This document shows, piece after piece, positions 1 to 64,000 of a stretch of DNA of 64,000 bases. Origin of the DNA: Pseudobacter ginsenosidimutans (GTDB lineage Bacteria; Bacteroidota; Bacteroidia; Chitinophagales; Chitinophagaceae). Below the pieces are notes generated by a model. It worked only from the letters and a program-made list of their open reading frames with translations. It was not told where the DNA came from and made no database searches. Positions within the stretch are counted from its first letter, which is position 1. Each line of letters starts with the position of its first letter. Position numbers and translations under genes: made by a program. The stretch lies in the NCBI RefSeq assembly GCF_007970185.1, contig NZ_CP042431.1, positions 3,658,001 to 3,722,000 on the forward strand, written 5' to 3'.

Positions 1-679
1 GCCATTGCGGAGAAGCTGTTTGCCAGATCAGTTTGGAGAATGCTTTTCGATTGGCTTCATAGCCCAACTTTCCGCGTTCAGTAGCAAAATAATATTGATA
101 CCACCATTGTTGTTCAGCCTGTGGCGATAAAGGTTTCTTATTCGCTTCCTGGCTGCCGATCAGGTAGCCACTCACAGAAACCAATGCAGTTGTACGTTCC
201 GGCCAGAGGGCGGCAACAATATTAGCGGTCCTTGCACCCCAGTCGAATCCTCCGATGATGGCCTTGTTGATCTTCAGGGCATCCATAAAATCAATTACAT
301 CCATTGCGAGTGCGGCCTGTTGGCCATTGCGCGGCGTTTTCGCATCGAGAAAACGGGTACTGCCATAACCCCGGAGATAAGGGATCAGTACCCTGTATCC
401 TTTACCCGCCAGCAGCGCTGACACTTCAGTGTAACTGTGTATATCATAAGGCCAGCCATGGAGCAGGATCACAGCCTGTCCGTCAGCAGGACCGGCTTCC
501 GCATAACCGATATCGAGAATGGCTGTTTTGATCTGTTTGATGGGGAGAGCACTGGTTGCAATTCGTTCACTCATGACTGTTGTGTTTTGTGCATTTGTAC
601 CTAAGATACCCAGGATTACTGCGGAGAAACTGAAAGCGGTGGCCAGCCAATAGCGGCGGCTAACATTGAGCTGTTGCAT
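1..679 (-). CDS. alpha/beta hydrolase, epoxide hydrolase/haloalkane dehalogenase-like (3' end cut by window)
   Basis: This is an alpha/beta-fold hydrolase of which the first 226 residues are visible; the C-terminal part with the catalytic histidine lies outside the window. The start at MQQLNVSRRYW gives a hydrophobic export-type leader with an SRR pair, which may be a Tat or Sec signal, so the enzyme is probably periplasmic. Oxyanion-hole motif HGWP is near residues 74-77. The nucleophile elbow GGFDWGA (Asp146) has Asp rather than Ser, which is the epoxide hydrolase/haloalkane dehalogenase pattern (GxDWG). An esterase is therefore less likely. The substrate is unknown. The DoxX-like gene lies just upstream on the same strand (7 bp gap), so they may be co-transcribed. 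Confidence 0.85.
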   Translation of the reverse strand, partial: MQQLNVSRRYWLATAFSFSAVILGILGTNAQNTTVMSERIATSALPIKQIKTAILDIGYAEAGPADGQAVILLHGWPYDIHSYTEVSALLAGKGYRVLIPYLRGYGSTRFLDAKTPRNGQQAALAMDVIDFMDALKINKAIIGGFDWGARTANIVAALWPERTTALVSVSGYLIGSQEANKKPLSPQAEQQWWYQYYFATERGKLGYEANRKAFSKLIWQTASPQW

Positions 680-686
680 GTTTTAA

Positions 687-1133
687 TTATTTTCTGATTG
701 AATCCAATCCGAATGATTGGGAAAAAAGAATGTCTCTTTTGCCTGTGGTAGTAATGCGGTAATCTGCGGGGTATAGTTTCCTGAACTGGATGTAAGTTAC
801 GGATACCATCGCAAATGCGATCATCGCATCGATAGTTGAGGCAAAACCAAGCACGGCGAGTTTGGAGAAGAAGGCAAAGATGATGTCGAAGAAGATGCCG
901 GCGAAAACCCACTCCTTCAGTCTCAGTAACCTGTTTGGCGTCAGCAATACGGCCACGCCCGACAGTTTTGCCACACCCAGAATATAAATGAAATGGACCG
1001 GATAACCGAGTTGCTGCGTAATATCCCAAACCAGCTTGTTTTGTGTGAGCTCACAGATGCCGCTGGTGCCGAACCACAGGGAAGTGAGGATAGCGCCTGT
1101 CCGGTAAATGATCTTTGATGTTTTTGTGTTCAT
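687..1133 (-). CDS. DoxX-like family membrane protein
   Basis: A small integral membrane protein of 148 residues with four hydrophobic segments (about residues 10-28, 43-62, 72-92 and 96-115), as in DoxX-like proteins. The start is placed at MNTKTSKIIYR, because the upstream in-frame extension MCYQTT... adds a non-conserved stretch. The pattern of a Gly/Phe-rich first helix (LWFGTSG), a second helix with YILGVAKLSG and a PNRLLRLKEW loop is typical of the DoxX_2/DUF4870-like group. Proteins of this type are often encoded beside oxidoreductases or hydrolases, but their biochemical role is poorly defined. It is adjacent to, and probably co-transcribed with, the downstream hydrolase. Confidence 0.75.
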   Translation of the reverse strand: MNTKTSKIIYRTGAILTSLWFGTSGICELTQNKLVWDITQQLGYPVHFIYILGVAKLSGVAVLLTPNRLLRLKEWVFAGIFFDIIFAFFSKLAVLGFASTIDAMIAFAMVSVTYIQFRKLYPADYRITTTGKRDILFSQSFGLDSIRK

Positions 1134-1302
1134 GTTATATTGCTTTAGCGTTGTTTGATAACACAAAGATGTTCATCACACGGGTGCTGAATAAGCAGTT
1201 TCCTGTGAAGTGGACAGATGAACCAGTGAACCAGGCATTGGGAAAGGGGGAGGATTTGTGTACTATTCCTAAATTGGTTTTCTTTACAGCAAATCGTCAA
1301 CA

Positions 1303-2523
1303 ATGATCTGTACGCTGTATGCACATTACACAGGATTTGACAGAATCAAAAAAAGGATAGAGGAGTTTTTCCCGGAAGGCAAACTGTTTGTGGGTAAAGA
1401 CGGGGAATCCGATGTACTGGAATGTGAGGCCAAAGGAGGATTTCTCAGGCCTTCCGGAAAATTGAAGATCAGCTATCGCGAAAAAGAGAATCCATCCTAT
1501 AAAATTGCAGAGAATGATCATTCTCCGCTTACCAATAACCTTCGGGGATTGCATGGGTATGCGAGGTCTTTACCTTTCTCCAATGAAAGCCTGCAGGAAA
1601 AATTCCTGCAAAAGATCTTTACACTGAACTGTGAGTTTTCCATCGCTGTAACGAAAGGAGAAATAAAAGAATTGAAAAATGTAATTCAGGAATTGGCTCA
1701 GGAGTTCGATGCCATCCTGTTTGTGCAACCCAAAACGGTGATCAGTAAATCGAAGGGACAACATTTTTTAGACAGTCATCTCGATCTTATCATCGACCAG
1801 GAAGGCAATAGCGGGATCGATTTCCTGGATGTGAAAATTGATGCCGCATATTTCGATCAGCAGGTACCTGCCAGGGAAGACCAGCTGGCAAGAAAATCCA
1901 GATCGGAGCAACTGATCGGATCCTGGCAGATCAGTGTGAACAAGCATCTGCCTGTTATCGATTCAGAAGAAACGGTTACCATCAGACGAGCTGAAGAGAT
2001 CGCACAACGCGTGTCTGTACTGGCAGTGGTGAACCTCGTTGCTTTCAGTCATATCCCGCCGGAAGAAGCAACAGACTATCTGCAACAAAATAATCTATGG
2101 GCCTTTGTTACGCCCGCTGAAAAGGATTTTCTCAACGATCCCACGGAGGAAAAGAAAAGTCGCGAAAGCTGGAAATGCGAGTGCATCTATACCTTACTGT
2201 GGGCATTGAACAAAACGGAAGCACTTCCTTCTCCTGCACAGTTATGTGATCTCGGAACTATTCCTCCGGAGCAATACCCTGTTGGAAAGGATAAGTTTCC
2301 TGAAGACTTTATCCGCACTGCCGGTCTTGTACGCTCCAAAGCTGACATACTTGATGCCAGCGATCTTTATTATCGCCTGGACTGGGCCTGTGTTGACGCC
2401 AGGATCCATGGCAAGCAAATCACCGAAGCTCATCCCGGTGTTGTATACGAACGGCATTATGCATTGAACTGGTTAATAAATTATGGAAATCAGGAATGGG
2501 ATGATGTGAGTTGCGACACCTGA
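1303..2523 (+). CDS. DUF4272 domain-containing protein
   Basis: A cytoplasmic protein of 406 residues without a signal peptide or membrane segment. The C-terminal half (about 225-406) matches the DUF4272 pattern: a region rich in RAEEIAQRVSVLAVV, then a WKCECIYTLLWAL helix, and the closing block VVYERHYALNWL...WDDVSCDT. The N-terminal half (1-215) is a mixed alpha/beta region of no known function that is common in longer members. The function of the family is unknown. It is transcribed divergently from the DoxX-like gene with a 169-bp intergenic region in which I see no clear consensus promoter. Confidence 0.75.
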   Translation: MICTLYAHYTGFDRIKKRIEEFFPEGKLFVGKDGESDVLECEAKGGFLRPSGKLKISYREKENPSYKIAENDHSPLTNNLRGLHGYARSLPFSNESLQEKFLQKIFTLNCEFSIAVTKGEIKELKNVIQELAQEFDAILFVQPKTVISKSKGQHFLDSHLDLIIDQEGNSGIDFLDVKIDAAYFDQQVPAREDQLARKSRSEQLIGSWQISVNKHLPVIDSEETVTIRRAEEIAQRVSVLAVVNLVAFSHIPPEEATDYLQQNNLWAFVTPAEKDFLNDPTEEKKSRESWKCECIYTLLWALNKTEALPSPAQLCDLGTIPPEQYPVGKDKFPEDFIRTAGLVRSKADILDASDLYYRLDWACVDARIHGKQITEAHPGVVYERHYALNWLINYGNQEWDDVSCDT

Positions 2524-2634
2524 TGTTGTCAACTTAATTGCATTTTAATTTTAGATTAATAGCCTGCCAAGACCAGGCAAATACCTTCGTGCCGGTGAAG
2601 TGAACAGATCGATCATCTTTCAAATGACCGGATT

Positions 2635-3684
2635 ATGAAGGAAATCTTGCAATATAATTTCTTGCAGAACACTGTACAAAGCTGGCTCATCGCATTGGGT
2701 ATCGGAATGTTGATGCTGACCGCGCTCAGGATCATTCAATCCCTGGTGATCAAAAGGATCAGGGCCTTAACAGCCAGAACACAAACGAATTTCGATGATT
2801 TTATCATCAGTACCATCGGGCGCTCTGTAATGCCGATGTTGTATGTGCTGGCCATTTACAGCAGCATGCAGTATCTCACACTTTCAGAAAAAGCCAACAG
2901 GATCGCGCATGTGGTTGTGATGGTGATCTGCACATTTTATGTTTTGCGGATCATCAGCAGTTTCATCGTATATATCTTTCAACGTTCATTGGTGAAACAG
3001 GACAATGAGCAACGAAAGAAACAATCCAGGGGTATCCTGCTCATCATCCAGGTATTGATCTGGGTGGCGGGTTTTCTCTTTCTGATAGATAATCTTGGTT
3101 ACAATATCACCACGCTGGTTGCTGGTTTGGGTATTGGCGGTATCGCCATTGCGCTGGCGGCCCAAACGATCCTCGGCGATCTTTTCAGTTACCTGGTGAT
3201 CTTCTTCGATAAGCCATTCCAGATCGGCGATTTCATTATTATGGATGATAAGCTGGGAACAGTGGAATACATCGGTATCAAAACCACCAGGATCCGCACC
3301 CTTAGCGGAGAACAGCTGGTTTGCTCGAATACTGATCTCACCAATTCCAGGGTGCACAATTATAAAAAAATGAAAGAGCGCCGTGTTGTTTTTTCTTTTC
3401 GCGTGGTGTATGGAACAGCCGCGGAAAAAATCAAACGGATCCCGGCGATGGTAAAACAGATCGTGGGAGAGTTCACTGATACAAGATTCGACAGGGCGCA
3501 TTTCAAAACCTTTGCAGAGTCCAGCCTGGAGTTTGAAGTGGTGTTCTATGTGCTATCACCGGATTACAATATGTATATGGACCGGCAGCAAAGCATTAAC
3601 CTGAGGATCTATGAGCAATTTGAACAGGAAGGGATTTCCTTTGCATTGCCAGCACAAAGGATCTTTATGGGCAGTTCCAACTAA
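2635..3684 (+). CDS. MscS family small-conductance mechanosensitive ion channel
   Basis: Inner-membrane channel of 349 residues that opens under membrane tension and releases solutes during hypo-osmotic shock. Membrane helices are seen near residues 15-35, 63-80, 88-112 and 135-155. The pore helix follows (about 158-185) and has the Gly/Ala-rich signature LVAGLGIGGIAIALAAQ of MscS TM3. After it comes the LGDLFSYLVIFFDKPFQIGDFI element that opens the beta domain, then a soluble C-terminal domain. The length is slightly larger than E. coli MscS (286 residues) because of an extra N-terminal helix. Its stop codon overlaps the stop of the convergent SNF2 helicase gene. Confidence 0.92.
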   Translation: MKEILQYNFLQNTVQSWLIALGIGMLMLTALRIIQSLVIKRIRALTARTQTNFDDFIISTIGRSVMPMLYVLAIYSSMQYLTLSEKANRIAHVVVMVICTFYVLRIISSFIVYIFQRSLVKQDNEQRKKQSRGILLIIQVLIWVAGFLFLIDNLGYNITTLVAGLGIGGIAIALAAQTILGDLFSYLVIFFDKPFQIGDFIIMDDKLGTVEYIGIKTTRIRTLSGEQLVCSNTDLTNSRVHNYKKMKERRVVFSFRVVYGTAAEKIKRIPAMVKQIVGEFTDTRFDRAHFKTFAESSLEFEVVFYVLSPDYNMYMDRQQSINLRIYEQFEQEGISFALPAQRIFMGSSN

Positions 3685-6600
3685 GCAGGTTGAAAACTCA
3701 GCAGTTTCAGTAATTCATTTTTCGATAAAACAGGAAGCAGGGTATTACCGGTTTTGATGAGGTTATCGGCCAGGGATTGTTTATTCTCCTGCATCTGCAT
3801 GATCTTTTCTTCTACTGTGTTGGAGCAGATAAGCCGGATTGCGATCACTTTCTTGTTTTGCCCGATGCGGTGTGCTCGGTCGATGGCCTGGTTTTCCACG
3901 GCTGGATTCCACCAGGGATCCACGATGTACACATAATCAGCGGCAGTGAGGTTGAGACCTGTGCCACCAGCTTTCAGGCTGATGAGAAAAACCCGGCTGT
4001 CGGGATTGTTTTGGAAAGCGTTTACTATTTCGCCGCGCTTTTTGGTATGGGTACTTCCCGTGAGGGTTTCGAATCCGATATTTCTTTTTTTCAATTCTGC
4101 CACTATCAGGTCCAGCATCGAAACAAACTGCGAAAACACAAGGATCTTGTGGTGTGGCGATTTGGTTTCGATCTGCTCCATCAATGTGTGGATCTTTGCT
4201 GAGCTATGACCGGTGAGGGCTTCATTGCCCAACAGTGCTGGCGCATCACAGATCTGGCGGAGACGGGTGAGCCCTTTCAAAACATTCATCGGGTTACGTT
4301 TCAACTCATCGTTGGAAATGGCCGACACATAATCCCTGAACTCTTTTTCATAAGCATCATAGATGCCGCGTTGTTCCTCATCCATCTCACAATACACTAC
4401 CATCTCTGTTTTTTCCGGCAGTTCGGGCGCCACTTCATCCTTGGTGCGTCGCATGATGAAGGGCTGCACTTTCTGTTGCAGTTCCCTGGCGCGTTTACTG
4501 TACTTGAACGTATCGATGGGAATGGAAAAGATATCCCTGAAATACTGTTTGTTGCCTAACAGTCCGGGACATGCGAAACTCAACTGGCTGAACAGATCGA
4601 AAGTATTGTTCTCGATGGGCGTGCCCGTGATCACGATCCTGTTGCGGGCATTCAGCAGCCGGACTGCTTTGTAGCGCTGCGTTTCAGGGTTCTTGATATG
4701 TTGCGACTCATCCAGGAAGGCATAGTTGAAATGGTAATCCTTCAGGAACCTTATGTCTGAAAGCAGGGTGCCGTATGTGGTAAGTATGATCTCGTACTGG
4801 TCAAAGTCTTCCGTAGTCCTGTTACGGCTGGCGCCGTGCACCGTAAGCAAACGGATATCTGGCGCAAACTTCAATAATTCCTGTTGCCAGTTGAACACCA
4901 GCGTGCCGGGCACTACCAGCAGATTGGTATTGTTTTTCACTTTTTTTCTTTGTGAAAGAATAAAGGCGATGATCTGGATGGATTTACCCAGTCCCATATC
5001 GTCCGCCAGGCAACCACCGAAATTCAGGTCGTCCAGTGCATTGAGCCAGTTGAGGCCTTCCAGTTGGTAAGGCCGAAGAGTGGCGTTCAGGCCTTCAGGT
5101 GTTTCGATCCTTTCGATCTCACGGATCCCTTCCAGCTTATTCCTGTATTCCATTATTTCCTGTTCAATGGCCGCATCGGGGAGGGCCGCTTCGTACAGTT
5201 GTTCAATGGCGGAAAGATTGATCTTGTTGATGCGGATGGTGCTTTCATCGATGACTTCCGCGTTGTTGAAGTAATCGGAGAATTTCAGGATCCATTCCTG
5301 TGGCAGGATGCCTTCAGTGCCGTCATCCAGTTGTACATATTTATTCTGGTTGCGAATGCTTTTGTAAACCTGTTTCAGTGAAGCACGCTGTTTGCCGAAC
5401 TGTACGCGTATATCGGCATTGAACCAGTTGATGCCTGTCCTGATCTTGATATCGATCTTCACCCGGTGCGGATTTTTCCGGTTACTGTCCAGCTCATTGA
5501 ATCCAAGTACCCTGATGTTTTCTTTTTCCCATACTTCAAATGCCTGGAGAAACCAGTCTTCCGAAAGGAAGCGGTCGCGGTGCAGGTAAAAATAATGCAG
5601 ATCGTTTTCCAGTTGTTCTTCAAAGTGAGTATGCTGACCCAGGAGCAACGCTGTGAAAGCCCGCTCTGCATCATCGTTACGGGGCAGTATCACTTCTTTT
5701 CCCTTTGCATTGGTGGTATGCACCAGCCGTTGGGTGCGGATAGGTATTTCTATGTCCCCGTAGCGGATCACGGGAATGATCATCACATAGTTCTTGAGGT
5801 CGGAAAGATAGAGGATGCGCTGAAGACCGCTGCCGCCCGGCAGTTCAGGCAATTCAGCTGCTGTTACGTGCTGCAGGTACCGGTAATCCACGGGGAGTTT
5901 ATCTTCCAGCTTATCAAGCAACTGGCTTTTGAACTCGCTGAACTTGTTATGATGAATGAGGAAATGATCTTTCTTCTTCAATAATTCGATCATACCCAGG
6001 GCTGGTAACTGATCAATCAGATAAAGTGTTTCCCCTGCCTGCAGGAACCAGTTCAAACGCAGGTGCGCCTCTTTCAGATCCAGTTCTTCCTGTGCCAGCT
6101 GCAGCTTTCCGGCAATGGCGTAAAAATTACCTTCCCGGGTAACGGTGAGCCTCAGACTATTTTGCAGGAGGGCTGCTTTCACGGGCCTGATGGAGCTGGC
6201 TGTAATATTCTCAGATACCTCCGCATCATGCAGGTAGAATTTGTAACGTGCAGGATTGCGGATGATCGCTTTCAACGCTTTCAGGTCTGAAGGTGAGCGT
6301 TTAGTGGACGGATGATTCTGGAATTTGTGAACGGCTGTATAGAATTTCAGCTGTTCCGGATCATCCTGTGTCCAGGCCAGGTCCAGCGGTGCGATCATTG
6401 TCAAAGGATTCTTGATCTTCCCTTCTTTCGAAACCGGCGCCGAATAGAGCTCTGTCACCAGATGCCTGTTATACTTGTGTTGTTTGAAAACAGTAATAAT
6501 GGTTTTGCCTTCGGCCACCGGATCTTCCTGATGCAATGCTTCTGACGCAGGAAATAATAACTGGTTCATGCCCTGCAGGGTAGCAGGAGTAACTGCCTGT

Positions 6601-7085
6601 AATGAAGCATGTTTGGGGGCGATCACCAGTTTGTTGTTTTCCCATTGTACAGAAAAATAATCGTCAGGTTCCTGCACAGTCCCCAAACCATAATCGGCGC
6701 CGAATTGCCGCAGTTTATTCTTCCTTAGATCTGGAAAAAAGAAAACACCGAATTCCTCTTTTCGCAGGAGGGCTGTGAGCACCTGTGCTTCATGAATACA
6801 TAACTGGTCAGAATGCTGATTGCAGGTGCAGGACACCAGTAACTGCTCTTCCTGACGCAACACAGTTACAGGCGGAAAAAGGGGAAAAGCGAGGCGGTTC
6901 AGGAAAATCCCACTATCGGCCTCCAGGCTATGCGGAGTAATCAGCTGGTAGTCCTTCTGCTCCACGTATTGGCCGCCGGCGCCGGACTGGGCAATCTGGG
7001 TCTCATCGAGGGATTCCAGTGAAAACCTCTTGAAACGGTTATTTGACAATTCCTGATGATTGGCGGCCTGATCCATGGCCTGCAA
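3681..7085 (-). CDS. SNF2-family DEAD/DEAH-box helicase with SWIM zinc finger
   Basis: A 1134-residue Swi2/Snf2-type ATPase. An N-terminal SWIM-like zinc finger (CTCNQHSDQLCIH, about residues 85-97) is followed by a long accessory region. The two RecA-like lobes occupy roughly 670-1120. Motif I is DDMGLGKS (Lys701), motif II is DESQ, motif III is ITGTPIEN. Lobe 2 has LVFSQFVSMLD, GGTGLNLTAAD and QAIDRAHRIGQ. This domain order is usual for bacterial SNF2 proteins, which translocate on double-stranded DNA and remodel protein-DNA or RNA polymerase complexes; the exact role here is not known. A start three codons later (MDQAANHQ) is equally possible. The gene is convergent with mscS, their stop codons overlapping. 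Confidence 0.93.
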   Translation of the reverse strand: MQAMDQAANHQELSNNRFKRFSLESLDETQIAQSGAGGQYVEQKDYQLITPHSLEADSGIFLNRLAFPLFPPVTVLRQEEQLLVSCTCNQHSDQLCIHEAQVLTALLRKEEFGVFFFPDLRKNKLRQFGADYGLGTVQEPDDYFSVQWENNKLVIAPKHASLQAVTPATLQGMNQLLFPASEALHQEDPVAEGKTIITVFKQHKYNRHLVTELYSAPVSKEGKIKNPLTMIAPLDLAWTQDDPEQLKFYTAVHKFQNHPSTKRSPSDLKALKAIIRNPARYKFYLHDAEVSENITASSIRPVKAALLQNSLRLTVTREGNFYAIAGKLQLAQEELDLKEAHLRLNWFLQAGETLYLIDQLPALGMIELLKKKDHFLIHHNKFSEFKSQLLDKLEDKLPVDYRYLQHVTAAELPELPGGSGLQRILYLSDLKNYVMIIPVIRYGDIEIPIRTQRLVHTTNAKGKEVILPRNDDAERAFTALLLGQHTHFEEQLENDLHYFYLHRDRFLSEDWFLQAFEVWEKENIRVLGFNELDSNRKNPHRVKIDIKIRTGINWFNADIRVQFGKQRASLKQVYKSIRNQNKYVQLDDGTEGILPQEWILKFSDYFNNAEVIDESTIRINKINLSAIEQLYEAALPDAAIEQEIMEYRNKLEGIREIERIETPEGLNATLRPYQLEGLNWLNALDDLNFGGCLADDMGLGKSIQIIAFILSQRKKVKNNTNLLVVPGTLVFNWQQELLKFAPDIRLLTVHGASRNRTTEDFDQYEIILTTYGTLLSDIRFLKDYHFNYAFLDESQHIKNPETQRYKAVRLLNARNRIVITGTPIENNTFDLFSQLSFACPGLLGNKQYFRDIFSIPIDTFKYSKRARELQQKVQPFIMRRTKDEVAPELPEKTEMVVYCEMDEEQRGIYDAYEKEFRDYVSAISNDELKRNPMNVLKGLTRLRQICDAPALLGNEALTGHSSAKIHTLMEQIETKSPHHKILVFSQFVSMLDLIVAELKKRNIGFETLTGSTHTKKRGEIVNAFQNNPDSRVFLISLKAGGTGLNLTAADYVYIVDPWWNPAVENQAIDRAHRIGQNKKVIAIRLICSNTVEEKIMQMQENKQSLADNLIKTGNTLLPVLSKNELLKLLSFQPA

Positions 7086-7155
7086 ATATCGGCTATTTGG
7101 CCTTTCCGTTTTTTCCCCTCCAATGCCCCATTAAAAATAATTTAACATCAGATGA

Positions 7156-7186
7156 TCTGTATAGTTAGGAATCCTAACTATATTTG
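7156..7186 (+). promoter_or_regulatory. Bacteroidota-type promoter of the MarR operon
   Basis: The -7 element TATATTTG (7179-7186) matches TAnnTTTG exactly. TCTG at 7156-7159 is one base off the TTTG -33 element, with the expected 19-bp spacing. The palindrome at 7160-7182 covers the whole spacer and the first bases of the -7 element. Confidence 0.65.
7160..7182. promoter_or_regulatory. perfect inverted repeat, probable MarR operator
   Basis: Two perfect 11-bp arms (TATAGTTAGGA and its complement TCCTAACTATA) flank a single A. The dyad size suits a MarR-family dimer. It fills the spacer of the promoter of the four-gene operon that ends in a MarR gene, so autoregulation by that protein is the simplest inference. 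Confidence 0.75.
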
Positions 7187-7221
7187 AATGGTCAAATCAA
7201 ACAACATCCAAATAAACAATC

Positions 7222-7989
7222 ATGAAAAAGATCACTATGTTACTCGGAATGGCGCTGTTCACAGGAGCAGCAGCCCTGGCATCACCGGATTGCGACAGTT
7301 GTAAGAAAGTTAAGTCTACCATCAATGAAGCCGATTATGCGATCACCGGCGCTTCGGTGAAGCATAATAAGAGATGGGGACAACTGGAATTCGAGATCAC
7401 AGTAAAGGGGCAGGCGGGGAGAAGCACTTCCAAAGCAGCGGGCAAAATGAATGGCGCTCCGGTTGACGGATATGTGTTTCCCACCACGCTGAAATCAGAA
7501 GATGTGGGCTTCAGTAAAACAGAGGGCATCGTTGCACTTGCCCTTACAGCCCACCCTGATTTTGATGATACGCCACTCTGGGATGAAAACGGGGATGGCG
7601 ATTACAGGAACGATAAGATCGTTTGGCACCCTCACTGGGTGGTACTTGTTTCCGATAAAAGAGTACCAGGTGGTTTGTCTGTTAAGGAATTCAATGTTTC
7701 TGATACTTCCGTAGTGCTTCCCAAAACAAATCCGGGTATGCCGATGTATATGGACTCACCCGGCTTCCAGGTGGTGACCGAGGCCAATGCCATCAGGGTG
7801 GTAGTGCCGGATTACAGGGTCCGTTTCAAAACGGATTTTAAATATGATGCAGTGGGCGCTTATATGCAGGTGGTAACAGGAGAAGGCGGTGAACATGCAG
7901 CCGGCGGAAGTATGCCGATGCTCGGCGTATACAAAGTGTACAGTGTGTTATCCAAAGATCTCTCCCTTCCTTACCAGGTAAAACAATAA
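7222..7989 (+). CDS. secreted protein of unknown function
   Basis: A 255-residue exported protein: a signal peptide ends near ALASPDCDSC, and a CDSC cysteine pair follows directly at the mature N terminus. The mature part is predicted to be mainly beta structure, with an acidic Asp/Gly-rich segment (DDTPLWDENGDGDYRNDK, about residues 115-132) that resembles a calcium-binding loop, then an HPHWVVLV segment. I do not recognise the family. It is the first gene of an operon with the DUF2024 gene, a small unknown gene and the MarR regulator, and is directly downstream of the operator-containing promoter. The CxxC pair and the cysteine-rich MarR suggest a redox or metal theme, but this is inference. 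Confidence 0.7.
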   Translation: MKKITMLLGMALFTGAAALASPDCDSCKKVKSTINEADYAITGASVKHNKRWGQLEFEITVKGQAGRSTSKAAGKMNGAPVDGYVFPTTLKSEDVGFSKTEGIVALALTAHPDFDDTPLWDENGDGDYRNDKIVWHPHWVVLVSDKRVPGGLSVKEFNVSDTSVVLPKTNPGMPMYMDSPGFQVVTEANAIRVVVPDYRVRFKTDFKYDAVGAYMQVVTGEGGEHAAGGSMPMLGVYKVYSVLSKDLSLPYQVKQ

Positions 7990-8000
7990 AAGCAATTTTT

Positions 8001-8270
8001 ATGAAAGTTTCAGTATTCGATACCTACGTTACAAAGAAAAATGGCGGCATCATGCACTTCGATATCCTGGTGCCAACGGACCTTGTTTCCAATGAAGAGA
8101 AAGTGCATGAATATGGAAAACAATACCTGGCGGAAAAGGGACAGGCGGGGCAGCCCCTTGCTACCAGCGAATGCCGCTTTTGCCATATAGAAGAAGCTAC
8201 TGAAGATATCTTGACCGATATAAACCGTCAGGGTTATTCCATTATCGAGATGCAGGGATGTAACAACTAA
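8001..8270 (+). CDS. DUF2024 family protein
   Basis: An 89-residue soluble protein that matches the DUF2024 family over its full length. It begins MKVSVFDTYVTKKNGG, continues with MHFDILVP and carries a conserved CRFCHIEEA segment (about residues 57-65) before the C-terminal helix. The CxxCH arrangement could bind a metal, but no function is established for the family. The gene starts 11 bp after the secreted protein gene and is therefore in the same operon under the probable MarR operator. Confidence 0.85.
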   Translation: MKVSVFDTYVTKKNGGIMHFDILVPTDLVSNEEKVHEYGKQYLAEKGQAGQPLATSECRFCHIEEATEDILTDINRQGYSIIEMQGCNN

Positions 8271-8281
8271 CCATTAACTTT

Positions 8282-8542
8282 ATGATCATGAACACTGATA
8301 CCAGGGAAACATTACCCAACAAAGGAAATTTCCGGGAGCTGGTGATGACGCTCTTCCGTCAAAAACAAAAAGCCGCGATGTTGTATGAAGACAATGGCGT
8401 AACACGCGCCAACGGATTCATCACAGCTGTTTTCGAAAAAGATGGAAAACAGTGGTTGCGGCTCGATAAAAGCCTTGAGATAGAAATTGGAAAACTGTAC
8501 GCGCTCAACGGAGTTTTTGCTTCCGATTATTCAGAGTGCTGA
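8282..8542 (+). CDS. small conserved-type hypothetical protein
   Basis: An 86-residue protein of unknown function without signal peptide or membrane segment. Two ATGs are possible (8282, or 8288 giving MNTDTRETLP). The predicted fold is an N-terminal helix (FRELVMTLFRQKQKAAMLYED) followed by about four beta strands (ANGFITAVFEKDGKQWLRLD...), which resembles a small beta-barrel or Sm-like layout, though the similarity is too weak to name. It lies 11 bp after the DUF2024 gene and just before the MarR gene, and so is probably part of the MarR-controlled operon. Confidence 0.65.
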   Translation: MIMNTDTRETLPNKGNFRELVMTLFRQKQKAAMLYEDNGVTRANGFITAVFEKDGKQWLRLDKSLEIEIGKLYALNGVFASDYSEC

Positions 8543-8562
8543 GCTTTGGTTATTTTGCAGCG

Positions 8563-9189
8563 ATGAGCAATATGGACAATATACCATTCAATCCGGATAC
8601 TCAGAACAGTTCCAATGCTGCACTGATACTGGCTGCGCTGGAACGCGTGGGGGAATCTTTCCGGGTGATGTTGTGGGAGCAGGCAAAGGAATATGGCCTC
8701 AGTCCGATCCAGGTGCAGAGCCTGATCTTCCTGCATACCCATGATGAACGGATGGCAACGGTCACCTACCTGTCCAAAGAGTTCAATGTTACAAAGGCCA
8801 CTATGAGCGATGTGGTAAAAGTGCTTACAGAAAAGAAGCTGCTGGTGAAAAAAGATAATCCTGCAGACAGCCGTGTGCAGGTGCTGAAGCTGACATCGCA
8901 GGGAAAGAAAGTGGCGGCGGCCACGGGTGGATTTGCCAATACCATGTTGGAGCAGATAGGGCAATTGACGGAACGGCAACAGACGGAAATCAAAACCATC
9001 CTGCTCAACCTGATACACCAGCTGTACAGGGAAAAGATCATCACCATGCAGCGAATGTGCTTTACCTGCGTACATTTTTCCACTGCCGGCAACAAGCATT
9101 TCTGCAATCTCCTGCAAATACCGCTGACTCCTGATCATCTGCGGCTGGATTGCCCGGAACATGATCAGAAGCCGGAACCGCTTTCCTGA
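8563..9189 (+). CDS. MarR family transcriptional regulator with C-terminal four-cysteine tail
   Basis: A winged-helix repressor of 208 residues. The MarR domain spans about residues 25-140, with the recognition helix in LSKEFNVTKATMSDVVKVL and the wing in KKDNPADSRVQVLKLTSQG. After the dimerisation helix there is a tail with the pattern CxxC-x11-C-x15-C (CFTC, HFC, DCPEH), which could bind zinc or an Fe-S cluster or act as a thiol switch. The start is set at MSNMDNIPF; the longer in-frame start at 8536 lies upstream of a promoter-like TTATTTTG and is less likely. It is the last gene of the operon headed by the palindrome at 7160-7182, so negative autoregulation is probable. Confidence 0.85.
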   Translation: MSNMDNIPFNPDTQNSSNAALILAALERVGESFRVMLWEQAKEYGLSPIQVQSLIFLHTHDERMATVTYLSKEFNVTKATMSDVVKVLTEKKLLVKKDNPADSRVQVLKLTSQGKKVAAATGGFANTMLEQIGQLTERQQTEIKTILLNLIHQLYREKIITMQRMCFTCVHFSTAGNKHFCNLLQIPLTPDHLRLDCPEHDQKPEPLS

Positions 9190-9260
9190 ATTCTATTTTT
9201 TCACCTTCTGATTGAACACCATAGTGGTTTCAACAGGTATTATTTTGCCAAACATTTTTT

Positions 9261-9998
9261 ATGAACGAAGCAACTGATATCATTTCCAATCTGGGCATCG
9301 TGAAAGAACGGATTGCAGTGGCAACTGAAAAGGCTGGCCGTGTGCCGGGGTCAGTGCGGCTTTTGCTCGCCACCAAAACAGTACCGGCAGAGAGGATCCG
9401 TGTAGCCATAGAAGCAGGATCGGCGCTGACTGGTGAGAACAAAGTGCAGGAGCTGAAAGAGAAAGATCATCTCCTTCGCAACCTTCCGGTGGAGCGGCAT
9501 TTTATCGGCCACCTGCAAACGAACAAGATAAAAGAGGTATTGAAATATGTGAATTGTATACAGTCGCTGGACCGGCCTGAGCTGGCAGAGAAGCTTCACC
9601 AGCGCCTGGTGTATGAAGGAAGAACGATGGAAGTGCTGGTACAGGTGAACACCTCCTTTGAGCAAAGTAAATTTGGTACGCACCCTGACGATGCATTTCG
9701 GTTGATCGAAAAGGTGAGGTCATTGGATACATTACAGGTGAAAGGTCTTATGACCATTGGCTTGTTTGCGGCTGACCCGGAAAAAGTGCGGCCCTCTTTC
9801 CGCTTATTGCGTGAGATCAGGGATCAGGCATTGCGAAGCGGATTGCTGCCGCCGGGAGCCGATGTACTGAGCATGGGCATGAGCGGCGACCTGGAAACGG
9901 CTATTGAAGAAGGAGCCACCATCGTGCGGGTGGGAACTTCCATCTTCGGTAAAAGACAATACCCGGATAGTTATTACTGGAACGAAAGAAACAATTGA
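9261..9998 (+). CDS. YggS family pyridoxal phosphate-binding protein
   Basis: A 245-residue cytoplasmic protein of the YggS/PROSC (PLPBP) family, single-domain TIM barrels of the alanine-racemase fold III type that hold PLP and help maintain vitamin B6 and amino-acid pools. The PLP lysine is Lys39 in LLLATKT. Typical later motifs are GENKVQEL, RHFIGHLQTNK, CIQSLDRPELAEKL, VLVQVNTSFEQSKFG, LMTIGLF and the phosphate-binding end LSMGMSGDLETAIEEGATIVRVGTSIFG. Start, length and motif order are all normal for the family. A TTATTTTG sequence 12 bp upstream is near the -7 consensus. The ywbE gene follows. Confidence 0.93.
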   Translation: MNEATDIISNLGIVKERIAVATEKAGRVPGSVRLLLATKTVPAERIRVAIEAGSALTGENKVQELKEKDHLLRNLPVERHFIGHLQTNKIKEVLKYVNCIQSLDRPELAEKLHQRLVYEGRTMEVLVQVNTSFEQSKFGTHPDDAFRLIEKVRSLDTLQVKGLMTIGLFAADPEKVRPSFRLLREIRDQALRSGLLPPGADVLSMGMSGDLETAIEEGATIVRVGTSIFGKRQYPDSYYWNERNN

Positions 9999-10006
9999 TA
10001 TTTTTG
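9999..10006 (+). promoter_or_regulatory. -7 promoter element upstream of ywbE
   Basis: TATTTTTG matches the TAnnTTTG -7 consensus exactly, 20 bp before the ywbE start and overlapping nothing but the gap after yggS. The -33 region is not convincing, so this is a moderate-confidence call. Confidence 0.45.
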
Positions 10007-10026
10007 CCTTCGAAAACCGAAAGCAT

Positions 10027-10239
10027 ATGGATGGTCAATACAGGAAAGATATTTACCCCGGTCAGGAAGTGGCGATCATTCTAAAGAAAGACCAGCGAAC
10101 CGGCAGGCTCACTTACGGGATCGTGAAAGATATTCTTACTTCTGCAGCTTATCACTCGAGAGGCATCAAAGTGAGGCTGGAAGATGGTCAGGTGGGCCGT
10201 GTGGCTGAAACAGAAGTTGTGGACCCGGATGAGGACTAA
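10027..10239 (+). CDS. ywbE: YwbE family protein
   Basis: A 70-residue basic protein that matches YwbE end to end: an N-terminal MDGQYRKDIYPG, then VAIILKKDQRTGRLTYGIVKDIL, and GIKVRLEDGQVGRV near the C terminus. YwbE is a small predicted beta-barrel (KOW/SH3-like) protein of undetermined function. The start is chosen at MDGQYRK because it agrees with family length; a longer frame begins inside yggS but the added residues read through a -7 promoter element. A strong rho-independent terminator follows immediately. Confidence 0.88.
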   Translation: MDGQYRKDIYPGQEVAIILKKDQRTGRLTYGIVKDILTSAAYHSRGIKVRLEDGQVGRVAETEVVDPDED

Positions 10240-10249
10240 ATATAATTGA

Positions 10250-10279
10250 GCAGGCTGGTAGACACCAGCCTGCTTGTTT
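10250..10279 (+). terminator. rho-independent terminator after ywbE
   Basis: Ten-base perfect arms GCAGGCTGGT/ACCAGCCTGC with an AGAC loop (10250-10273), followed by a short T-rich run (TTGTTTG). A second, weaker AAAGGAAAC/GTTTCTTTT dyad follows at about 10290-10315 and may act in the opposite direction for the transporter gene. Confidence 0.75.
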
Positions 10280-10463
10280 GGAACTAATAAAAAGGAAACT
10301 TCTGGTTTCTTTTTATACCCCTTACCCATTAAACCATAGTTGTTTTATTGCGAAAAGCGCCTCATTGTAAATCCATTTGTTTTTCATGAGACAAATTTCG
10401 GGCTCAGCAGGGTACAACTGTTTTCGATTCAGTTCAGGGATCTTGACTGTTTCGTTCATTTTT

Positions 10464-11357
10464 TCATTTTGCAAATTTCTTCGAGCCGGCCACACAAAGG
10501 ATAACGCCGATGGTAATACCGATCATGCCCGGGCTCACTTTTTCATTCAGTATGCCTGCTGCCAGCGCCAGTCCGAAGAACGGTTGCAACAATTGTAACT
10601 GAGCAACTGCGGCTATGCCTCCCTGTGCCAGTCCGCGATACCAGAAGATGAATCCGATCAGCATACTGAACAGCGTAACATAGATCAATCCCATCCAGGC
10701 AGGAGCTCCGATGCCATCGAAAGACGCAGGAAGCAGTATGAACAAAAGAGGAAGGGTTACCGGTAATGATAATACAAGCGCCCAACAGATCACCTGCCAT
10801 CCTCCCATCACCTTACTGAGTTTGGCGCCTTCCGCATAACCAAGGCCGCAGGCGATCACCGCCAGCAACATCAGTATATCGCCAACTGGAGAGGCCTTCA
10901 CTCCCTGCGCAATGGCGAAACCGATCACGAAGGAACTGCCGATGATGGAGAAAAGCCAGAATGCAGGTTTTGGCCTTTCTCCTCCGCGGAGCACGGCAAA
11001 AATGGCTGTGGCCAGTGGCAGTAAGCCAATGAAAATGATGCCATGCGCAGAACTGATATATTGCAGGGCCAGCGCACTCAGTAACGGAAATCCTATCACC
11101 ACGCCAAGGGCCGCGATGATCAACGGAAGCAGTTGTTGCCTTGTTGGAAGCTTCTCCCTGAAGGTCAGCAGCCCGGCAAGCGCCAGCAGGCCTGCAATGG
11201 CTGCGCGCGCCATTGTGAGGAAAACAGGATCGAATTCGATCACGGCCAGTTTTGTTGCCGGTAAGGAGCCACTGAATATCACAACGCCAATGAAGCCGTT
11301 AACCCATCCTGACGCGGACTTTTCATTGGGCCCGGCCAGGGTTATTCCTTTGTTCAT
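10464..11357 (-). CDS. DMT superfamily transporter (EamA family)
   Basis: Inner-membrane protein of 297 residues with about ten hydrophobic helices arranged as two EamA repeats, the standard size and layout of drug/metabolite exporters such as RhaT/YdcZ-type and amino-acid exporters. Repeat 1 contains AISGSLPATKLAV-like and LALQYISSAHGIIFIGLLPL segments; repeat 2 contains GLIYVTLFSMLIGFIFWYRGLAQGGIAAVAQLQLLQPFFGLALA, a typical EamA C-terminal signature. It is divergent from a MocR-type regulator, with 72 bp between the starts. Such MocR regulators commonly control a neighbouring transporter or enzyme, so control of this exporter is a reasonable inference. Confidence 0.9.
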   Translation of the reverse strand: MNKGITLAGPNEKSASGWVNGFIGVVIFSGSLPATKLAVIEFDPVFLTMARAAIAGLLALAGLLTFREKLPTRQQLLPLIIAALGVVIGFPLLSALALQYISSAHGIIFIGLLPLATAIFAVLRGGERPKPAFWLFSIIGSSFVIGFAIAQGVKASPVGDILMLLAVIACGLGYAEGAKLSKVMGGWQVICWALVLSLPVTLPLLFILLPASFDGIGAPAWMGLIYVTLFSMLIGFIFWYRGLAQGGIAAVAQLQLLQPFFGLALAAGILNEKVSPGMIGITIGVILCVAGSKKFAK

Positions 11358-11429
11358 TTTTTCATTTTTAGATATTGTAAAAATAATTGCCGGAAGTGAA
11401 AGGATACAGTCTCAGTTTTGTTAGTTTTG

Positions 11430-12857
11430 ATGGATACAGTTGATGCTATGAAAGATTTCATTTACCAGGAGATTTCCGGAAAGATTGCAAAGCTGATCAG
11501 GACGGAAGTGCTGAAACCCGGAGAGCGACTGCCTTCCGTACGGATGTTATGCCAGGAGCATGGTATCAGTATGAATACTGCGAAGCGAATTTTCATGGAA
11601 CTGGAAGCGCAATCCCTGATCGAGTCCAGGCCACAATCGGGTTATTTCGTCAGCCGTCTGTCTTACCTGAAGTTGCCGCTTCCTGGTGTGAGCAAACCAG
11701 CTGCAAGGCAGCAGAAGGAAGCAGGAGATCTCATCGAAAGAGTATCGGCCAATATGGGAAATGAAAAGCTGACGCTTTTTTCTGTGGGCGCTCCGGTAGG
11801 TTCTTTGTTGCCTTTGGCAAAGTTGAACAAGGAGATCGTACATGCTACGCGGGAGCTCCATGAAGGGGGAGCTGCTTATGAATCTTTGCAGGGCAATGAA
11901 AAATTACGCAGGATGATTGCTGCACGGTCGCTGACCTGGGGAGGAAGTTTGCAGGAGGATGAACTGATCACTACCACCGGTGGTTTGAATGCTATTGCCT
12001 ATTGCCTGATGGCGTTGGGAAAGCCCGGCGATACGGTGGCCATCGAAAGCCCCTGTTATCCCGGCATCCTGCAACTGGCGCTGAGCCTGGGGTTGAAGGT
12101 ACTTGAACTTCCAACACATCCGGTAACGGGCATTGAAGTGGATGCGTTGAAAAGATTCATTCCGAAGATCGATATCTGTTTGCTGATCTCCAATTTCAAT
12201 ACGCCACTGGGGAGTTGCATGCCGGAGGAGAATAAAAAGGAAGTGGTACAGTTACTGAGCAAACATAATATTCCATTGATAGAGGACGATGTGTATGGGG
12301 AACTTTGTTTTGGTCCGCAGAGACCGATGTGTTGCAAGGCATTCGATACAGATGGTAATGTGCTTTGGTGCAGTTCCCTTTCAAAGACCCTGGCCCCGGG
12401 ATACCGCGTGGGCTGGATAGCGCCGGGAAAATACAGGGAAAGGATCCTGAAACAAAAACTGGTGCATACTATCTCCGGTTCTTCCATAACACAGGAGGCT
12501 GCTGCCAGTTTCCTGAAGAGTGCACGCTATGATATTCATCTTCGTCATCTTCGAAAAACATTATTCAGCAATTACCATCATTACGTGGATGCCATTGCGC
12601 AATATTTCCCGGAAGGCACAAGGACCAGCAGGCCGCAGGGTGGATTGGCCTTATGGGTTGAATTCGATAAAGGTCTTGACACCGTTGAGTTGTACGAACT
12701 GGCCATGAAACAAAAGATCAGTATTGCACCAGGCAGGATGTTCACCCTGCAGGAACAATATCACAACTGTATGCGATTGTGTTATGGGCTTCCCTGGACG
12801 GATGAACTGAAATTGAAACTGAAGAAACTGGGAGCGCTTGCAAGGATGGTCTCCTAG
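11430..12857 (+). CDS. MocR-type PLP-dependent regulator (GntR wHTH fused to aminotransferase fold I)
   Basis: A 475-residue fusion of an N-terminal GntR winged helix (about 5-75, LKPGERLPSVRMLCQEHGISMNTAKRIFMELEAQSLIESRPQSG-type) to a full aminotransferase class I/II domain (about 110-470). The PLP lysine is Lys319 in SSLSKTLAPGYRVGW; the DDVYGE motif supplies the cofactor-contacting Asp and Tyr. The MocR/PdxR class senses a PLP-amine or amino acid adduct and regulates a neighbouring gene. The ATG at 11430 is preferred to the upstream TTG; note that TAGTTTTG (11422-11429), a perfect -7 match, abuts it, so translation might instead begin at the ATG at 11448. The stop codon overlaps that of the next, convergent gene. 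Confidence 0.9.
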   Translation: MDTVDAMKDFIYQEISGKIAKLIRTEVLKPGERLPSVRMLCQEHGISMNTAKRIFMELEAQSLIESRPQSGYFVSRLSYLKLPLPGVSKPAARQQKEAGDLIERVSANMGNEKLTLFSVGAPVGSLLPLAKLNKEIVHATRELHEGGAAYESLQGNEKLRRMIAARSLTWGGSLQEDELITTTGGLNAIAYCLMALGKPGDTVAIESPCYPGILQLALSLGLKVLELPTHPVTGIEVDALKRFIPKIDICLLISNFNTPLGSCMPEENKKEVVQLLSKHNIPLIEDDVYGELCFGPQRPMCCKAFDTDGNVLWCSSLSKTLAPGYRVGWIAPGKYRERILKQKLVHTISGSSITQEAAASFLKSARYDIHLRHLRKTLFSNYHHYVDAIAQYFPEGTRTSRPQGGLALWVEFDKGLDTVELYELAMKQKISIAPGRMFTLQEQYHNCMRLCYGLPWTDELKLKLKKLGALARMVS

Positions 12858-13555
12858 AATTTTCCGTATTCACTGATAGGGGAAGTGGTTGGATTGAATT
12901 GCGGGTCTGAAAGACATTCCATCGTTTTGTAAGTGTTATTCAGAAATCCGCTGGCAGTATTGAAGGTAATGGTCTTGTTGCCATACACAGGATGAAGGTT
13001 TCCGTACTGGTCTCTGAATTCCATCACCAGTTTTACGCCTTCGATCTTCCAGGCATCCATAAAGAAATTGGGACCATAATAAATGCGCAGGTTGAGGCCG
13101 CCTGATTGTTGGATATAATCCAGCGTGAGTGCTTTCTGAATTTTATCCCGCGCTTCAGCAGTAACTCCATTGCTTTGCACCAGCCCGATCTCTGTAGTGG
13201 AATTTACTTTGAACTCGTTGGTAAGTCCGTTTCCCGGAAGGAGATACAATCCTTGTTTGGTATTGAGCGTACGTACACTGATGGTAATGATGGATGGGAA
13301 TTCTTTGTTGTCGCTTCCTGTTTGAATGATCACTTTGGCAGATGACAGTTTATACACCGGAGCTGTAACTGCCGGTTCTGTTTTTTGCGCGGGAGCGGGT
13401 GCTGGCGCAGGTTGCACGGGTTTTTGTGCTGGTGGCGGGGGAACGGGTCTCAGCACTGGTTTCTTTACCGGCCTTTCCATTGCAGGTGGAATTTGCGCAT
13501 GAATGGTTCCCGTTGTTAATACGGCCAGTATTATGAGAAGGATCGGTTGTTTCAT
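12854..13555 (-). CDS. secreted proline-rich protein of unknown function
   Basis: A 233-residue exported protein. The start at MKQPILLIILAVLTTG gives a clean signal peptide ending at HAQ; the longer in-frame version would spoil it. Residues about 20-65 form a low-complexity Pro/Ala/Lys linker, likely periplasm-spanning or flexible. The rest (about 70-233) is a beta-rich domain, with KVIIQTGSDNKEFPSIITISV and TEIGLVQSNGVTAEARDKIQ segments. I do not recognise the domain, although its spacing resembles lipase/PLAT-like beta sandwiches. An 18-bp palindrome lies directly upstream. The gene is convergent with the MocR-type gene, with overlapping stop codons. Confidence 0.7.
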   Translation of the reverse strand: MKQPILLIILAVLTTGTIHAQIPPAMERPVKKPVLRPVPPPPAQKPVQPAPAPAPAQKTEPAVTAPVYKLSSAKVIIQTGSDNKEFPSIITISVRTLNTKQGLYLLPGNGLTNEFKVNSTTEIGLVQSNGVTAEARDKIQKALTLDYIQQSGGLNLRIYYGPNFFMDAWKIEGVKLVMEFRDQYGNLHPVYGNKTITFNTASGFLNNTYKTMECLSDPQFNPTTSPISEYGKF

Positions 13556-13563
13556 AATTACAT

Positions 13564-13581
13564 TTTTTACAATTGTAAAAA
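13564..13581. promoter_or_regulatory. 18-bp perfect AT-rich palindrome
   Basis: The palindrome TTTTTACAATTGTAAAAA lies 9 to 26 bp upstream of the proline-rich secreted protein gene. It includes ATTGTAAAAAT, which also occurs between the DMT and MocR genes (11374-11384), so it could be a regulator site. This is sequence observation only. Confidence 0.4.
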
Positions 13582-13648
13582 TGCAATCAGAAATGAACCG
13601 GATCAATCCCCCGAAAGCGTGACTTTCGACGGAAATGAAATCCCTTTT

Positions 13649-14272
13649 TTAAAGCAGTCCCTTTTGTGTGGCCGTCTTGATCAGTGAAGCGGTATTCTTT
13701 ACATTGAACTTGGTGAGCAGATTCTTTCTGTGACTGTCTACTGTGTGCAGGCTGATGAATAGTTTCTCCGCGATCTGTGGATTGGTGAGCCCTTCGGAGA
13801 TCAGGTGCAATACTTCTTTTTCCCTTGTGCTGAGCACGGGTGTATTTTTCATTTCCTGTTTTTCTGCGCGGCTCAGGTTGATGTCGAGGCTCATGAACAG
13901 TTTCCCTTCGTATACGGAAAGCAGGGCTTCTTCGATCTCTTCCCTGGAAGCGCTTTTCAGCAGGTAGCCCGATGCGCCGTTCCTCACCATTTCTGATATA
14001 TAGCTTCGTTCCTTGAAGGTGCTCATGGCTACAACTTTCACTTCAGGGAATTCTTTCCGGATCTTTTCTGTGAGCTCTATGCCGCTTACTTCCGGCATAT
14101 TGATATCTGTGAGTACGATATGTGGTATATCCTGTTTCAGTTTTTCCATCGCATCCATGGCATTGGATGCAAGTCCTGTAAGTTGTGCAAAGCTGATCTG
14201 GGCCAGCATGGCGCGCATGCCTTCCAGCACCATCGGATGATCATCCACTACCAGCACTTTTATTTTATCCAT
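13649..14272 (-). CDS. NarL/FixJ family response regulator
   Basis: A two-component transcription factor of 207 residues. The receiver domain (about 4-120) has the acidic pair in VVDDHP, the phosphoacceptor Asp56 in LTDINMP, a conserved Ser/Thr in AMSTF and a Lys in LLKSAS. A short linker leads to a LuxR-type helix-turn-helix (about 143-205), LSTREKEVLHLISEGLTNPQIAEKLFISLHTVDSHRKNLL. Its start overlaps the end of the histidine kinase gene by 8 bp (ATGGATAA), which implies translational coupling, and the kinase is its cognate partner. Target genes are unknown. Confidence 0.93.
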   Translation of the reverse strand: MDKIKVLVVDDHPMVLEGMRAMLAQISFAQLTGLASNAMDAMEKLKQDIPHIVLTDINMPEVSGIELTEKIRKEFPEVKVVAMSTFKERSYISEMVRNGASGYLLKSASREEIEEALLSVYEGKLFMSLDINLSRAEKQEMKNTPVLSTREKEVLHLISEGLTNPQIAEKLFISLHTVDSHRKNLLTKFNVKNTASLIKTATQKGLL

Positions 14273-16211
14273 TGTTTTCGATTATGCATTCAATATAAAT
14301 GGCAGTCCCTTTTCCGGGAACCGATTGTATGTCTATCTGCCCGCGAAGATAATTCACTCTTGATTGTATGTTCCGGAACCCGGCGGAATCGTAGAAGTTC
14401 AGTTGTTCCTTGTTGAAGCCTTTGCCATTGTCTTCCACGGTGATGGTGAGTTTGTTCTCCTGCCGCATCACCTGCGCCAGGATCACGGTTGCGCCTGAGT
14501 GCTTTACAGCATTATTGAGCAGCTCCTGCACGATCCTGTACACCACCACTTCTTCAGAAGGATGCATACGTTGTTCCAGCCCGTGGAATTCTCCATTGAT
14601 CTGGAAGGACTGGGATTCGGAGAGACCATCGCAATAATCCTGCAATGCCTGCTGTAGTCCCAGGTTGATCAGGGCTTCCGGCATCATGTTATGCGCCACC
14701 CTTCGCATTTCGCTGATGCTTTCATCGAGTTTGCTCAGGGCATTGTTGAAAGAACGGCTATTCTCTTCCGTTAGTATTACGTTACCTTTCATAGCTCCCA
14801 GTTGAAGTTTTACGCCGCTCAGCAAGCCGCCAAGTCCATCGTGCAGGTCTTTTGCCAGCCTGCTTCTTTCATCTTCCTGGCCTTTCAGGAGGCTCTGCGT
14901 GGCCAGTAATTGTTTTTCTGTTTCCAGTTCACCGATGCGTTGTTGTTGCAGCTGCTGTTTGTTCCTGTAATTCAGGTAGATCAGGATAATGATGACCAGC
15001 AGGCCGATGGCGCTGCCGATCAGGATATAATTGATGATATTCTTTTGTTTTATGCTCGCGGCCTGTAAAGCGATCTGCGCTTCCTTTTTTTCTGTTTCGT
15101 ATTTCTTTTCCAGGTCAGCAGCTGAATTGGCAACTTCTTCGTTTAGTGATGCCTGTTGCAGGGAGTCAGCCTTGCCGATGGCAAAGGCCGCGCTTTGATG
15201 GTTTCCATTTTTTGCCTCGATATAGGAAAGCAGCTTATAGCTGTCCTGCAGGTTGGCCCGGAGTGAATCCTCTTCAGCAATTCTGATGGCCTGGTGAATG
15301 TATTGTTTCGCTGTTGCATTCTGGTTATTGTAAAAACTGGCCGCAGCTATATTGTATAAAGCTGATGCTTCCAGGTGGCGGCTCTTCAGTTCTTTTGCGA
15401 GCCTGAGTCCGCGATTGGCCATATCCAGCATTTCGTTGTATTTGCCAAGCGCAGCATATAAATGGGTAACGAATTTGTAAAGGGTGCCTTCTGCAAACCG
15501 GTCGTTCAGCCGGATGGATTCCGTAATCCCTTTGCTGTAAGCGATCTCTGCACTGTCTGTTATTCCCAGCGCTTCATAGCTCTGGCCCAGGCCGGCGTAC
15601 ACGCGGTTGATATAATGGTTCGTCTTTTTATATTTTTCGTACAGCTCGATGGAAAATAATGCACAATCAACGGATTTGCGATTTTGTCCAAGATTGCTGT
15701 ATACATTGGACAATCCATGATAGAGGCCTGACATCTTTGCGGAATCCTTCGTGTCTTCAATTTTCTTTTTTACCCGCAGTGTATAATCCAGTTGCTCCTG
15801 GAATTTTCCTGTGTATTCATAACAGATGGCAATATTGTTGAGCATCACGATCTCGAAACCTGCATTGTTCATTTGCTTTGCAAGTTCAAGTCCTTTCCGG
15901 GCCTCTTCCATAGCCAGGGTGAAATCCCCGTTGGTGAAAGACACTACCGTTTTGCGTTCATAATACAGGTATTGGCCGCGGAGGTAATTCAGTTGCTGTG
16001 ATAAGCTGCGGAGTTTTTCAAGATAGAGGCTGGCGGAGTCCAGGTCGCTTTTCTCATAGATCATGGAAAGATGATAAAGCGTTTTTGCTTTATTACTGTC
16101 TTCGCTTTGAGAGCCCAGTTGCAGCAGCAGACTGTCTTTATTGAGTGATTGTGCCTGCAAACCGATTCCGGAAAGTAAAGCAAGCGCCAGTAGGATGAAT
16201 GACCTCTTCAT
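14265..16211 (-). CDS. TPR-containing sensor histidine kinase (HisKA_3 type)
   Basis: A membrane kinase of 648 residues. The start MKRSFILLALALLSG yields a signal peptide (cleavage near LQAQS). The periplasmic half holds about six to seven tetratricopeptide repeats (roughly 40-370) and a coiled coil. A single membrane helix (about 393-415, IINYILIGSAIGLLVIIILIYL) precedes the HisKA_3 domain with phosphoacceptor His457 in LAKDLHDGLGG. The ATP-binding domain (about 540-645) has the N box ELLNNAVKHS and G box VEDNGKGF. This is the NarX/DesK-like class that dimerises through the HisKA_3 helix. It probably phosphorylates the response regulator whose gene overlaps its 3' end; the signal is unknown. 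Confidence 0.92.
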   Translation of the reverse strand: MKRSFILLALALLSGIGLQAQSLNKDSLLLQLGSQSEDSNKAKTLYHLSMIYEKSDLDSASLYLEKLRSLSQQLNYLRGQYLYYERKTVVSFTNGDFTLAMEEARKGLELAKQMNNAGFEIVMLNNIAICYEYTGKFQEQLDYTLRVKKKIEDTKDSAKMSGLYHGLSNVYSNLGQNRKSVDCALFSIELYEKYKKTNHYINRVYAGLGQSYEALGITDSAEIAYSKGITESIRLNDRFAEGTLYKFVTHLYAALGKYNEMLDMANRGLRLAKELKSRHLEASALYNIAAASFYNNQNATAKQYIHQAIRIAEEDSLRANLQDSYKLLSYIEAKNGNHQSAAFAIGKADSLQQASLNEEVANSAADLEKKYETEKKEAQIALQAASIKQKNIINYILIGSAIGLLVIIILIYLNYRNKQQLQQQRIGELETEKQLLATQSLLKGQEDERSRLAKDLHDGLGGLLSGVKLQLGAMKGNVILTEENSRSFNNALSKLDESISEMRRVAHNMMPEALINLGLQQALQDYCDGLSESQSFQINGEFHGLEQRMHPSEEVVVYRIVQELLNNAVKHSGATVILAQVMRQENKLTITVEDNGKGFNKEQLNFYDSAGFRNIQSRVNYLRGQIDIQSVPGKGTAIYIECIIENNG

Positions 16212-16272
16212 ACCAGTAAAATAGTATATCCCATGCATTCCACAAATTTGGCATCACTATTCCGGTTCACCA

Positions 16273-16288
16273 TCCCCTGTTCAGGGGA
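16273..16288. repeat. short inverted repeat between kinase and TPR genes
   Basis: Arms TCCCCTG/CAGGGGA separated by two bases lie in the 188-bp divergent region between the histidine kinase and the TPR gene. It may be an operator or small hairpin; nothing else supports a function. The rest of this intergenic region shows no exact TAnnTTTG element. Confidence 0.35.
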
Positions 16289-16399
16289 TTCTCTGCTGTA
16301 CTGTTTTCCACTTTTCGGGTGTTGTGCAGGGATTTGTATCTGGCTAAAATTGTAATGCCGGAGCAGGGTAGCCTGGTTCCGGCGCCATAAAAAACGATT

Positions 16400-18555
16400 A
16401 TGAAAAAGATATTCTTTCTCTTGCTGCCATTGTCAGTTAGCCTGGCAGTGATTGGTCAGACCAAACCGGCAAAGAGCAAAGCGCCTACACAAAAAGACAT
16501 GAAAGACATGCAAAAGCAGGCGCAGGAAATGATGGATGAAATGATGAAGGAAATGGATCCTGAGGATAAAAAGATGATGGACAGTATGGGCATCAAAATG
16601 CCGGACATGAAGAAGATGGGCAAAATGCCGGCCAATATCAGCGATGCGCAACTGGCCAGGGCAATGGAAGATGATTCGCGAATTGTTCCGCGCAGGGATG
16701 CTGCACGTATCGCTGCGATACCGGCAGGGCTCACAGCTGCAAAGCTGCCGGCTTATCTTTCTTCGCTTCAGCAAAAGACAGCATCCACCCTGGATGCCAG
16801 CCGGACAAAAATTGCCAGCGATCTTTTCCTGCAACTGAAGTCCATGGCCGGTTCTCCGGCAAAGGCCGGGAGTATGTCGCTCGCGTTCTGGTTATCGGGG
16901 CAACCAGATATTGCTCTATATCTCCTGGGCAGGATATGCACTGAAGATCCTTCCAACTCTGATAATCTCAGCAATTACACCAGCATGCTGGTGATGCAGG
17001 GAGGGCAGCACCTGGCAATCCCCTGCTTGATCTCCTGAACGCAAAATTCCCCAGGAACAATACCATTCTCAATAACCTCGGACAGGCCTGGTTTGGATTG
17101 GGAGATATGACCAAAGCAGGAAGATACCTCGATAGCGCTATCGCCATTTATCCTTATCATCCGCAGGCTAATCTCACCAAAGCCAGTATCGAAGAAAGCA
17201 AGGGAAACAAAACCAAAGCCATCGAGTGTTTGAAGAAATCTATCAGACATGCCTATACGAAGGATAAAGAAGATAAGCTGAGCAAGCTGGGGTATAAGAT
17301 CACCAGGAAAGATATCCGGATACAGCTTCCCTCTGATCCCGATCCGCTTGGTCTGGAAACCACCAGGCGTCCCGATTATCCCACCACCATCAGTCAGGCT
17401 ACTGCATTGGCGCCACTGTGGAAACAGTTCAACCAGGACTGCGAAATCAAAATGGGGAAATTGCAGAAAGAAGTGGCTGATCAATCGCGGCGATATGTAA
17501 AATCTGCCAATGCACTGGCTTCAGAAACGATGGCTGCTATTCAGAACGGGGAAGTTCCATCACTTAACATCGAGACTATGTATGCAAGGAAGGCGGGATT
17601 TGTATTAAAGGAGCGGGAAGAATTTTTCGGAAGACAATTTAAAAAGATGGCAGAGCTCTATGTACAATTGAAGGCTGACCTTACGGAGATCCGCACCAGT
17701 CACAAGATACCTGCGCCGGAGGCTCATTGCACAGTGCATCGTGATGCCGCCAATAAGTTGCTGAAGGCGTTGAACGAAAGAAAGAAATTGTATGATGACG
17801 AGGCCCTGAAAATATTCCGTCAATACTGCAACGAAATGGCCTACTGGGGGCAGTATACCAGTGCCGACAAAGCTGCAGCTGCAGCGGTTAAAATGGATTT
17901 CCAGAAACTCTGGCTGGAGAAGAACCGCGAATTGCAACCGGAAGAAATGAACAATTATGTTGGTCTCTATGCCGACTGCGTTGAAAAGGAAGATGCGAAA
18001 CCAGGCAAGCTGGCGGAGTTCGACGATATTGCCTGCAAATATAAAAGCACTATCAACTTCGGCATCATTGTGCAGGAAAACAATTGCAGTCATACCACCA
18101 CTACTTATAATTTCGGAAATGTAAAAGTTACCGAGCGGGAGCTGGGTGTGAAATATATTGGCGGTACCGTGAAGCTGTCTCCGAAATTGAGCAAGGGCGT
18201 CAGTTATGGTCCGCTTACCATCGAAGCTTTTATTGGAGCCGATATCAATATCAACCTGGATGAGAACCACCAGGTAAAAGACTGGGATGGTACTGTCAGC
18301 GCGGGCGTTGAAGCAGGCGTTGGTGTCAGTAAAGGTCCGGTAGATATTGGAGCTTCCGTTACCGGTGCTGTTGAAATGGAGATTGGATCGAAAGGAATTG
18401 GTGATATCAATATGGTCACTACAGCCGAAGCCGGCGCCGGTGCATTGGGACAAAAAATTTCAGTGGGTGTGGAGGACAGGGTGAGCCTGGTCAGTGGACA
18501 TGGCTCAGTAACGGGCACAGGTATGTTGAGTGGTGTAACGATGACCAAATGGTAA
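16400..18555 (+). pseudogene. TPR-containing secreted protein, broken by a 1-bp frameshift
   Basis: Two adjacent frames together encode one protein of about 718 residues. Part 1 (16400-17038) begins with a signal peptide (MKKIFFLLLPLSVSLAVIGQ) and a Met/Lys/Asp-rich helical segment. The frame change lies at the C run 17020-17023: with one more C the sequence reads LAIPLLDLLNAKFP and continues into TPR-like repeats NNTILNNLGQAWFGLGDMTKA. Part 2 runs to 18555 and holds a coiled helical middle and a C-terminal region of Gly/Val-rich alternating strands (about the last 130 residues). Such exported TPR proteins are common in Bacteroidota and have no defined role. Either the gene is inactivated or the base is a sequencing error in a homopolymer. 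Confidence 0.75.
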
Positions 18556-18595
18556 ACAAGCGGATTAGTTTTACCTTCATGCTCAAAACCCACTT

Positions 18596-19108
18596 ATGAT
18601 ACTTGAGGCATTACGTTCGGAATTTGAACAGGAGGTCAGCAACACGCGTAAATTGCTGCAGATGGTACCTGCAAAGGATATCAACTTCAAACCTTCACCC
18701 ATTTCCTGGACAATGGGAGAACTTGCGCAGCATATTGCCACTATCTATTACTGGTATGCTGGTACGCTCACGAAAAAAGTATATGATCTTGCTGCTGATC
18801 ATCTGGAGCGCGGCGCTCCTTCAGATATCGGGGCCACCATCGAATTATTTGAAAAGAATGTAGAGCAGGCCAGGGCTGCACTTCAGCGCATCAATGAGGA
18901 TAGTCTGCATGAAGAATGGACAATGAAAGCAGGAGAGCGGGTTGTTGTAGGTCCGATGCCGCGTGGTATTGTAGCCAGAAGTTTCCTGTTCAATCATATT
19001 TACCATCATCGCGGAGAGCTGATTGTTTACCTGCGTGCAACCGGCAATAAAGTGCCCGGATTATATGGTCCAACCTACGAAGAAAACCCGGCGAGAAAAA
19101 GCGGTTAG
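18596..19108 (+). CDS. DinB family protein
   Basis: A 170-residue four-helix-bundle protein of the DinB/YfiT superfamily. The first helix carries SEFEQEVSNTRKLLQMVPAKDINFKPSPISWTMGELAQHIATI, the classic pattern in which a His (in LAQHIA) starts the metal triad. The other two ligands are expected in the later FNHIYHHRGELIVYLR helix. Members bind a divalent metal and include bacillithiol/mycothiol-dependent transferases, but most, like this one, are uncharacterised. TAGTTTTA at 18566-18573 is one base off the -7 consensus, so the gene may have its own promoter. Confidence 0.9.
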   Translation: MILEALRSEFEQEVSNTRKLLQMVPAKDINFKPSPISWTMGELAQHIATIYYWYAGTLTKKVYDLAADHLERGAPSDIGATIELFEKNVEQARAALQRINEDSLHEEWTMKAGERVVVGPMPRGIVARSFLFNHIYHHRGELIVYLRATGNKVPGLYGPTYEENPARKSG

Positions 19109-19186
19109 TCGACAGGGTTATTCTGCATCTCAGGATAATTTGCCTATCCCGGTAAACAGGTAGTTTTCGTTTAATGAGATCCAGGT

Positions 19187-19218
19187 ATTGTATTCAATAG
19201 CTGATACGCTTATTTTTG
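19187..19218 (+). promoter_or_regulatory. Bacteroidota consensus promoter of the outer-membrane barrel gene
   Basis: The -7 element TATTTTTG (19211-19218) is a perfect TAnnTTTG. ATTG at 19187-19190 serves as the -33 element with a 20-bp spacer. It lies 30 bp upstream of the ATG at 19249. Confidence 0.75.
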
Positions 19219-19248
19219 CCGCAAAATTTTTCAATTTAAACGGCAGTC

Positions 19249-19779
19249 ATGAAAAAATTGAGCGTATTATTGTTTGCATTGTTTGTTTCTTTAGTTGTTA
19301 GCGCACAAAATGGCGCATATTCCAAAGGAGACAAACTGTTGAATGTGGGTATTGGTCTGAACTCTTATTACAGTGGCGGTATTCCTTTTGGTGCTTCTTT
19401 TGAGTATGGTGTAACTGAGGATATCAGTGTTGGTATCAACGCTGATTACCTGTCTCACAAGTACGGCGGATTCGGATATGATTGGAAATTCACTGCATTG
19501 TATTTCGGTGCAAGGGCTAATTACCATTTCAATACCCTGCTGAACATCAATAACGAGAAAGTTGATGTATATGCCGGTGTTGGTCTCGGTTACCGTTCTT
19601 TCAAATGGAAAGACAGCGATTATGATGGCGAAGGTCTGAAATCAAGCTATGGCAGTGGTGTTTACTTCGGTATCCTCGCAGGTGGTAAATACTATTTCAC
19701 TGAAAATATCGGTGGATTCCTCGAGCTCGGCGCTACCGGTTCTACCAACGTACGTCTCGGTGTAGCTTTCAAATTCTAA
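19249..19779 (+). CDS. outer membrane beta-barrel protein (porin-like)
   Basis: A 176-residue protein with a signal peptide (MKKLSVLLFALFVSLVVSAQ) and a mature part of alternating hydrophobic/aromatic strands of about ten residues, ending in the outer-membrane barrel signature RLGVAFKF with a terminal Phe. The size fits an eight-stranded barrel of the OmpW/OmpX type (outer membrane protein beta-barrel domain). The function could be small-molecule diffusion or adhesion. It is a stand-alone transcription unit with a consensus promoter and a strong terminator, which suggests substantial expression. Confidence 0.88.
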   Translation: MKKLSVLLFALFVSLVVSAQNGAYSKGDKLLNVGIGLNSYYSGGIPFGASFEYGVTEDISVGINADYLSHKYGGFGYDWKFTALYFGARANYHFNTLLNINNEKVDVYAGVGLGYRSFKWKDSDYDGEGLKSSYGSGVYFGILAGGKYYFTENIGGFLELGATGSTNVRLGVAFKF

Positions 19780-19799
19780 TTTTTTGTTGTTACATATCA

Positions 19800-19834
19800 A
19801 AAACGCCTGCAGGTTCTTGCCTGCAGGCGTTTTG
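19800..19834 (+). terminator. rho-independent terminator after the barrel gene
   Basis: Fourteen-base perfect arms, AAAACGCCTGCAGG and CCTGCAGGCGTTTT, separated by TTCTTG. The symmetry of A and T runs makes it potentially bidirectional. Confidence 0.88.
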
Positions 19835-19898
19835 TCATATATGATTTAATTAAAATTCTCTTACCTTTATTGCCCGTTTACCCCATGCTATACCCCTA

Positions 19899-20495
19899 AT
19901 GCTGCATTATAGCACATACACTGATGAGCAATTGGTTGGGCTACTTCAAAGTGGCGACCAGCGGGTGTTTGAGGAGATCTATGAACGCTATCACAAACCA
20001 GTATACGCTTACCTGACCGGTTTCCTGAAAGATAATTCCCTGGCAGAAGATCTCACGCATGAAGTATTCATGAAGATCTGGGATATGCGGGCACAGGTCC
20101 AGGTGCACACATCTTTTTCTTCTTATCTTTTTCGCATATGCCACAATAAGGCCATCAATGCTTTAGAAAAAATTGCTGTGGATAATAAGTTGCGCAACAG
20201 GGTTATACAGCATCTGCAAGCGATTTCTTCCACCCAGATTCAGGATACCGGCGCACTGAAAGAATACGATCAATTACTGGAAAACGCATTGGAAAGCCTG
20301 CCACCCCAGCGCAGGAAAGTTTTTCGTCTATGCCGGGAAGAAGGTAAGACCTACGATGAAACGGCCGCCCTGCTTGGGATTTCCCGGAATACCGTGAAGG
20401 AACATATGGTGAAAGCGCAGAAAGCGCTCCGCAGTTTTCTGGATGATAAAGGTGATCTAGCCTTTTTGCTGGTGCTGATCCTGGATCTTCTCTGA
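19899..20495 (+). CDS. ECF-type RNA polymerase sigma factor
   Basis: A 198-residue sigma-70 family factor with region 2 (about 24-90, RVFEEIYERYHKPVYAYLTGFLKDNSLAEDLTHEVFMKIW) and region 4 (about 135-185, LPPQRRKVFRLCREEGKTYDETAALLGISRNTVKEHM), separated by a short linker and lacking region 3, as in ECF factors. It has the hydrophobic C terminus (LAFLLVLILDLL) seen in Bacteroidota SusCD-linked sigmas. It is followed by its FecR anti-sigma and the SusC/SusD pair, so it probably activates this uptake locus when the SusC STN domain signals substrate. Confidence 0.93.
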   Translation: MLHYSTYTDEQLVGLLQSGDQRVFEEIYERYHKPVYAYLTGFLKDNSLAEDLTHEVFMKIWDMRAQVQVHTSFSSYLFRICHNKAINALEKIAVDNKLRNRVIQHLQAISSTQIQDTGALKEYDQLLENALESLPPQRRKVFRLCREEGKTYDETAALLGISRNTVKEHMVKAQKALRSFLDDKGDLAFLLVLILDLL

Positions 20496-20567
20496 TAATT
20501 TTTTTTAGAATTCTTCATTTTTTGAACCACCCTCTTTTTGGAAGTTCCTGTCTTCTTATCAGGAACT

Positions 20568-21788
20568 ATGCAAAATCCATTGTCATATTACAGGCAGTTA
20601 CTGGAAAAATATCTCGATAGCGCTGTATCAGCGGACGAGGCCAATGAACTTTTCGATTTCATGGCAGCAAACCCGGAGGAAGCGAAGGTGCTGTTGGAGA
20701 AATTCCATGATGTTGATCTTAGTGACCGGTTCAGGCATTTGGAAAATATCAGTGAGTCTACCAGCCGCAGGATGTTTTCCAGGATGGTGAATGCTATCGC
20801 TGCTGAACAGGAAGAGCAACCAGTGGCTGCCGTTCACCGCGTTCATTTTCTTAAAACAGGTTGGTTCCGTTATGCCGCAGCGGTTTTTGTTATAGCTGTA
20901 TCGGCTCTGTTTTTCCTCTTGTTCAAAAACGATAAAAAAGAAAAAGAGCTGGCAGTGGCTGTTGCATCACCACAAACAGATATTGTGGCAGGCAGCGATA
21001 AAGCTGTTCTCACACTGGCAGATGGCAGCAGAATAGTGCTGGACGAAGCGCAGAATGGAAGTCTTGCACAACAGGGTAATGCCAGGATTGTGAAACTGGA
21101 TAGCGGACTACTGGCTTATCATATCGATAAAGGTGTAGCTGCAAAACCTTCCTTCAATACACTGACAGTTCCAAGAGGAGGTCAGTATGCACTCACATTG
21201 GCAGATGGTACGAGAGTTTGGTTGAATGCAGCGTCCTACATAAAATATCCTACTGTATTCAATGGACCTGAAAGGGTAGTGGAGATCTCCGGTGAAGCAT
21301 ACATGGAAATTGCAAAGAACAACAAACAGCCTTTTATCGTGAATGCCAATGGTACGGAGATCGTGGCGTTGGGCACCAGCTTCAACGTGAATGCCTATCC
21401 GGATGAAAGCGGTGTGAAAACAACGCTGATTGATGGAGGTGTAAGAGTGAGAAAACTTTCAGCGGCCGAAGCTAAAGTACTGGGGCCAGGTCAGCAAGCG
21501 ATAGTAAATGGTAATATCGACTATGTGAAAGTTGAATCGGTTGATACCGAACAGGTGCTCGCCTGGCGCAATGGATTCTTCAGCTTTAATAATGCAGATA
21601 TCAAAACCATCATGAGACAATTATCAAGATGGTACGACATAAACATTATCTATGAAAAAGGAGTTCCTGAACAACGATTCTTCGGAGAAATGAGCAGGAG
21701 CCTGAGTTTGTCGCAAGTATTGAAAGGACTGGAAGCAACCAAGATCAATTTCAGACTGGAAGGCAGGAATCTGATTGTGATGCCGTAG
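20568..21788 (+). CDS. FecR family anti-sigma factor
   Basis: A 406-residue inner-membrane regulator. The start is set at the ATG giving MQNPLSYYRQLLEKYLD rather than an upstream TTG. An N-terminal cytoplasmic sigma-binding region (about 1-90) is followed by a membrane helix (about 100-122, WFRYAAAVFVIAVSALFFLLF). The periplasmic FecR domain (about 160-265) includes TVPRGGQYALTLADGTRVWLNAAS and FNVNAYPDE. The C-terminal DUF4974 domain (about 330-406) ends with RFFGEMSRSLSLSQVLKGLEATKINFRLEGRNLIVMP. It holds the adjacent sigma factor inactive until contacted by the STN domain of the downstream SusC. Confidence 0.93.
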   Translation: MQNPLSYYRQLLEKYLDSAVSADEANELFDFMAANPEEAKVLLEKFHDVDLSDRFRHLENISESTSRRMFSRMVNAIAAEQEEQPVAAVHRVHFLKTGWFRYAAAVFVIAVSALFFLLFKNDKKEKELAVAVASPQTDIVAGSDKAVLTLADGSRIVLDEAQNGSLAQQGNARIVKLDSGLLAYHIDKGVAAKPSFNTLTVPRGGQYALTLADGTRVWLNAASYIKYPTVFNGPERVVEISGEAYMEIAKNNKQPFIVNANGTEIVALGTSFNVNAYPDESGVKTTLIDGGVRVRKLSAAEAKVLGPGQQAIVNGNIDYVKVESVDTEQVLAWRNGFFSFNNADIKTIMRQLSRWYDINIIYEKGVPEQRFFGEMSRSLSLSQVLKGLEATKINFRLEGRNLIVMP

Positions 21789-21845
21789 GCTTCACCGGAA
21801 TTGCCGATCCATCGTTCATCGTAAACCCCAACTCAAAATACAGTT

Positions 21846-24800
21846 ATGGTATCTCACCCGTTACCGCCAGGTTCCGCCTGGTCATTCACCAAAGCAATGC
21901 GCGTGATGAAGATCACTGCAGTATTCCTGCTAGGCTGTTTTTTTCATGTATCCGCCAGTTTCTCACAGGCAATAACGCTCAAAGTGAAGAATGCTCCTTT
22001 GAAAGAAGTGCTCGCTGCCGTTAAGAAGCAAACCGGTTACGCTGTTTTTTACAATGCAGAACTGCTGGCAGATGCAAAACCAGTTACGCTGGACCTGCAG
22101 AATGCTTCGCTGGCTGACGTATTGAAAGCAGCTTTCAACGGACAGCCTCTCAATTATGTTATCGAAAACAAGACCATCTTTATCAGTCGCGGTTCAGCTG
22201 CACCGGCAGAAACAAAGCGAACAATAGAGCTGAATCTTTCCCTGGCCGATCCGGTAAAGATCCGCGTTACTGACGCGGAGGGGCAACCGCTCACCGGCGC
22301 CACTGTTGCTGTAACAAAATCCAAAAAGTCCGGTGTTACGGATGCTCAGGGAAATATCACCCTGAACCTGGATGCCGGCGAGATCATTACCGTTTCCTAT
22401 GTTGGTTATGTAAGCCAGGAAATAAAACTGGCTGAAGGAAAGAATTCCCTGATGGTGGTGTTGCAAACCAAGCCGAACACCAACGATGAAGTGGTGGTGA
22501 TGGCTTATGGACAAAAGAAAAGGAAAACAGAAATGGTGGGATCTGCTTACCAGGTCAATGCAGACAGGATCGCCAATCTGCCTGCCGGTCGTATAGACGC
22601 ATTATTGGATGGCCAGGTTCCTGGCCTGAGAGTAACGTTAAATACTGATGATGCCAGCAGCACCAAACCCAGGATGAACCTGAGGCTTAGGGGAACAGGT
22701 TCTTTCAATGCATCCAATGAACCGCTGTGGATTGTTGACGGTACACCTTTTTTTACCGGTGACCGAACCAATATGGTTCCCGGTATTCAAACTTCTGTAA
22801 CTCCATTGTCTTATATCAATCCGGAAGATATCGAATCGATCACGGTACTGAAAGATGCCGCTGCCGCTGCCATCTATGGCGCCAATGCTTCCAATGGTGT
22901 GATCCTGATCACTACCAAATCCGGCAAAAAAAGTGCTCCGGTATGGAATCTTTCTTTACAGAACGGTTTCTCCAGGATCAATAAGAATACAAAGTATAAA
23001 ACGCTGAATGGCGCTGAATACATGGAGCTGGCCAAAGAGTCATTCGTTAATGCTGACAGGGATCTGACCTATTTCCCTTACAACGATAACGATCAGAACA
23101 ATTATAGTCAAACCAATACAGACTGGACGGATGAATTCTATGGAACCGGCATCGTGAACAACGCTACCTTGTCTCTCAGAGGCGGTACCGATAAGCTCGA
23201 CTATGCAGTTTCCGGTGGTTTTTTCAATAACAAAGCCACCATCAAGGGCAATACACAGATGAGGGCATCTGTTTCCGCCAACCTGAAATATAAGATCACA
23301 AAGAAACTGGAGATCGGCGCAATCTCAAGATACTCGTTCAATAAGAACAATACATTCAACCCCGGCATGGACTACCTGGATTTTCTGCCCATTTTCTCTC
23401 CGTACAACAACGATGGAACCTATCGTTTGTACAATAAGAAAATCACAGGCACTGCCCCCAATGGCGATCCAATTTATACCGATGTGAAGTTCTTCAACTC
23501 AGTTGCTGAAAGAGAGCAGAATGATGATATTCAGAAAGGCAATGTGCTCAACAATAACTTCACTCTGGGCTATGAGATCATCAAAGGTTTGAAGTCCACC
23601 ACGCAATATGGAATAGATTACCAGGAGATCAAACAGAATATCTATAGCGCAAGGACCAACTGGTCTGGCATGGATCAGCAGGGCAATGCTATCGGTTATG
23701 CATCCAGGTCGTACAATAAAACAGTAACCAAAACTTTCATCGAGCGCTTGAATTATTCGAAAAGTTTTGGCGTTCACCATGTCAGCGGCCTTGCCGGCTT
23801 CGAATTGTATTCTAAAAAATACAACACCACTTATCTGTCCGTATCAGGTTTTGATGACGATAACCACCGGGATGTATCCAACGCTAAGAACGTTGTCTCC
23901 AATACATACAACAAAAGGGAAGAGAAACAAGCTTCTTATTTCGGGCAACTGGAATACAACTATGACAGGAAGTATTATATCCAGTTCACAGGAAGAAGGG
24001 ATGGTAGTTCCACTTTCGGTAGTGATGCAAGATGGGGGAATTTTGCTTCAGCAGGTATTGGCTGGAACCTCAAGCAGGATTTGTTCAGTGATATCCAGAA
24101 TATCGACTACCTGAGATTGGATGCTACTTACGGCAAGACCGGTAACTCCAGGTTGAGCAACCAGGAGATCTTCGGTATATATGCTATCACTGCCAACAAC
24201 GGTTACGATGGACAAGATGGTGCCATCCTTTCAAATATTCCCAATCCGTTGCTGCGTTGGGAAGCCGCCAATCAAACCAACCTGAAGCTGAACCTGGGTC
24301 TGTTCAACAAGCTGACATTCCTGGTGGAAGCGTACAGAAAGAAAACGGTGGATGCCATCGTTAGTGTTCCTGTTTCAAGGGCTACCGGTGAAACATCAGC
24401 GCAGAGCAATACCGGTATTCTCCTCAATGAAGGCATAGAAGCTACAGTAAGATGGAATGTGATCAACAATGAGCGGAAACAATTCTCCTGGTGGGTTGAA
24501 GTGAATGCTGCACACAATAAGAACACCGCCCTGGAATTGTATAATGATAATGGCAAGGCAAACGGAAACTATATCTGGACAAAAGGAAAGGATATCAATA
24601 CGCTCTATCTCATCAGGTGGGCAGGTGTTGATCCCCGGGATGGGGCGCCTTTGTGGTATGACTTCAATGGCAACCTTACGCGTTCTTATAGCATCGATAA
24701 CAGGGTTCCGTGGAAATCTGCCAACCCGGATCTATTTGGTGGCGTAAGGAACCAGATCGAATACAAACAATTTTCATTGAGCGCTCTCATCTCTTATCAG

Positions 24801-25208
24801 ATCGGAGGTTATGCGTTCAGCACATTCGGAAGAGGTATCAACTCCGATGGATTGAATATTGAAGCAGATAACCAGTCCGTGAATCAGCTGGACAGATGGC
24901 AGCGTCCTGGTGATGTGGCTATCAATCCCAAACCTATCTGGGGCATATCAACCCGTTCAGTGATGAACTCTACAAGGTTTGTTCATAAAACAACATTCGT
25001 TCGACTTCAGAACCTTTCACTCGGTTATGCACTTCCTGAAAAAACGGTTAAGAAACTGAATGTGAAAGCCTGTACCGTAAATCTGATCGGTAATGAACTT
25101 GGTTTCTGGACGCCGTACGATAAAACGAACAGGAACTCCTACAAACAGTCCAGAAGTGGATATCCGCTGGAAACAAGCTTCCTGTTAGCTATTAATGTCA
25201 CTTTCTAA
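21846..25208 (+). CDS. SusC/RagA family TonB-linked outer membrane transporter with STN domain
   Basis: A 1120-residue TonB-dependent transporter. After the long Chitinophagaceae-type leader (signal peptide MRVMKITAVFLLGCFFHVSA...) comes an STN domain (about 45-112, LKEVLAAVKKQTGYAVFYN), which contacts FecR, and a carboxypeptidase-D regulatory-like domain (about 135-205). The plug follows (about 210-340) with the SusC-type DEVVVMAYGQKK start and LKDAAAAAIYGANASNGVILITTK, and then the 22-strand barrel. It forms the channel of a SusCD pedal-bin complex with the next gene and imports an oligomeric nutrient; the substrate is unknown. Several ATGs at the N terminus (21846, 21897, 21906) are possible. 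Confidence 0.95.
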   Translation: MVSHPLPPGSAWSFTKAMRVMKITAVFLLGCFFHVSASFSQAITLKVKNAPLKEVLAAVKKQTGYAVFYNAELLADAKPVTLDLQNASLADVLKAAFNGQPLNYVIENKTIFISRGSAAPAETKRTIELNLSLADPVKIRVTDAEGQPLTGATVAVTKSKKSGVTDAQGNITLNLDAGEIITVSYVGYVSQEIKLAEGKNSLMVVLQTKPNTNDEVVVMAYGQKKRKTEMVGSAYQVNADRIANLPAGRIDALLDGQVPGLRVTLNTDDASSTKPRMNLRLRGTGSFNASNEPLWIVDGTPFFTGDRTNMVPGIQTSVTPLSYINPEDIESITVLKDAAAAAIYGANASNGVILITTKSGKKSAPVWNLSLQNGFSRINKNTKYKTLNGAEYMELAKESFVNADRDLTYFPYNDNDQNNYSQTNTDWTDEFYGTGIVNNATLSLRGGTDKLDYAVSGGFFNNKATIKGNTQMRASVSANLKYKITKKLEIGAISRYSFNKNNTFNPGMDYLDFLPIFSPYNNDGTYRLYNKKITGTAPNGDPIYTDVKFFNSVAEREQNDDIQKGNVLNNNFTLGYEIIKGLKSTTQYGIDYQEIKQNIYSARTNWSGMDQQGNAIGYASRSYNKTVTKTFIERLNYSKSFGVHHVSGLAGFELYSKKYNTTYLSVSGFDDDNHRDVSNAKNVVSNTYNKREEKQASYFGQLEYNYDRKYYIQFTGRRDGSSTFGSDARWGNFASAGIGWNLKQDLFSDIQNIDYLRLDATYGKTGNSRLSNQEIFGIYAITANNGYDGQDGAILSNIPNPLLRWEAANQTNLKLNLGLFNKLTFLVEAYRKKTVDAIVSVPVSRATGETSAQSNTGILLNEGIEATVRWNVINNERKQFSWWVEVNAAHNKNTALELYNDNGKANGNYIWTKGKDINTLYLIRWAGVDPRDGAPLWYDFNGNLTRSYSIDNRVPWKSANPDLFGGVRNQIEYKQFSLSALISYQIGGYAFSTFGRGINSDGLNIEADNQSVNQLDRWQRPGDVAINPKPIWGISTRSVMNSTRFVHKTTFVRLQNLSLGYALPEKTVKKLNVKACTVNLIGNELGFWTPYDKTNRNSYKQSRSGYPLETSFLLAINVTF

Positions 25209-25218
25209 TACATGAACG

Positions 25219-26640
25219 ATGAAGAATAAAATCATTTATATAGCGATCCTGCTGGTTACATTCACTTCATGTAAGAAATATTTTGAAGTGGACAACTCAG
25301 ACAGGGAAACAATCCCCAATCTCTTTTCAAAGATCGAAGGTTTTCGTTCAAGCATCCTCGGTACCTATGGACTGACCTTCGATTATTATGCTTCGGAATT
25401 TTATTATTATCCTGAAGTGGCTGGTAATATGGTGGATATCACCAAGACCGGCATCAATGTAATGAAGCAGCAACAGGATTTTGTGTCTGATCCTGAAGAG
25501 GAGATCCAGGCTGTGGGTTATATCTGGCGCAGGATCCTGACCACTATCGCCAATGCGAACAATATCATCGAGCAGGCGCCTGAGTTCGTAAAGAATAATC
25601 CCGATCATAAATCGGAGATCGATCAGATCACAGCACAGGCATTGTTCATCAGAGCTCTCGCACATTTCGATCTTTGCAGAGTATATGCTCAGCCCTGGAA
25701 CTACACTGCTGATGCAGGACATCCTGGCGTACCCATCGTGCTGAAAAATCCGGCGCCGGAAGATAAGGTGAGCAGGGCTTCTGTGAAAGATGTGTATGCG
25801 CAGGTGATCAAAGATCTCAAAGATGCTGAAACTCTGTTTGGTTCCGGTGCTCCACTGAGTTCTTATTATGCTTCCAAAAAATCTGTTCAGGCATTGCTGG
25901 CGAGGGTTTACCTGTACTCTGAGAAATGGGATGATGCCATCAGCTATGCAGGCACCGTGATAGACAACAGTGCACTGGCTTATAATAGTGATTATGCTGC
26001 CATGTTCAACAACCTGACCCCAGGTGTTGAGACCATTTTCCGTTTGAACGGAAGGCTCAGAACAAAAAAGCTCGGTGAAGTATATTCAGTGAAAGATGCC
26101 ACTTACGTACCTGCTGATACATTGATGAGCCTGTTCAAAGATCTTGCTGATATCAGGCTGGGCTTATTCCAGGCCATTCCTGACAACGCAGGAAAATTCC
26201 TGACAAAGAAATGGACCATCACTGTTCAGTTCGATGGCGGCACAGAAAAGTATGAGCCGATGGTATTGAGGGCTTCAGAAATGTATATGATCAGGGCAGA
26301 AGCCAATTTGGCGAAAGATCGACTGGACCTCGCTGCGGATGATCTGAAAGTGATGATCGGACGTGCGTTGAGAATGGCTCCGGAAGATATTACACTCACC
26401 GACCTGAGTAAAGAGGGTTTGAAAAAGACCCTCATCCAGGAGCGCGCTAAAGAATTCTGTTTCGAGGGACATAATTTTTTCGACATCACTCGTATGAAGC
26501 AAAACCTGGTCCGTGGCGCTACCACCACTTCCATTGTGAAGAGGCTCGATTACCCCAGCAACTTATTTATTCTGCCAATCCCGCAGTCTGAAATAGACGC
26601 CAACCCGGGTATGACAGGTAACCCAACTGTAAACAAATAG
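25219..26640 (+). CDS. RagB/SusD family nutrient uptake lipoprotein
   Basis: A 473-residue surface lipoprotein that acts as the lid of the SusCD complex. The lipobox is at LLVTFTSCKK. The N-terminal SusD-like region and the C-terminal SusD/RagB domain contain the expected TPR-type helices. Recognisable blocks include QALFIRALAHFDLCRVYAQPW, ASKKSVQALLARVYLYSEKWDDAI, MYMIRAEANLAKD, and the end block LIQERAKEFCFEGHNFFDITRMKQN...LPIPQSEIDANPGMTGNP. Substrate specificity cannot be read from sequence. The start is 10 bp after SusC, so the genes are co-transcribed. Confidence 0.95.
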   Translation: MKNKIIYIAILLVTFTSCKKYFEVDNSDRETIPNLFSKIEGFRSSILGTYGLTFDYYASEFYYYPEVAGNMVDITKTGINVMKQQQDFVSDPEEEIQAVGYIWRRILTTIANANNIIEQAPEFVKNNPDHKSEIDQITAQALFIRALAHFDLCRVYAQPWNYTADAGHPGVPIVLKNPAPEDKVSRASVKDVYAQVIKDLKDAETLFGSGAPLSSYYASKKSVQALLARVYLYSEKWDDAISYAGTVIDNSALAYNSDYAAMFNNLTPGVETIFRLNGRLRTKKLGEVYSVKDATYVPADTLMSLFKDLADIRLGLFQAIPDNAGKFLTKKWTITVQFDGGTEKYEPMVLRASEMYMIRAEANLAKDRLDLAADDLKVMIGRALRMAPEDITLTDLSKEGLKKTLIQERAKEFCFEGHNFFDITRMKQNLVRGATTTSIVKRLDYPSNLFILPIPQSEIDANPGMTGNPTVNK

Positions 26641-26643
26641 CAT

Positions 26644-27111
26644 ATGAAATTGTCAAGAAATATATTATACCTGTTTGTATCGGTTCTCCTTTTCAGCGCC
26701 TGCTCAAAAAACGAAAATGATACTTACGATCTGCGGTATGTTCATATCATGGACAATGAATCTTCCACCGTCAATATCAGTGATAAAGCGAATGTGGTAA
26801 GCACTTATGGTATTTACCTGAGTGGCCCGCAGGTACTGGAACCTGTTACTGTAACGTACAAGATCACAGTAGGAGATGGATTGACTGAAGGAGTGGATTA
26901 TGAATTGATCAATCCCGCATCTGAAGTAAAGTTCCTGCCCGGCATTTATGATATGCCTGTAAGGATCAGATGGATGGCCAATCCTGTTGATCCGGCAAAG
27001 AATAATACTGTAGTGATCGAGCTGCTCAGTGTAAGTAATCCTGCTTTCAACCTGGGGCTTCCCGGAAAGGACCAGCTTCAGATAAGGCTTATCATCACAA
27101 AGTTCCACTGA
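26644..27111 (+). CDS. SusCD-associated surface lipoprotein, Calx-beta/DUF4843-like
   Basis: A 155-residue lipoprotein (lipobox LLFSACSK) with a single predicted beta-sandwich of about eight strands. The layout, in which an extended start (DLRYVHIMDNESSTVNI) is followed by TYKITVGDGLTEGVDYELI and KNNTVVIELLSVSNPAFNLG, resembles the Calx-beta/DUF4843-type immunoglobulin-like modules found next to SusD. It probably sits on the cell surface and helps bind substrate. The family name is tentative. It starts 3 bp after SusD. Confidence 0.7.
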   Translation: MKLSRNILYLFVSVLLFSACSKNENDTYDLRYVHIMDNESSTVNISDKANVVSTYGIYLSGPQVLEPVTVTYKITVGDGLTEGVDYELINPASEVKFLPGIYDMPVRIRWMANPVDPAKNNTVVIELLSVSNPAFNLGLPGKDQLQIRLIITKFH

Positions 27112-27134
27112 GTCTAACCTTTTAAAAGATTAAT

Positions 27135-28598
27135 ATGAAACTGTTCAATATAACTTTTTCCATCTTCCTGCTGATCGCTTTGGTGTCCTGCGCCAAGAAG
27201 GCGGATGTATGGGAGCGCAAAGAAGTGAACGAAGTGAAATTGCTTTCCTTCGGTTTTTATGAGGCTGATAATCCTGGTGTACTGGAGAGGGATTACATCG
27301 TGAGTAATCTCAACAACAATAATATCTTAATGCAGATGCCTGTGAATGTAGACAGGGGTGCACTGGTGGCCAGGTTCACGGTGAGCGATAATGATGTGAT
27401 CAAAGTGGGAGAAACGGCACAGAAAAGCGGTGAGACCGCGAATGATTTCCGGATACCAGTTGATTATTTCCTTTCTGACGGTAATTACAATGCGAAGTAT
27501 ACAGTTACGATTGCGAAGGGTAGTGATTTTATCTGGAGGGCTATCGATTTTACGGTGAATGATTCGGCCACTTCCGTGATCATGAAAGTGAACCCGGCCA
27601 CTGGGTTGCCGTATCTCATGTACAGTCAAAGCAGACCGAGTTCCTCCGATTCAAGACCAGCGATGGCTTACCTGGATGGAGAAGTATGGGTGAATACGCA
27701 GATCTCCGATACGCGCATGGGTTCCAATTTTGACTTTACTTTCAATAGTGCAGGCATACCCTATGTAAGCTTTCCTGATTATGGTACAACTCCTGCCCAG
27801 GCACTTACTGTAAAAAAACTCGAAGGATCTGCATGGTCATTGGTTGGTGCACAGTCGACAACGGGTGTAACGGGTGTGAAGATTTCTTACAATTCACTGG
27901 TTTTTGCTGACGAAGCAAAGTTGATGTCGTTCACAACTTATGATGCAGCCGGCGGAGGATTCGCCAGGAGAGAATTCGGGTATTCAGTTTTTGAAAACAA
28001 TAACTGGCTGATCGGTTCTAAGATACCTGGACGGGGAACCCTGAACACTTTCGGTTCAAGACCTGTTGAAAAGAATGGTGTGGTGTATGTGAGTACGCTC
28101 AACCCGGTAAATGGTAATACAATTACCATTTATAAATACGCGAACAATGCATGGTCCACGCTGCTGGAAGCCTGGCGAGACCCTAACGCCACTTTCATCA
28201 ATACCGGTGACTTCGATATGGATGTGGACGATGAAGGCAATGTTTATTTAGCCTTTGCTGATAATAGTAATGCGTCTACCTACAAATACCGGGTAGTCAA
28301 ATTTGTGCCTGGTGCGTCAATGCCAACACCTTTGGGTAGTTATATTGTCGCCGGTTCCGAGTATGATCTTGATTTTGAGATTTCGCCCGATGGCGTACCT
28401 TACTTGTTTTACAGGAACGACAACAACTATCCTGCCATCGTTTCTTTCGATAACGAAACGCAGGACTGGTCAGTTCCGCATGTGCTGGAAACGGCTACAG
28501 GGGAGGACCTCTCATTAGGATTTGCACCGAACGGAGAAGCCTATGCGAACTACATCCGAAACAGGAAACTGATCATTCATAAATTTACCAAACCCTAA
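27135..28598 (+). CDS. surface lipoprotein with predicted beta-propeller domain
   Basis: A 487-residue lipoprotein (lipobox IALVSCAKK). The N-terminal domain (about 25-140) resembles DUF5018-like Ig modules. The remainder consists of about six repeats of a strand-rich unit with W and YVS/YLFY motifs (for example GIPYVSFPDY, NGVVYVSTLNP, GNVYLAFADN, GVPYLFYRND, GEAYANYIRN), which points to a sialidase/BNR-like beta-propeller. No catalytic residues typical of sialidases are evident, so carbohydrate or protein binding is more likely than hydrolysis. It belongs to the SusCD operon and precedes the phosphoesterase. Confidence 0.7.
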   Translation: MKLFNITFSIFLLIALVSCAKKADVWERKEVNEVKLLSFGFYEADNPGVLERDYIVSNLNNNNILMQMPVNVDRGALVARFTVSDNDVIKVGETAQKSGETANDFRIPVDYFLSDGNYNAKYTVTIAKGSDFIWRAIDFTVNDSATSVIMKVNPATGLPYLMYSQSRPSSSDSRPAMAYLDGEVWVNTQISDTRMGSNFDFTFNSAGIPYVSFPDYGTTPAQALTVKKLEGSAWSLVGAQSTTGVTGVKISYNSLVFADEAKLMSFTTYDAAGGGFARREFGYSVFENNNWLIGSKIPGRGTLNTFGSRPVEKNGVVYVSTLNPVNGNTITIYKYANNAWSTLLEAWRDPNATFINTGDFDMDVDDEGNVYLAFADNSNASTYKYRVVKFVPGASMPTPLGSYIVAGSEYDLDFEISPDGVPYLFYRNDNNYPAIVSFDNETQDWSVPHVLETATGEDLSLGFAPNGEAYANYIRNRKLIIHKFTKP

Positions 28599-28612
28599 AT
28601 AGCGATTGAAAA

Positions 28613-29488
28613 GTGAAAAAGATCAGTGTAGCCGTTTTGGTTTTATTGAATTTCACAACAACTGGACTTGCCCAGGGCAAGTTCAGTTTTGTATTCATGT
28701 CTGATATTCATTATACGCAGAAATTCGATGCACCCCGGGGATTCAGTATGCTGGTGGATACATTGAACAAACTGAACCCGGACCTCGTAATGGTGGGTGG
28801 TGATATCATTTATGATGCGCTGCGTGTAAAAGAAAAAGAACTGATCGGTAATACCAGATCCTACCTGGAACAGGCTTCAAGGATCAAGGCGCCGCTTCAT
28901 TACGCAGTGGGCAACCATGAAATTTTTGAGCTGTACCAAAAGGAGGCGGATACCAATGGAGCACTCTATGGAAAGCGCTATTATGAAAAATACTTTGGCA
29001 AGAGATACTATTCCTTCGATCACAAAGGCTGGCATTTCATGGTGCTGGACAATATCTTCATTACTCCGGACAGAAAGTATATTGGCAAGATCGATAGTGT
29101 ACAGCTGGAATGGATCAGGGAAGATCTGAAAGCCGTCAACGCTCAAACGCCAATTGTTATCATGATGCATGTGCCATTGATCACTACCTTGTCGCAGTGG
29201 TACGGTGGTGGCACCAATGCCAATGATGATAAAGTGGCTGCTGTTGACAGTCATCGGCTGCTCAGATTGTTTGAATCGAAGAACCTTCGCCTGGTACTGC
29301 AGGGGCATCTGCATTATTTTGAAGCCTTGAATGTATTGAACAAAACTACTTTTATTACAGCCCCTTCTGTGTCTGGAAAATGGTGGCGAAGCAAGCAGCA
29401 CAATGTAGAGGAAGGATTCATAAAGATCAATGTTGATGGAGATAAAGTGGATTATGAGTATATAGACTATGGATGGGAGGCTAAATAG
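28613..29488 (+). CDS. secreted calcineurin-like metallophosphoesterase
   Basis: A 291-residue enzyme with a signal peptide (MKKISVAVLVLLNFTTTGLAQ), starting at GTG. The dinuclear-metal motifs of the family occur in order: DIH (Asp31, His33), GGDI (Asp62 region), GNHE (about 97-100), MMHVP (about 184-188) and GHLH (about 228-231). It should hydrolyse a phosphomonoester or phosphodiester outside the cytoplasm. As the last gene of the SusCD operon, it suggests that the locus handles a phosphorylated substrate, such as a phosphate ester or a phospho-glycan. A strong terminator follows. Confidence 0.9.
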   Translation: MKKISVAVLVLLNFTTTGLAQGKFSFVFMSDIHYTQKFDAPRGFSMLVDTLNKLNPDLVMVGGDIIYDALRVKEKELIGNTRSYLEQASRIKAPLHYAVGNHEIFELYQKEADTNGALYGKRYYEKYFGKRYYSFDHKGWHFMVLDNIFITPDRKYIGKIDSVQLEWIREDLKAVNAQTPIVIMMHVPLITTLSQWYGGGTNANDDKVAAVDSHRLLRLFESKNLRLVLQGHLHYFEALNVLNKTTFITAPSVSGKWWRSKQHNVEEGFIKINVDGDKVDYEYIDYGWEAK

Positions 29489-29511
29489 CCTATCCGATCC
29501 TGATCATATTC

Positions 29512-29546
29512 AAAACAGCCTGCAGCGATCCTGCAGGCTGTTTTAT
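29512..29546 (+). terminator. rho-independent terminator closing the first SusCD locus
   Basis: Fourteen-base perfect arms AAAACAGCCTGCAG and CTGCAGGCTGTTTT around a CGATC loop. It separates the phosphoesterase locus from the first copy of the tandem module. Confidence 0.88.
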
Positions 29547-29645
29547 TGAATGCCGGACCTTTTAGTTCTGCGTTTTTTTATTGTACGTGTTTCGTTTCAT
29601 ATTTTTTTATAGTTTGCACTACATCCCGCAACCAAATCAACTGCA

Positions 29646-30233
29646 TTGCCGACCGAACCCTCATACGTGGATAAAGAATTATTCTTCCGTATCGCAGAAG
29701 GAGAGGAACAGGCATTCACGCAATTCTTCATCCAATGGGCCACGCCACTTACACATTACGCCAACAAGATCTTAAGGAATGATCAGGCTGCCAGGGACGT
29801 GATGCAGGAAGTGTTCATCAAAGTCTGGCTGTACCGGGATAAACTTCCGCAGGTAGAGCAACCTGCTGCCTGGCTTAAAAAAGTGGTCACCAATCAATGT
29901 TTGTTGATACTGGATAAGAATGCTGCGCAGGACAAACGTCTGGCCGCACTCAGGCTTGCACAGCCATCACAGCAGGAAGACCCGCTGCCAGCCATCGACT
30001 TCAGAGAAATCCGGCAGACATTGAATAAAGTGATTGAACAACTCCCGCAGCAACGTCGCACCATTTACCGGATGAACCGTGAAGAAGGCAAAACCACCAA
30101 AGAGATCGCTGATGATCTGTCGCTTTCACATGGCTATGTGCGTAATGCGCTCAGCGCCGCGCTGGACACCATCAGGCAGGAGCTGAACCTCCGCCTGGAC
30201 CTTCCAATTTTCCTGCTGTTACTTTTATTTTAA
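29646..30233 (+). CDS. ECF-type sigma factor of module copy 1
   Basis: A 195-residue ECF sigma with region 2 (about 22-85, DQAARDVMQEVFIKVWLYRDKLP) and region 4 (about 125-178, LPQQRRTIYRMNREEGKTTKEIADDLSLSHGYVRNAL). There is no ATG in the right place: translation should begin at TTG 29646 or GTG 29667, which could lower its output. The C terminus is very hydrophobic (DLPIFLLLLLF). It differs strongly from the sigma of copy 2, so the two modules are probably switched on by different signals. A TATAGTTTG sequence about 30 bp upstream is near the -7 consensus. Confidence 0.9.
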   Translation: MPTEPSYVDKELFFRIAEGEEQAFTQFFIQWATPLTHYANKILRNDQAARDVMQEVFIKVWLYRDKLPQVEQPAAWLKKVVTNQCLLILDKNAAQDKRLAALRLAQPSQQEDPLPAIDFREIRQTLNKVIEQLPQQRRTIYRMNREEGKTTKEIADDLSLSHGYVRNALSAALDTIRQELNLRLDLPIFLLLLLF

Positions 30234-30292
30234 TTTTTTTCAGGACGCATAGTGACATTATCCTTTGTTGCCTGATCTTATATAATCAGTAC

Positions 30293-31504
30293 ATGCAAAA
30301 CAGCCATATACATAACCTGGTGAGGGCATTCCTCGAAAATGAACTCAATGAAACGGAGCAGCAGGAATTCTATCAATTGCTGAAAGATCCGGCACAACGG
30401 GAATTGCTATCGGAAATATTCATGGAACTGAACGGAGATCCGGACCTGCAGTTGCCATTTGATGAATCCCTCATGCCGGTATTGAAGGCTGTAATGCAGG
30501 CCGACCGGGCAGCAGCTCCTGTGGTTGAAATGTACTCACCCAAACGTTCCAGGCGTTGGATCTGGATAGCCGCCGCGGTATTACTGTTGCTGACCACCGG
30601 CACCTGGTTGTTTTTTGCAGATAATAAAAATGGAAAAGAGGAACAGCATGCTATTGCTTCTACTGTCAGTATCCCTCCCGGCAGTGACGGCGCTATCCTC
30701 ACCCTTGCCGATGGATCGAAGATGTTGCTGGATAGCCTGGCCGATGGAGTGATCGCCCGCCAACAGGGAGCAGACCTGGTATTGAAGAACCGGGAACTTG
30801 CTTATGAATCGAAGAAAAACCTGAATGCGCCGGTAGTTTACAATACCATCACAACGCCGAGAGGAAGACAGTACCAGTTCCAGTTGTCCGATGGCACAGG
30901 TGTTTGGCTGAATGCAGGAAGCTCCATCACATTTCCTACGGCCTTCAGCAATACGGGAAGGAATGTGAAGATAACAGGAGAAGTATATTTTGAAGTGGCG
31001 AAAAAAATGGCTTCGGGTGGAAACAGGGTACCCTTTACCGTTAGTGTTAATGACCCCGCAGATGCTGCCCGCAATATGGATATCCTGGTGCTGGGCACTC
31101 ATTTCAACGTAAATGCCTATGCGGACGAACCGCAGGTGAACACCACATTGCTGGAAGGCAGCATTCAACTGAAGAAGAATAATGAACAATACCTGCTATT
31201 GCCGGGGCAACAGGCGCGCCTGCAAAACAATGGAACTTTCAAAATGATCGACCGGATCAATGCAGAGGAAGTGCTGGCCTGGAAAGACGGATTCTTTTAT
31301 TTCGACCATACCGATCTGCAGACGGTGATGCGTCAGCTATCACGCTGGTATGATGTGAGCGTGGAATACCGCGGGGAGATCCCCGACCTGAAATTTGTGG
31401 GAGAGATCCCGCGCAGCGCTCAACTGGACCAGGTATTCCAGATACTTGGCAAAACAAAGCTCCGCTTTACCGTGGACAACAAGAAGATCATCGTACATCC
31501 ATAA
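30293..31504 (+). CDS. FecR family anti-sigma factor of module copy 1
   Basis: A 403-residue inner-membrane anti-sigma. A cytoplasmic N-terminal helix region (about 1-78) precedes the membrane helix (about 83-105, WIWIAAAVLLLLTTGTWLFF). The FecR domain (about 145-255) contains TTPRGRQYQFQLSDGTGVWLNAGS and GTHFNVNAYADE. A DUF4974 domain closes the protein (about 330-403, FDHTDLQTVMRQLSRWYDVSVEYRGEIP...). It partners the sigma factor just upstream and receives the signal from the STN domain of the SusC encoded next. Confidence 0.93.
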   Translation: MQNSHIHNLVRAFLENELNETEQQEFYQLLKDPAQRELLSEIFMELNGDPDLQLPFDESLMPVLKAVMQADRAAAPVVEMYSPKRSRRWIWIAAAVLLLLTTGTWLFFADNKNGKEEQHAIASTVSIPPGSDGAILTLADGSKMLLDSLADGVIARQQGADLVLKNRELAYESKKNLNAPVVYNTITTPRGRQYQFQLSDGTGVWLNAGSSITFPTAFSNTGRNVKITGEVYFEVAKKMASGGNRVPFTVSVNDPADAARNMDILVLGTHFNVNAYADEPQVNTTLLEGSIQLKKNNEQYLLLPGQQARLQNNGTFKMIDRINAEEVLAWKDGFFYFDHTDLQTVMRQLSRWYDVSVEYRGEIPDLKFVGEIPRSAQLDQVFQILGKTKLRFTVDNKKIIVHP

Positions 31505-31608
31505 TCATAAACCTTACTCACCAGTTGCGGTACACGGCTGTTTATTATGGCCGGCTGGGATCCTATTGCCAAAACAATTTTTCATTTCAATTTTTAACTG
31601 CAACATTC

Positions 31609-34600
31609 ATGAAACTGACTGCTTTCATTTTGGTTTTAGGCTGCCTGATGGCGGGCTTGCAGGGTAAAGCGCAGATAGTGACTATCTCGGTGAAGGAGGC
31701 AAAGCTCGAATCGGTGCTGAAACTTTTCAAAAAACAAACAGGGTATTCCTTTTTTGTGGATGAACCCACATTGGGAAAAGCCGCAAAGGTGACGCTCGAC
31801 CTGAAATTCATTCCACTGGCGGAAGCGCTTGAAAAATGCTTTGCCGGTCAACCCGATCTCGTTTATTCAATGGTGGGTAAAACTGTGGTGATCTCCGAAA
31901 AAAATCCTGACAAAGGTAATAACGGAGACGGGCATATGAAGAACGGTGGTGATACAACGATAAACGAAATTGTTGGCGTCGTTTTCAATAAAAGGGATGA
32001 GCCGCTGGCCGATGCCAGCGTAATGCTGCTGGGCACCAGGAAGGGGACCACCACCAATGCCAATGGCAGCTTCAAATTACAGGATGCTAAACCAGGGAAT
32101 GTGCTGCGGGTTAGCTTCATTGGATATAAAACTGCTGATATCCCGGTTGCTTCAACTGGCAAAATAATCAGGGTGAAATTGGAAGAAGTCAATAACGAAT
32201 TGGATGAAGTGGTGGCGCAGGGTTACAGTAAAACCACCAACCGTTTGAGTACCTCATCCGTGGCAAAAGTGAGTGGTGAGGAAATTGCCCGCCAGCCCGT
32301 GATGGACCCGCTGCTGACATTACAGGGTAAAGTGCCGGGGATGTTATTGACGCCGGTATCCACCTATAACGGAACACCTGTGAAGATCGATATCCGTGGG
32401 AGAGGACTTCTGTCTGAAGCCAGTGAGAATCCGCTGATCATCATCGATGGCATTCCGATAGGGCTGGGATCCAACCGTGGAGTTGCTTTTGGCGATGGAC
32501 CGGTGCAGGGGATCATGGCTTATCTGAGTCCTGCCGGCAGTCAGAGCCCTTTGTTTGGATTGAATCCGAAAGATATCGAAAGTATTGAAGTCCTGAAAGA
32601 TCTTGGCGCCACTGCTATCTACGGCTCCTCGGGAGCGAATGGTGTGATTTTGATCACTACCAAAAGAGGTAAGTCCGGCGAACCGGCCCTTTCTGTGAAT
32701 ATCAATTTCGGCATTTCCAAAATCCTTCGTTATTATGATCTGCTCAATACAAAGCAGTATGTGGAAATGCGCCGCGAAGCATTGAAGAACGACGGGCTTA
32801 TTCCATCGGCCGTCAACGCTCCGGACCTGGTGCTCTGGGATACTACCAGGTATACTGACTGGCAGCGGCAACTCTGGGGTAAAGCAGGAGTGACGATGGA
32901 TGCAAGCATCGGTTATTCCGGAGGCACGCCGCTTTTGAAATACCGCATTTCAGCCAATTACTCACGGCCCGGAAAAATAACGGCCGTTACCGGTAAGGAT
33001 CAAACTATGGGCGTAAATCTCGCACTCGATCGCCAAAGCGAAAACAGGAAATTCAATTCTTCATTGACTGTAAGCTATATGGCTACCTCTCTCAATATGG
33101 TGACTGCTCCCAATACCATGAATTTGCCTCCCAATGCTCCGCCTATTTTTGATTCCATGGGCGAACTGAATTATAAGGATTGGCTGGGTAGCGGCTTCGA
33201 AAATAACCTTGATGCGTTCGGCGCATTGCTTAAGCCGGTAGAAAGCCGCTCGTCTGCACTCAGTACTTCGCTCAAATTCAATTACCAGTTGGCAAGAGGC
33301 CTGAGTCTTTCTGCAAATTTGACCTATGCCATTTCCAACAATACTTCATGGAGTCTGGTGCCTATCAGGTCGCAGAACCCTGCAAAGAATCCAACAGGTT
33401 CTGTCACTCTCTCCAAGGGAGATACGAGAACATGGAGTGTTGAGCCACAACTTTCTTACAGGAAAGGTCTTTTCGGAAGAAGTAATCTAAGTCTGATGGC
33501 AGGCTTCACGCTTCGTTCAAGTGTAGGCGAAGGCGCCTCTTCGAGAGGATTGGGTTTCACCAATGACGCAACGTTGCGTGCTATTTCACAGGCTCCCGTG
33601 ATGGCGGCTGATTTTACCAGGAGCCAGTACAAAACTGCCGGTGTAATGGCCAGAATGGAATATGAATGGGACAACAAATACGTGGTGAATGTTATCGGAA
33701 GAAGGGATGGGTCCTCCAGGTTCGGACCAGGCAGGCGGTTTGGAAATTTTGGGTCCATTGGTGTGGCCTGGATCGCATCGGAAGAAAAATGGATCAAAAA
33801 TATCCTGAACCCCGTAATAAACTATCTCAAGTTCAATGCCAATACAGGCACAGCAGGTTCAGATGGCGGCGGGGATTACCAGTATCTGTCGCAATGGAGC
33901 AGGGGGCAGCTGGCATTGTATGATAATATATCACCGACGAAAAACCTGCATGCGGTGAATCAGTTCTATCAATGGGCCCTGACGAAAGAATGGGTGGCTG
34001 AAATGCACCTGCGCTTTAAGGGCGCTGCCAGACTTCAGTTTGATATTACGCATTACCAACGCAGGAAGGGAAATCAGTTGACGCAAAATCCAACACCCGT
34101 TTATACCGGCTTTGAAAGCGTATTTGGCAACTGGGATGCCACCGTGCAAAACTCGGGATGGGAATTCAAACTCACCGCCTCGCCTGTGAATGGTAAGGAT
34201 TTTACCTGGATCGCTTCTGTTAATGCCAGCATCAACAAGAATATTCTGCTCGAGTACCCCCAGATTGAAAGAACCCCTGACTTCTCGAAATACCTGGTAG
34301 GACAATCACTGAATACAAGATACCTGTTGAACTACCTGGGCATCGATCCTATGACCGGCAGTTACCAGTTTGAGGATTATAATAAAGATGGACTCATCAA
34401 TTCAAATTCTGTACTGGCTCCATTCGCTTACCCGAGCGATAAACAAAAGACCGTGGATGACGTGCCTGTTGTATTTGGTGGAACCACGCACAGCTTTTCG
34501 TATAAGAACCTCAGTCTGAATATCAGCATGGATTACGCGATCCAAAAAGGAAGGAATGTTTTTGGCAGTGTTTCAAGCCCGGGCAGATTCGGGAACATAC

Positions 34601-34932
34601 CACAGGAGATCTTCAACAACCGCTGGCAAAAACCAGGTGACAATGCCAAATATGCCCGATTCACCACTGGTTCCGCCACCAATTACCAATATGGAGTTTC
34701 CACGCTTTTCTATTCTGATGCCTCGTTCTTCCGGTTCACGAATGTAGCACTGAGCTACATTTTTCCCGGGAAGCTGGCCCGCAGGCTGGGATTGAAAGAC
34801 TGTTCCTTCAACATCCTTACACAGAACCTTTTTACAATCACTAAGTATGAAGGCGTAGATCCCGAGATCAAGAATTTCAGCAGTATGCCTCCTGCAAGGA
34901 CCATCAAATTCGGTTTTGCTGCAACACTTTAA
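31609..34932 (+). CDS. SusC/RagA TonB-linked outer membrane transporter of module copy 1
   Basis: A TonB-dependent transporter of 1107 residues, counted from MKLTAFILVLGCLMAGLQGKAQ, which gives a clean signal peptide (an upstream TTG would add a non-conserved leader). An STN domain (about 22-92) and a CarboxypepD_reg-like domain (about 122-195) precede the plug, which begins DEVVAQGYSKTTNRLSTSSVAKVSGEEIARQ and contains LKDLGATAIYGSSGANGVILITTK. The barrel ends MPPARTIKFGFAATL. The plug opening and end block are shared with the copy 2 SusC but not with the first locus SusC, so the two modules carry their own SusC subtype. The imported substrate is unknown. Confidence 0.94.
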   Translation: MKLTAFILVLGCLMAGLQGKAQIVTISVKEAKLESVLKLFKKQTGYSFFVDEPTLGKAAKVTLDLKFIPLAEALEKCFAGQPDLVYSMVGKTVVISEKNPDKGNNGDGHMKNGGDTTINEIVGVVFNKRDEPLADASVMLLGTRKGTTTNANGSFKLQDAKPGNVLRVSFIGYKTADIPVASTGKIIRVKLEEVNNELDEVVAQGYSKTTNRLSTSSVAKVSGEEIARQPVMDPLLTLQGKVPGMLLTPVSTYNGTPVKIDIRGRGLLSEASENPLIIIDGIPIGLGSNRGVAFGDGPVQGIMAYLSPAGSQSPLFGLNPKDIESIEVLKDLGATAIYGSSGANGVILITTKRGKSGEPALSVNINFGISKILRYYDLLNTKQYVEMRREALKNDGLIPSAVNAPDLVLWDTTRYTDWQRQLWGKAGVTMDASIGYSGGTPLLKYRISANYSRPGKITAVTGKDQTMGVNLALDRQSENRKFNSSLTVSYMATSLNMVTAPNTMNLPPNAPPIFDSMGELNYKDWLGSGFENNLDAFGALLKPVESRSSALSTSLKFNYQLARGLSLSANLTYAISNNTSWSLVPIRSQNPAKNPTGSVTLSKGDTRTWSVEPQLSYRKGLFGRSNLSLMAGFTLRSSVGEGASSRGLGFTNDATLRAISQAPVMAADFTRSQYKTAGVMARMEYEWDNKYVVNVIGRRDGSSRFGPGRRFGNFGSIGVAWIASEEKWIKNILNPVINYLKFNANTGTAGSDGGGDYQYLSQWSRGQLALYDNISPTKNLHAVNQFYQWALTKEWVAEMHLRFKGAARLQFDITHYQRRKGNQLTQNPTPVYTGFESVFGNWDATVQNSGWEFKLTASPVNGKDFTWIASVNASINKNILLEYPQIERTPDFSKYLVGQSLNTRYLLNYLGIDPMTGSYQFEDYNKDGLINSNSVLAPFAYPSDKQKTVDDVPVVFGGTTHSFSYKNLSLNISMDYAIQKGRNVFGSVSSPGRFGNIPQEIFNNRWQKPGDNAKYARFTTGSATNYQYGVSTLFYSDASFFRFTNVALSYIFPGKLARRLGLKDCSFNILTQNLFTITKYEGVDPEIKNFSSMPPARTIKFGFAATL

Positions 34933-34941
34933 ATCTTTCAT

Positions 34942-36414
34942 ATGCTTACTCATATTCGTTTCATATTATTCCTGGCAGTAGTTGGACTATTGACTGCCTG
35001 TGAAAAGCTGGTGGAGATCGATTCTCCCATCGATACCATTACCAGTACAGAAGTATTCAATACGGACCAGCAAGCCAGAACGGCCATGGCTGGCGTGTAT
35101 TCTAAAATGATCAATGGAGATTTGGGGAGTGGTGGTGCTCTTTCTGAATACAGTGGAGGAATGGTTTCAATTTACGGCGGACTTTCCGCAGATGAACTGA
35201 ATACGTCAGAAGCGGTGCCCGATAATGACTATTTCATGTTCAATGCAAACAGGTTGCTGTTTAATAGTGTACCAACAGCCAACATATGGAAGTCTGCTTA
35301 CCTGACCATTTATGGGGCCAATGCAGTGATTGAAGGAATAGCTGCTTCTACTTCAACCAGGTTAACCGAAGCCGTTAGAAAAGAACTGACAGGCGAAGCA
35401 CTTTTTGTAAGGGCCCTTTCTTATTTCTATCTGGTGAATTTGTTTGGAGATGTACCGCTTGCGCTCACCATCGATTTCAACCAAACACGGTACAATGCCA
35501 GAGCTTCAAAGGATGATGTATACAAACAGATCATCGCTGATCTGCTGGCAGCACAGTCTGCTCTTCCTACCCGGAATACCAATGCTGCCGGCGACAGGAT
35601 CTATCCAGATAAATGGGCGGCCACCGCATTGCTGGCGCGCGCTTATCTGTTTACCGGAGATCACCAGAATGCTTTCAAACAGGCAGGAGCCGTTATTACC
35701 AATGCAGGACAATTCCATCTCGAAACCGATCTGCTGAAAACTTTCCAGCGAACAAGCAAAGAAGCCATCTTCCAGTTAAAACAAAATGTGCTTGCCAATA
35801 TCGGTAATGCCACTTCTGAAGGAGTACAGTTGATTCCAGGTCCTGTTGCAGGGAACCCTGATGTATTCAATGTAAGATTCTACTTACCCGACAATTTGCT
35901 GGATGCTTTTGAACCGAATGACAAACGGTTTACAAACTGGGTGGGTGTTTCCACCTCCAACACATCCGGCAGCACCAAATATTATCCCTATAAATACAAA
36001 ACAGGCGGGCAGAACAGAGTGATAGGGGCAGAGCCAACAGAAATGTATATGGTGCTGCGATTGGCGGAGCAATTCCTGATCCGCGCGGAAGCCGCTGCAA
36101 ATGGCGCTGCTGCGCTCACCAATGCCATCGATGATCTGAATGCGATCAGGCACAGGGCAGGAGTGGATTCGCTTCCTTACACCCTTTCACAACCGGAAGT
36201 GCTGAAGGCAATCGAAAAAGAAAGAAGGGTAGAACTCTTCATGGAGTGGGGGCATCGCTGGCTCGATCTTAAAAGAACAGGAAAGGCTTCCGCCGAATTG
36301 CAGCAAAGCCCCATCAAACAGCCATGGGAAGGAGACTACCAGTTGCTCTATCCGATACCTCATAGTGATATGCAGAGCAATCCCAACCTTACACCGAATC
36401 CCGGTTATTTCTAA
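34942..36414 (+). CDS. RagB/SusD family lipoprotein of module copy 1
   Basis: A 490-residue surface lipoprotein (lipobox GLLTACEK) that should cap the SusC barrel. Typical SusD blocks are KELTGEALFVRALSYFYLVNLFGDVPLALTIDFNQTRYN, KWAATALLARAYLFTGDHQNAF, MYMVLRLAEQFLIRAEAAAN and the end block ELFMEWGHRWLDLKRTGKA...LLYPIPHSDMQSNPNLTPNPGYF. The N terminus VEIDSPIDTITSTEVF is nearly the same in the copy 2 protein. It lies 10 bp after SusC. Confidence 0.94.
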   Translation: MLTHIRFILFLAVVGLLTACEKLVEIDSPIDTITSTEVFNTDQQARTAMAGVYSKMINGDLGSGGALSEYSGGMVSIYGGLSADELNTSEAVPDNDYFMFNANRLLFNSVPTANIWKSAYLTIYGANAVIEGIAASTSTRLTEAVRKELTGEALFVRALSYFYLVNLFGDVPLALTIDFNQTRYNARASKDDVYKQIIADLLAAQSALPTRNTNAAGDRIYPDKWAATALLARAYLFTGDHQNAFKQAGAVITNAGQFHLETDLLKTFQRTSKEAIFQLKQNVLANIGNATSEGVQLIPGPVAGNPDVFNVRFYLPDNLLDAFEPNDKRFTNWVGVSTSNTSGSTKYYPYKYKTGGQNRVIGAEPTEMYMVLRLAEQFLIRAEAAANGAAALTNAIDDLNAIRHRAGVDSLPYTLSQPEVLKAIEKERRVELFMEWGHRWLDLKRTGKASAELQQSPIKQPWEGDYQLLYPIPHSDMQSNPNLTPNPGYF

Positions 36415-36425
36415 AAAATATTTGT

Positions 36426-37220
36426 ATGAAAAAATTGCAACAATTCAAAAGGGCTTTCCTGTTTATGATGATCAGTTGGATGCTGCTCACTGGCTGCACC
36501 AAAGACTTCGACAGGCCGGGCGTTGCCTCCCTCAATATATTCAATGGGATTGTTGGCGCCACAACTGTGGCGCCTGATATGAGTGAAGCATCCCCTATCC
36601 AATGGTACAAAACCTCCAATCTGCTTCTCTATGGCGCTGCCGGTAATTTGAATCCCACCACTAACCGGAACAATGTTCAATTCAATTCCTACAGCGGAAT
36701 GCAGCGTTTCAAATTCTTCAATTACCCCGATACGCTGGCGCACAGCAAACCACTGCTGGATGTAGTGCTGGATCTTCCTGTTGGAACTGTCAGCAGTCTC
36801 TACCTGACAGGAACAACCGAAGCGCCGGATACAGTGTTTGCACGCGATCAGCTCGCATACCATTCCTTCGCAGACAGTGTTACCAGCTTAAGGATGGTGA
36901 ACCTGATACCGGAACTGACGGTCAATGTGAACCAGCAGGGAAGTCCTGATGAAAACGAATGGTCATCGCTTGGATACAAATCGATATCGGCATTCAGGGA
37001 CTTCTCACTTACCGGAACGGGCGCCAAATATATTTTCGAGATAAAAGATGCTGCCACCGGCAACCTGGTGACCACGGCTACCGTGGATGCTGCGGACAGA
37101 AGACAAAGCACATCGTTCATCAATTATTATCGTTTCAAAAATCTCACTATGATACTTTATGGCAAGGCTGGTAATACCGGCGCTACAGCACCGAAAGTTG
37201 CCATCATGAGTAATAATTAA
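36426..37220 (+). CDS. DUF4397-like surface lipoprotein of module copy 1
   Basis: A 264-residue lipoprotein (lipobox WMLLTGCTK). The mature part is beta-rich and has two similar halves: ASLNIFNGIVGA...VQFNSYSGMQRFKFFNYPD in the first and TSLRMVNLIPELTVNVNQ...FRDFSLTGTGAKYIFEIKDAATG in the second. This layout resembles DUF4397 proteins, which appear on the surface of many bacteria without known function; the family name is tentative. It follows SusD by 12 bp and is present in both copies. It may extend substrate capture or bridge SusCD to the inner membrane complex. Confidence 0.65.
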   Translation: MKKLQQFKRAFLFMMISWMLLTGCTKDFDRPGVASLNIFNGIVGATTVAPDMSEASPIQWYKTSNLLLYGAAGNLNPTTNRNNVQFNSYSGMQRFKFFNYPDTLAHSKPLLDVVLDLPVGTVSSLYLTGTTEAPDTVFARDQLAYHSFADSVTSLRMVNLIPELTVNVNQQGSPDENEWSSLGYKSISAFRDFSLTGTGAKYIFEIKDAATGNLVTTATVDAADRRQSTSFINYYRFKNLTMILYGKAGNTGATAPKVAIMSNN

Positions 37221-37240
37221 ATCACTACAAGAGGAATATT

Positions 37241-38167
37241 ATGAGCACTATCCTGAAGATCGAACATTTGTCGCACCGGTACAGCAGCAGCTGGGCTGTG
37301 CGCGACCTGAACATCGAGATCAATCAAAATGGTATCGTTGGGCTGCTGGGATCCAACGGCGCCGGGAAATCAACCACCATGAATATCATTTGTGGCGTAT
37401 TGAATCAAACGGAAGGTAAAGTATTGATCAATGGTTTCGATATCCGTGAGCAACCTGAAGAGGCCAAGAAAAATATCGGCTTCCTTCCCCAGACCCCGCC
37501 ATTGTATACCGATTTTACGATCGATGAATACCTCCATTACACCGCCAATCTGCGGGCCATGGATAAGTCAAAGATCAAAGCAGCGGTGGAGCATGTGAAA
37601 GAACGATGCGGCCTCTCGCATTTCAGCAGCAGGCTGATCAAAAATCTTTCCGGAGGTTACCGTCAGCGCGTAGGCATTGCGCAGGCCGTGATCCACAAAC
37701 CCAAACTGGTGGTACTGGATGAGCCCACCAATGGCCTCGATCCCAATCAACTGATCGAAGCAAGAAAACTGATCAGGGAAGTGGCGCAGGATCATGCTGT
37801 TTTATTATCGTCCCATATCCTTTCCGAGATCCGGCTCCTTTGCCGCGATGTGATCATGATCGAATCCGGGCGCATGGTCTTTGCCGATAGTATGGATGCG
37901 TTCGATAATTATCTCCAACCGAACAGTATGCTGGTGACACTGGAAAATATGCCGTCCGAATCAGAGTTACTGGCTATCAAGGGCGTTACCAAAATTGAAA
38001 TGCTGACCAGCAGGCAGGCGCGTCTTTATTATGAAGCAGGACAAAACATCAATGAAAGCGTAGTGGAAGCCAGTATGAAAAATAACTGGCGACTGATGGA
38101 GATCAGCGCTGACAAGACCCTGCTGGATGATACTTTCAAACAACTCTCTGTTCAATCCGCTGGTTAA
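37241..38167 (+). CDS. ABC transporter ATPase, GldA-like, module copy 1
   Basis: A 308-residue ATPase. Walker A is GSNGAGKS (37-44), the Q loop is near Gln84, the signature LSGGYRQRVGIAQA starts at 136, Walker B LVVLDEPTNGLDP starts at 156 and the H loop His is about 192. A C-terminal extension of about 90 residues (after 215) is typical of ATPases that serve ABC-2 type permeases, including GldA of gliding Bacteroidota. It should power the two permease-GldG proteins encoded next. It is among the most conserved proteins between the copies. Confidence 0.9.
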   Translation: MSTILKIEHLSHRYSSSWAVRDLNIEINQNGIVGLLGSNGAGKSTTMNIICGVLNQTEGKVLINGFDIREQPEEAKKNIGFLPQTPPLYTDFTIDEYLHYTANLRAMDKSKIKAAVEHVKERCGLSHFSSRLIKNLSGGYRQRVGIAQAVIHKPKLVVLDEPTNGLDPNQLIEARKLIREVAQDHAVLLSSHILSEIRLLCRDVIMIESGRMVFADSMDAFDNYLQPNSMLVTLENMPSESELLAIKGVTKIEMLTSRQARLYYEAGQNINESVVEASMKNNWRLMEISADKTLLDDTFKQLSVQSAG

Positions 38168-38221
38168 TTATCGGGTCCAAAAAAAAGTCTTTTTCTTCCT
38201 AACAAGTATAAATTCCAATCA

Positions 38222-40591
38222 ATGAGGATGGTTGCTCAAATCGCAAAGGCAGAATTGCGAAATCTATTCTATTCTCCTGTAGCATGGTTCCTGGCTATTG
38301 TATTTATGGTGCAGTGTGGTTTCTTATTCACTCATGTGCTGTATACAATGGCTCATAACCAGGAAGTGATGATGGCTGAAAGCCCTGACTTTAAGAACTG
38401 GGGCCAGCTCCCGCTCACCATGCTGTTTTTTTCGATCCCTGAAAGCGCCTATGCGGCCGTGTTGAAAAATATTTATCTCTTTGTGCCATTGCTGACGATG
38501 GGGCTGCTTGGCCGGGAAGTTCATGCCAATACCATTAAGCTGCTCTTTTCTTCGCCTGTGAAATTACGTCAGGTGGTTGTCGGGAAATTCCTGGCGATCA
38601 TGGTGTATAACCTGCTTTTGCTGGCTATCCTCGGCATCTTCCTGGCTACTTTCGGATTCAGTGTGAGATCTGCCGATTATGGTTTTATCCTTTCCGGCGC
38701 CCTTGCATTCTATCTGTTGATCTGTGCGTATACTTCCATCGGCTTATTCATGAGCAGCCTTACCAGCTACCAGATCCTGGCCGCTATCGGAACCTTCATG
38801 ATCATCTTTGTGCTGGGGCGGATCAACAGTCTTTGGCAGCATATAGATTTTGTGAGAGATCTTACCTGGTTCCTGTATCTGCCGGGACGTACAGCCAATA
38901 TGTTGAAAGGACTGATCACGAGTAAGGATGTACTTTACTTTGTACTGGTAGTGTTCATGTTCCTCGGCTTTACGCTCATCCGTCTGAAAAAGCAACGGGA
39001 ATCGAAACCCTGGTATATCACCTGGAGCCGTGTGTTGATGGTAGTGGTGATGGTGTTAGCTGCCGGCTATATTTTTTCCCGTCCGCAGACCACGCTCTAT
39101 CTCGACGCTACTGCTAAGGATGCTAATACGATCCACCCGAATACCCGGGCCATTCTGAAAGGAATGAAAGAAGGTCCGCTGGAAGTAACATTGTTTACCA
39201 ACTTGCTTGGACCGATGGTGAAGTATGGGATACCTGAAGCGAGAAACGTTTACCGGACAGAGCTGTGGGAACAATACCAGCGCTTCAAGACCGATATCCA
39301 TTTCAAATATGTTTATTACTACCATTATGAAACCTGGATGGATGGCGGAAAACTGGCCAAAGCCTTTCCAGGTAAGAGCATTGAAGAGATCGCAAAGGAA
39401 ATTGCACTCGGCATGCGGATCGATTTCAAACTTTTTCAACCTCTTTCAGCGTTGAAAGATTCAGCAGACCTGGCCTCGGAAGGTTACAGGTTGCTGATGG
39501 AACTAAAGTATAAGGATCGTAAAGCATTTTTGCGTACCTACAACGGAGCTCCATTTCCGAAGGGAACTGAGCGGACTTATCCTGATGAATCCAATATGGC
39601 AGCTACACTGAAGAATCTGCTAAAGCCTGAAACCATCCCACATATCTTATACACTTCAGGCAATCTTGAAAGGCGCCTGCATACAGAACATAAAAGAGAC
39701 TATACGAAGGCCACGCTCTCTAAAATTGAAAAGGATGGTCTCATCAATCTTGGCTTTGAAATCGATACCATTTCACTGGAAACACAGGATATACCAGCCG
39801 GGATCACGGCACTGGTAATTGCTGATCCCAAAAGATCATTCAGTGAAAAGGCAGAAGAGAAAGTAAGGAAATACATCAGTGAAGGGGGCAATATCGTATT
39901 CATGAGCGAACCAGGAAAACAGAATGTATTGAATCCCCTGGTGAAATATCTCGGCGTTGAGATGCTTGAAGGGAACCTGGTGGAACCAACTTTTCACGAG
40001 ATGCCTCAAAAGGTGAAACCCTATTATACGCTGGCAAGCACAGAACTGTCAGATGAGGTGGAATTGAAAGGCGTGAGGGAAAAATTGAAGAGGGTGTATG
40101 AGAAAGACACTACCAAAATATCCATGCCGGGTGTAGCTGCGCTTTCGTTTACTGATAGCAGTGGGTTTGTAAAGAAGCCGCTGCTGCTGACCAGAGAATC
40201 CACTACCTGGTTGAAAAAAGGCAAGCTGGTAACAGACTCTGCGGAAGTAGTGTACAATCAGCAGGAGGGAGACATCAGGGGCGCATTCCCTACAGCTCTT
40301 CAATTAACAAGGCAGTTTGGTAATAAGGAGCAAAGAGCAGTTGTTTATGGAGATGCTGATTTTGTGAGCAATGAAATATTGAAAAATGGCGTAACCATCA
40401 ACAGGGCAGTTTTCTCCTGGATGTCTGGAAATGAGTATCCTGTTTATACACCTTTCACTGATCCGGATGATAACCTGGTACTTATCTCTTCCGGTAAAGT
40501 AAGTGTGTTGAAAGTGATCTACGTATGGGTATTGCCGTTATTGATGCTGGTAGCCGGCACAGTGATATTGATAAGGAGGAAAAGAAAATAG
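38222..40591 (+). CDS. ABC-2 permease fused to GldG-like periplasmic domain, type A, module copy 1
   Basis: A 789-residue membrane protein that joins a GldF-like permease and a GldG-like auxiliary protein. About six helices occupy residues 18-255, including IYLFVPLLTMGLLGREVHANTIKLLFSSPVKLRQVVVGKFLAIM, the ABC-2 coupling-helix region. A seventh helix (about 268-288) leads to a large extracytoplasmic domain (about 290-760) with the GldG marks LEVTLFTNLLG, EGGNIVFMSEPGKQN and VVYGDADFVSN. A final helix (about 765-785) ends RRKRK. The start MRMVAQIAKAELRNLFYSPVAWF is shared by all four paralogues. No Shine-Dalgarno sequence precedes it. Confidence 0.88.
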   Translation: MRMVAQIAKAELRNLFYSPVAWFLAIVFMVQCGFLFTHVLYTMAHNQEVMMAESPDFKNWGQLPLTMLFFSIPESAYAAVLKNIYLFVPLLTMGLLGREVHANTIKLLFSSPVKLRQVVVGKFLAIMVYNLLLLAILGIFLATFGFSVRSADYGFILSGALAFYLLICAYTSIGLFMSSLTSYQILAAIGTFMIIFVLGRINSLWQHIDFVRDLTWFLYLPGRTANMLKGLITSKDVLYFVLVVFMFLGFTLIRLKKQRESKPWYITWSRVLMVVVMVLAAGYIFSRPQTTLYLDATAKDANTIHPNTRAILKGMKEGPLEVTLFTNLLGPMVKYGIPEARNVYRTELWEQYQRFKTDIHFKYVYYYHYETWMDGGKLAKAFPGKSIEEIAKEIALGMRIDFKLFQPLSALKDSADLASEGYRLLMELKYKDRKAFLRTYNGAPFPKGTERTYPDESNMAATLKNLLKPETIPHILYTSGNLERRLHTEHKRDYTKATLSKIEKDGLINLGFEIDTISLETQDIPAGITALVIADPKRSFSEKAEEKVRKYISEGGNIVFMSEPGKQNVLNPLVKYLGVEMLEGNLVEPTFHEMPQKVKPYYTLASTELSDEVELKGVREKLKRVYEKDTTKISMPGVAALSFTDSSGFVKKPLLLTRESTTWLKKGKLVTDSAEVVYNQQEGDIRGAFPTALQLTRQFGNKEQRAVVYGDADFVSNEILKNGVTINRAVFSWMSGNEYPVYTPFTDPDDNLVLISSGKVSVLKVIYVWVLPLLMLVAGTVILIRRKRK

Positions 40592-40625
40592 AAATCAAAT
40601 CTGTAAACAGTATAAATCATCATCA

Positions 40626-42983
40626 ATGAGGATGGTAATTCAAGTAGCAAAGGCCGAGTTGCGCAACCTGTTCTATTCACCGGTAGCATGGTTCATGCTG
40701 GTCCTGTTTATGGTGCTCTGTGCTTACTTCTATACAACACCATTGTTCATCAAGGCTAACTGGCAGGATATCCTGCTCAGGAACAGACCTAATCTCACTG
40801 CAATAACAAATGGCAGCCTCACCAGGGATCTGTTCCTCGGGGAGGACGGTTTCTTCACGCATGTGCTTCAAAACCTCTATCTCATCATTCCATTGCTCAC
40901 CATGGGATTGATTGGTAGGGAAGTGCAAAGCGGCACCATCAAATTATTGTATTCTTCTCCCATTAAGATCCGCCAGATAGTGCTGGGAAAATTCCTGGCC
41001 ATCATGATCTATAACCTGCTGCTGGTAATGATAACAGGCATTTTCTTTGTCAGCGCAATGCTCAATGTGAAATCTGTTGACTACGGCATGCTGCTTTCTG
41101 CAGCGCTGGGCTTTTACCTGCTCATCTGTACCTACGCCGCCATCGGTGCTTTCATGAGCAGTCTCAGTACTTACCAGATAGTAACTGCACTGGGTACATT
41201 TGTGGTGATCCTGGTGCTGACCATGATCGGGAAGCTCTGGCAGCAATATGATATCGTAAGGGACCTGACTTATTTTCTCTTTCTCTCCGGGCGTACAGAA
41301 AAAATGCTGGCCGGTCTGATCACCAGCAGGGATGTGATCTACTTCCTGGTGCTGATTGCCATGTTCCTCCTGTTCACCATGTTCAGGTTAAAAGGTGCGA
41401 GAGAACTGAAGCCCTGGTACATAAAAACAGCAAGATACATAGGCGCTACCGGCGTAGTGCTGATCATAGGTTATGTCAGTTCAAGACCTGCAATGACCTT
41501 GTATTGGGATACCACACAGAATAAAGTGAATACCATCCATCGCAAAACCCAGCAGATCATCAAAGAAATGGGAGAGGATCCCATTGAAGTAACATTGTAT
41601 TCCAATCTCCTGGGCAAAACAGCCTTTGCTGCGCTTCCGGAAAAACGCAGCGAATATATTCACCAGTTCTGGGACCAGTACCTCCGCTTTAAACCCAATA
41701 TCAATTTCAAATACGAATATTATTACGACTACGACAGTACTGCGATGGGGTCTGAAATGCCTTATCACCTCAGGGGGAAATCGGTAGACCAGATGGCCAG
41801 AAAAAAAGCGGAGCATTCGGAATGGGACCTCAGTATCTATCAGAAGCCTGCGGAAATAAGAAAGAAGATCGATCTCCGTTCTGAATACCTGCACCTGGTG
41901 ATGAAAGTAACCTACAAAGGACGCTCTGAGTTTCTTCGTACCTCGATGGGTACTCCTGTTTGGCCGGGTGAAAGACAAGTGGCGGCGGCATTCAAAAAGT
42001 TGTTGTACCCGGAGAAGATCCCACAAGTTTATTTCATAACAGGGCACTATGAACGAAGCACGCTGAAATACGGGCAACGTGAATATGGAGTGCATACTTC
42101 CAATAAATTAAGGAGCTCAGCGCTGGTGAACAATGGCTTCAATGTAGATACCATTTCACTGGACAACCGGGATATCCCCGGCAAAACAGACTTGCTGGTG
42201 CTGGCTGATCCAAAATCGGCATTGAGCGATCTGTGCCAGGAGAAGATCAGGAACTATATCAGCCAGGGCGGCAATATGATCATAATGGGTGAGCCTGGCA
42301 AGCAGTCGATCGTAAACCCTGTTCTCAGCCAATTGGGTTTGCAATTGGCTGAAGGAACACTGATCAATGCTAAAAGCATGGAATCGCCGGACATGGTAAA
42401 TGCTGACGGATCCGGGGCTTTCGGTGGTTTGATGTATGATCCTTCCAGCCCCACATTCCAATCAATACATAGTGATGCAGCGCTAAGAATGGCAGGCGCT
42501 GCGGCTTTCCTCAAATCAGATAGTACTGATTTCAATTACACGCCATTGTTTCATGATGCTGTAAATGTTTTTCTCAAGAAAGGAAGTTTTGTACTCGATT
42601 CTGCTGAAGTGCTGTTCAATGCAACTGAAGGTGATCTGCGGGAACTGCCTCCTGTTGTTGGACAAAAGGAAAAACCATTTACTACCATGCTTGCCCTTCA
42701 GCGGTTCAAAGGCAAAAAGGACCAGCGTATCATTGTATCAGCCGATGCAGACTGTTTGAGCAATTTTGAGGTCATGCAGGTGGATAAGTATGGCAGCTTT
42801 CTGTATAGCTGGACTACCTATGGTAATTTTCCCGTCTATTTACCTTATGCGGAAGCGCCAGACAAGATGCTGACCATCACCGGAACTACCGCCAAAGTGC
42901 TGAGTATCGTGTATACCTATATCCTTCCGGCCATTGTATTGCTGGCTGGCTCCATTCTATTGATCAGACGCAAAAGAAAATAA
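40626..42983 (+). CDS. ABC-2 permease fused to GldG-like periplasmic domain, type B, module copy 1
   Basis: A 785-residue paralogue of the type A protein with the same layout: six-helix permease (about 18-255), helix about 270-290, GldG-like extracytoplasmic domain (about 295-755) and C-terminal helix ending RRKRK. Type B differs in its first loop (TPLFIKANWQDILLRNRPN) and in the GldG-like domain (NMIIMGEPGKQSIVNPVLSQLG, IIVSADADCLSN). A and B probably form a heterodimer over the GldA-like ATPase, as two-permease ABC-2 systems do. The MutS-like A gene starts 3 bp after its stop codon, so translation may be coupled. Confidence 0.87.
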   Translation: MRMVIQVAKAELRNLFYSPVAWFMLVLFMVLCAYFYTTPLFIKANWQDILLRNRPNLTAITNGSLTRDLFLGEDGFFTHVLQNLYLIIPLLTMGLIGREVQSGTIKLLYSSPIKIRQIVLGKFLAIMIYNLLLVMITGIFFVSAMLNVKSVDYGMLLSAALGFYLLICTYAAIGAFMSSLSTYQIVTALGTFVVILVLTMIGKLWQQYDIVRDLTYFLFLSGRTEKMLAGLITSRDVIYFLVLIAMFLLFTMFRLKGARELKPWYIKTARYIGATGVVLIIGYVSSRPAMTLYWDTTQNKVNTIHRKTQQIIKEMGEDPIEVTLYSNLLGKTAFAALPEKRSEYIHQFWDQYLRFKPNINFKYEYYYDYDSTAMGSEMPYHLRGKSVDQMARKKAEHSEWDLSIYQKPAEIRKKIDLRSEYLHLVMKVTYKGRSEFLRTSMGTPVWPGERQVAAAFKKLLYPEKIPQVYFITGHYERSTLKYGQREYGVHTSNKLRSSALVNNGFNVDTISLDNRDIPGKTDLLVLADPKSALSDLCQEKIRNYISQGGNMIIMGEPGKQSIVNPVLSQLGLQLAEGTLINAKSMESPDMVNADGSGAFGGLMYDPSSPTFQSIHSDAALRMAGAAAFLKSDSTDFNYTPLFHDAVNVFLKKGSFVLDSAEVLFNATEGDLRELPPVVGQKEKPFTTMLALQRFKGKKDQRIIVSADADCLSNFEVMQVDKYGSFLYSWTTYGNFPVYLPYAEAPDKMLTITGTTAKVLSIVYTYILPAIVLLAGSILLIRRKRK

Positions 42984-42985
42984 CC

Positions 42986-44302
42986 ATGTACCTGCAAACC
43001 GACGAACAAACGATAGATGACCTGCGCATTTTTGGAAAGCGCGACAGTACCGGTGTATTCGAATTGTACAATCGGGTGCATACAAGGGGAGGGGAATCCC
43101 TTTTGAAAGAGATGTTCAGGGCGCCATTGTCTGACCAGGATCTGATCAATGCGCGTAGCAGTATCATTCAGCATTTCGCAGGGAACAAAACAGGGTTCCC
43201 TTTCAATGCTTCTATCTTCGATATGGCGGAGAAATACATGCACAGCGCCAATGAAACCCGCAGTCAGGGAAGCGATAAAGCAGTTCTCAGTGAAAAAGAG
43301 ATTTCGAATGGCGTTACTGCCCTTATAGAAATGATGCAGCTCTGCCGCGCATTCATTGAATCAGAAAATGTAAAAAAGATAGACGCCTATAGATCTGAAA
43401 GGGAAAGTATAGCCATGATCCTTTCTGATTCAGCATTTACACCTCTGCATAAAGAAAATCTGAGAGCAAAGATCTCCTACTCTGCAGTGGCTGCCTATGA
43501 TGTACTGTTCCGCGTTCGAGAACAGCAAAAAGTGAACAGGTTGATGGCGCATATTTATTACCTCGATGTGTTGCTGTCTATTGCGGCCATTGCCAACGAA
43601 AGGAATTTCATTTTTCCCAAAGCGCTGGAGAAAGGATCCGCCACTTTGTTGCTGGAGGGGGTATATCATCCTGAACTGAAATCGCCGGTAGCGAATGATC
43701 TTACGCTTAACAACAACCGTAATTTCATTTTTCTGACCGGAGCCAATATGGCTGGTAAATCCACTTTCCTCCGCTCCGTGAGTGTAGCGATGTTCCTGGC
43801 CCATATGGGTTTTCCGGTGGCTGCTAAAAAAATGGAATTCTCGGTGATGGATGGGATCTATACTACCATCAATCTCCCGGATAACCTGGGCATCGGGGCC
43901 AGCCATTTTTATGCGGAAGTATTGCGGGTGAAGCAGGTGGCAGCTGAGCTGGGTAAGAATAAATCCCTCTTCGTAATCTTCGATGAATTGTTCCGGGGTA
44001 CCAACGTGAAAGATGCGCACGAAGCATCGGTGGCGGTATCGCTTTCTTTTGCGAAAAGGAAGAACAGCATGTTCATCATCTCTTCTCATATCATCGAAGC
44101 CGGAGAGGAGCTTAAGCAGCTGAACAATATCGGCTTCCTGTTTCTGCCCACGCGCATGAACGGCCATATGCCCGAGTATACTTACCGGTTGGAAAAGGGG
44201 ATTACAGACGATCGTCATGGTATGATCATCATCCTTAATGAAGGCATTCTCGAAATACTGGAAAAAGGAAAAAAGAAAAAAAACTTATGTCATTCAATAT
44301 AG
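42986..44302 (+). CDS. short MutS-family ATPase, type A, module copy 1
   Basis: A 438-residue protein that matches only the core (domain III-like, about 15-205) and ATPase (domain V, about 225-430) parts of MutS. It lacks the N-terminal mismatch-reading domain with its Phe-x-Glu wedge and the connector domain. Walker A is TGANMAGKS (251-259), the trans-acting signature is SHFYAEV (306-312), Walker B is FVIFDELFRGT (329-339) and the H motif is SSH (366-368). True MutS is about 850 residues, so classical mismatch repair is unlikely. The gene overlaps MutS-like B by 16 bp, and its last codons contain an A AAA AAG heptamer in frame. Confidence 0.87.
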   Translation: MYLQTDEQTIDDLRIFGKRDSTGVFELYNRVHTRGGESLLKEMFRAPLSDQDLINARSSIIQHFAGNKTGFPFNASIFDMAEKYMHSANETRSQGSDKAVLSEKEISNGVTALIEMMQLCRAFIESENVKKIDAYRSERESIAMILSDSAFTPLHKENLRAKISYSAVAAYDVLFRVREQQKVNRLMAHIYYLDVLLSIAAIANERNFIFPKALEKGSATLLLEGVYHPELKSPVANDLTLNNNRNFIFLTGANMAGKSTFLRSVSVAMFLAHMGFPVAAKKMEFSVMDGIYTTINLPDNLGIGASHFYAEVLRVKQVAAELGKNKSLFVIFDELFRGTNVKDAHEASVAVSLSFAKRKNSMFIISSHIIEAGEELKQLNNIGFLFLPTRMNGHMPEYTYRLEKGITDDRHGMIIILNEGILEILEKGKKKKNLCHSI

Positions 44303-45591
44303 ACAAGCAAACGATCGAAGAGCTGAACCTCACCGGAAAATTCCGAAGCGGATCAGTATATGCGCTCTTCAATAAAGTGAAGACCAATGGAGGGGAAAGG
44401 TTGCTGGACCAGATGTTCCGTCATCCGCTGGAAGAGGTAGATGCTATCAATCAACGCAGCAGTATTTTCCGGTATTTTGGCGAAGCTGGTTTCTCCTTTC
44501 CTTTCGATGTGCAGCAGTTGAACCAGATGCGGGAACATATCGACAGTATGGTGTCGAAAAACGCGATGCTGGTGTTTGCCCGAACCTGCATCCAAAAGGT
44601 ACTGGCCAGTCTTACACGCGATGAGCGGTACCGCAAACTGGTGCAGGGATTGCAGGCCTGTATTATGACATTACATAAATGCCATCAGTTTGTGCATGGA
44701 TTGCGATCAGACAGCCCTTTTGCTAACAGAATTGTGCAGATCCAACAAATTCTATCTGATAAAAGGATAGAAAAACTAAGGCAGGTGGATATCTACAAAT
44801 CCCTTTCCATTCAAACCCTGTCCTCTTACGAACATCTCCTGAAAGGGGAACTGCATGGCCAGATGGAAGATGTCCTGAACTTTATTTATGAAGTTGACCT
44901 GTTCATTGCCGTTAGTAAAGTGGCAAAGGACCGGAAATTCAACTATGCCGAGGCGCTGCCGCCTGCAAAGAATCTGATGTCTGCCATCGACCTTCGTCAT
45001 CCTGCCATCGATAATGCCATCGGAAATGATTTACGCATGGATGGATCCAGCAATGTACTTTTCCTGACCGGCGCCAATATGGCCGGCAAATCCACCCTGA
45101 TGAAAAGCATCGGCATCGCTTGTTACCTGGCACATATGGGATTCCCGGTAGCGGCAGCCGAATACAGCTTCTCCGTGAGGGAAGGATTGTATTCCAGCAT
45201 CAATGTGGCCGATAATATCGGACTTGGCTACAGCCATTTCTATGCAGAAGTGGTTCGGGTGAAACAGGCTGCAGAAGCGGCTGCCAGCGGAAAGCGCTTA
45301 CTGCTGATGTTCGATGAACTGTTCAAAGGCACCAACGTGAAGGATGCTTATGATGGCACACTGGCCATTACGGAATCATTTGCCGATTATACTGATTGCT
45401 TGTTTGTTGTGAGTACCCATATCATTGAAGTGGGAGAGGCATTGAAGAAAAAAGAGAATATACGTTTTTTGTATATGCCTACTATAATGGAAGGATCACG
45501 TCCACGCTATACCTACAGATTGAAAGAAGGGATCACGGAAGACAGGCAGGGAATGATGATCATACGGAATGAAGGTATACTGGAAATGTAA
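44287..45591 (+). CDS. short MutS-family ATPase, type B, module copy 1
   Basis: A 434-residue paralogue of type A with the same truncated layout: core helices (about 15-215) and ATPase domain (about 235-430). Walker A is TGANMAGKS (261-269), signature SHFYAEV (316-322), Walker B LLMFDELFKGT (about 339-349) and STH (about 376-378). MutS ATPases work as dimers with composite sites, so A and B probably pair, like eukaryotic MSH heterodimers. Residues 161-288 are encoded by the 383-bp stretch nearly identical to copy 2. A terminator follows. Confidence 0.87.
   Translation: MSFNIDKQTIEELNLTGKFRSGSVYALFNKVKTNGGERLLDQMFRHPLEEVDAINQRSSIFRYFGEAGFSFPFDVQQLNQMREHIDSMVSKNAMLVFARTCIQKVLASLTRDERYRKLVQGLQACIMTLHKCHQFVHGLRSDSPFANRIVQIQQILSDKRIEKLRQVDIYKSLSIQTLSSYEHLLKGELHGQMEDVLNFIYEVDLFIAVSKVAKDRKFNYAEALPPAKNLMSAIDLRHPAIDNAIGNDLRMDGSSNVLFLTGANMAGKSTLMKSIGIACYLAHMGFPVAAAEYSFSVREGLYSSINVADNIGLGYSHFYAEVVRVKQAAEAAASGKRLLLMFDELFKGTNVKDAYDGTLAITESFADYTDCLFVVSTHIIEVGEALKKKENIRFLYMPTIMEGSRPRYTYRLKEGITEDRQGMMIIRNEGILEM
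44767..45149. repeat. near-identical 383-bp tract shared with 61178-61560
   Basis: Aligned base by base, this stretch of MutS-like B differs from the copy 2 stretch at a single base (T in TTTATTTATG here, C there), while both flanks differ at many positions. This is the mark of recent gene conversion or recombination between the copies. Confidence 0.9.
45350..45440. repeat. second near-identical 91-bp tract shared with 61761-61851
   Basis: One mismatch in 91 bp between the MutS-like B genes, with the same 16,411-bp offset as the longer tract and with more divergent sequence between them. Confidence 0.75.
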
Positions 45592-45629
45592 CCAGCAGAA
45601 TCCGGAAGTTATATTGAAAGGATCTCCAT

Positions 45630-45661
45630 AAAAAAACCAGCCTGAAACGGCTGGTTTTTTT
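45630..45661 (+). terminator. rho-independent terminator closing module copy 1
   Basis: Arms AAAAAAACCAGCC and GGCTGGTTTTTTT around a TGAAAC loop, ending in a T run. It marks the 3' boundary of the first module. Confidence 0.9.
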
Positions 45662-45670
45662 ATGGATTCT

Positions 45671-45682
45671 GGTCGATCGACC
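45671..45682. repeat. 12-bp palindrome GGTCGATCGACC
   Basis: A perfect palindrome between the copy 1 terminator and the copy 2 sigma promoter. It could be a regulator site; no second instance was noticed in the window. Confidence 0.35.
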
Positions 45683-45764
45683 GGGCAAAAAAATTTCCTG
45701 TTCTGAAAATAACCGCTAATTTAGGTGCCGGTATCATTCGTAACCTGTCCTGTTTTTTCCTCCT

Positions 45765-45772
45765 TATTTTTG
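45765..45772 (+). promoter_or_regulatory. -7 element upstream of the module copy 2 sigma gene
   Basis: TATTTTTG matches TAnnTTTG exactly, 26 bp before the ATG at 45799. No good -33 element is seen at 19-20 bp, consistent with a weak or activator-dependent promoter. Confidence 0.5.
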
Positions 45773-45798
45773 CATTACCAAAACAACGCTAAACCCAG

Positions 45799-46389
45799 AT
45801 GCAGGACAGATCCCTTCAAAAACATTGGTTCAAACAAATAGCCGAAGGCGATGAAACTGCTTTCAGGAGCCTGTTTGAAACCTACTGGGACCACCTGTAT
45901 ACTGTTGCCATGCTGCTTACAAAATCTGAAACGCTCTCGGAAGATATCGTACAGGAAACCTTTCTTAAAGTTTGGAATAAACGAAGGGAATTGCCTGAGG
46001 TAGATAAGCCGGAAGGATATTTGTTTATCATTGCACGTAATCAGATATATAATTTGATGAAGCAGCAGCAGCGTGAGATCAAATATCGCAAATATGTGCT
46101 CGATTGGTTCGAAGCTGCCAATGAAACTCCCGAGAATGACCTCCTGTTCAAAGAATCCTCACAATTGCTTCACCGGGCTATAGGACAATTAAGCAGCCAC
46201 CAGCAAACGGTTTACAAGCTCACACGCGAACAGGGACTGAGCTATGAAGAAACTGCCAGAACCCTGAACATTTCTACGAGCACTGTTCGTAATCATATGG
46301 TGAATTCCCTCAAAATTATCCGGGAGTACCTTAAAACCCACACATCTCCGCTGGTATTCACTATTGCCATGCTGGAAACATTGAAATAA
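45799..46389 (+). CDS. ECF-type sigma factor of module copy 2
   Basis: A 196-residue ECF sigma with an ATG start. Region 2 spans about 20-88 (LSEDIVQETFLKVWNKRRELP) and region 4 about 128-180 (LSSHQQTVYKLTREQGLSYEETARTLNISTSTVRNHMVNSLKIIREYLK). It is only distantly similar to the copy 1 sigma even though the downstream ABC and MutS-like genes are closely related, so it has diverged or been exchanged. It should be paired with the FecR encoded next and read a separate promoter set. Confidence 0.92.
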   Translation: MQDRSLQKHWFKQIAEGDETAFRSLFETYWDHLYTVAMLLTKSETLSEDIVQETFLKVWNKRRELPEVDKPEGYLFIIARNQIYNLMKQQQREIKYRKYVLDWFEAANETPENDLLFKESSQLLHRAIGQLSSHQQTVYKLTREQGLSYEETARTLNISTSTVRNHMVNSLKIIREYLKTHTSPLVFTIAMLETLK

Positions 46390-46545
46390 TTTATCGTTCC
46401 CCTTTTTGTCTATAATTGTTGCTGGTATTGAGTTGTAGAGGAGGGGGGTGTGAAAATTCCTTAAAGGCCGGTGTGATTTCCGCATCTTTTCTTAAAAAAA
46501 TTAGTAATTCCCGTAGACCTCAAACTTTAATCGATTGTCTTTATT

Positions 46546-47751
46546 ATGATGAAGAATTTTGAGCAATTATTTGAAGGCTGGATGGCCGGTACACTTTCAA
46601 AGGAAGAGGTCAATGTATTCCTCGACCGGTTGGAACAGACCTCTGCCTATCCAAACCTGATCGATGCTGCACTGGATAATTCCGAACACAAAGGACTTGG
46701 CAATGTTGAGTTGATGGAAAAACTGTACAGCCGGATACTGGTGTCGAAAGATACTGTACAGGCACCTGTGCGTAAGCTCTTCCCCGCTGCAGTAAAATGG
46801 GCGGCTGCGATCCTCGTGTTCATTGGAGCCGCAACAGCCTGGTGGATGATCAGGGGGCATGAAGATACGGCTGTACCTGTAGTGACCGTGAATGGAGCTG
46901 ATCAGTTGCTGCCGGGTGGCGACAGGGCAATACTCTTGCTGAGTAATGGAGAGAAACTCATTCTAGACAGCGTTGCCAATGGCCAGCTTGCCAAACAGGA
47001 AGGCGCCCTGATCTACAAATCCGAAGAGGGGCAGCTGGATTATAAACAACAAGCATCAACCGGTGGCGTCAGCGAAAAAATTGCTTATAACACATTATTT
47101 ACACCCAAAGGCGGACAATATAAACTCACACTCCCCGACGGGACAAAAGTATGGTTGAATGCCGGATCTTCCATCAGGTACCCCACCGTTTTCGATCATA
47201 CCGAAAGAAAGGTGGATATTACCGGTGAAGTTTATTTTGAAGTAGCCAAGGTTCTATCTGAAAAGGGTAACAGGAAGAAGCCTTTTAAAGTGGTGGTTAA
47301 TGACCTGTCTGCAAATAGAGACATGGAAATCGAAGTGTTGGGAACCCATTTTAACGTTAATGCATATGCGAACGAACCGGCTATAAGAACTACTTTGTTC
47401 GAAGGATCCGTAAGACTGAAAAAGGATAAAGACAAATACCTCCTGCAACCAGGCCAGCAGGCACAATTCAACACAAACGGAGAAAATAAGATAATGTCAG
47501 AGATCAATGCAGAAGAAGTGCTGGCATGGAAGAATGGTTTATTTGTTTTTGATCATACAGACCTGCAGACTGTTATGCGCCAGTTGGAGCGCTGGTATGA
47601 TGTGCAGGTGGAATACCGCGGTGCCGTACCCGATATGAAATTCGGCGGAGAAATTCCAAGGAATGCCAGGCTTCAGGAAGTACTGAACACTTTACAAAAA
47701 TCGAAACTGCGTTTCATTACAGAAGGTAGAAAGATCATCGTAATCCCGTAA
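46546..47751 (+). CDS. FecR family anti-sigma factor of module copy 2
   Basis: A 401-residue inner-membrane anti-sigma with a cytoplasmic N terminus (about 1-75), a membrane helix (about 85-103, WAAAILVFIGAATAWWMI), a FecR domain (about 145-255, TPKGGQYKLTLPDGTKVWLNAGS and GTHFNVNAYANE) and a C-terminal DUF4974 domain ending KLRFITEGRKIIVIP. Two adjacent ATGs start the gene. The C-terminal half is similar to the copy 1 FecR, while the N-terminal sigma-binding part is much less so, which matches the divergence of the sigma factors. Confidence 0.93.
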   Translation: MMKNFEQLFEGWMAGTLSKEEVNVFLDRLEQTSAYPNLIDAALDNSEHKGLGNVELMEKLYSRILVSKDTVQAPVRKLFPAAVKWAAAILVFIGAATAWWMIRGHEDTAVPVVTVNGADQLLPGGDRAILLLSNGEKLILDSVANGQLAKQEGALIYKSEEGQLDYKQQASTGGVSEKIAYNTLFTPKGGQYKLTLPDGTKVWLNAGSSIRYPTVFDHTERKVDITGEVYFEVAKVLSEKGNRKKPFKVVVNDLSANRDMEIEVLGTHFNVNAYANEPAIRTTLFEGSVRLKKDKDKYLLQPGQQAQFNTNGENKIMSEINAEEVLAWKNGLFVFDHTDLQTVMRQLERWYDVQVEYRGAVPDMKFGGEIPRNARLQEVLNTLQKSKLRFITEGRKIIVIP

Positions 47752-47854
47752 CTATTTTTTATAAACCTTTACTGAACTGGCTTCCTGCATGGAAGGCAAC
47801 AGGCATCCTATTGATCGAAAATTATTAACCACCGAAATCAACTGTTGCATCATC

Positions 47855-50800
47855 ATGAAACTAACTGCTGTTTTATTAGTGATCATTGCCTTGTTGGCAG
47901 GTTTGCGGGGAGAAGCCCAGACAGTGACGCTTTCCGTAAAGAATGCCAAGCTCGAAAATGTGCTGAAAGGCTTCAAAAAACAAACCGGCTATTCATTTTT
48001 TTACAATGAGGATCTGTTGGCAAAAGCAACCCGTGTAACGCTGGAGCTTAACAATACGCAGCTTGCAGATGCTCTGTCTGCCATCTTCAGTAAACAGCCG
48101 GCGCTTGATTATTCTATCAATGGCCCGATTGTAACGATCCATGAAAAAATTGTTGTACAGAACAAATCCGGCCAACCTAACGGTAACGATCAAACTACAA
48201 CACTTGCTGTTCCCGGCAAAAGCATAAAGGGAACTGTATTCAATAAACGATACGAAGCATTGGGGAATGCCAGTGTAATGATCAAAGGACGGAACAAAGG
48301 AACCAGTACTGCCACAGATGGATCTTTCAAGCTGGATGATTTGAATGAAGAAGATGTTTTAATAGTCAGCTATATAGGGTACAATACTACAGAAATGCCC
48401 GTCAAGGGCAGGGGAACGATCACATTCATGCTGGAGGAAACTACCAACCAGCTCGATGAAGTAGTTGCCCAGGGCTATAGCAAAACCACCAAAAGATTAA
48501 GTACCTCATCGGTAGCAAAAGTGAGCGGAGAAGAGATTGCGCGGCAACCAATAATGAATCCGATCCTTGCATTGCAGGGGAAAGTGCCGGGCATGGTGCT
48601 TACTCCCGTGGTAGGATATGCGGCCAGTCCGGTGTTGATAGACATCAGAGGCCGCGGACTATTGTCCGATGCCAGCAGCAATCCTTTGATCATCATCGAT
48701 GGTATGCCGCTTCCGGTTGGTTCAAACCAGGGAACAGCTGCAGGTGACGGTCCGGTACAAGGGTTAATGGCAGCGTTAAGCCCGGTTCAGAGCCAGAATT
48801 TCCTCTTTGGATTGAATCCAAAAGATATCGAGAGTATTGAAGTACTGAAAGATATTGGGGCCACTGCAATCTATGGCTCTACAGGCGCTAATGGTGTTAT
48901 CCTGATCACCACGAAGAGGGGAAAATCTGTCACTTCCGATCTGACGGTGAATGTAAATTATGGCATTTCCAAAATCACCCGTTACTGGGATCTGCTGGAT
49001 ACAAAGCAGTACCTCCAGATGCGAAGAGAGGCTCTTTATAATGACGGCCTCGTTCCTTCGAAAATAAATGCACCTGACCTGGTAGACTGGGATACTACCA
49101 GGTATACGGACTGGCAGCGTGAAGTATGGGGAAGAACAGCCGGTGCGCTGAATGCTACAGTAAGTTATTCCGGTGGTACTCCTAATTTCTCTCATCGCAT
49201 TTCAGCCAATTACTCGAGGCCCGATGATATAACTACTGTATCGGGGAAAAATGAAACTATCGGATTCAACCTGGCGCTTGATCGCAGAAGCAACAATCAA
49301 AAATTCAACACTTCTTTGACTGTTTCCTATATTCATTCCTTTCTCAACATGATCTCGGCTTCAAATGCTGCCAGCTTACCGCCGAACGCGCCTCCCATTT
49401 TCGATTCAGCAGGAAATTTGAACTACGGGCCATGGATCGGCACCGGATTTGAAACCAACTTCAGTTCTTTCGAATCATTACTCAGACCTATTGAAAGCAA
49501 ATCGAATGTTCTCAACAGCAGTTTCCGGATCACTTACCAGGTAGCGAAAGGCTTATCGCTTATTACCATGCTGGGATATTCGATCAGTAACAATGATGGC
49601 ATTACCCTCACGCCGATCAGATCACAGAACCCTACAAAGAACCCTACAGGAAGTTCATCCTTAAGCAAAAGCCAAACCAGGAGCTGGAACCTGGAACCTC
49701 AATTCTCTTATGATGGCAGCCTGTTTGGGAAAGACAGGATTGGGATCATCGGAGGCGTTACCATCAGGAAAACCAATGCAGAAAGTATGTCGGTTATGGC
49801 TACGGGTTATAATAACGATGCCATGCTCCGCTCATTTGCACTGGCAACTAATTATTATCCTTATAACACTTCCAGAATGTACAGATATGCCGGGGTGATG
49901 GGGCGGGCAGAGTATGTATGGGATAATAAGTATGTGATAAATGGGATCTGGAGAAGGGATGGCTCTTCCAGGTTTGGCCCGGGCAGAAGGTTTGGGAATT
50001 TCTGGTCCGCAGGTATTGCCTGGATTGCTTCTGATGAAAAGTGGCTCAGGAATGCATTGTCGCCCGTTGTCAGCTTTCTCAAATTAAATGCCAATATAGG
50101 AACAGCAGGCTCTGATGGTGGAGGCGATTACCAGTATTTATCGCAGTGGTCCAGAGACAGGATGGTCAATTATGATGATGTGGTTCCCATGAAAAACCTT
50201 CATGCAGTAAATCAGTATTATCAATGGGCACTAACAAGGGAGCTGAATGCAGGCCTTCAAATTAATTTCATGGGTAGCGGAAAGCTGGGTTTATCTGTGA
50301 ACTATTACAGAAAGAGGATCGGAAACCAGCTGTTGCAAAATCCAACGCCCATCTTCACAGGATTCCCCGATGTGTTTGGTAACTGGAATGCTACAGTGCA
50401 GAACTCGGGATGGGAATTCAGCCTCAATGCAACTTTTATCAATAAGAAGAACTTCAGGTGGAATGGTTCTGTCAATGCAGGCATCAACAGGAACAGGTTG
50501 CTGGAATATCCGGATATTTTAAAGACCCCGCATTTTTCAAAATACCTGGTAGGACAACCCATAACCAATATCTATTTGTTGAATTACCTGGGAGTGGATC
50601 CGATGACGGGAACCTATCAATTCGAAGATTACAATGGTGACGGAAATATCGACAGGGCTTCTAAATTGCCCCCCAAAACAGCTCCCAGTGATCTGCAGAA
50701 AGAATTAGACATGCAGCCTCGTGTTACTGGTGGCATTAGCCAAAGCATAACTTATAGAAAATGGTCGCTTTTTCTCTCTTTCGATTATAAAGTGCAAAAG

Positions 50801-51187
50801 GGAAGAAATGCATATTATAATTTCTCCGGTCCGGGACAGTTCGGCAATATGCCACTGGAAATATTCAATAACCACTGGAGAGAACCCGGCGATAATGCAA
50901 GATTTGCCAAACTCTCAACGCTGACCTCTATGGCATCTTTTGCCAGAAGCCAGTCTACTCTGGGTTTTTCTGATGCGTCCTTTCTGAGGTTCAGTAATAT
51001 TTCCATCAGCTGTCAGTTACCTGAGCCGTGGCTGAAGAAGCTCGGAATGAAGAACGGTTCCTTTAATATCAATGCCCGTAATCTTTTTATCATCACCAGG
51101 TACGAAGGGATCGATCCTGAGATGCAATTCTTTGGTGGGATGCCTCCTGCTAAGACTATCACCGCCGGCTTTTCAATCACACTCTAA
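47855..51187 (+). CDS. SusC/RagA TonB-linked outer membrane transporter of module copy 2
   Basis: A transporter of 1110 residues counted from MKLTAVLLVIIALLAGLRGEAQ, the clean signal peptide; an ATG at 47789 would add 22 residues. STN (about 24-92), CarboxypepD_reg-like (about 130-205), plug beginning DEVVAQGYSKTTKRLSTSSVAKVSGEEIARQ with LKDIGATAIYGSTGANGVILITTK, then barrel ending MPPAKTITAGFSITL. The same special plug opening as the copy 1 SusC marks a module-specific subtype. Differences concentrate in the extracellular loops of the barrel, which may mean a different but related substrate. Confidence 0.94.
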   Translation: MKLTAVLLVIIALLAGLRGEAQTVTLSVKNAKLENVLKGFKKQTGYSFFYNEDLLAKATRVTLELNNTQLADALSAIFSKQPALDYSINGPIVTIHEKIVVQNKSGQPNGNDQTTTLAVPGKSIKGTVFNKRYEALGNASVMIKGRNKGTSTATDGSFKLDDLNEEDVLIVSYIGYNTTEMPVKGRGTITFMLEETTNQLDEVVAQGYSKTTKRLSTSSVAKVSGEEIARQPIMNPILALQGKVPGMVLTPVVGYAASPVLIDIRGRGLLSDASSNPLIIIDGMPLPVGSNQGTAAGDGPVQGLMAALSPVQSQNFLFGLNPKDIESIEVLKDIGATAIYGSTGANGVILITTKRGKSVTSDLTVNVNYGISKITRYWDLLDTKQYLQMRREALYNDGLVPSKINAPDLVDWDTTRYTDWQREVWGRTAGALNATVSYSGGTPNFSHRISANYSRPDDITTVSGKNETIGFNLALDRRSNNQKFNTSLTVSYIHSFLNMISASNAASLPPNAPPIFDSAGNLNYGPWIGTGFETNFSSFESLLRPIESKSNVLNSSFRITYQVAKGLSLITMLGYSISNNDGITLTPIRSQNPTKNPTGSSSLSKSQTRSWNLEPQFSYDGSLFGKDRIGIIGGVTIRKTNAESMSVMATGYNNDAMLRSFALATNYYPYNTSRMYRYAGVMGRAEYVWDNKYVINGIWRRDGSSRFGPGRRFGNFWSAGIAWIASDEKWLRNALSPVVSFLKLNANIGTAGSDGGGDYQYLSQWSRDRMVNYDDVVPMKNLHAVNQYYQWALTRELNAGLQINFMGSGKLGLSVNYYRKRIGNQLLQNPTPIFTGFPDVFGNWNATVQNSGWEFSLNATFINKKNFRWNGSVNAGINRNRLLEYPDILKTPHFSKYLVGQPITNIYLLNYLGVDPMTGTYQFEDYNGDGNIDRASKLPPKTAPSDLQKELDMQPRVTGGISQSITYRKWSLFLSFDYKVQKGRNAYYNFSGPGQFGNMPLEIFNNHWREPGDNARFAKLSTLTSMASFARSQSTLGFSDASFLRFSNISISCQLPEPWLKKLGMKNGSFNINARNLFIITRYEGIDPEMQFFGGMPPAKTITAGFSITL

Positions 51188-51196
51188 ATCTTTTGC

Positions 51197-52675
51197 ATGC
51201 TTACATTCAATTATAAATTTCTATTACTGGCAGCAGGCATCGTAATGAGTTCCTGCGAAAAACTGGTGGAGATCGATTCCCCTATCGATTCTATCACCTC
51301 AGCTGAGGTATTCAGTACAGATGAGCAGGCCAAAGCAGCGATGGCAGGCGTGTATACCAGGATGATCAATGGTGAAGATGGGAGAGGAACTGCCCGTACT
51401 TTATTCAGTGCCGGACTTGCAACCGTGCTCGGTGGCTTTTCTGCTGATGAACTGAATGTTGTGAATACCGCTGATGTTACCGGATTTTTCTCCTTCAATA
51501 CCAATAAGGTGTTACGGAACAATGGCATGTCTCCCGGTATATGGAGCTCTGCCTATACTGCCATCTATGGGGCCAATGCTGTGGTGGAAGGAATTGCTGC
51601 CTCCACTTCTTCAGCCCTTTCGGAAACTGCCAGAAAGAAACTGACAGCCGAAGCTAAGTTTGTAAGGGCATTATCCTATTTCTATCTCGTGAACTTTTTT
51701 GGTGATGTTCCCCTGGCGCTTACTGTTGATTTCAATCAGACCCGCAATGCCTCCAGAGCAAGCGTACCAGATGTGTACAAGCAGATCATCAGTGATCTGA
51801 AGGCTGCGCAGGCTGGTCTGCCTCCTGAAAATACCAATGCTGCAGGTGAACGGATCTATCCTGATAGCTGGGCCGCCACTGCTTTGCTGGCGCGCGTATA
51901 TCTCTACACTGGTGATCATGTGAATGCATTCAAACAATCGGGAACTGTGATCGCCAATACTGAGCGCTTCAGGCTGGAGCCTGATCTGCTGAACACTTTT
52001 CTGAAAACAAGCAAGGAAGCTATCATTCAGTTCAGGGTAAACCAGGCATCAGTGAGCGCCACCGGCAATGCTACTCCCGAAGGATTTTTTTTGATTCCCA
52101 CTACCAATGGCAGTAATCCGCCCTTCTATCATGTAGCCTATTATTTACCACAGGATCTGATCAATATTTTTGAACCAGATGATAAACGTTTCACTTCCTG
52201 GATAGGATTTTCCCCCGTCAATATTACGGGTAGTCCAAAATATTTTCCATTTAAATATAAAACAGGAGCTCACAATCGGGTGATGGGAGGCGTACCTACA
52301 GAATACTATATGGTACTGCGCCTGGCAGAACAATACCTGATCCGGGCGGAAGCAGCAGCCAAAGGCGCTTCTTCTCTCTCTGATGCCATCGATGATCTGA
52401 ATGTGATCCGGAACAGGGCTGGTGTTGGCTCTCTTCCTCATTCACTCAATCAGCAACAAGTGATCGATGCCATCGAAAAGGAGAGAAGACTGGAGCTATT
52501 CATGGAGTGGGGGCATCGCTGGTTCGACCTGAAGAGAACGGGAAGGGCAACAAATGTATTGTCTGAATATGTGATCAAACAACCCTGGGAAGGCGATTAT
52601 CAATTGCTTTATCCGATCCCAGAAACAGAACTGGAAGCAGGCCCGAATCTTATTCCCAATCCCGGTTATTACTAA
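51197..52675 (+). CDS. RagB/SusD family lipoprotein of module copy 2
   Basis: A 492-residue surface lipoprotein (lipobox GIVMSSCEK) with the same blocks as its copy 1 relative: VEIDSPIDSITSAEVF at the start, AEAKFVRALSYFYLVNFFGDVPLALTVDFNQTRN, SWAATALLARVYLYTGDHVNAF, YYMVLRLAEQYLIRAEAAAK and ELFMEWGHRWFDLKRTGRA...LLYPIPETELEAGPNLIPNPGYY. It lies 9 bp after SusC and should form its lid. Confidence 0.94.
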   Translation: MLTFNYKFLLLAAGIVMSSCEKLVEIDSPIDSITSAEVFSTDEQAKAAMAGVYTRMINGEDGRGTARTLFSAGLATVLGGFSADELNVVNTADVTGFFSFNTNKVLRNNGMSPGIWSSAYTAIYGANAVVEGIAASTSSALSETARKKLTAEAKFVRALSYFYLVNFFGDVPLALTVDFNQTRNASRASVPDVYKQIISDLKAAQAGLPPENTNAAGERIYPDSWAATALLARVYLYTGDHVNAFKQSGTVIANTERFRLEPDLLNTFLKTSKEAIIQFRVNQASVSATGNATPEGFFLIPTTNGSNPPFYHVAYYLPQDLINIFEPDDKRFTSWIGFSPVNITGSPKYFPFKYKTGAHNRVMGGVPTEYYMVLRLAEQYLIRAEAAAKGASSLSDAIDDLNVIRNRAGVGSLPHSLNQQQVIDAIEKERRLELFMEWGHRWFDLKRTGRATNVLSEYVIKQPWEGDYQLLYPIPETELEAGPNLIPNPGYY

Positions 52676-52685
52676 ACTTTTTTTT

Positions 52686-53489
52686 ATGAAGAACAAACAA
52701 CAAACCACCCATAAAGGATACTTCATTTTACTGATCATTGGTTTCTCATTCACCACTGGCTGTACCAAAGATGAAGCGGTTCCTGGTATAGCGGCTCTCA
52801 ATGTTTTCAATGGTGTGGTGGGATCCGGTGTGCTGGCTCCGGACCTGAGCAATGGGAATACGGGCATCCAATGGTATAAGGGATCCAACCTGATCACTTA
52901 CGGTAATGTGGGCGCCCCTTCTTCCTTCGATAGCAGGAAGAGCGTGCGGTTCAATTCCTATAGTGGCACCAGGAATATTAAATTCTATCAATACCCTGAT
53001 ACATTACCGCATAGTAAACCGGTGATACAACTGACGCTTGACCTGCCTGTCGGGTCCATCAACAGCCTTTTCTTAACCGGTAAACCGGATGCTCCGGATA
53101 CCCTTTTTATACGAGATCAATTGCCTTACCATCCGCCTTCAGACAGTGTTACCAGTATCAGGGTGGTGAACCTTATACCGGGATTGACAGTAAGTGTGAA
53201 CCTTCAGGATGATCCTTCAGGAAATGAAGTGGCTTCGCTGGGATATAAAGAGGTTACTGCATTCAAAGATTATTCTGTAAAGGGTACTGGTCTCCGTTAT
53301 GTTTTTGAGATCAGGAACGCTGTTACAGGTGATCTGGTGGCAACAGGCATTGCAGATGCAAGGAACATCAGCTCCAGTACTGCTGTGATCAATCATTACC
53401 GTTTCAGAAATGTGACCCTGGTGATCTATGGAGAATTGGGTAATACAGGAACAGGCGCCCCGAAGGTTGCCATCATGAGTAATTTCTAA
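52686..53489 (+). CDS. DUF4397-like surface lipoprotein of module copy 2
   Basis: A 267-residue lipoprotein (lipobox SFTTGCTK) homologous to the copy 1 protein along its full length, with the paired beta domains ALNVFNGVVGSG...VRFNSYSGTRNIKFYQYPD and TSIRVVNLIPGLTVSVNLQ...FKDYSVKGTGLRYVFEIRNAVTG. Conservation in both copies argues that it is an integral part of the module. Function unknown; assignment to DUF4397 is tentative. Confidence 0.65.
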   Translation: MKNKQQTTHKGYFILLIIGFSFTTGCTKDEAVPGIAALNVFNGVVGSGVLAPDLSNGNTGIQWYKGSNLITYGNVGAPSSFDSRKSVRFNSYSGTRNIKFYQYPDTLPHSKPVIQLTLDLPVGSINSLFLTGKPDAPDTLFIRDQLPYHPPSDSVTSIRVVNLIPGLTVSVNLQDDPSGNEVASLGYKEVTAFKDYSVKGTGLRYVFEIRNAVTGDLVATGIADARNISSSTAVINHYRFRNVTLVIYGELGNTGTGAPKVAIMSNF

Positions 53490-53507
53490 TCATTTATCAG
53501 AAATATT

Positions 53508-54434
53508 ATGAGCGCTATTCTAAAGATCGAGCATTTGTCGCACAGGTATAGCAGTAGCTGGGCTGTGCGCGACCTGAACATCGAAATTGGCCAAACCGGC
53601 ATTGTTGGTTTGCTCGGCTCCAACGGGGCTGGTAAATCAACTACCATGAATATCATTTGCGGTGTATTGAACCAAACTGAAGGTACTGTAACAGTGAATG
53701 GGTTCGATATCCGCGAACAACCTGAACAGGCAAAAAAGGATATCGGATTCCTTCCCCAGCATCCCCCGCTGTACCTGGATTTTACCATCGATGAATATCT
53801 TCATTATACCGCCAACCTGCGCGCCATGGATAAATCGAAGATCAGGGCTGCGGTGGACGAAGTGAAAGAGAAAACAGGTATTGGTCATTTCAGCAGCAGA
53901 CTGATCAAAAACCTTTCGGGTGGCTATCGCCAGCGTGTAGGCATTGCACAGGCACTCATTCATAAGCCGAAGCTGGTAGTGCTGGATGAGCCCACCAATG
54001 GCCTCGATCCCAACCAACTGATCGAAGCCAGGAAAATGATCCGGGAAATTGCGCAGGAACATGCTGTATTGTTATCGTCACATATTTTGTCGGAGATCCG
54101 TTTGCTCTGCAAGGATGTGATCATGATCGAATCCGGCAGGATGGTATTTTCAGATACGATGGATGCATTCGATAATTACATGTCGCCATCCAGCCTGCTG
54201 GTGACGCTTGAAAATATGCCGCCTGCAGCAGCATTAATGACCATCAAAGGGGTCAATAAAGTGGAAATGCTGACAGACAGACAAGTGCGTTTATATTTTG
54301 AGCCTGGTCAGATCATTAATGAAAGAGTAGTGGAAGCAAGCATGAAAAATAACTGGAGGCTGATGGAGATCAGTGCCGACAAAACATTGCTCGATGATAC
54401 CTTCAAACAACTCTCCATTCAGTCGGCCAACTAA
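53508..54434 (+). CDS. ABC transporter ATPase, GldA-like, module copy 2
   Basis: A 308-residue ATPase with all motifs intact (GSNGAGKS, LSGGYRQRVGIAQA, LVVLDEPTNGLDP, LLSSHILSE) and the same C-terminal extension as the copy 1 ATPase. By eye, well over four fifths of residues are the same, in contrast to the strongly diverged sigma factors. It should drive the permease pair that follows, although the type B permease of this copy is frameshifted. Confidence 0.9.
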   Translation: MSAILKIEHLSHRYSSSWAVRDLNIEIGQTGIVGLLGSNGAGKSTTMNIICGVLNQTEGTVTVNGFDIREQPEQAKKDIGFLPQHPPLYLDFTIDEYLHYTANLRAMDKSKIRAAVDEVKEKTGIGHFSSRLIKNLSGGYRQRVGIAQALIHKPKLVVLDEPTNGLDPNQLIEARKMIREIAQEHAVLLSSHILSEIRLLCKDVIMIESGRMVFSDTMDAFDNYMSPSSLLVTLENMPPAAALMTIKGVNKVEMLTDRQVRLYFEPGQIINERVVEASMKNNWRLMEISADKTLLDDTFKQLSIQSAN

Positions 54435-54492
54435 GTAATGGCCCTTTTATTCTCTCAATCTTACTCCATTTAACAAGTTTAAATACCAATCT

Positions 54493-56865
54493 ATGAGGAT
54501 GGTAATTCAAATCGCAAAGGCAGAGTTGCGAAATCTCTTCTATTCCCCTGTAGCATGGTTCCTGGCCATCGTTTTTTTGGTGATGAGCGGCTATGCTTTT
54601 ACTGAAGGGCTGTACCAGTTGACCAAAATGCAGGAGACGATGAAATATTCAAGCCCCGATTTCAAGGACTTCGGTCCCCTTACCCTCACACTGGTATTCC
54701 TGCATACACCGGGTAGCATTTTTTCCGTGATGCTGAAAAACAGTTATTTTTTTGTTCCACTGCTCACGATGGGGCTTATCGGGCGCGAAATACAGGCAGG
54801 AACGATCAAGCTACTGTATTCTTCACCGGTGAAATTATGGAAGGTAATAATAGGGAAATTCCTGGCAGTGATGATGTACAATGTAATGCTGTTGATGATA
54901 CTGTCTGTTTACCTGATCATTTTAGGATGCAGTATCAGGTCGGCCGATTATGGATTGTTTATTGCCGGAATGATTGCATTTTACCTGCTTATCTGCACGT
55001 ATGCCGCCATCGGCCTGTTCATGAGCAGTCTCACTACCTACCAGGTAGTGGCTGCAATTGGCACTTTCCTGGTAATATTTGTACTCACAAAAACAAATGG
55101 CCTCTGGCAGCAATATGATCTTGTAAGAGACCTTACTTATTTTCTCTATCTGCCCGGACGTATAGAAAGGCTATTGAAAGGATTGATCGTGAGCAAAGAC
55201 ATCATCTATTATGTAATGATGGTGTTCATGTTCCTTGGATTTACGTATATACGACTGAGAAAACAGCGTGAGTCGAAACCCTGGTACGTAACAACCATGC
55301 GCATAATGGTGGTAGTTATAATAACATTGTCTGCCGGTTATCTTTTTTCATTACCCAAAACAAGCCTGTACCTGGATACTACGGCAACCCGGGCCAATAC
55401 CATTCACCCCAAAACACAGGCCCTTCTTGAAGAAATGAAAGGAGAGCCATTGGAGGTGACATTGTATACCAACCTTCTGGGCGGCGAAGGCATATATGGG
55501 TTTCCTGCGGCAAGGAATATTTATCGTGGCGCGCTCTGGGAACAATATCTCCGCTTCAATACCAATATACATTTCAAATATGTTTACTACTACTATTATG
55601 AACCCGAAATGGATGGTGGCCACCTGGCAAGGATTTTTCCGGATAAAAGCAATGAAGAAATGGCAAGGGAATTTGCTAAAGGAATGCAGGTGAACTTCGA
55701 TTTATTCTCCCCCATTTCAGCATTGAAAGAAATGCCAGACCTCGAACCAGAGAAATACCGCCTCATCATGCAACTCAAATATAAAGGAAGGACAGAGTTT
55801 TTGCGCACCTACCAGTCTGCCGGAAAATATCCCGACGTTGCACCCGCCGTTTATCCCCACGAACAAAATATGGCTGCTGCATTGAAACGCTTGTTACATC
55901 CGGAAGGCATTCCCAAAGTGCTGTATACTTCCGGCAATCTCGAAAGAAAGGTATACGGAAAAGGAGAGAGGGACTATATGCGGGCTACTACTGCAAATTT
56001 CGAGAAGAATGGACCTGTAAATCTGGGTTTTGATGTAGATACGATCTCACTGGAAAAACAGGATATCCCTGCCGGCATCACTGCTTTGGTGGTGGCCGAT
56101 CCCAAAGTAGAGCTCAGCGGGCTTTCGCAACAGAAACTAAAGAAGTACATAGACGAAGGAGGAAATATCATGTTCATGGGCGAGCCGGGAAAACAAAATG
56201 TACTCAATCCCTTGTTGAAGTATATGGGCGTTGAGATGCTCGGCGGCACTGTGGTGGAGCCTACTTACCATGAAAAGCCGGATATGGTGAAACCCTATTA
56301 TACGGCCGCAAGTGCAGAGCTGGCTGATGAATTGTTATTCAAGTTGGTAAAGGCAAAAATGAAACGGGTTTATGATAAGGATACCCTGAAGATGCTGATG
56401 CCAGGCGTTACAGGTATTTCGTTTACTGATAGCAGTGGGTTTGTGAAGAAACCTTTATTGCTGACCGTGGGATCCAGCTCATGGCTGAAGAAAGGCAAGC
56501 TGGTGGTAGATTCTGCCGATGTAGTGTATAATGCAGCAGAAGGTGATGTAAGAGGAGCGTTCTCTACAAGCCTGCAATTGTACAGACAGATTGGCAATAA
56601 ACAACAGCGGGCCGTCATCTATGGAGATGCTGATTTTCTGGTCAATGAGAGATTGAAAAATGGAGAGGCGATACACCGTGCTGCTCTCTACTGGTTGAGC
56701 GAAAATGAATACCCGGTGTATGTACCTCGTGAAGACGCCAAAGACAACCTGATCAACCTTTCATCCGGTACTGCAAAAAAACTCAAACTGATCTTCGTAT
56801 GGATCTTGCCTGCCCTGGTGCTGGTTGCAGGAACTGTGTTGCTCGTCAGGCGAAAAAGAAAATAG
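54493..56865 (+). CDS. ABC-2 permease fused to GldG-like domain, type A, module copy 2
   Basis: A 790-residue protein with the permease half (about 18-255, SYFFVPLLTMGLIGREIQAGTIKLLYSSPVKLWKVIIGKFLAVM), a further helix (about 270-288), the GldG-like extracytoplasmic domain (about 292-760, with GGNIMFMGEPGKQNVLNPLLKYMG and VIYGDADFLVN) and a C-terminal helix ending RRKRK. It is most similar to the copy 1 type A protein, so the A/B split predates the duplication. It starts at the conserved MRMVIQIAKAELRNLFYSPVAWF. Confidence 0.88.
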   Translation: MRMVIQIAKAELRNLFYSPVAWFLAIVFLVMSGYAFTEGLYQLTKMQETMKYSSPDFKDFGPLTLTLVFLHTPGSIFSVMLKNSYFFVPLLTMGLIGREIQAGTIKLLYSSPVKLWKVIIGKFLAVMMYNVMLLMILSVYLIILGCSIRSADYGLFIAGMIAFYLLICTYAAIGLFMSSLTTYQVVAAIGTFLVIFVLTKTNGLWQQYDLVRDLTYFLYLPGRIERLLKGLIVSKDIIYYVMMVFMFLGFTYIRLRKQRESKPWYVTTMRIMVVVIITLSAGYLFSLPKTSLYLDTTATRANTIHPKTQALLEEMKGEPLEVTLYTNLLGGEGIYGFPAARNIYRGALWEQYLRFNTNIHFKYVYYYYYEPEMDGGHLARIFPDKSNEEMAREFAKGMQVNFDLFSPISALKEMPDLEPEKYRLIMQLKYKGRTEFLRTYQSAGKYPDVAPAVYPHEQNMAAALKRLLHPEGIPKVLYTSGNLERKVYGKGERDYMRATTANFEKNGPVNLGFDVDTISLEKQDIPAGITALVVADPKVELSGLSQQKLKKYIDEGGNIMFMGEPGKQNVLNPLLKYMGVEMLGGTVVEPTYHEKPDMVKPYYTAASAELADELLFKLVKAKMKRVYDKDTLKMLMPGVTGISFTDSSGFVKKPLLLTVGSSSWLKKGKLVVDSADVVYNAAEGDVRGAFSTSLQLYRQIGNKQQRAVIYGDADFLVNERLKNGEAIHRAALYWLSENEYPVYVPREDAKDNLINLSSGTAKKLKLIFVWILPALVLVAGTVLLVRRKRK

Positions 56866-56898
56866 AACCCAATAAGTTAATTGCATAAATATATTCCA

Positions 56899-59315
56899 AT
56901 GAGGATGGTTATTCAAGTTGCAAAAGCAGAACTTAGAAACCTTTTTTACTCACCTGTTGCATGGTTCCTGCTGATTGCTTTTATTGTTCAGTGCGCCTGG
57001 TTTTATACTTCGCCATTGTTTGATCTGGCTAACTGGCAGGATGTATATATCAGGAACAAGCCGGATTTTAAGGAATGGGCGGGCAGCAGCTTTACCAGAC
57101 GCCTGTTCAAAGACAGTGGTTTTTTCTCCAATGTACTGAACAACCTGTACCTGTTCATCCCCTTACTCACGATGGGGCTGATCGGCAGGGAAGTGCAGAA
57201 CGGAACTATCAAACTGCTGTATTCTTCTCCCATTACCATCCGGAAGATCGTGATAGGGAAATTCATGGCTATCATGGTCTTCAACCTGGCACTGGTACTG
57301 GTTCTGGGGGCTTCTTCCTTACGGCATCCATGAACATGATCAATATCGATTACGGGATGCTTTTTTCTGCGGCGCTGGGTTTCTTTTTACTGACCTGTGC
57401 CTATGCGGCCATCGGAGCTTACCTGAGCAGCCTCACTACCTGGCAGATCATTTCGGCATTAGGCAGTTTTCTGGTGATCGGTTTGCTGACAGTGATCGGA
57501 GGCCTCTGGCAACAATATGATTTTGTGAGGGACCTTACTTATTTCCTGTTCCTGTCTGGCCGTATAGAAAAAATGCTGGCCGGATTGATCACCAGCAAGG
57601 ATCTGATCTATTTCCTCGCCGTGATCAGCATGTTCCTGCTGTTCACCATGCTGAAACTGCGGGGAGCCCGCGAACTGAAGCCATGGTATGTGAAAGCTGC
57701 AAGATATGCAGGCGTGGTAGCGATCACGCTGTTGACCGGTTATATCAGTTCAAGACCTGCGCTGACGCTGTATTGGGACACCACCCAACAAAAAGTGAAT
57801 ACCCTTCACGCCAATACACAACAGCTGATCCATGAAATGAAAGATGAACCCCTGGAAGTGACCCTCTATACAAATTTCCTGGGTAATGAAAGAGAGGCAG
57901 GCATGCCCAAAAACCGAAACGCCTATCTCTCCAGGTGCTGGGATAAATATCTCCGCTTCAAAACCAATATCAAATTCAATTACGAGTATTATTACAACTA
58001 CGATAGTACTGTGATGAAAACGAAACTGTACACTTATGTGAACAGGGGCAAAACCCTGGAGCAAATAGTGAATAAGATGTCGCAGGACCAGGAAATAGAT
58101 ATCAGCAAATTTCAGAAGCCTGCAGAGATGGCAAAGAAGATCGATCTGAAGCCGGAACATTACCGGCTCGTACTTCAGTTGAAGTATAAAGGACGGACTG
58201 AATTTGTGCGCACTTTTGATGATAAAGAGATCTGGCCAAATGAAGAAGGGATGGCCGCTGTATTCAAAAGATTGCTGCATCCGGAAGAGATACCGCTTAT
58301 TCAATTTACCACCGGCCATTATGAAAGGAGCTATGATAAGGGCGGTGAAAGAGGCTATTCCATCGTTGGTTCCAAAAGATCGCGCGGCGCATTGGTGAAC
58401 AGGGGCTTTGATCTGGATACGGTCTCCCTGGACAATAGAGATATTTCTCCCAGGACCTCCATCCTGGTGCTGGCAGATCCCAAATCAGAACTGAGTGAAA
58501 CAGCCCGTGAAAAAATAAGGAATTATATAGCGAAGGGAGGCTGTATGTTTATGCTCGGAGAGCCTGGTAAACAACAAATGATGAACCCTGTTATCAGTCA
58601 GCTTGGGGTTCAACTGGCTGAGGGCACCATCGTGAGGGCAAACAGGCACGAGATCCCTACCCTGGTTTTTTCCAATGCACAAGCTGCATTCGGCGGTTTA
58701 GTGAATCATCCCGAAAAACCTGTAACTGCTTCCATAAGCCTGGATGCTCAGTTGGTCATGGATGCTGCTGCCGCCATTGTACCTTCTGATACCAGTAATT
58801 TTACAGTAACACCCTTGTTTAAAGTATCCCGGGGTGCATGGTTGAAGCAGGGAATAATAGTAACTGATTCAGCCAATGTGGTGTTTGATGAAAAAGGGGG
58901 AGACCGTAGTAAGGTCCCTTCATTCATGCTTCCGGCACATCCAGCAGAAGATGTATATGACAAAAACGATCCTCATGAACATGAAGACGGTCATCAATCT
59001 GATAGCGGATTTTCCACCATTGTTGCCTTTCAAAGGGATATCAACAATAAAGATCAGCGCATTCTCCTTGCCGGTGATGCTGATTTTTTGAGCAATAAAA
59101 GGTCGATGCAGGCTTCACGGTGGGGTCCTCATTTCTTCAGTTGGCTCGATCACGGAGATTATCCTCTACGGGTAGGAAGACCTGCGCCTCCGGATAACCT
59201 GCTGACCATTACTGGTAAAACGGCCAGGATGATCAACATCATCTACGTTTACGTGTTACCGGGAGCCGTTTTGCTTTTTGCCACCATCTTACTGATCAGG
59301 AGAAAAAGAAAATAA
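56899..59315 (+). pseudogene. ABC-2 permease-GldG type B of module copy 2, split by a 1-bp frameshift
   Basis: The first frame (from MRMVIQVAKAELRNLFYSPVAWF at 56899) ends at 57333, and the second frame continues the protein from about 57306 to 59315. The break is at the G run 57306-57310; with one more G the sequence reads LVLGGFFLTASMNMINIDYGM, matching the copy 1 type B protein (VMITGIFFVSAMLN). Restored, the protein has about 805 residues with the usual two-part layout. The rest of the gene is open and well conserved, so the break is recent or a sequencing error. It also has a His/Asp-rich insertion (about 58930-59010) absent from copy 1. Confidence 0.8.
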
Positions 59316-59317
59316 CG

Positions 59318-60646
59318 ATGTACTTACAAACCGACGACCAAACGATAGAGGACCTGCGCATTTTTGGAAAACGCGATAGTGCAGGTGTATTCGATCTCTA
59401 CAACCGGGTACACACGCGTGGAGGGGAATCCTTGCTGAAAAAGATGTTCAGGGCGCCATTGTCTGACCAGGAGCTGATCAATGCCCGTAGCAGCATCATC
59501 CAACATTTTGCGGCTCACAAAACGGCTTTCCCTTTCAGCGCTTCCCTGTTCGATATGGCGGAGAAATACATGATCAGTGCAACCGAAACCCAAAAGCAGG
59601 GAAGTGATAAAGCGGTGCTCAGTGAAAAAGAGATTGCCAATGGCGTTACTGCCGTAATCGAAATGATACAATTGTGCCGCGATTTCATTGAAACCGAAAA
59701 CGTAAAAAATGTTCCTGCCTACAGACCGGAAAGGGAAAGTATAGCCATGATCCTTTCCGATGCTGTATTTGAACCTGTACGCAAAGAGAACCTTCGGACA
59801 AAGATCTCTTATTCGGCAGTGGCCGCTTATGATGTATTGTTCCGCGTACGTGAACAACAAAAAGTGAACAGGTTGATGGCACATATTTATTATCTGGATG
59901 TATTATTGTCCATTGCGGCTATTGCCAACGAAAGGAATTTCATTTTTCCCAAAGCGCTGGAAAAAGGTTCGGCCACTTTGTTGCTGGAAGGCGTATACCA
60001 TCCCGAGCTCAAATCACCGGTAGCAAATGATCTTATGCTGAACAATAACCGTAATTTCATTTTTCTCACCGGAGCCAATATGGCCGGTAAATCCACTTTC
60101 CTGCGTTCTGTGAGTGTGGCGATGTTCCTGGCCCATATCGGATTCCCTGTGGCTGCGAGAAAAATGGAATTTTCTGTAATGGATGGCATCTTCACTACCA
60201 TCAACCTGCCTGACAACCTGGGCATCGGGGCCAGCCACTTCTATGCGGAAGTGCTGCGGGTGAAGCAGGTGGCTGCCGAGCTCAGCAAGAACAGATCGCT
60301 GTTCGTGATCTTCGACGAATTGTTCCGGGGCACCAATGTGAAAGATGCCCATGAAGCATCCGTGGCGGTATCGCTTTCTTTTGCGAAGAAAAAGAATAGT
60401 ATGTTCATTATTTCTTCCCATATCATCGAGGCCGGTGAAGAACTGAAACGGTTGAACAATATAGGCTTCCTCTTCCTGCCCACGAGGATGAAAGGACCTA
60501 TGCCCGAGTATACCTACCGGCTGGAGCATGGCATTACAGATGACCGTCATGGTATGATCATCATCCGCAACGAAGGTATATTGGAGATCCTGGAAAAGGG
60601 GAAGAAACATTTACCCGGGGAGCACTCGCTCGCCTCTGGCGAGTGA
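59318..60646 (+). CDS. short MutS-family ATPase, type A, module copy 2
   Basis: A 442-residue protein homologous to the copy 1 type A: core helices, then Walker A TGANMAGKS, signature SHFYAEV, Walker B FVIFDELFRGT and SSH, at the same positions. The main difference is the C terminus: after ILEKGKK it ends in HLPGEHSLASGE, encoded by a GC-rich stretch with a hairpin (60623-60645) that has no counterpart in copy 1. The gene starts 3 bp after the permease B stop. It is separated from type B by 45 bp rather than overlapping. Confidence 0.87.
   Translation: MYLQTDDQTIEDLRIFGKRDSAGVFDLYNRVHTRGGESLLKKMFRAPLSDQELINARSSIIQHFAAHKTAFPFSASLFDMAEKYMISATETQKQGSDKAVLSEKEIANGVTAVIEMIQLCRDFIETENVKNVPAYRPERESIAMILSDAVFEPVRKENLRTKISYSAVAAYDVLFRVREQQKVNRLMAHIYYLDVLLSIAAIANERNFIFPKALEKGSATLLLEGVYHPELKSPVANDLMLNNNRNFIFLTGANMAGKSTFLRSVSVAMFLAHIGFPVAARKMEFSVMDGIFTTINLPDNLGIGASHFYAEVLRVKQVAAELSKNRSLFVIFDELFRGTNVKDAHEASVAVSLSFAKKKNSMFIISSHIIEAGEELKRLNNIGFLFLPTRMKGPMPEYTYRLEHGITDDRHGMIIIRNEGILEILEKGKKHLPGEHSLASGE
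60623..60645. repeat. GC-rich inverted repeat, possible inserted REP-like element
   Basis: Outer arms CACTCGC/GCGAGTG and inner arms CTCGCC/GGCGAG form a hairpin at the very end of MutS-like A. The surrounding 60604-60690 stretch is GC-rich and missing at the corresponding place in copy 1, so it may be a small inserted repeat. Confidence 0.45.
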
Positions 60647-60691
60647 CTGGCCGCCCGCCGCTGATTTGTTGCCTGCCAATTATTACAAACT

Positions 60692-62011
60692 TTGAATATG
60701 AATTTCAAAATAGACAAGCAAACGATCGAAGAACTTAACCTCACCGGAAAATTCCGAAGCGGTTCTGTATATGCGATCTTCAATAAAGTGAAGACCAATG
60801 GAGGGGAAAGGTTGCTGGACCATATGTTCAGTCATCCGCTGGAAGAAGTAGATGCTATCAATCAACGCAGCAGTATTTTCCGGTATTTTGGCGAAGCCGC
60901 ATTCTCTTTTCCTTTCGATGTGCAGCAGTTGAACCAGATGCGGGAGCATATCGACAGCATGTCGTCTAAAAATCAGATGCTGGTATTCGCCCGTACCTGC
61001 ATTCACAAGATACTGGCAGGCCTCACCAGGGATGAACGCTACCGGAAACTGGTGCAGGGATTGCAGGCCACTATCCTGGTTTTGCATAAATGCCACCAGT
61101 TTATTCAGGCTATGCGTTCTGATAGCCCGTTTACTGCCAGGGTGGATACCATCCGGGAAATATTATCAGATAAGAGAATAGAAAAACTAAGGCAGGTGGA
61201 TATCTACAAATCCCTTTCCATTCAAACCCTGTCCTCTTACGAACATCTCCTGAAAGGGGAACTGCATGGCCAGATGGAAGATGTCCTGAACTTTATCTAT
61301 GAAGTTGACCTGTTCATTGCCGTTAGTAAAGTGGCAAAGGACCGGAAATTCAACTATGCCGAGGCGCTGCCGCCTGCAAAGAATCTGATGTCTGCCATCG
61401 ACCTTCGTCATCCTGCCATCGATAATGCCATCGGAAATGATTTACGCATGGATGGATCCAGCAATGTACTTTTCCTGACCGGCGCCAATATGGCCGGCAA
61501 ATCCACCCTGATGAAAAGCATCGGCATCGCTTGTTACCTGGCACATATGGGATTCCCGGTGGCTGCAAAGGAGTACCGGTTCTCCGTGCGGGAAGGATTG
61601 TATTCCAGCATCAATGTGGCCGATAATATCGGGCTTGGCTACAGCCATTTCTACGCCGAAGTGGTGCGTGTGAAACAAGCCGCAGAAGCGGCTGCCAGTG
61701 GGAAGCGCCTGCTGTTGATGTTCGACGAACTGTTCAAGGGCACCAATGTGAAAGATGCCTATGATGGCACACTGGCCATTACGGAATCATTTGCAGATTA
61801 TACTGATTGCTTGTTTGTTGTGAGTACCCATATCATTGAAGTGGGAGAGGCGTTGAGAAGAAAAGACAATATCCGTTTTGTATTCATGCCTACTATCATG
61901 GAGGGATCGGTGCCCAGATATACGTATCAACTCAGGGAAGGCATCACCGAAGACCGGCAGGGCATGCTGATCATCAGGAATGAAGGTATACTGGAAATGA
62001 TGGATGCCTGA
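60692..62011 (+). CDS. short MutS-family ATPase, type B, module copy 2
   Basis: A 439-residue protein closely similar to the copy 1 type B (start MNMNFKIDKQTIEELNLTGKFRSGSVYAIF; a second ATG lies two codons on). Walker A TGANMAGKS, signature SHFYAEV, Walker B LLMFDELFKGT and STH are intact. Its middle third shares the 383-bp near-identical tract with copy 1. As in copy 1 it should pair with MutS-like A. A terminator follows. Confidence 0.87.
   Translation: MNMNFKIDKQTIEELNLTGKFRSGSVYAIFNKVKTNGGERLLDHMFSHPLEEVDAINQRSSIFRYFGEAAFSFPFDVQQLNQMREHIDSMSSKNQMLVFARTCIHKILAGLTRDERYRKLVQGLQATILVLHKCHQFIQAMRSDSPFTARVDTIREILSDKRIEKLRQVDIYKSLSIQTLSSYEHLLKGELHGQMEDVLNFIYEVDLFIAVSKVAKDRKFNYAEALPPAKNLMSAIDLRHPAIDNAIGNDLRMDGSSNVLFLTGANMAGKSTLMKSIGIACYLAHMGFPVAAKEYRFSVREGLYSSINVADNIGLGYSHFYAEVVRVKQAAEAAASGKRLLLMFDELFKGTNVKDAYDGTLAITESFADYTDCLFVVSTHIIEVGEALRRKDNIRFVFMPTIMEGSVPRYTYQLREGITEDRQGMLIIRNEGILEMMDA
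61178..61560. repeat. near-identical 383-bp tract shared with 44767-45149
   Basis: The partner of the tract described in copy 1, with one differing base. It codes for the end of the core domain through Walker A of MutS-like B. Confidence 0.9.
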
Positions 62012-62041
62012 AACTACACAAAGTGCAGGGTAAATTCACCT

Positions 62042-62080
62042 GAAATGGGGATGTCTCAAAAGGACATCCCCATTTCTTTT
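62042..62080 (+). terminator. rho-independent terminator closing module copy 2
   Basis: Fourteen-base perfect arms GAAATGGGGATGTC and GACATCCCCATTTC around a seven-base loop, followed by TTTT. It separates the module from the last sigma gene. Confidence 0.88.
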
Positions 62081-62102
62081 AGCCTATTATTCTAATTTAA
62101 GT

Positions 62103-62717
62103 ATGTTTACAGGGATAAAAGCAGCAACTTATATTGGAGAATATCCCCCTCATACCGGCCCTGCATTGCTTCTTCGCATCATTGAAGATGATACCCGCTC
62201 ATTTGATCAGCTTTTCATGGAAATGTATGCTCCTGTGTTTCTTCTGACCTCCCGCCTTACGGGGGATGATGAAAGCGCCCGCGATATTGTTTCCGATGTT
62301 TTTCTGCAACTCTGGGAAAAACGGAAATCCTTAACACATGTAAAGGATGTAAAAGCTTATCTGTATGTTGCTGCCCGGAACCGGGCGCTCAATCACCTCC
62401 GGAAAATAAGGCAGACTGAAAAACATGAACAGCATGTCTCCCTTGAAACAGAAGGTGAGCCTGCATCAGATGATTTTTTACCAGCGCTTTTCAGCACTGA
62501 AATGATCAGGGTACTGCATTCAGCCATCAGAGAATTACCTGCTGAATGCAAAAAAGTGATGGAGTTGACCATAGATGGGCAAACTACCAATGAAATTGCT
62601 GCACTATTAAGTATTTCCGCTTCCGCAGTGAGCCACCAGAAAAAACGAGCCTTGCGGTTACTGCGCGAAAAAATACCTGCAGACCTTTTACTGGTCCTGT
62701 TTTATTTATCCAATTGA
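62103..62717 (+). CDS. ECF-type RNA polymerase sigma factor
   Basis: A 204-residue ECF sigma with region 2 (about 35-100, DESARDIVSDVFLQLWEKRKSL) and region 4 (about 140-195, LPAECKKVMELTIDGQTTNEIAALLSISASAVSHQKKRALRLLR). The region 4 style differs from the three others in the window, so it belongs to a different ECF subgroup. It precedes a FecR gene that runs off the window, and very probably heads another SusCD-type locus. No exact TAnnTTTG is seen just upstream. Confidence 0.92.
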   Translation: MFTGIKAATYIGEYPPHTGPALLLRIIEDDTRSFDQLFMEMYAPVFLLTSRLTGDDESARDIVSDVFLQLWEKRKSLTHVKDVKAYLYVAARNRALNHLRKIRQTEKHEQHVSLETEGEPASDDFLPALFSTEMIRVLHSAIRELPAECKKVMELTIDGQTTNEIAALLSISASAVSHQKKRALRLLREKIPADLLLVLFYLSN

Positions 62718-62808
62718 TCCACAATTTGAAAAAAATCTGAAAAAAATTTCCAGGTGAGATCAAATCATCCTTAATCTGAGTGTCTATTTAAATACAACCG
62801 GTTGATCC

Positions 62809-64000
62809 ATGGCAGAGCGTGAAGAAAATATTCCTGATGATATCCCGATGGTGATGAGAATGGCAAGACTGGCAGCCCTTCAAAAGGCAGGGCAGTTGTT
62901 GTCAGCAGAAGAGGCAGAATTGCAGGCCTGGCTGTTGCAGGATCCTGCACACCAGCAATGGTTGCAGCAACTGACTGAACCGGGAAAGCTATCCGCAATG
63001 CTCTCTTCCTATGAAGCAGTCAATGATGCTGCAAGGGATGCTTTACAGCAGTTCCACCGGAACAACCTGAAGGATATCTCTTCAATTGAAGCGCCGGTTG
63101 GCCGGATCAGTTCTTTTAAACGTTGGTGGGTAGCAGCTTCCGTGTTGTTACTGGTGGTAGCAGGAGCTTACTGGTGGTCAACAGGTTTATTGAACCAACC
63201 AATATCAACAGATCAGGCTAAACTCACAAAGGATATTGCACCGGGCCGTGAGGGTGCTGTGCTAACATTGGCCGATGGCAGACAGGTAGTGCTCGATAGT
63301 CTGAACAATGGCGTAGTGGCCACTGAACATGGAGCTACTGTAACTCTTTCCAATGGCGAATTGACCTATGAAGTTCCTTTGGTTGGCAAAGATACCAGCG
63401 CCCGCGCCTTCAATACAATGTCTACTCCCAAGGGAAGGCAGTTTAAATTGAAATTGCCGGATGGTACAAATGTATGGCTGAATGCGGCTTCCAGCATCAC
63501 CTATCCAACCATCTTCACTAACAGTGAACGAAAAGTTGTCATTACCGGTGAAGCATATTTTGAGGTAGCAGAAGACAAAAAGAAACCATTTATAGTGGAT
63601 ATAGATGGAAGGGCCAATGTAGAAGTTTTGGGAACGAAGTTCAACATCAATGCATACACGAATGAGCCCGTGCTGAATACAACCTTGCTTCAGGGAAGCA
63701 TCAGGATGTTGCAAGGCGGAAAAGCTGCTATTCTGAAGCCAGGACAGCAATTGCAGATCAGCAGTGCAGGCATGAAACTGACTGATCAGGCAGATATTGA
63801 AACGGTGATGGCCTGGCGAAACGGACTATTCCGTTTCCACAATGATCCACTCGATCTTGTATTGCGGCAGCTGAGCCGTTGGTACAATATAGAAATACAA
63901 TATGAACGAGGGGTACCCGATATCCTGTTCTCGGGAGAATTAAAAAGAGACCTTACCTTATCCCAGTCGCTCGACATGTTAAGTGAGATGGGCGTCCATT
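62809..64000 (+). CDS. FecR family anti-sigma factor (3' end cut by window)
   Basis: The first 397 residues are visible, from MAEREENIPDDIPMVM. An N-terminal cytoplasmic part (about 1-100) leads to a membrane helix (about 106-122, WWVAASVLLLVVAGAYWW). The FecR domain (about 150-290) has GAVLTLADGRQVVLDS, STPKGRQFKLKLPDGTNVWLNAAS and GTKFNINAYTNE. The C-terminal DUF4974 domain starts near 345 (FHNDPLDLVLRQLSRWYNIEIQYERGVP) and is cut a few residues before the expected end. It is the anti-sigma for the ECF factor just upstream. Confidence 0.92.
   Translation, partial: MAEREENIPDDIPMVMRMARLAALQKAGQLLSAEEAELQAWLLQDPAHQQWLQQLTEPGKLSAMLSSYEAVNDAARDALQQFHRNNLKDISSIEAPVGRISSFKRWWVAASVLLLVVAGAYWWSTGLLNQPISTDQAKLTKDIAPGREGAVLTLADGRQVVLDSLNNGVVATEHGATVTLSNGELTYEVPLVGKDTSARAFNTMSTPKGRQFKLKLPDGTNVWLNAASSITYPTIFTNSERKVVITGEAYFEVAEDKKKPFIVDIDGRANVEVLGTKFNINAYTNEPVLNTTLLQGSIRMLQGGKAAILKPGQQLQISSAGMKLTDQADIETVMAWRNGLFRFHNDPLDLVLRQLSRWYNIEIQYERGVPDILFSGELKRDLTLSQSLDMLSEMGVH

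Follow-up and report, generated by a model that had tools for sequence, protein, structure and literature searches.

What kind of system brings together an outer-membrane importer of the SusC/SusD (SusCD) kind, a sigma/anti-sigma circuit, an ABC complex resembling the gliding machinery and a pair of ATPases of the MutS family? The question is raised by a stretch of 64,000 nucleotides of Pseudobacter ginsenosidimutans (contig NZ_CP042431.1, positions 3,658,001 to 3,722,000; hereafter the window), in which a preliminary description, made from the sequence alone, had recognized such genes in two copies. SusCD importers constitute a dominant route of nutrient uptake in Bacteroidota, although little is known of what happens to the imported cargo once it reaches the inner membrane. 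The analysis below describes what looks like one conserved, undescribed transport system, in which a repeatedly amplified class of SusCD brings along its own inner-membrane complex together with two ATPases of MutS descent.

Layout of the tandem modules

The window contains two ten-gene modules in direct tandem (29646-45591 and 45799-62011), both with the order ECF sigma factor, FecR, SusC, SusD, lipoprotein, ABC ATPase, permease A, permease B, MutA and MutB. A third tandem module opens at 62103 and continues beyond the window end; its remainder is visible in locus L027. The features are listed below, with Pfam domains called at E 1e-3.

Module 1
29646..30233, +, ECF sigma factor (Pfam Sigma70_r2, r4)
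30293..31504, +, FecR anti-sigma factor (Pfam FecR, FecR_C)
31525..34932, +, SusC, TonB-dependent, with an N-terminal STN-like region (TIGR04056, 622 bits)
34942..36414, +, SusD lipoprotein (PF07980 and PF14322, above cut-off)
36426..37220, +, lipoprotein, mostly beta, without family assignment (no Pfam match; Cys24; predicted model)
37241..38167, +, GldA-like ABC ATPase (PF00005; TIGR03522 264 bits, under cut-off)
38222..40591, +, permease A, GldF-like membrane part and GldG-like part fused (PF12679 and PF09822)
40626..42983, +, permease B, fused GldF/GldG-like (PF12679 and PF09822)
42986..44302, +, MutA, MutS domains III and V only (PF05192, PF00488)
44287..45591, +, MutB, MutS domains III and V only, start overlapping MutA (PF05192, PF00488)
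Module 2
45799..46389, +, ECF sigma factor (Pfam)
46546..47751, +, FecR (Pfam)
47789..51187, +, SusC (TIGR04056, 615.5 bits)
51197..52675, +, SusD (PF07980 and PF14322, above cut-off)
52686..53489, +, lipoprotein, homologue of 36426-37220 (56% identity)
53508..54434, +, GldA-like ABC ATPase (86% identity to the module 1 copy)
54493..56865, +, permease A (65% identity to the module 1 copy)
56881..59315, +, permease B, frameshifted near 57306 (two overlapping frames; PF09822 in the second)
59318..60646, +, MutA (89% identity to the module 1 copy)
60692..62011, +, MutB (92% identity to the module 1 copy; dS 0.40)
Third module
62103..62717, +, sigma factor opening the module

The Pfam and NCBIfam identities and their order agree with the ten-gene succession reported for both copies in the preliminary description. 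The tight spacing noted there for the ABC-MutS half was likewise found: the gap between permB and mutA is 2 bp in both copies; mutA and mutB share 16 nt in copy 1 and are separated by 45 bp in copy 2. The copies had also been called complete, which did not hold: permease B of module 2 is split over two frames (56881-57333 and 57075-59315) with the switch at a G5 run near 57306. Pfam gave PF09822 alone for this copy, the membrane part being in the other frame, and the comparison of permB between the copies, which had read through the frameshift in a single frame, was discarded. The proposed terminator after each module was not borne out. In a simple scan, neither 45592-45798 nor 62012-62102 contained a terminator-like site, and the regions scanned gave 2 and 3 sites, about as many as shuffled sequence (1.7 and 2.6). 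Between the tandem copies dS is 0.40 for mutB versus 1.40 for gldA, and the 3' end of the module seems to have been exchanged between them.

Family relations of the module proteins

Both SusC proteins are members of the SusC/RagA family (TIGR04056; 622 and 615.5 bits versus a cut-off of 368.25) and both SusD proteins exceed the cut-offs of PF07980 and PF14322, with the susD gene starting 9 bp downstream of susC. The ECF sigma and FecR families are present upstream in both modules, and the STN domain on SusC stays marginally below its cut-off of 28.4 (28.2 and 28.3 bits in modules 1 and 2). The composition thus has the SusC, SusD, FecR and sigma families in common with the SusCD/RagAB operons; it differs in the linked GldA-like ABC and MutS ATPases, for which our searches of the open-access literature brought up no description in such operons, and in the lack of a carbohydrate-active enzyme. 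At E 1e-3 the window's 20 module genes include no such enzyme, one gene per module being without a Pfam family, and in this respect the modules deviate from polysaccharide utilisation loci, where these enzymes are linked. The gene without a family (no Pfam match at E 1e-3 in either module) is that of the lipoprotein. Its Cys24 is invariant across 35 sequences, which is in line with the earlier designation as a lipoprotein, but the DUF4397 likeness that came with it found no counterpart in Pfam. The predicted model (pLDDT 87) is mostly beta, with the extracellular domain of PepT2 as best fold match. In some modules DUF4843 and PKD proteins occupy a variable slot; these lipoproteins gave no match to solved structures.

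The ATPase has a PF00005 domain and obtained 264 bits with the GldA equivalog TIGR03522, below the cut-off of 402.6, a value that is exceeded by one other protein of the genome (437 bits). In permeases A and B an ABC2-type membrane domain is joined to a PF09822 GldG-type part. The scores with GldF (TIGR03518; 68.4 bits for A and 83.4 bits for B, cut-off 288.5) and GldG (TIGR03521; 24.8 bits for B, cut-off 389.85) are low, and permease B matched no solved structure. The modules share a GldA-like ATPase, a GldF-like membrane part and a GldG-type part with the GldA-GldF-GldG gliding complex, but all proteins fall under the Gld equivalog cut-offs and a single protein combines the GldF-like with the GldG-like part. 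In PADLOC the GldA-like ATPase scored 92.6 bits with mad3 and 41.9 bits with mad8, and MutA scored 17.0 bits with mad8; the lipoprotein, the permeases and MutB gave no match. The score with mad3 may reflect mere shared ATPase sequence.

MutA and MutB (434-442 aa) contain only PF05192 and PF00488 at E 1e-3. The mismatch-binding (I), connector (II) and clamp (IV) domains of MutS were not detected at this threshold in either module. The MutS-type ATPase domain V is equipped with both Walker motifs: in module 1, Walker A reads GANMAGKS in both proteins and Walker B reads DELFRGT in MutA and DELFKGT in MutB. Over a larger survey, from which fused and split copies were excluded and in which a few genes were counted twice, the Walker A pattern was present in 187 of 187 rows and the Walker B pattern in 186 of 187. 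With MutS1 and Msh2-Msh6 the pair has domain III, the domain V ATPase, the paired subunits and the Walker motifs in common; it differs in the missing domains and in its score with the MutS equivalog, which was the best NCBIfam profile (136 bits for MutA, 123 bits for the other) at a cut-off of 480. Considering that domains III and V alone are retained, with intact Walker motifs, a DNA clamp is unlikely. A non-DNA precedent for a MutS-type ATPase exists in MutS2, which reportedly splits ribosomes (PMC10897456). The name of model NF052383 suggests a second one in KamC, the MutS-like reactivase ATPase of lysine 5,6-aminomutase. KamC is likewise a MutS-type ATPase of a non-repair family, but the modules have no aminomutase gene, their ATPases come as a pair of subunits encoded beside membrane proteins, and the scores (109 and 100 bits) stay below the cut-off of 300. 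Natural MutA-MutB fusions occur in 2 of the 56 loci of the genome, in 1 of 31 loci of relatives and in 18 of 80 loci of the named set, and their N halves group with MutA in the tree at 100/100 support. The predicted model of a fused MutAB was poor (pLDDT 70.8, pTM 0.50).

Linkage, amplification and spread

The genome carries a total of 56 MutA/MutB loci, the spans of which sum to around 10.6% of its length. In 55 of these, gldA-like, permease, susC and susD genes are found upstream of MutA; the 56th (L063/L164) has the same genes in permuted order. The same holds for 27 of the 31 loci of relatives, the remainder being permuted or divergent (L134, L143, L144) or having a partial permease and no SusCD (L125). 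Among the 80 named loci, several of which end at contig ends, plus-strand matches were obtained for the permease in 71, gldA in 68 and both susC and susD in 70. Where permease and MutS genes adjoin, the gap is 100 bp or less in 55 of 57 cases in the genome itself, 26 of 28 in relatives and 66 of 71 in the named set, counts in which loci overlap and a few adjacencies occur twice. Within 244 genomes of the family, 22 had MutA and permease, 3 only permease, none only MutA and 219 neither (Fisher p ~2e-28), and permease genes were present in all ten genomes carrying ten chosen MutAB loci. The preliminary description had named a chance proximity of MutS and ABC genes as the outcome that would undo its proposal; the mostly short gaps and the permease in 22 of 22 MutA genomes speak against such an outcome, and the proposal of one functional unit withstands this test.

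The converse dependence is looser. Three own SusCD-ABC loci lack the MutS pair, ABC genes without MutS nearby were found in L161-L163 and L179-L181, and permeases outnumber MutS pairs in genomes of the Bacteroidales; in the Butyricimonas genome G435, 25 permease matches stand against 3 MutS pairs plus a single additional MutS-like match. Given G435 and the six loci mentioned, MutAB is not required one-to-one by the ABC genes. Of the proposal that all ten genes make up one functional unit, the dependence of MutS on ABC holds, but the ABC part also occurs by itself. Fused MutAB without an ABC gene was seen in L227, L236 and L244, within stretches of 7.2, 13.7 and 7.5 kb, respectively, and in L230 and L256 ABC-MutAB is present without SusCD in the stretch covered.

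Mantel correlations over 33 own loci with intact genes were 0.93 for mutA-mutB, 0.87 for mutA-gldA and 0.57 for gldA-susC (each p 0.001), and the last value was 0.83 within the 25 loci of the lipoprotein type. Over all the own loci compared, the sigma and FecR genes showed no co-inheritance with the rest (r 0.01 to 0.14). A reading of the regulators as reshuffled is only partly supported, since FecR reached 0.42 to 0.66 within the lipoprotein-type modules.

Chitinophaga, Pedobacter, Mucilaginibacter and Sphingobacterium share this gene order, and Butyricimonas, which is known from the human gut, has a related one; presumably the orders Chitinophagales, Sphingobacteriales and Bacteroidales are thereby covered. 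The underlying search gave 579 matching stretches, in which MutA, MutB and others are mixed. Within the genus the amplification varies, with 114 matches here versus 6 to 50 in five congeners. The linkage to ABC genes marks a subset of SusC, since the 56 SusC genes that scored highest in the genome, taken from 309 first-look candidates and not representing the genome total, all lack a GldA-like gene within 10 kb. Together with the SusCD locus at 19899-29488 of the window, which has no GldA-like gene either, this indicates that SusCD in general is independent of the ABC machine. In agreement with the preliminary description, which could match the combination to no known pathway, our searches of the open-access literature brought up no described system of SusCD, GldA-like ABC and MutS.

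Ligand and possible mode of action

Peptidases recur beside the modules of relatives. An M16 profile match was obtained in 31 of the 80 named loci. Closer inspection of six M16 matches, including two in named loci, showed both M16 domains in each. S41, met-zincin (zinc) and S9 peptidases and thioredoxins were seen among the neighbours in relatives, as judged from 25 of the 65 families of 85 accessory proteins. In the window itself, modules 1 and 2 are without a peptidase gene. Many relatives thus resemble the Fus-type, protease-associated TonB import (PMC6793856, PMC6071955) in having a TonB-dependent receptor beside an M16 peptidase, but the window modules lack the M16 gene, and the accessible part of PMC6793856 does not mention SusD, MutS, Gld or an ABC transporter. 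As the peptidases and thioredoxins of relatives probably bind or process the ligand, the latter is most likely a peptide or peptide-like. The DUF4843 and PKD proteins of the variable slot point in this direction too. BT2261-64 and RagAB are oligopeptide-binding structures of the SusCD kind (PMC7782687). Of the solved structures, 8aa4 ('SusC homolog') was nearest in sequence to the window SusC (221 bits), followed by RagA (150 bits) and BT_2264 (80 bits). A glycan ligand is conceivable too, because this nearest structure belongs to what we take to be a glycan system.

We tentatively favour, at something short of even confidence, that the modules serve TonB-dependent uptake, probably of the peptide type, and that each supplies its own inner-membrane ABC/GldFG complex and a heterodimeric ATPase derived from MutS. 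Each module would be a single operon for self-induced uptake with its own inner-membrane machine. SusC and SusD, by their family membership, would capture the ligand and import it across the outer membrane, and its transport would switch the operon on via the SusC N-terminus, FecR and the sigma factor, a mode of induction known for such operons. The lipoprotein, and in many relatives also peptidases and thioredoxins, would bind or process the ligand, and the GldA-like ATPase and the fused permeases, given their domains, could assemble in the inner membrane into a complex by which the ligand is taken up, extracted or mechanically worked on in the periplasm. MutA and MutB would constitute a cytosolic heterodimer, an ATP-gated clamp devoid of the MutS DNA-binding domains, which in view of its pairing and ABC dependence may act on the cytosolic side of the ABC complex or on delivered cargo. 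That this heterodimer is a second motor, clamping the cytosolic face or the cargo and completing a peptide-like TonB-dependent import, is possible but rather doubtful.

Instead of handling a ligand, ABC-MutAB may assemble or maintain its own SusCD complex or envelope lipoproteins. Complexes of the GldA/F/G type are known in connection with the envelope rather than with the uptake of nutrients, and each SusCD of this kind has its own co-inherited ABC copy, but the many SusC genes that do without a GldA-like gene and the recurrent peptidases make this unlikely. ABC-2 permeases are usually exporters, and it has also to be considered that SusCD admits a peptide or natural product which the ABC complex extracts, exports or shields the envelope from, under regulation by MutAB. 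The sigma/FecR control genes, the dozens of diverged copies, which would suit many ligands, and the resemblance to mad3, perhaps shared ATPase sequence only, are compatible with such sensing and expulsion. We consider it improbable, given that PADLOC matched neither the permeases nor the lipoprotein nor MutB, and MutA only at 17.0 bits, and that an importer in the same operon would be uneconomical for a toxin.

The remaining two explanations concern the MutS pair itself. Its amplification in one genus, its absence from the three own SusCD-ABC loci and the apparent exchange of the 3' end would befit a passenger or addiction-like element, spreading along with the operon but playing no role in transport; the finding that distant lineages preserve the gene order and the ATPase motifs, with distances that match, and that MutA is never without permease in the 244 genomes, renders this very improbable. 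The import of nucleic acid with the MutS pair as DNA clamp, one of the suggestions in the preliminary description, agrees with the membership of a family of DNA clamps and with the MutS profile as top score, but is scarcely credible. Domains I and IV of MutS carry the DNA contacts, and these, like domain II, were undetected; the MutS equivalog cut-off is far off, none of the window module genes matched a nuclease or DNA-uptake family in Pfam, and relatives have many peptidases and thioredoxins among their accessory genes. The suggested clamp accordingly survives only as one on a non-DNA target.

If the reading of the heterodimer as a second motor is true, the SusCD-ABC-MutAB chain would be a new class of trans-envelope importer and the MutS fold would have a role in transport, for which we know of no earlier case. 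The modules make the roles of GldA/GldF/GldG-type complexes and of MutS ATPases without DNA-binding domains testable.

More distant MutS-like homologues (L152-L160, in other genomes sampled from the phylum) were at first read as pairs because a neighbour had a similar length, but by the profiles each locus has a single MutS-type gene; in L154 the neighbour of similar length is an amidohydrolase. Other neighbours of these lone MutS genes include an M1 peptidase (L154, L157), an M20 peptidase (L158), Wzi-like proteins (L152, L154, L157) and an Mg-chelatase-like protein (L159). All of L152-L160 are located on one side of a tree branch (97/85), with a very long branch for L153.

Module organization in the window and its genome

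The window contains the following loci:

19899-29488: sigma-FecR-SusC-SusD locus directly upstream of the modules, with two proteins without a Pfam family and a calcineurin-like phosphoesterase, and without ABC or MutS genes
29646-45591: module 1 (sigma, FecR, SusC, SusD, lipoprotein, gldA, permA, permB, mutA, mutB)
45799-62011: module 2, the same ten genes, head to tail with module 1
56881-59315: permB of module 2, interrupted near 57306, where a G5 run carries a frameshift
62103: start of a third module (L027), which opens with a sigma gene and reaches its mutB beyond the window end

The preliminary description had proposed two complete ten-gene modules in tandem, each followed by a terminator. 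The tandem arrangement holds, but permB of module 2 is frameshifted, through either mutation or faulty assembly, and no terminator-like site was found between the modules. The gene spacing is operon-like: the intergenic gaps within both modules are below 60 bp, the sole exception being the sigma-FecR gap of module 2 (156 bp); permB and mutA are 2 bp apart in both, and mutA and mutB of module 1 overlap by 16 nt. Five modules lie within ~87 kb, marked by MutA at positions 3700986, 3717318, 3731118, 3750763 and 3771622 of the genome contig; in the fourth (L023) the susC and lipoprotein genes are split. In this genome several module genes (mutA, susC, lipoprotein and perm) fall into two frames each, among other loci in L075, L076, L023 and L024; this suggests decay or assembly indel errors.

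Searched with MutA, the window's genome (7,797,595 bases in a single contig) gave 122 matches. We assign these to 56 MutA loci and the MutB genes paired with them, some of them fragmented, to two solitary loci, L077 and L078, and to two weak matches lying in long frames. The preliminary description had called for a check on the proximity of ABC and MutS genes and the attachment of SusCD, and both were found: gldA, perm, susC and susD lie upstream of MutA, before any other MutS gene, in 55 of the 56 loci, with FecR and sigma also present in 54. The adjacency is tight, with a permease-to-MutS gap of at most 100 bp in 55/57 cases in this genome, 26/28 in relatives and 66/71 in the named loci (the best 80 of at least 579 confirmed stretches from a scan of named genomes, each covering at most 10 kb per side). 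The remaining locus (L063, also L164) is permuted to mutA-mutB-sigma-FecR-SusC-SusD-DUF4843-PKD-gldA-perm. Together the 55 loci span 827,899 bases, or 10.6% of the genome. In a control comparison, the 56 top-scoring SusC genes among 309 first-look candidates in this genome all lacked a GldA-like gene within 10 kb, so the modules hold a subset of the SusC genes. In eight modules (L026, L028, L029, L031, L037, L038, L045, L048) an extra sigma-like gene directly precedes gldA, and their ABC-MutS half may therefore have its own control.

Linkage and co-inheritance

Among 244 genomes of the family, 22 contained both MutA and the permease, three the permease only, none MutA only and 219 neither (Fisher p ~2e-28, uncorrected for kinship and with E-value limits that differ between the searches). 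Distance matrices from the 33 loci of the window's genome with every gene intact correlated at 0.93 for mutA and mutB, at 0.74 to 0.87 for MutS and ABC, and at 0.51 to 0.61 (p 0.001) for SusCD against ABC/MutS; for sigma/FecR against the rest of the module the correlation was about zero. SusC and GldA correlated at 0.83 within lipoprotein-type modules (25 loci) versus 0.49 among the remainder (35 loci). Given the agreement of these matrices, inheritance of SusC, SusD, ABC and MutS is largely that of one unit. SusCD-ABC-MutAB is shown to be one conserved, largely co-inherited unit, in which the MutS-type pair comes only with the ABC genes in the genomes examined.

The ABC genes depend less on their partner than the MutS pair does. 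Three loci of the window's genome (L161-L163) carry SusCD-gldA-perm, and two other genomes (G021, G170) sigma-FecR-SusC-SusD-gldA-perm-M16, all without MutS within the 20 kb seen. In ten genomes from which chosen loci came, permease to MutS matches ranged from 25:7 (Butyricimonas) and 12:2 down to 1:2, each MutS pair counting as two matches, so that one MutAB pair may serve several ABC copies. Butyricimonas G435 (L257; 5.3 Mb) has 25 permease matches and only three MutA/MutB pairs; by these counts, amplification of the ABC genes in this genome has not extended to MutS.

Between modules 1 and 2, identity is 89% for MutA, 92% for MutB, 60% for SusC and 28% for sigma. The synonymous distances of mutB (0.40) and mutA (0.98) are lower than those of gldA (1.40) and permA (2.07); part of the MutS likeness therefore seems to stem from recent exchange between the tandem modules, beyond constraint alone. 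For mutB (44287-45591 versus 60692-62011) the distance is far below that of the rest of the module, a pattern as after gene conversion.

Component proteins, likely cargo and proposed mechanism

The GldA-like ATPase of the window scores 264 bits, below the GldA cut-off of 402.6; the same profile gave 60 matches in the genome, of which one, elsewhere, exceeds the cut-off (437 bits) and the others score 245 to 288. The permeases consist of a GldF-like membrane part fused to a GldG-like part. MutA and MutB comprise MutS domains III and V only, and the Walker A and B patterns occur in 187 and 186 of 187 MutS-like rows (fused and split copies excluded). Natural MutA-MutB fusions were found in 2/56 loci of this genome, 1/31 relative loci and 18/80 named loci (the best 80 of at least 579), and five more come from loci selected as fusion examples (L168-L171, L173). 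In a tree the N halves of eight fusions group with MutA (100/100) and none of the C halves do. One fusion was modelled with AlphaFold at low confidence (pLDDT 70.8, pTM 0.50); the model best matches MutS-beta and MutS, so it supports a MutS-like fold and nothing beyond.

The contents of the slot between SusD and gldA vary. We found the window-type lipoprotein in 29 entries, which reduce to 27 distinct loci (one gene is fragmented in two, another counted twice), and a second lipoprotein type in 12, which we presume to be of the zinc-metallohydrolase type; neither Pfam nor NCBIfam matched the two members that were scanned. Other occupants are DUF4843 and PKD proteins and M16. The window lipoprotein is well modelled (pLDDT 87) and its best solved-structure match is the extracellular domain of PepT2 (TM 0.48 and 0.61, 12% identity), a predicted fold resemblance and no proof of peptide binding. 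Genes downstream of the modules include M16, S41, met-zincin, S9 and thioredoxin/TlpA-like genes among seemingly unrelated ones. The peptidase and thioredoxin/TlpA-like genes, together with the slot proteins, point to peptides or proteins as the probable cargo. Against this, the window modules have no peptidase and the window SusC is, among solved structures, closest in sequence to 8aa4, which we take to be a glycan system.

In the mechanism that we propose, a peptide-like cargo would be taken up by the module, the ABC complex would act at the inner membrane, and MutAB would be a putative clamp on something other than DNA. MutS2 is reported to act on ribosomes (PMC10897456), which shows that the targets of MutS-type ATPases can be other than mismatches. 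The front half of the module is a SusCD operon; for the ABC-MutAB back half, the open-access literature searched yielded no described counterpart.

Spread across genomes

MutA matches occurred in all six genomes of the genus (114, 50, 33, 22, 8 and 6 matches at 1e-60), in 22/244 genomes and 10/101 genera of the family (1e-80), and in 10/198 genomes of a phylum sample (1e-40). Within the latter, full-query matches above 40% identity were confined to the window's genome and G099; the other eight had matches of 28-40% identity, with one MutS-type gene per locus seen. Among the best 80 of at least 579 named stretches, the taxa included Niastella, Pseudoflavitalea, Chitinophaga, Pedobacter, Mucilaginibacter, Sphingobacterium, Butyricimonas, Odoribacteraceae, Rikenellaceae and others; plus-strand profile matches within at most 10 kb per side were found for perm in 71, gldA in 68, susC and susD in 70 each, FecR in 60, sigma in 30 and M16 in 31. 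Of the 12 loci that miss gldA, four (L189, L201, L214, L220) border a nearby contig end, five (L206, L208, L231, L251, L260) are in permuted order, and the remaining three (L227, L236, L244) have MutAB without ABC genes within the stretch seen. Two other loci (L230, L256) have, within the stretch seen, ABC-MutAB without SusCD.

In Butyricimonas (L219, L257) gldA-perm-mutA-mutB comes first, followed by sigma-FecR-SusC-SusD. Seven Pedobacter loci (L203, L204, L226, L234, L237, L238, L239) show the order gldA-perm-MutAB fusion-M16-perm, in L203 with a fatty acid hydroxylase gene downstream; this family makes up 6/85 accessory proteins. A single, distant MutS-type gene, possibly a further non-repair MutS, was seen in L152-L160 from many other genomes and in L077 of the window's genome; in L154 it sits between amidohydrolase and M1 peptidase genes.
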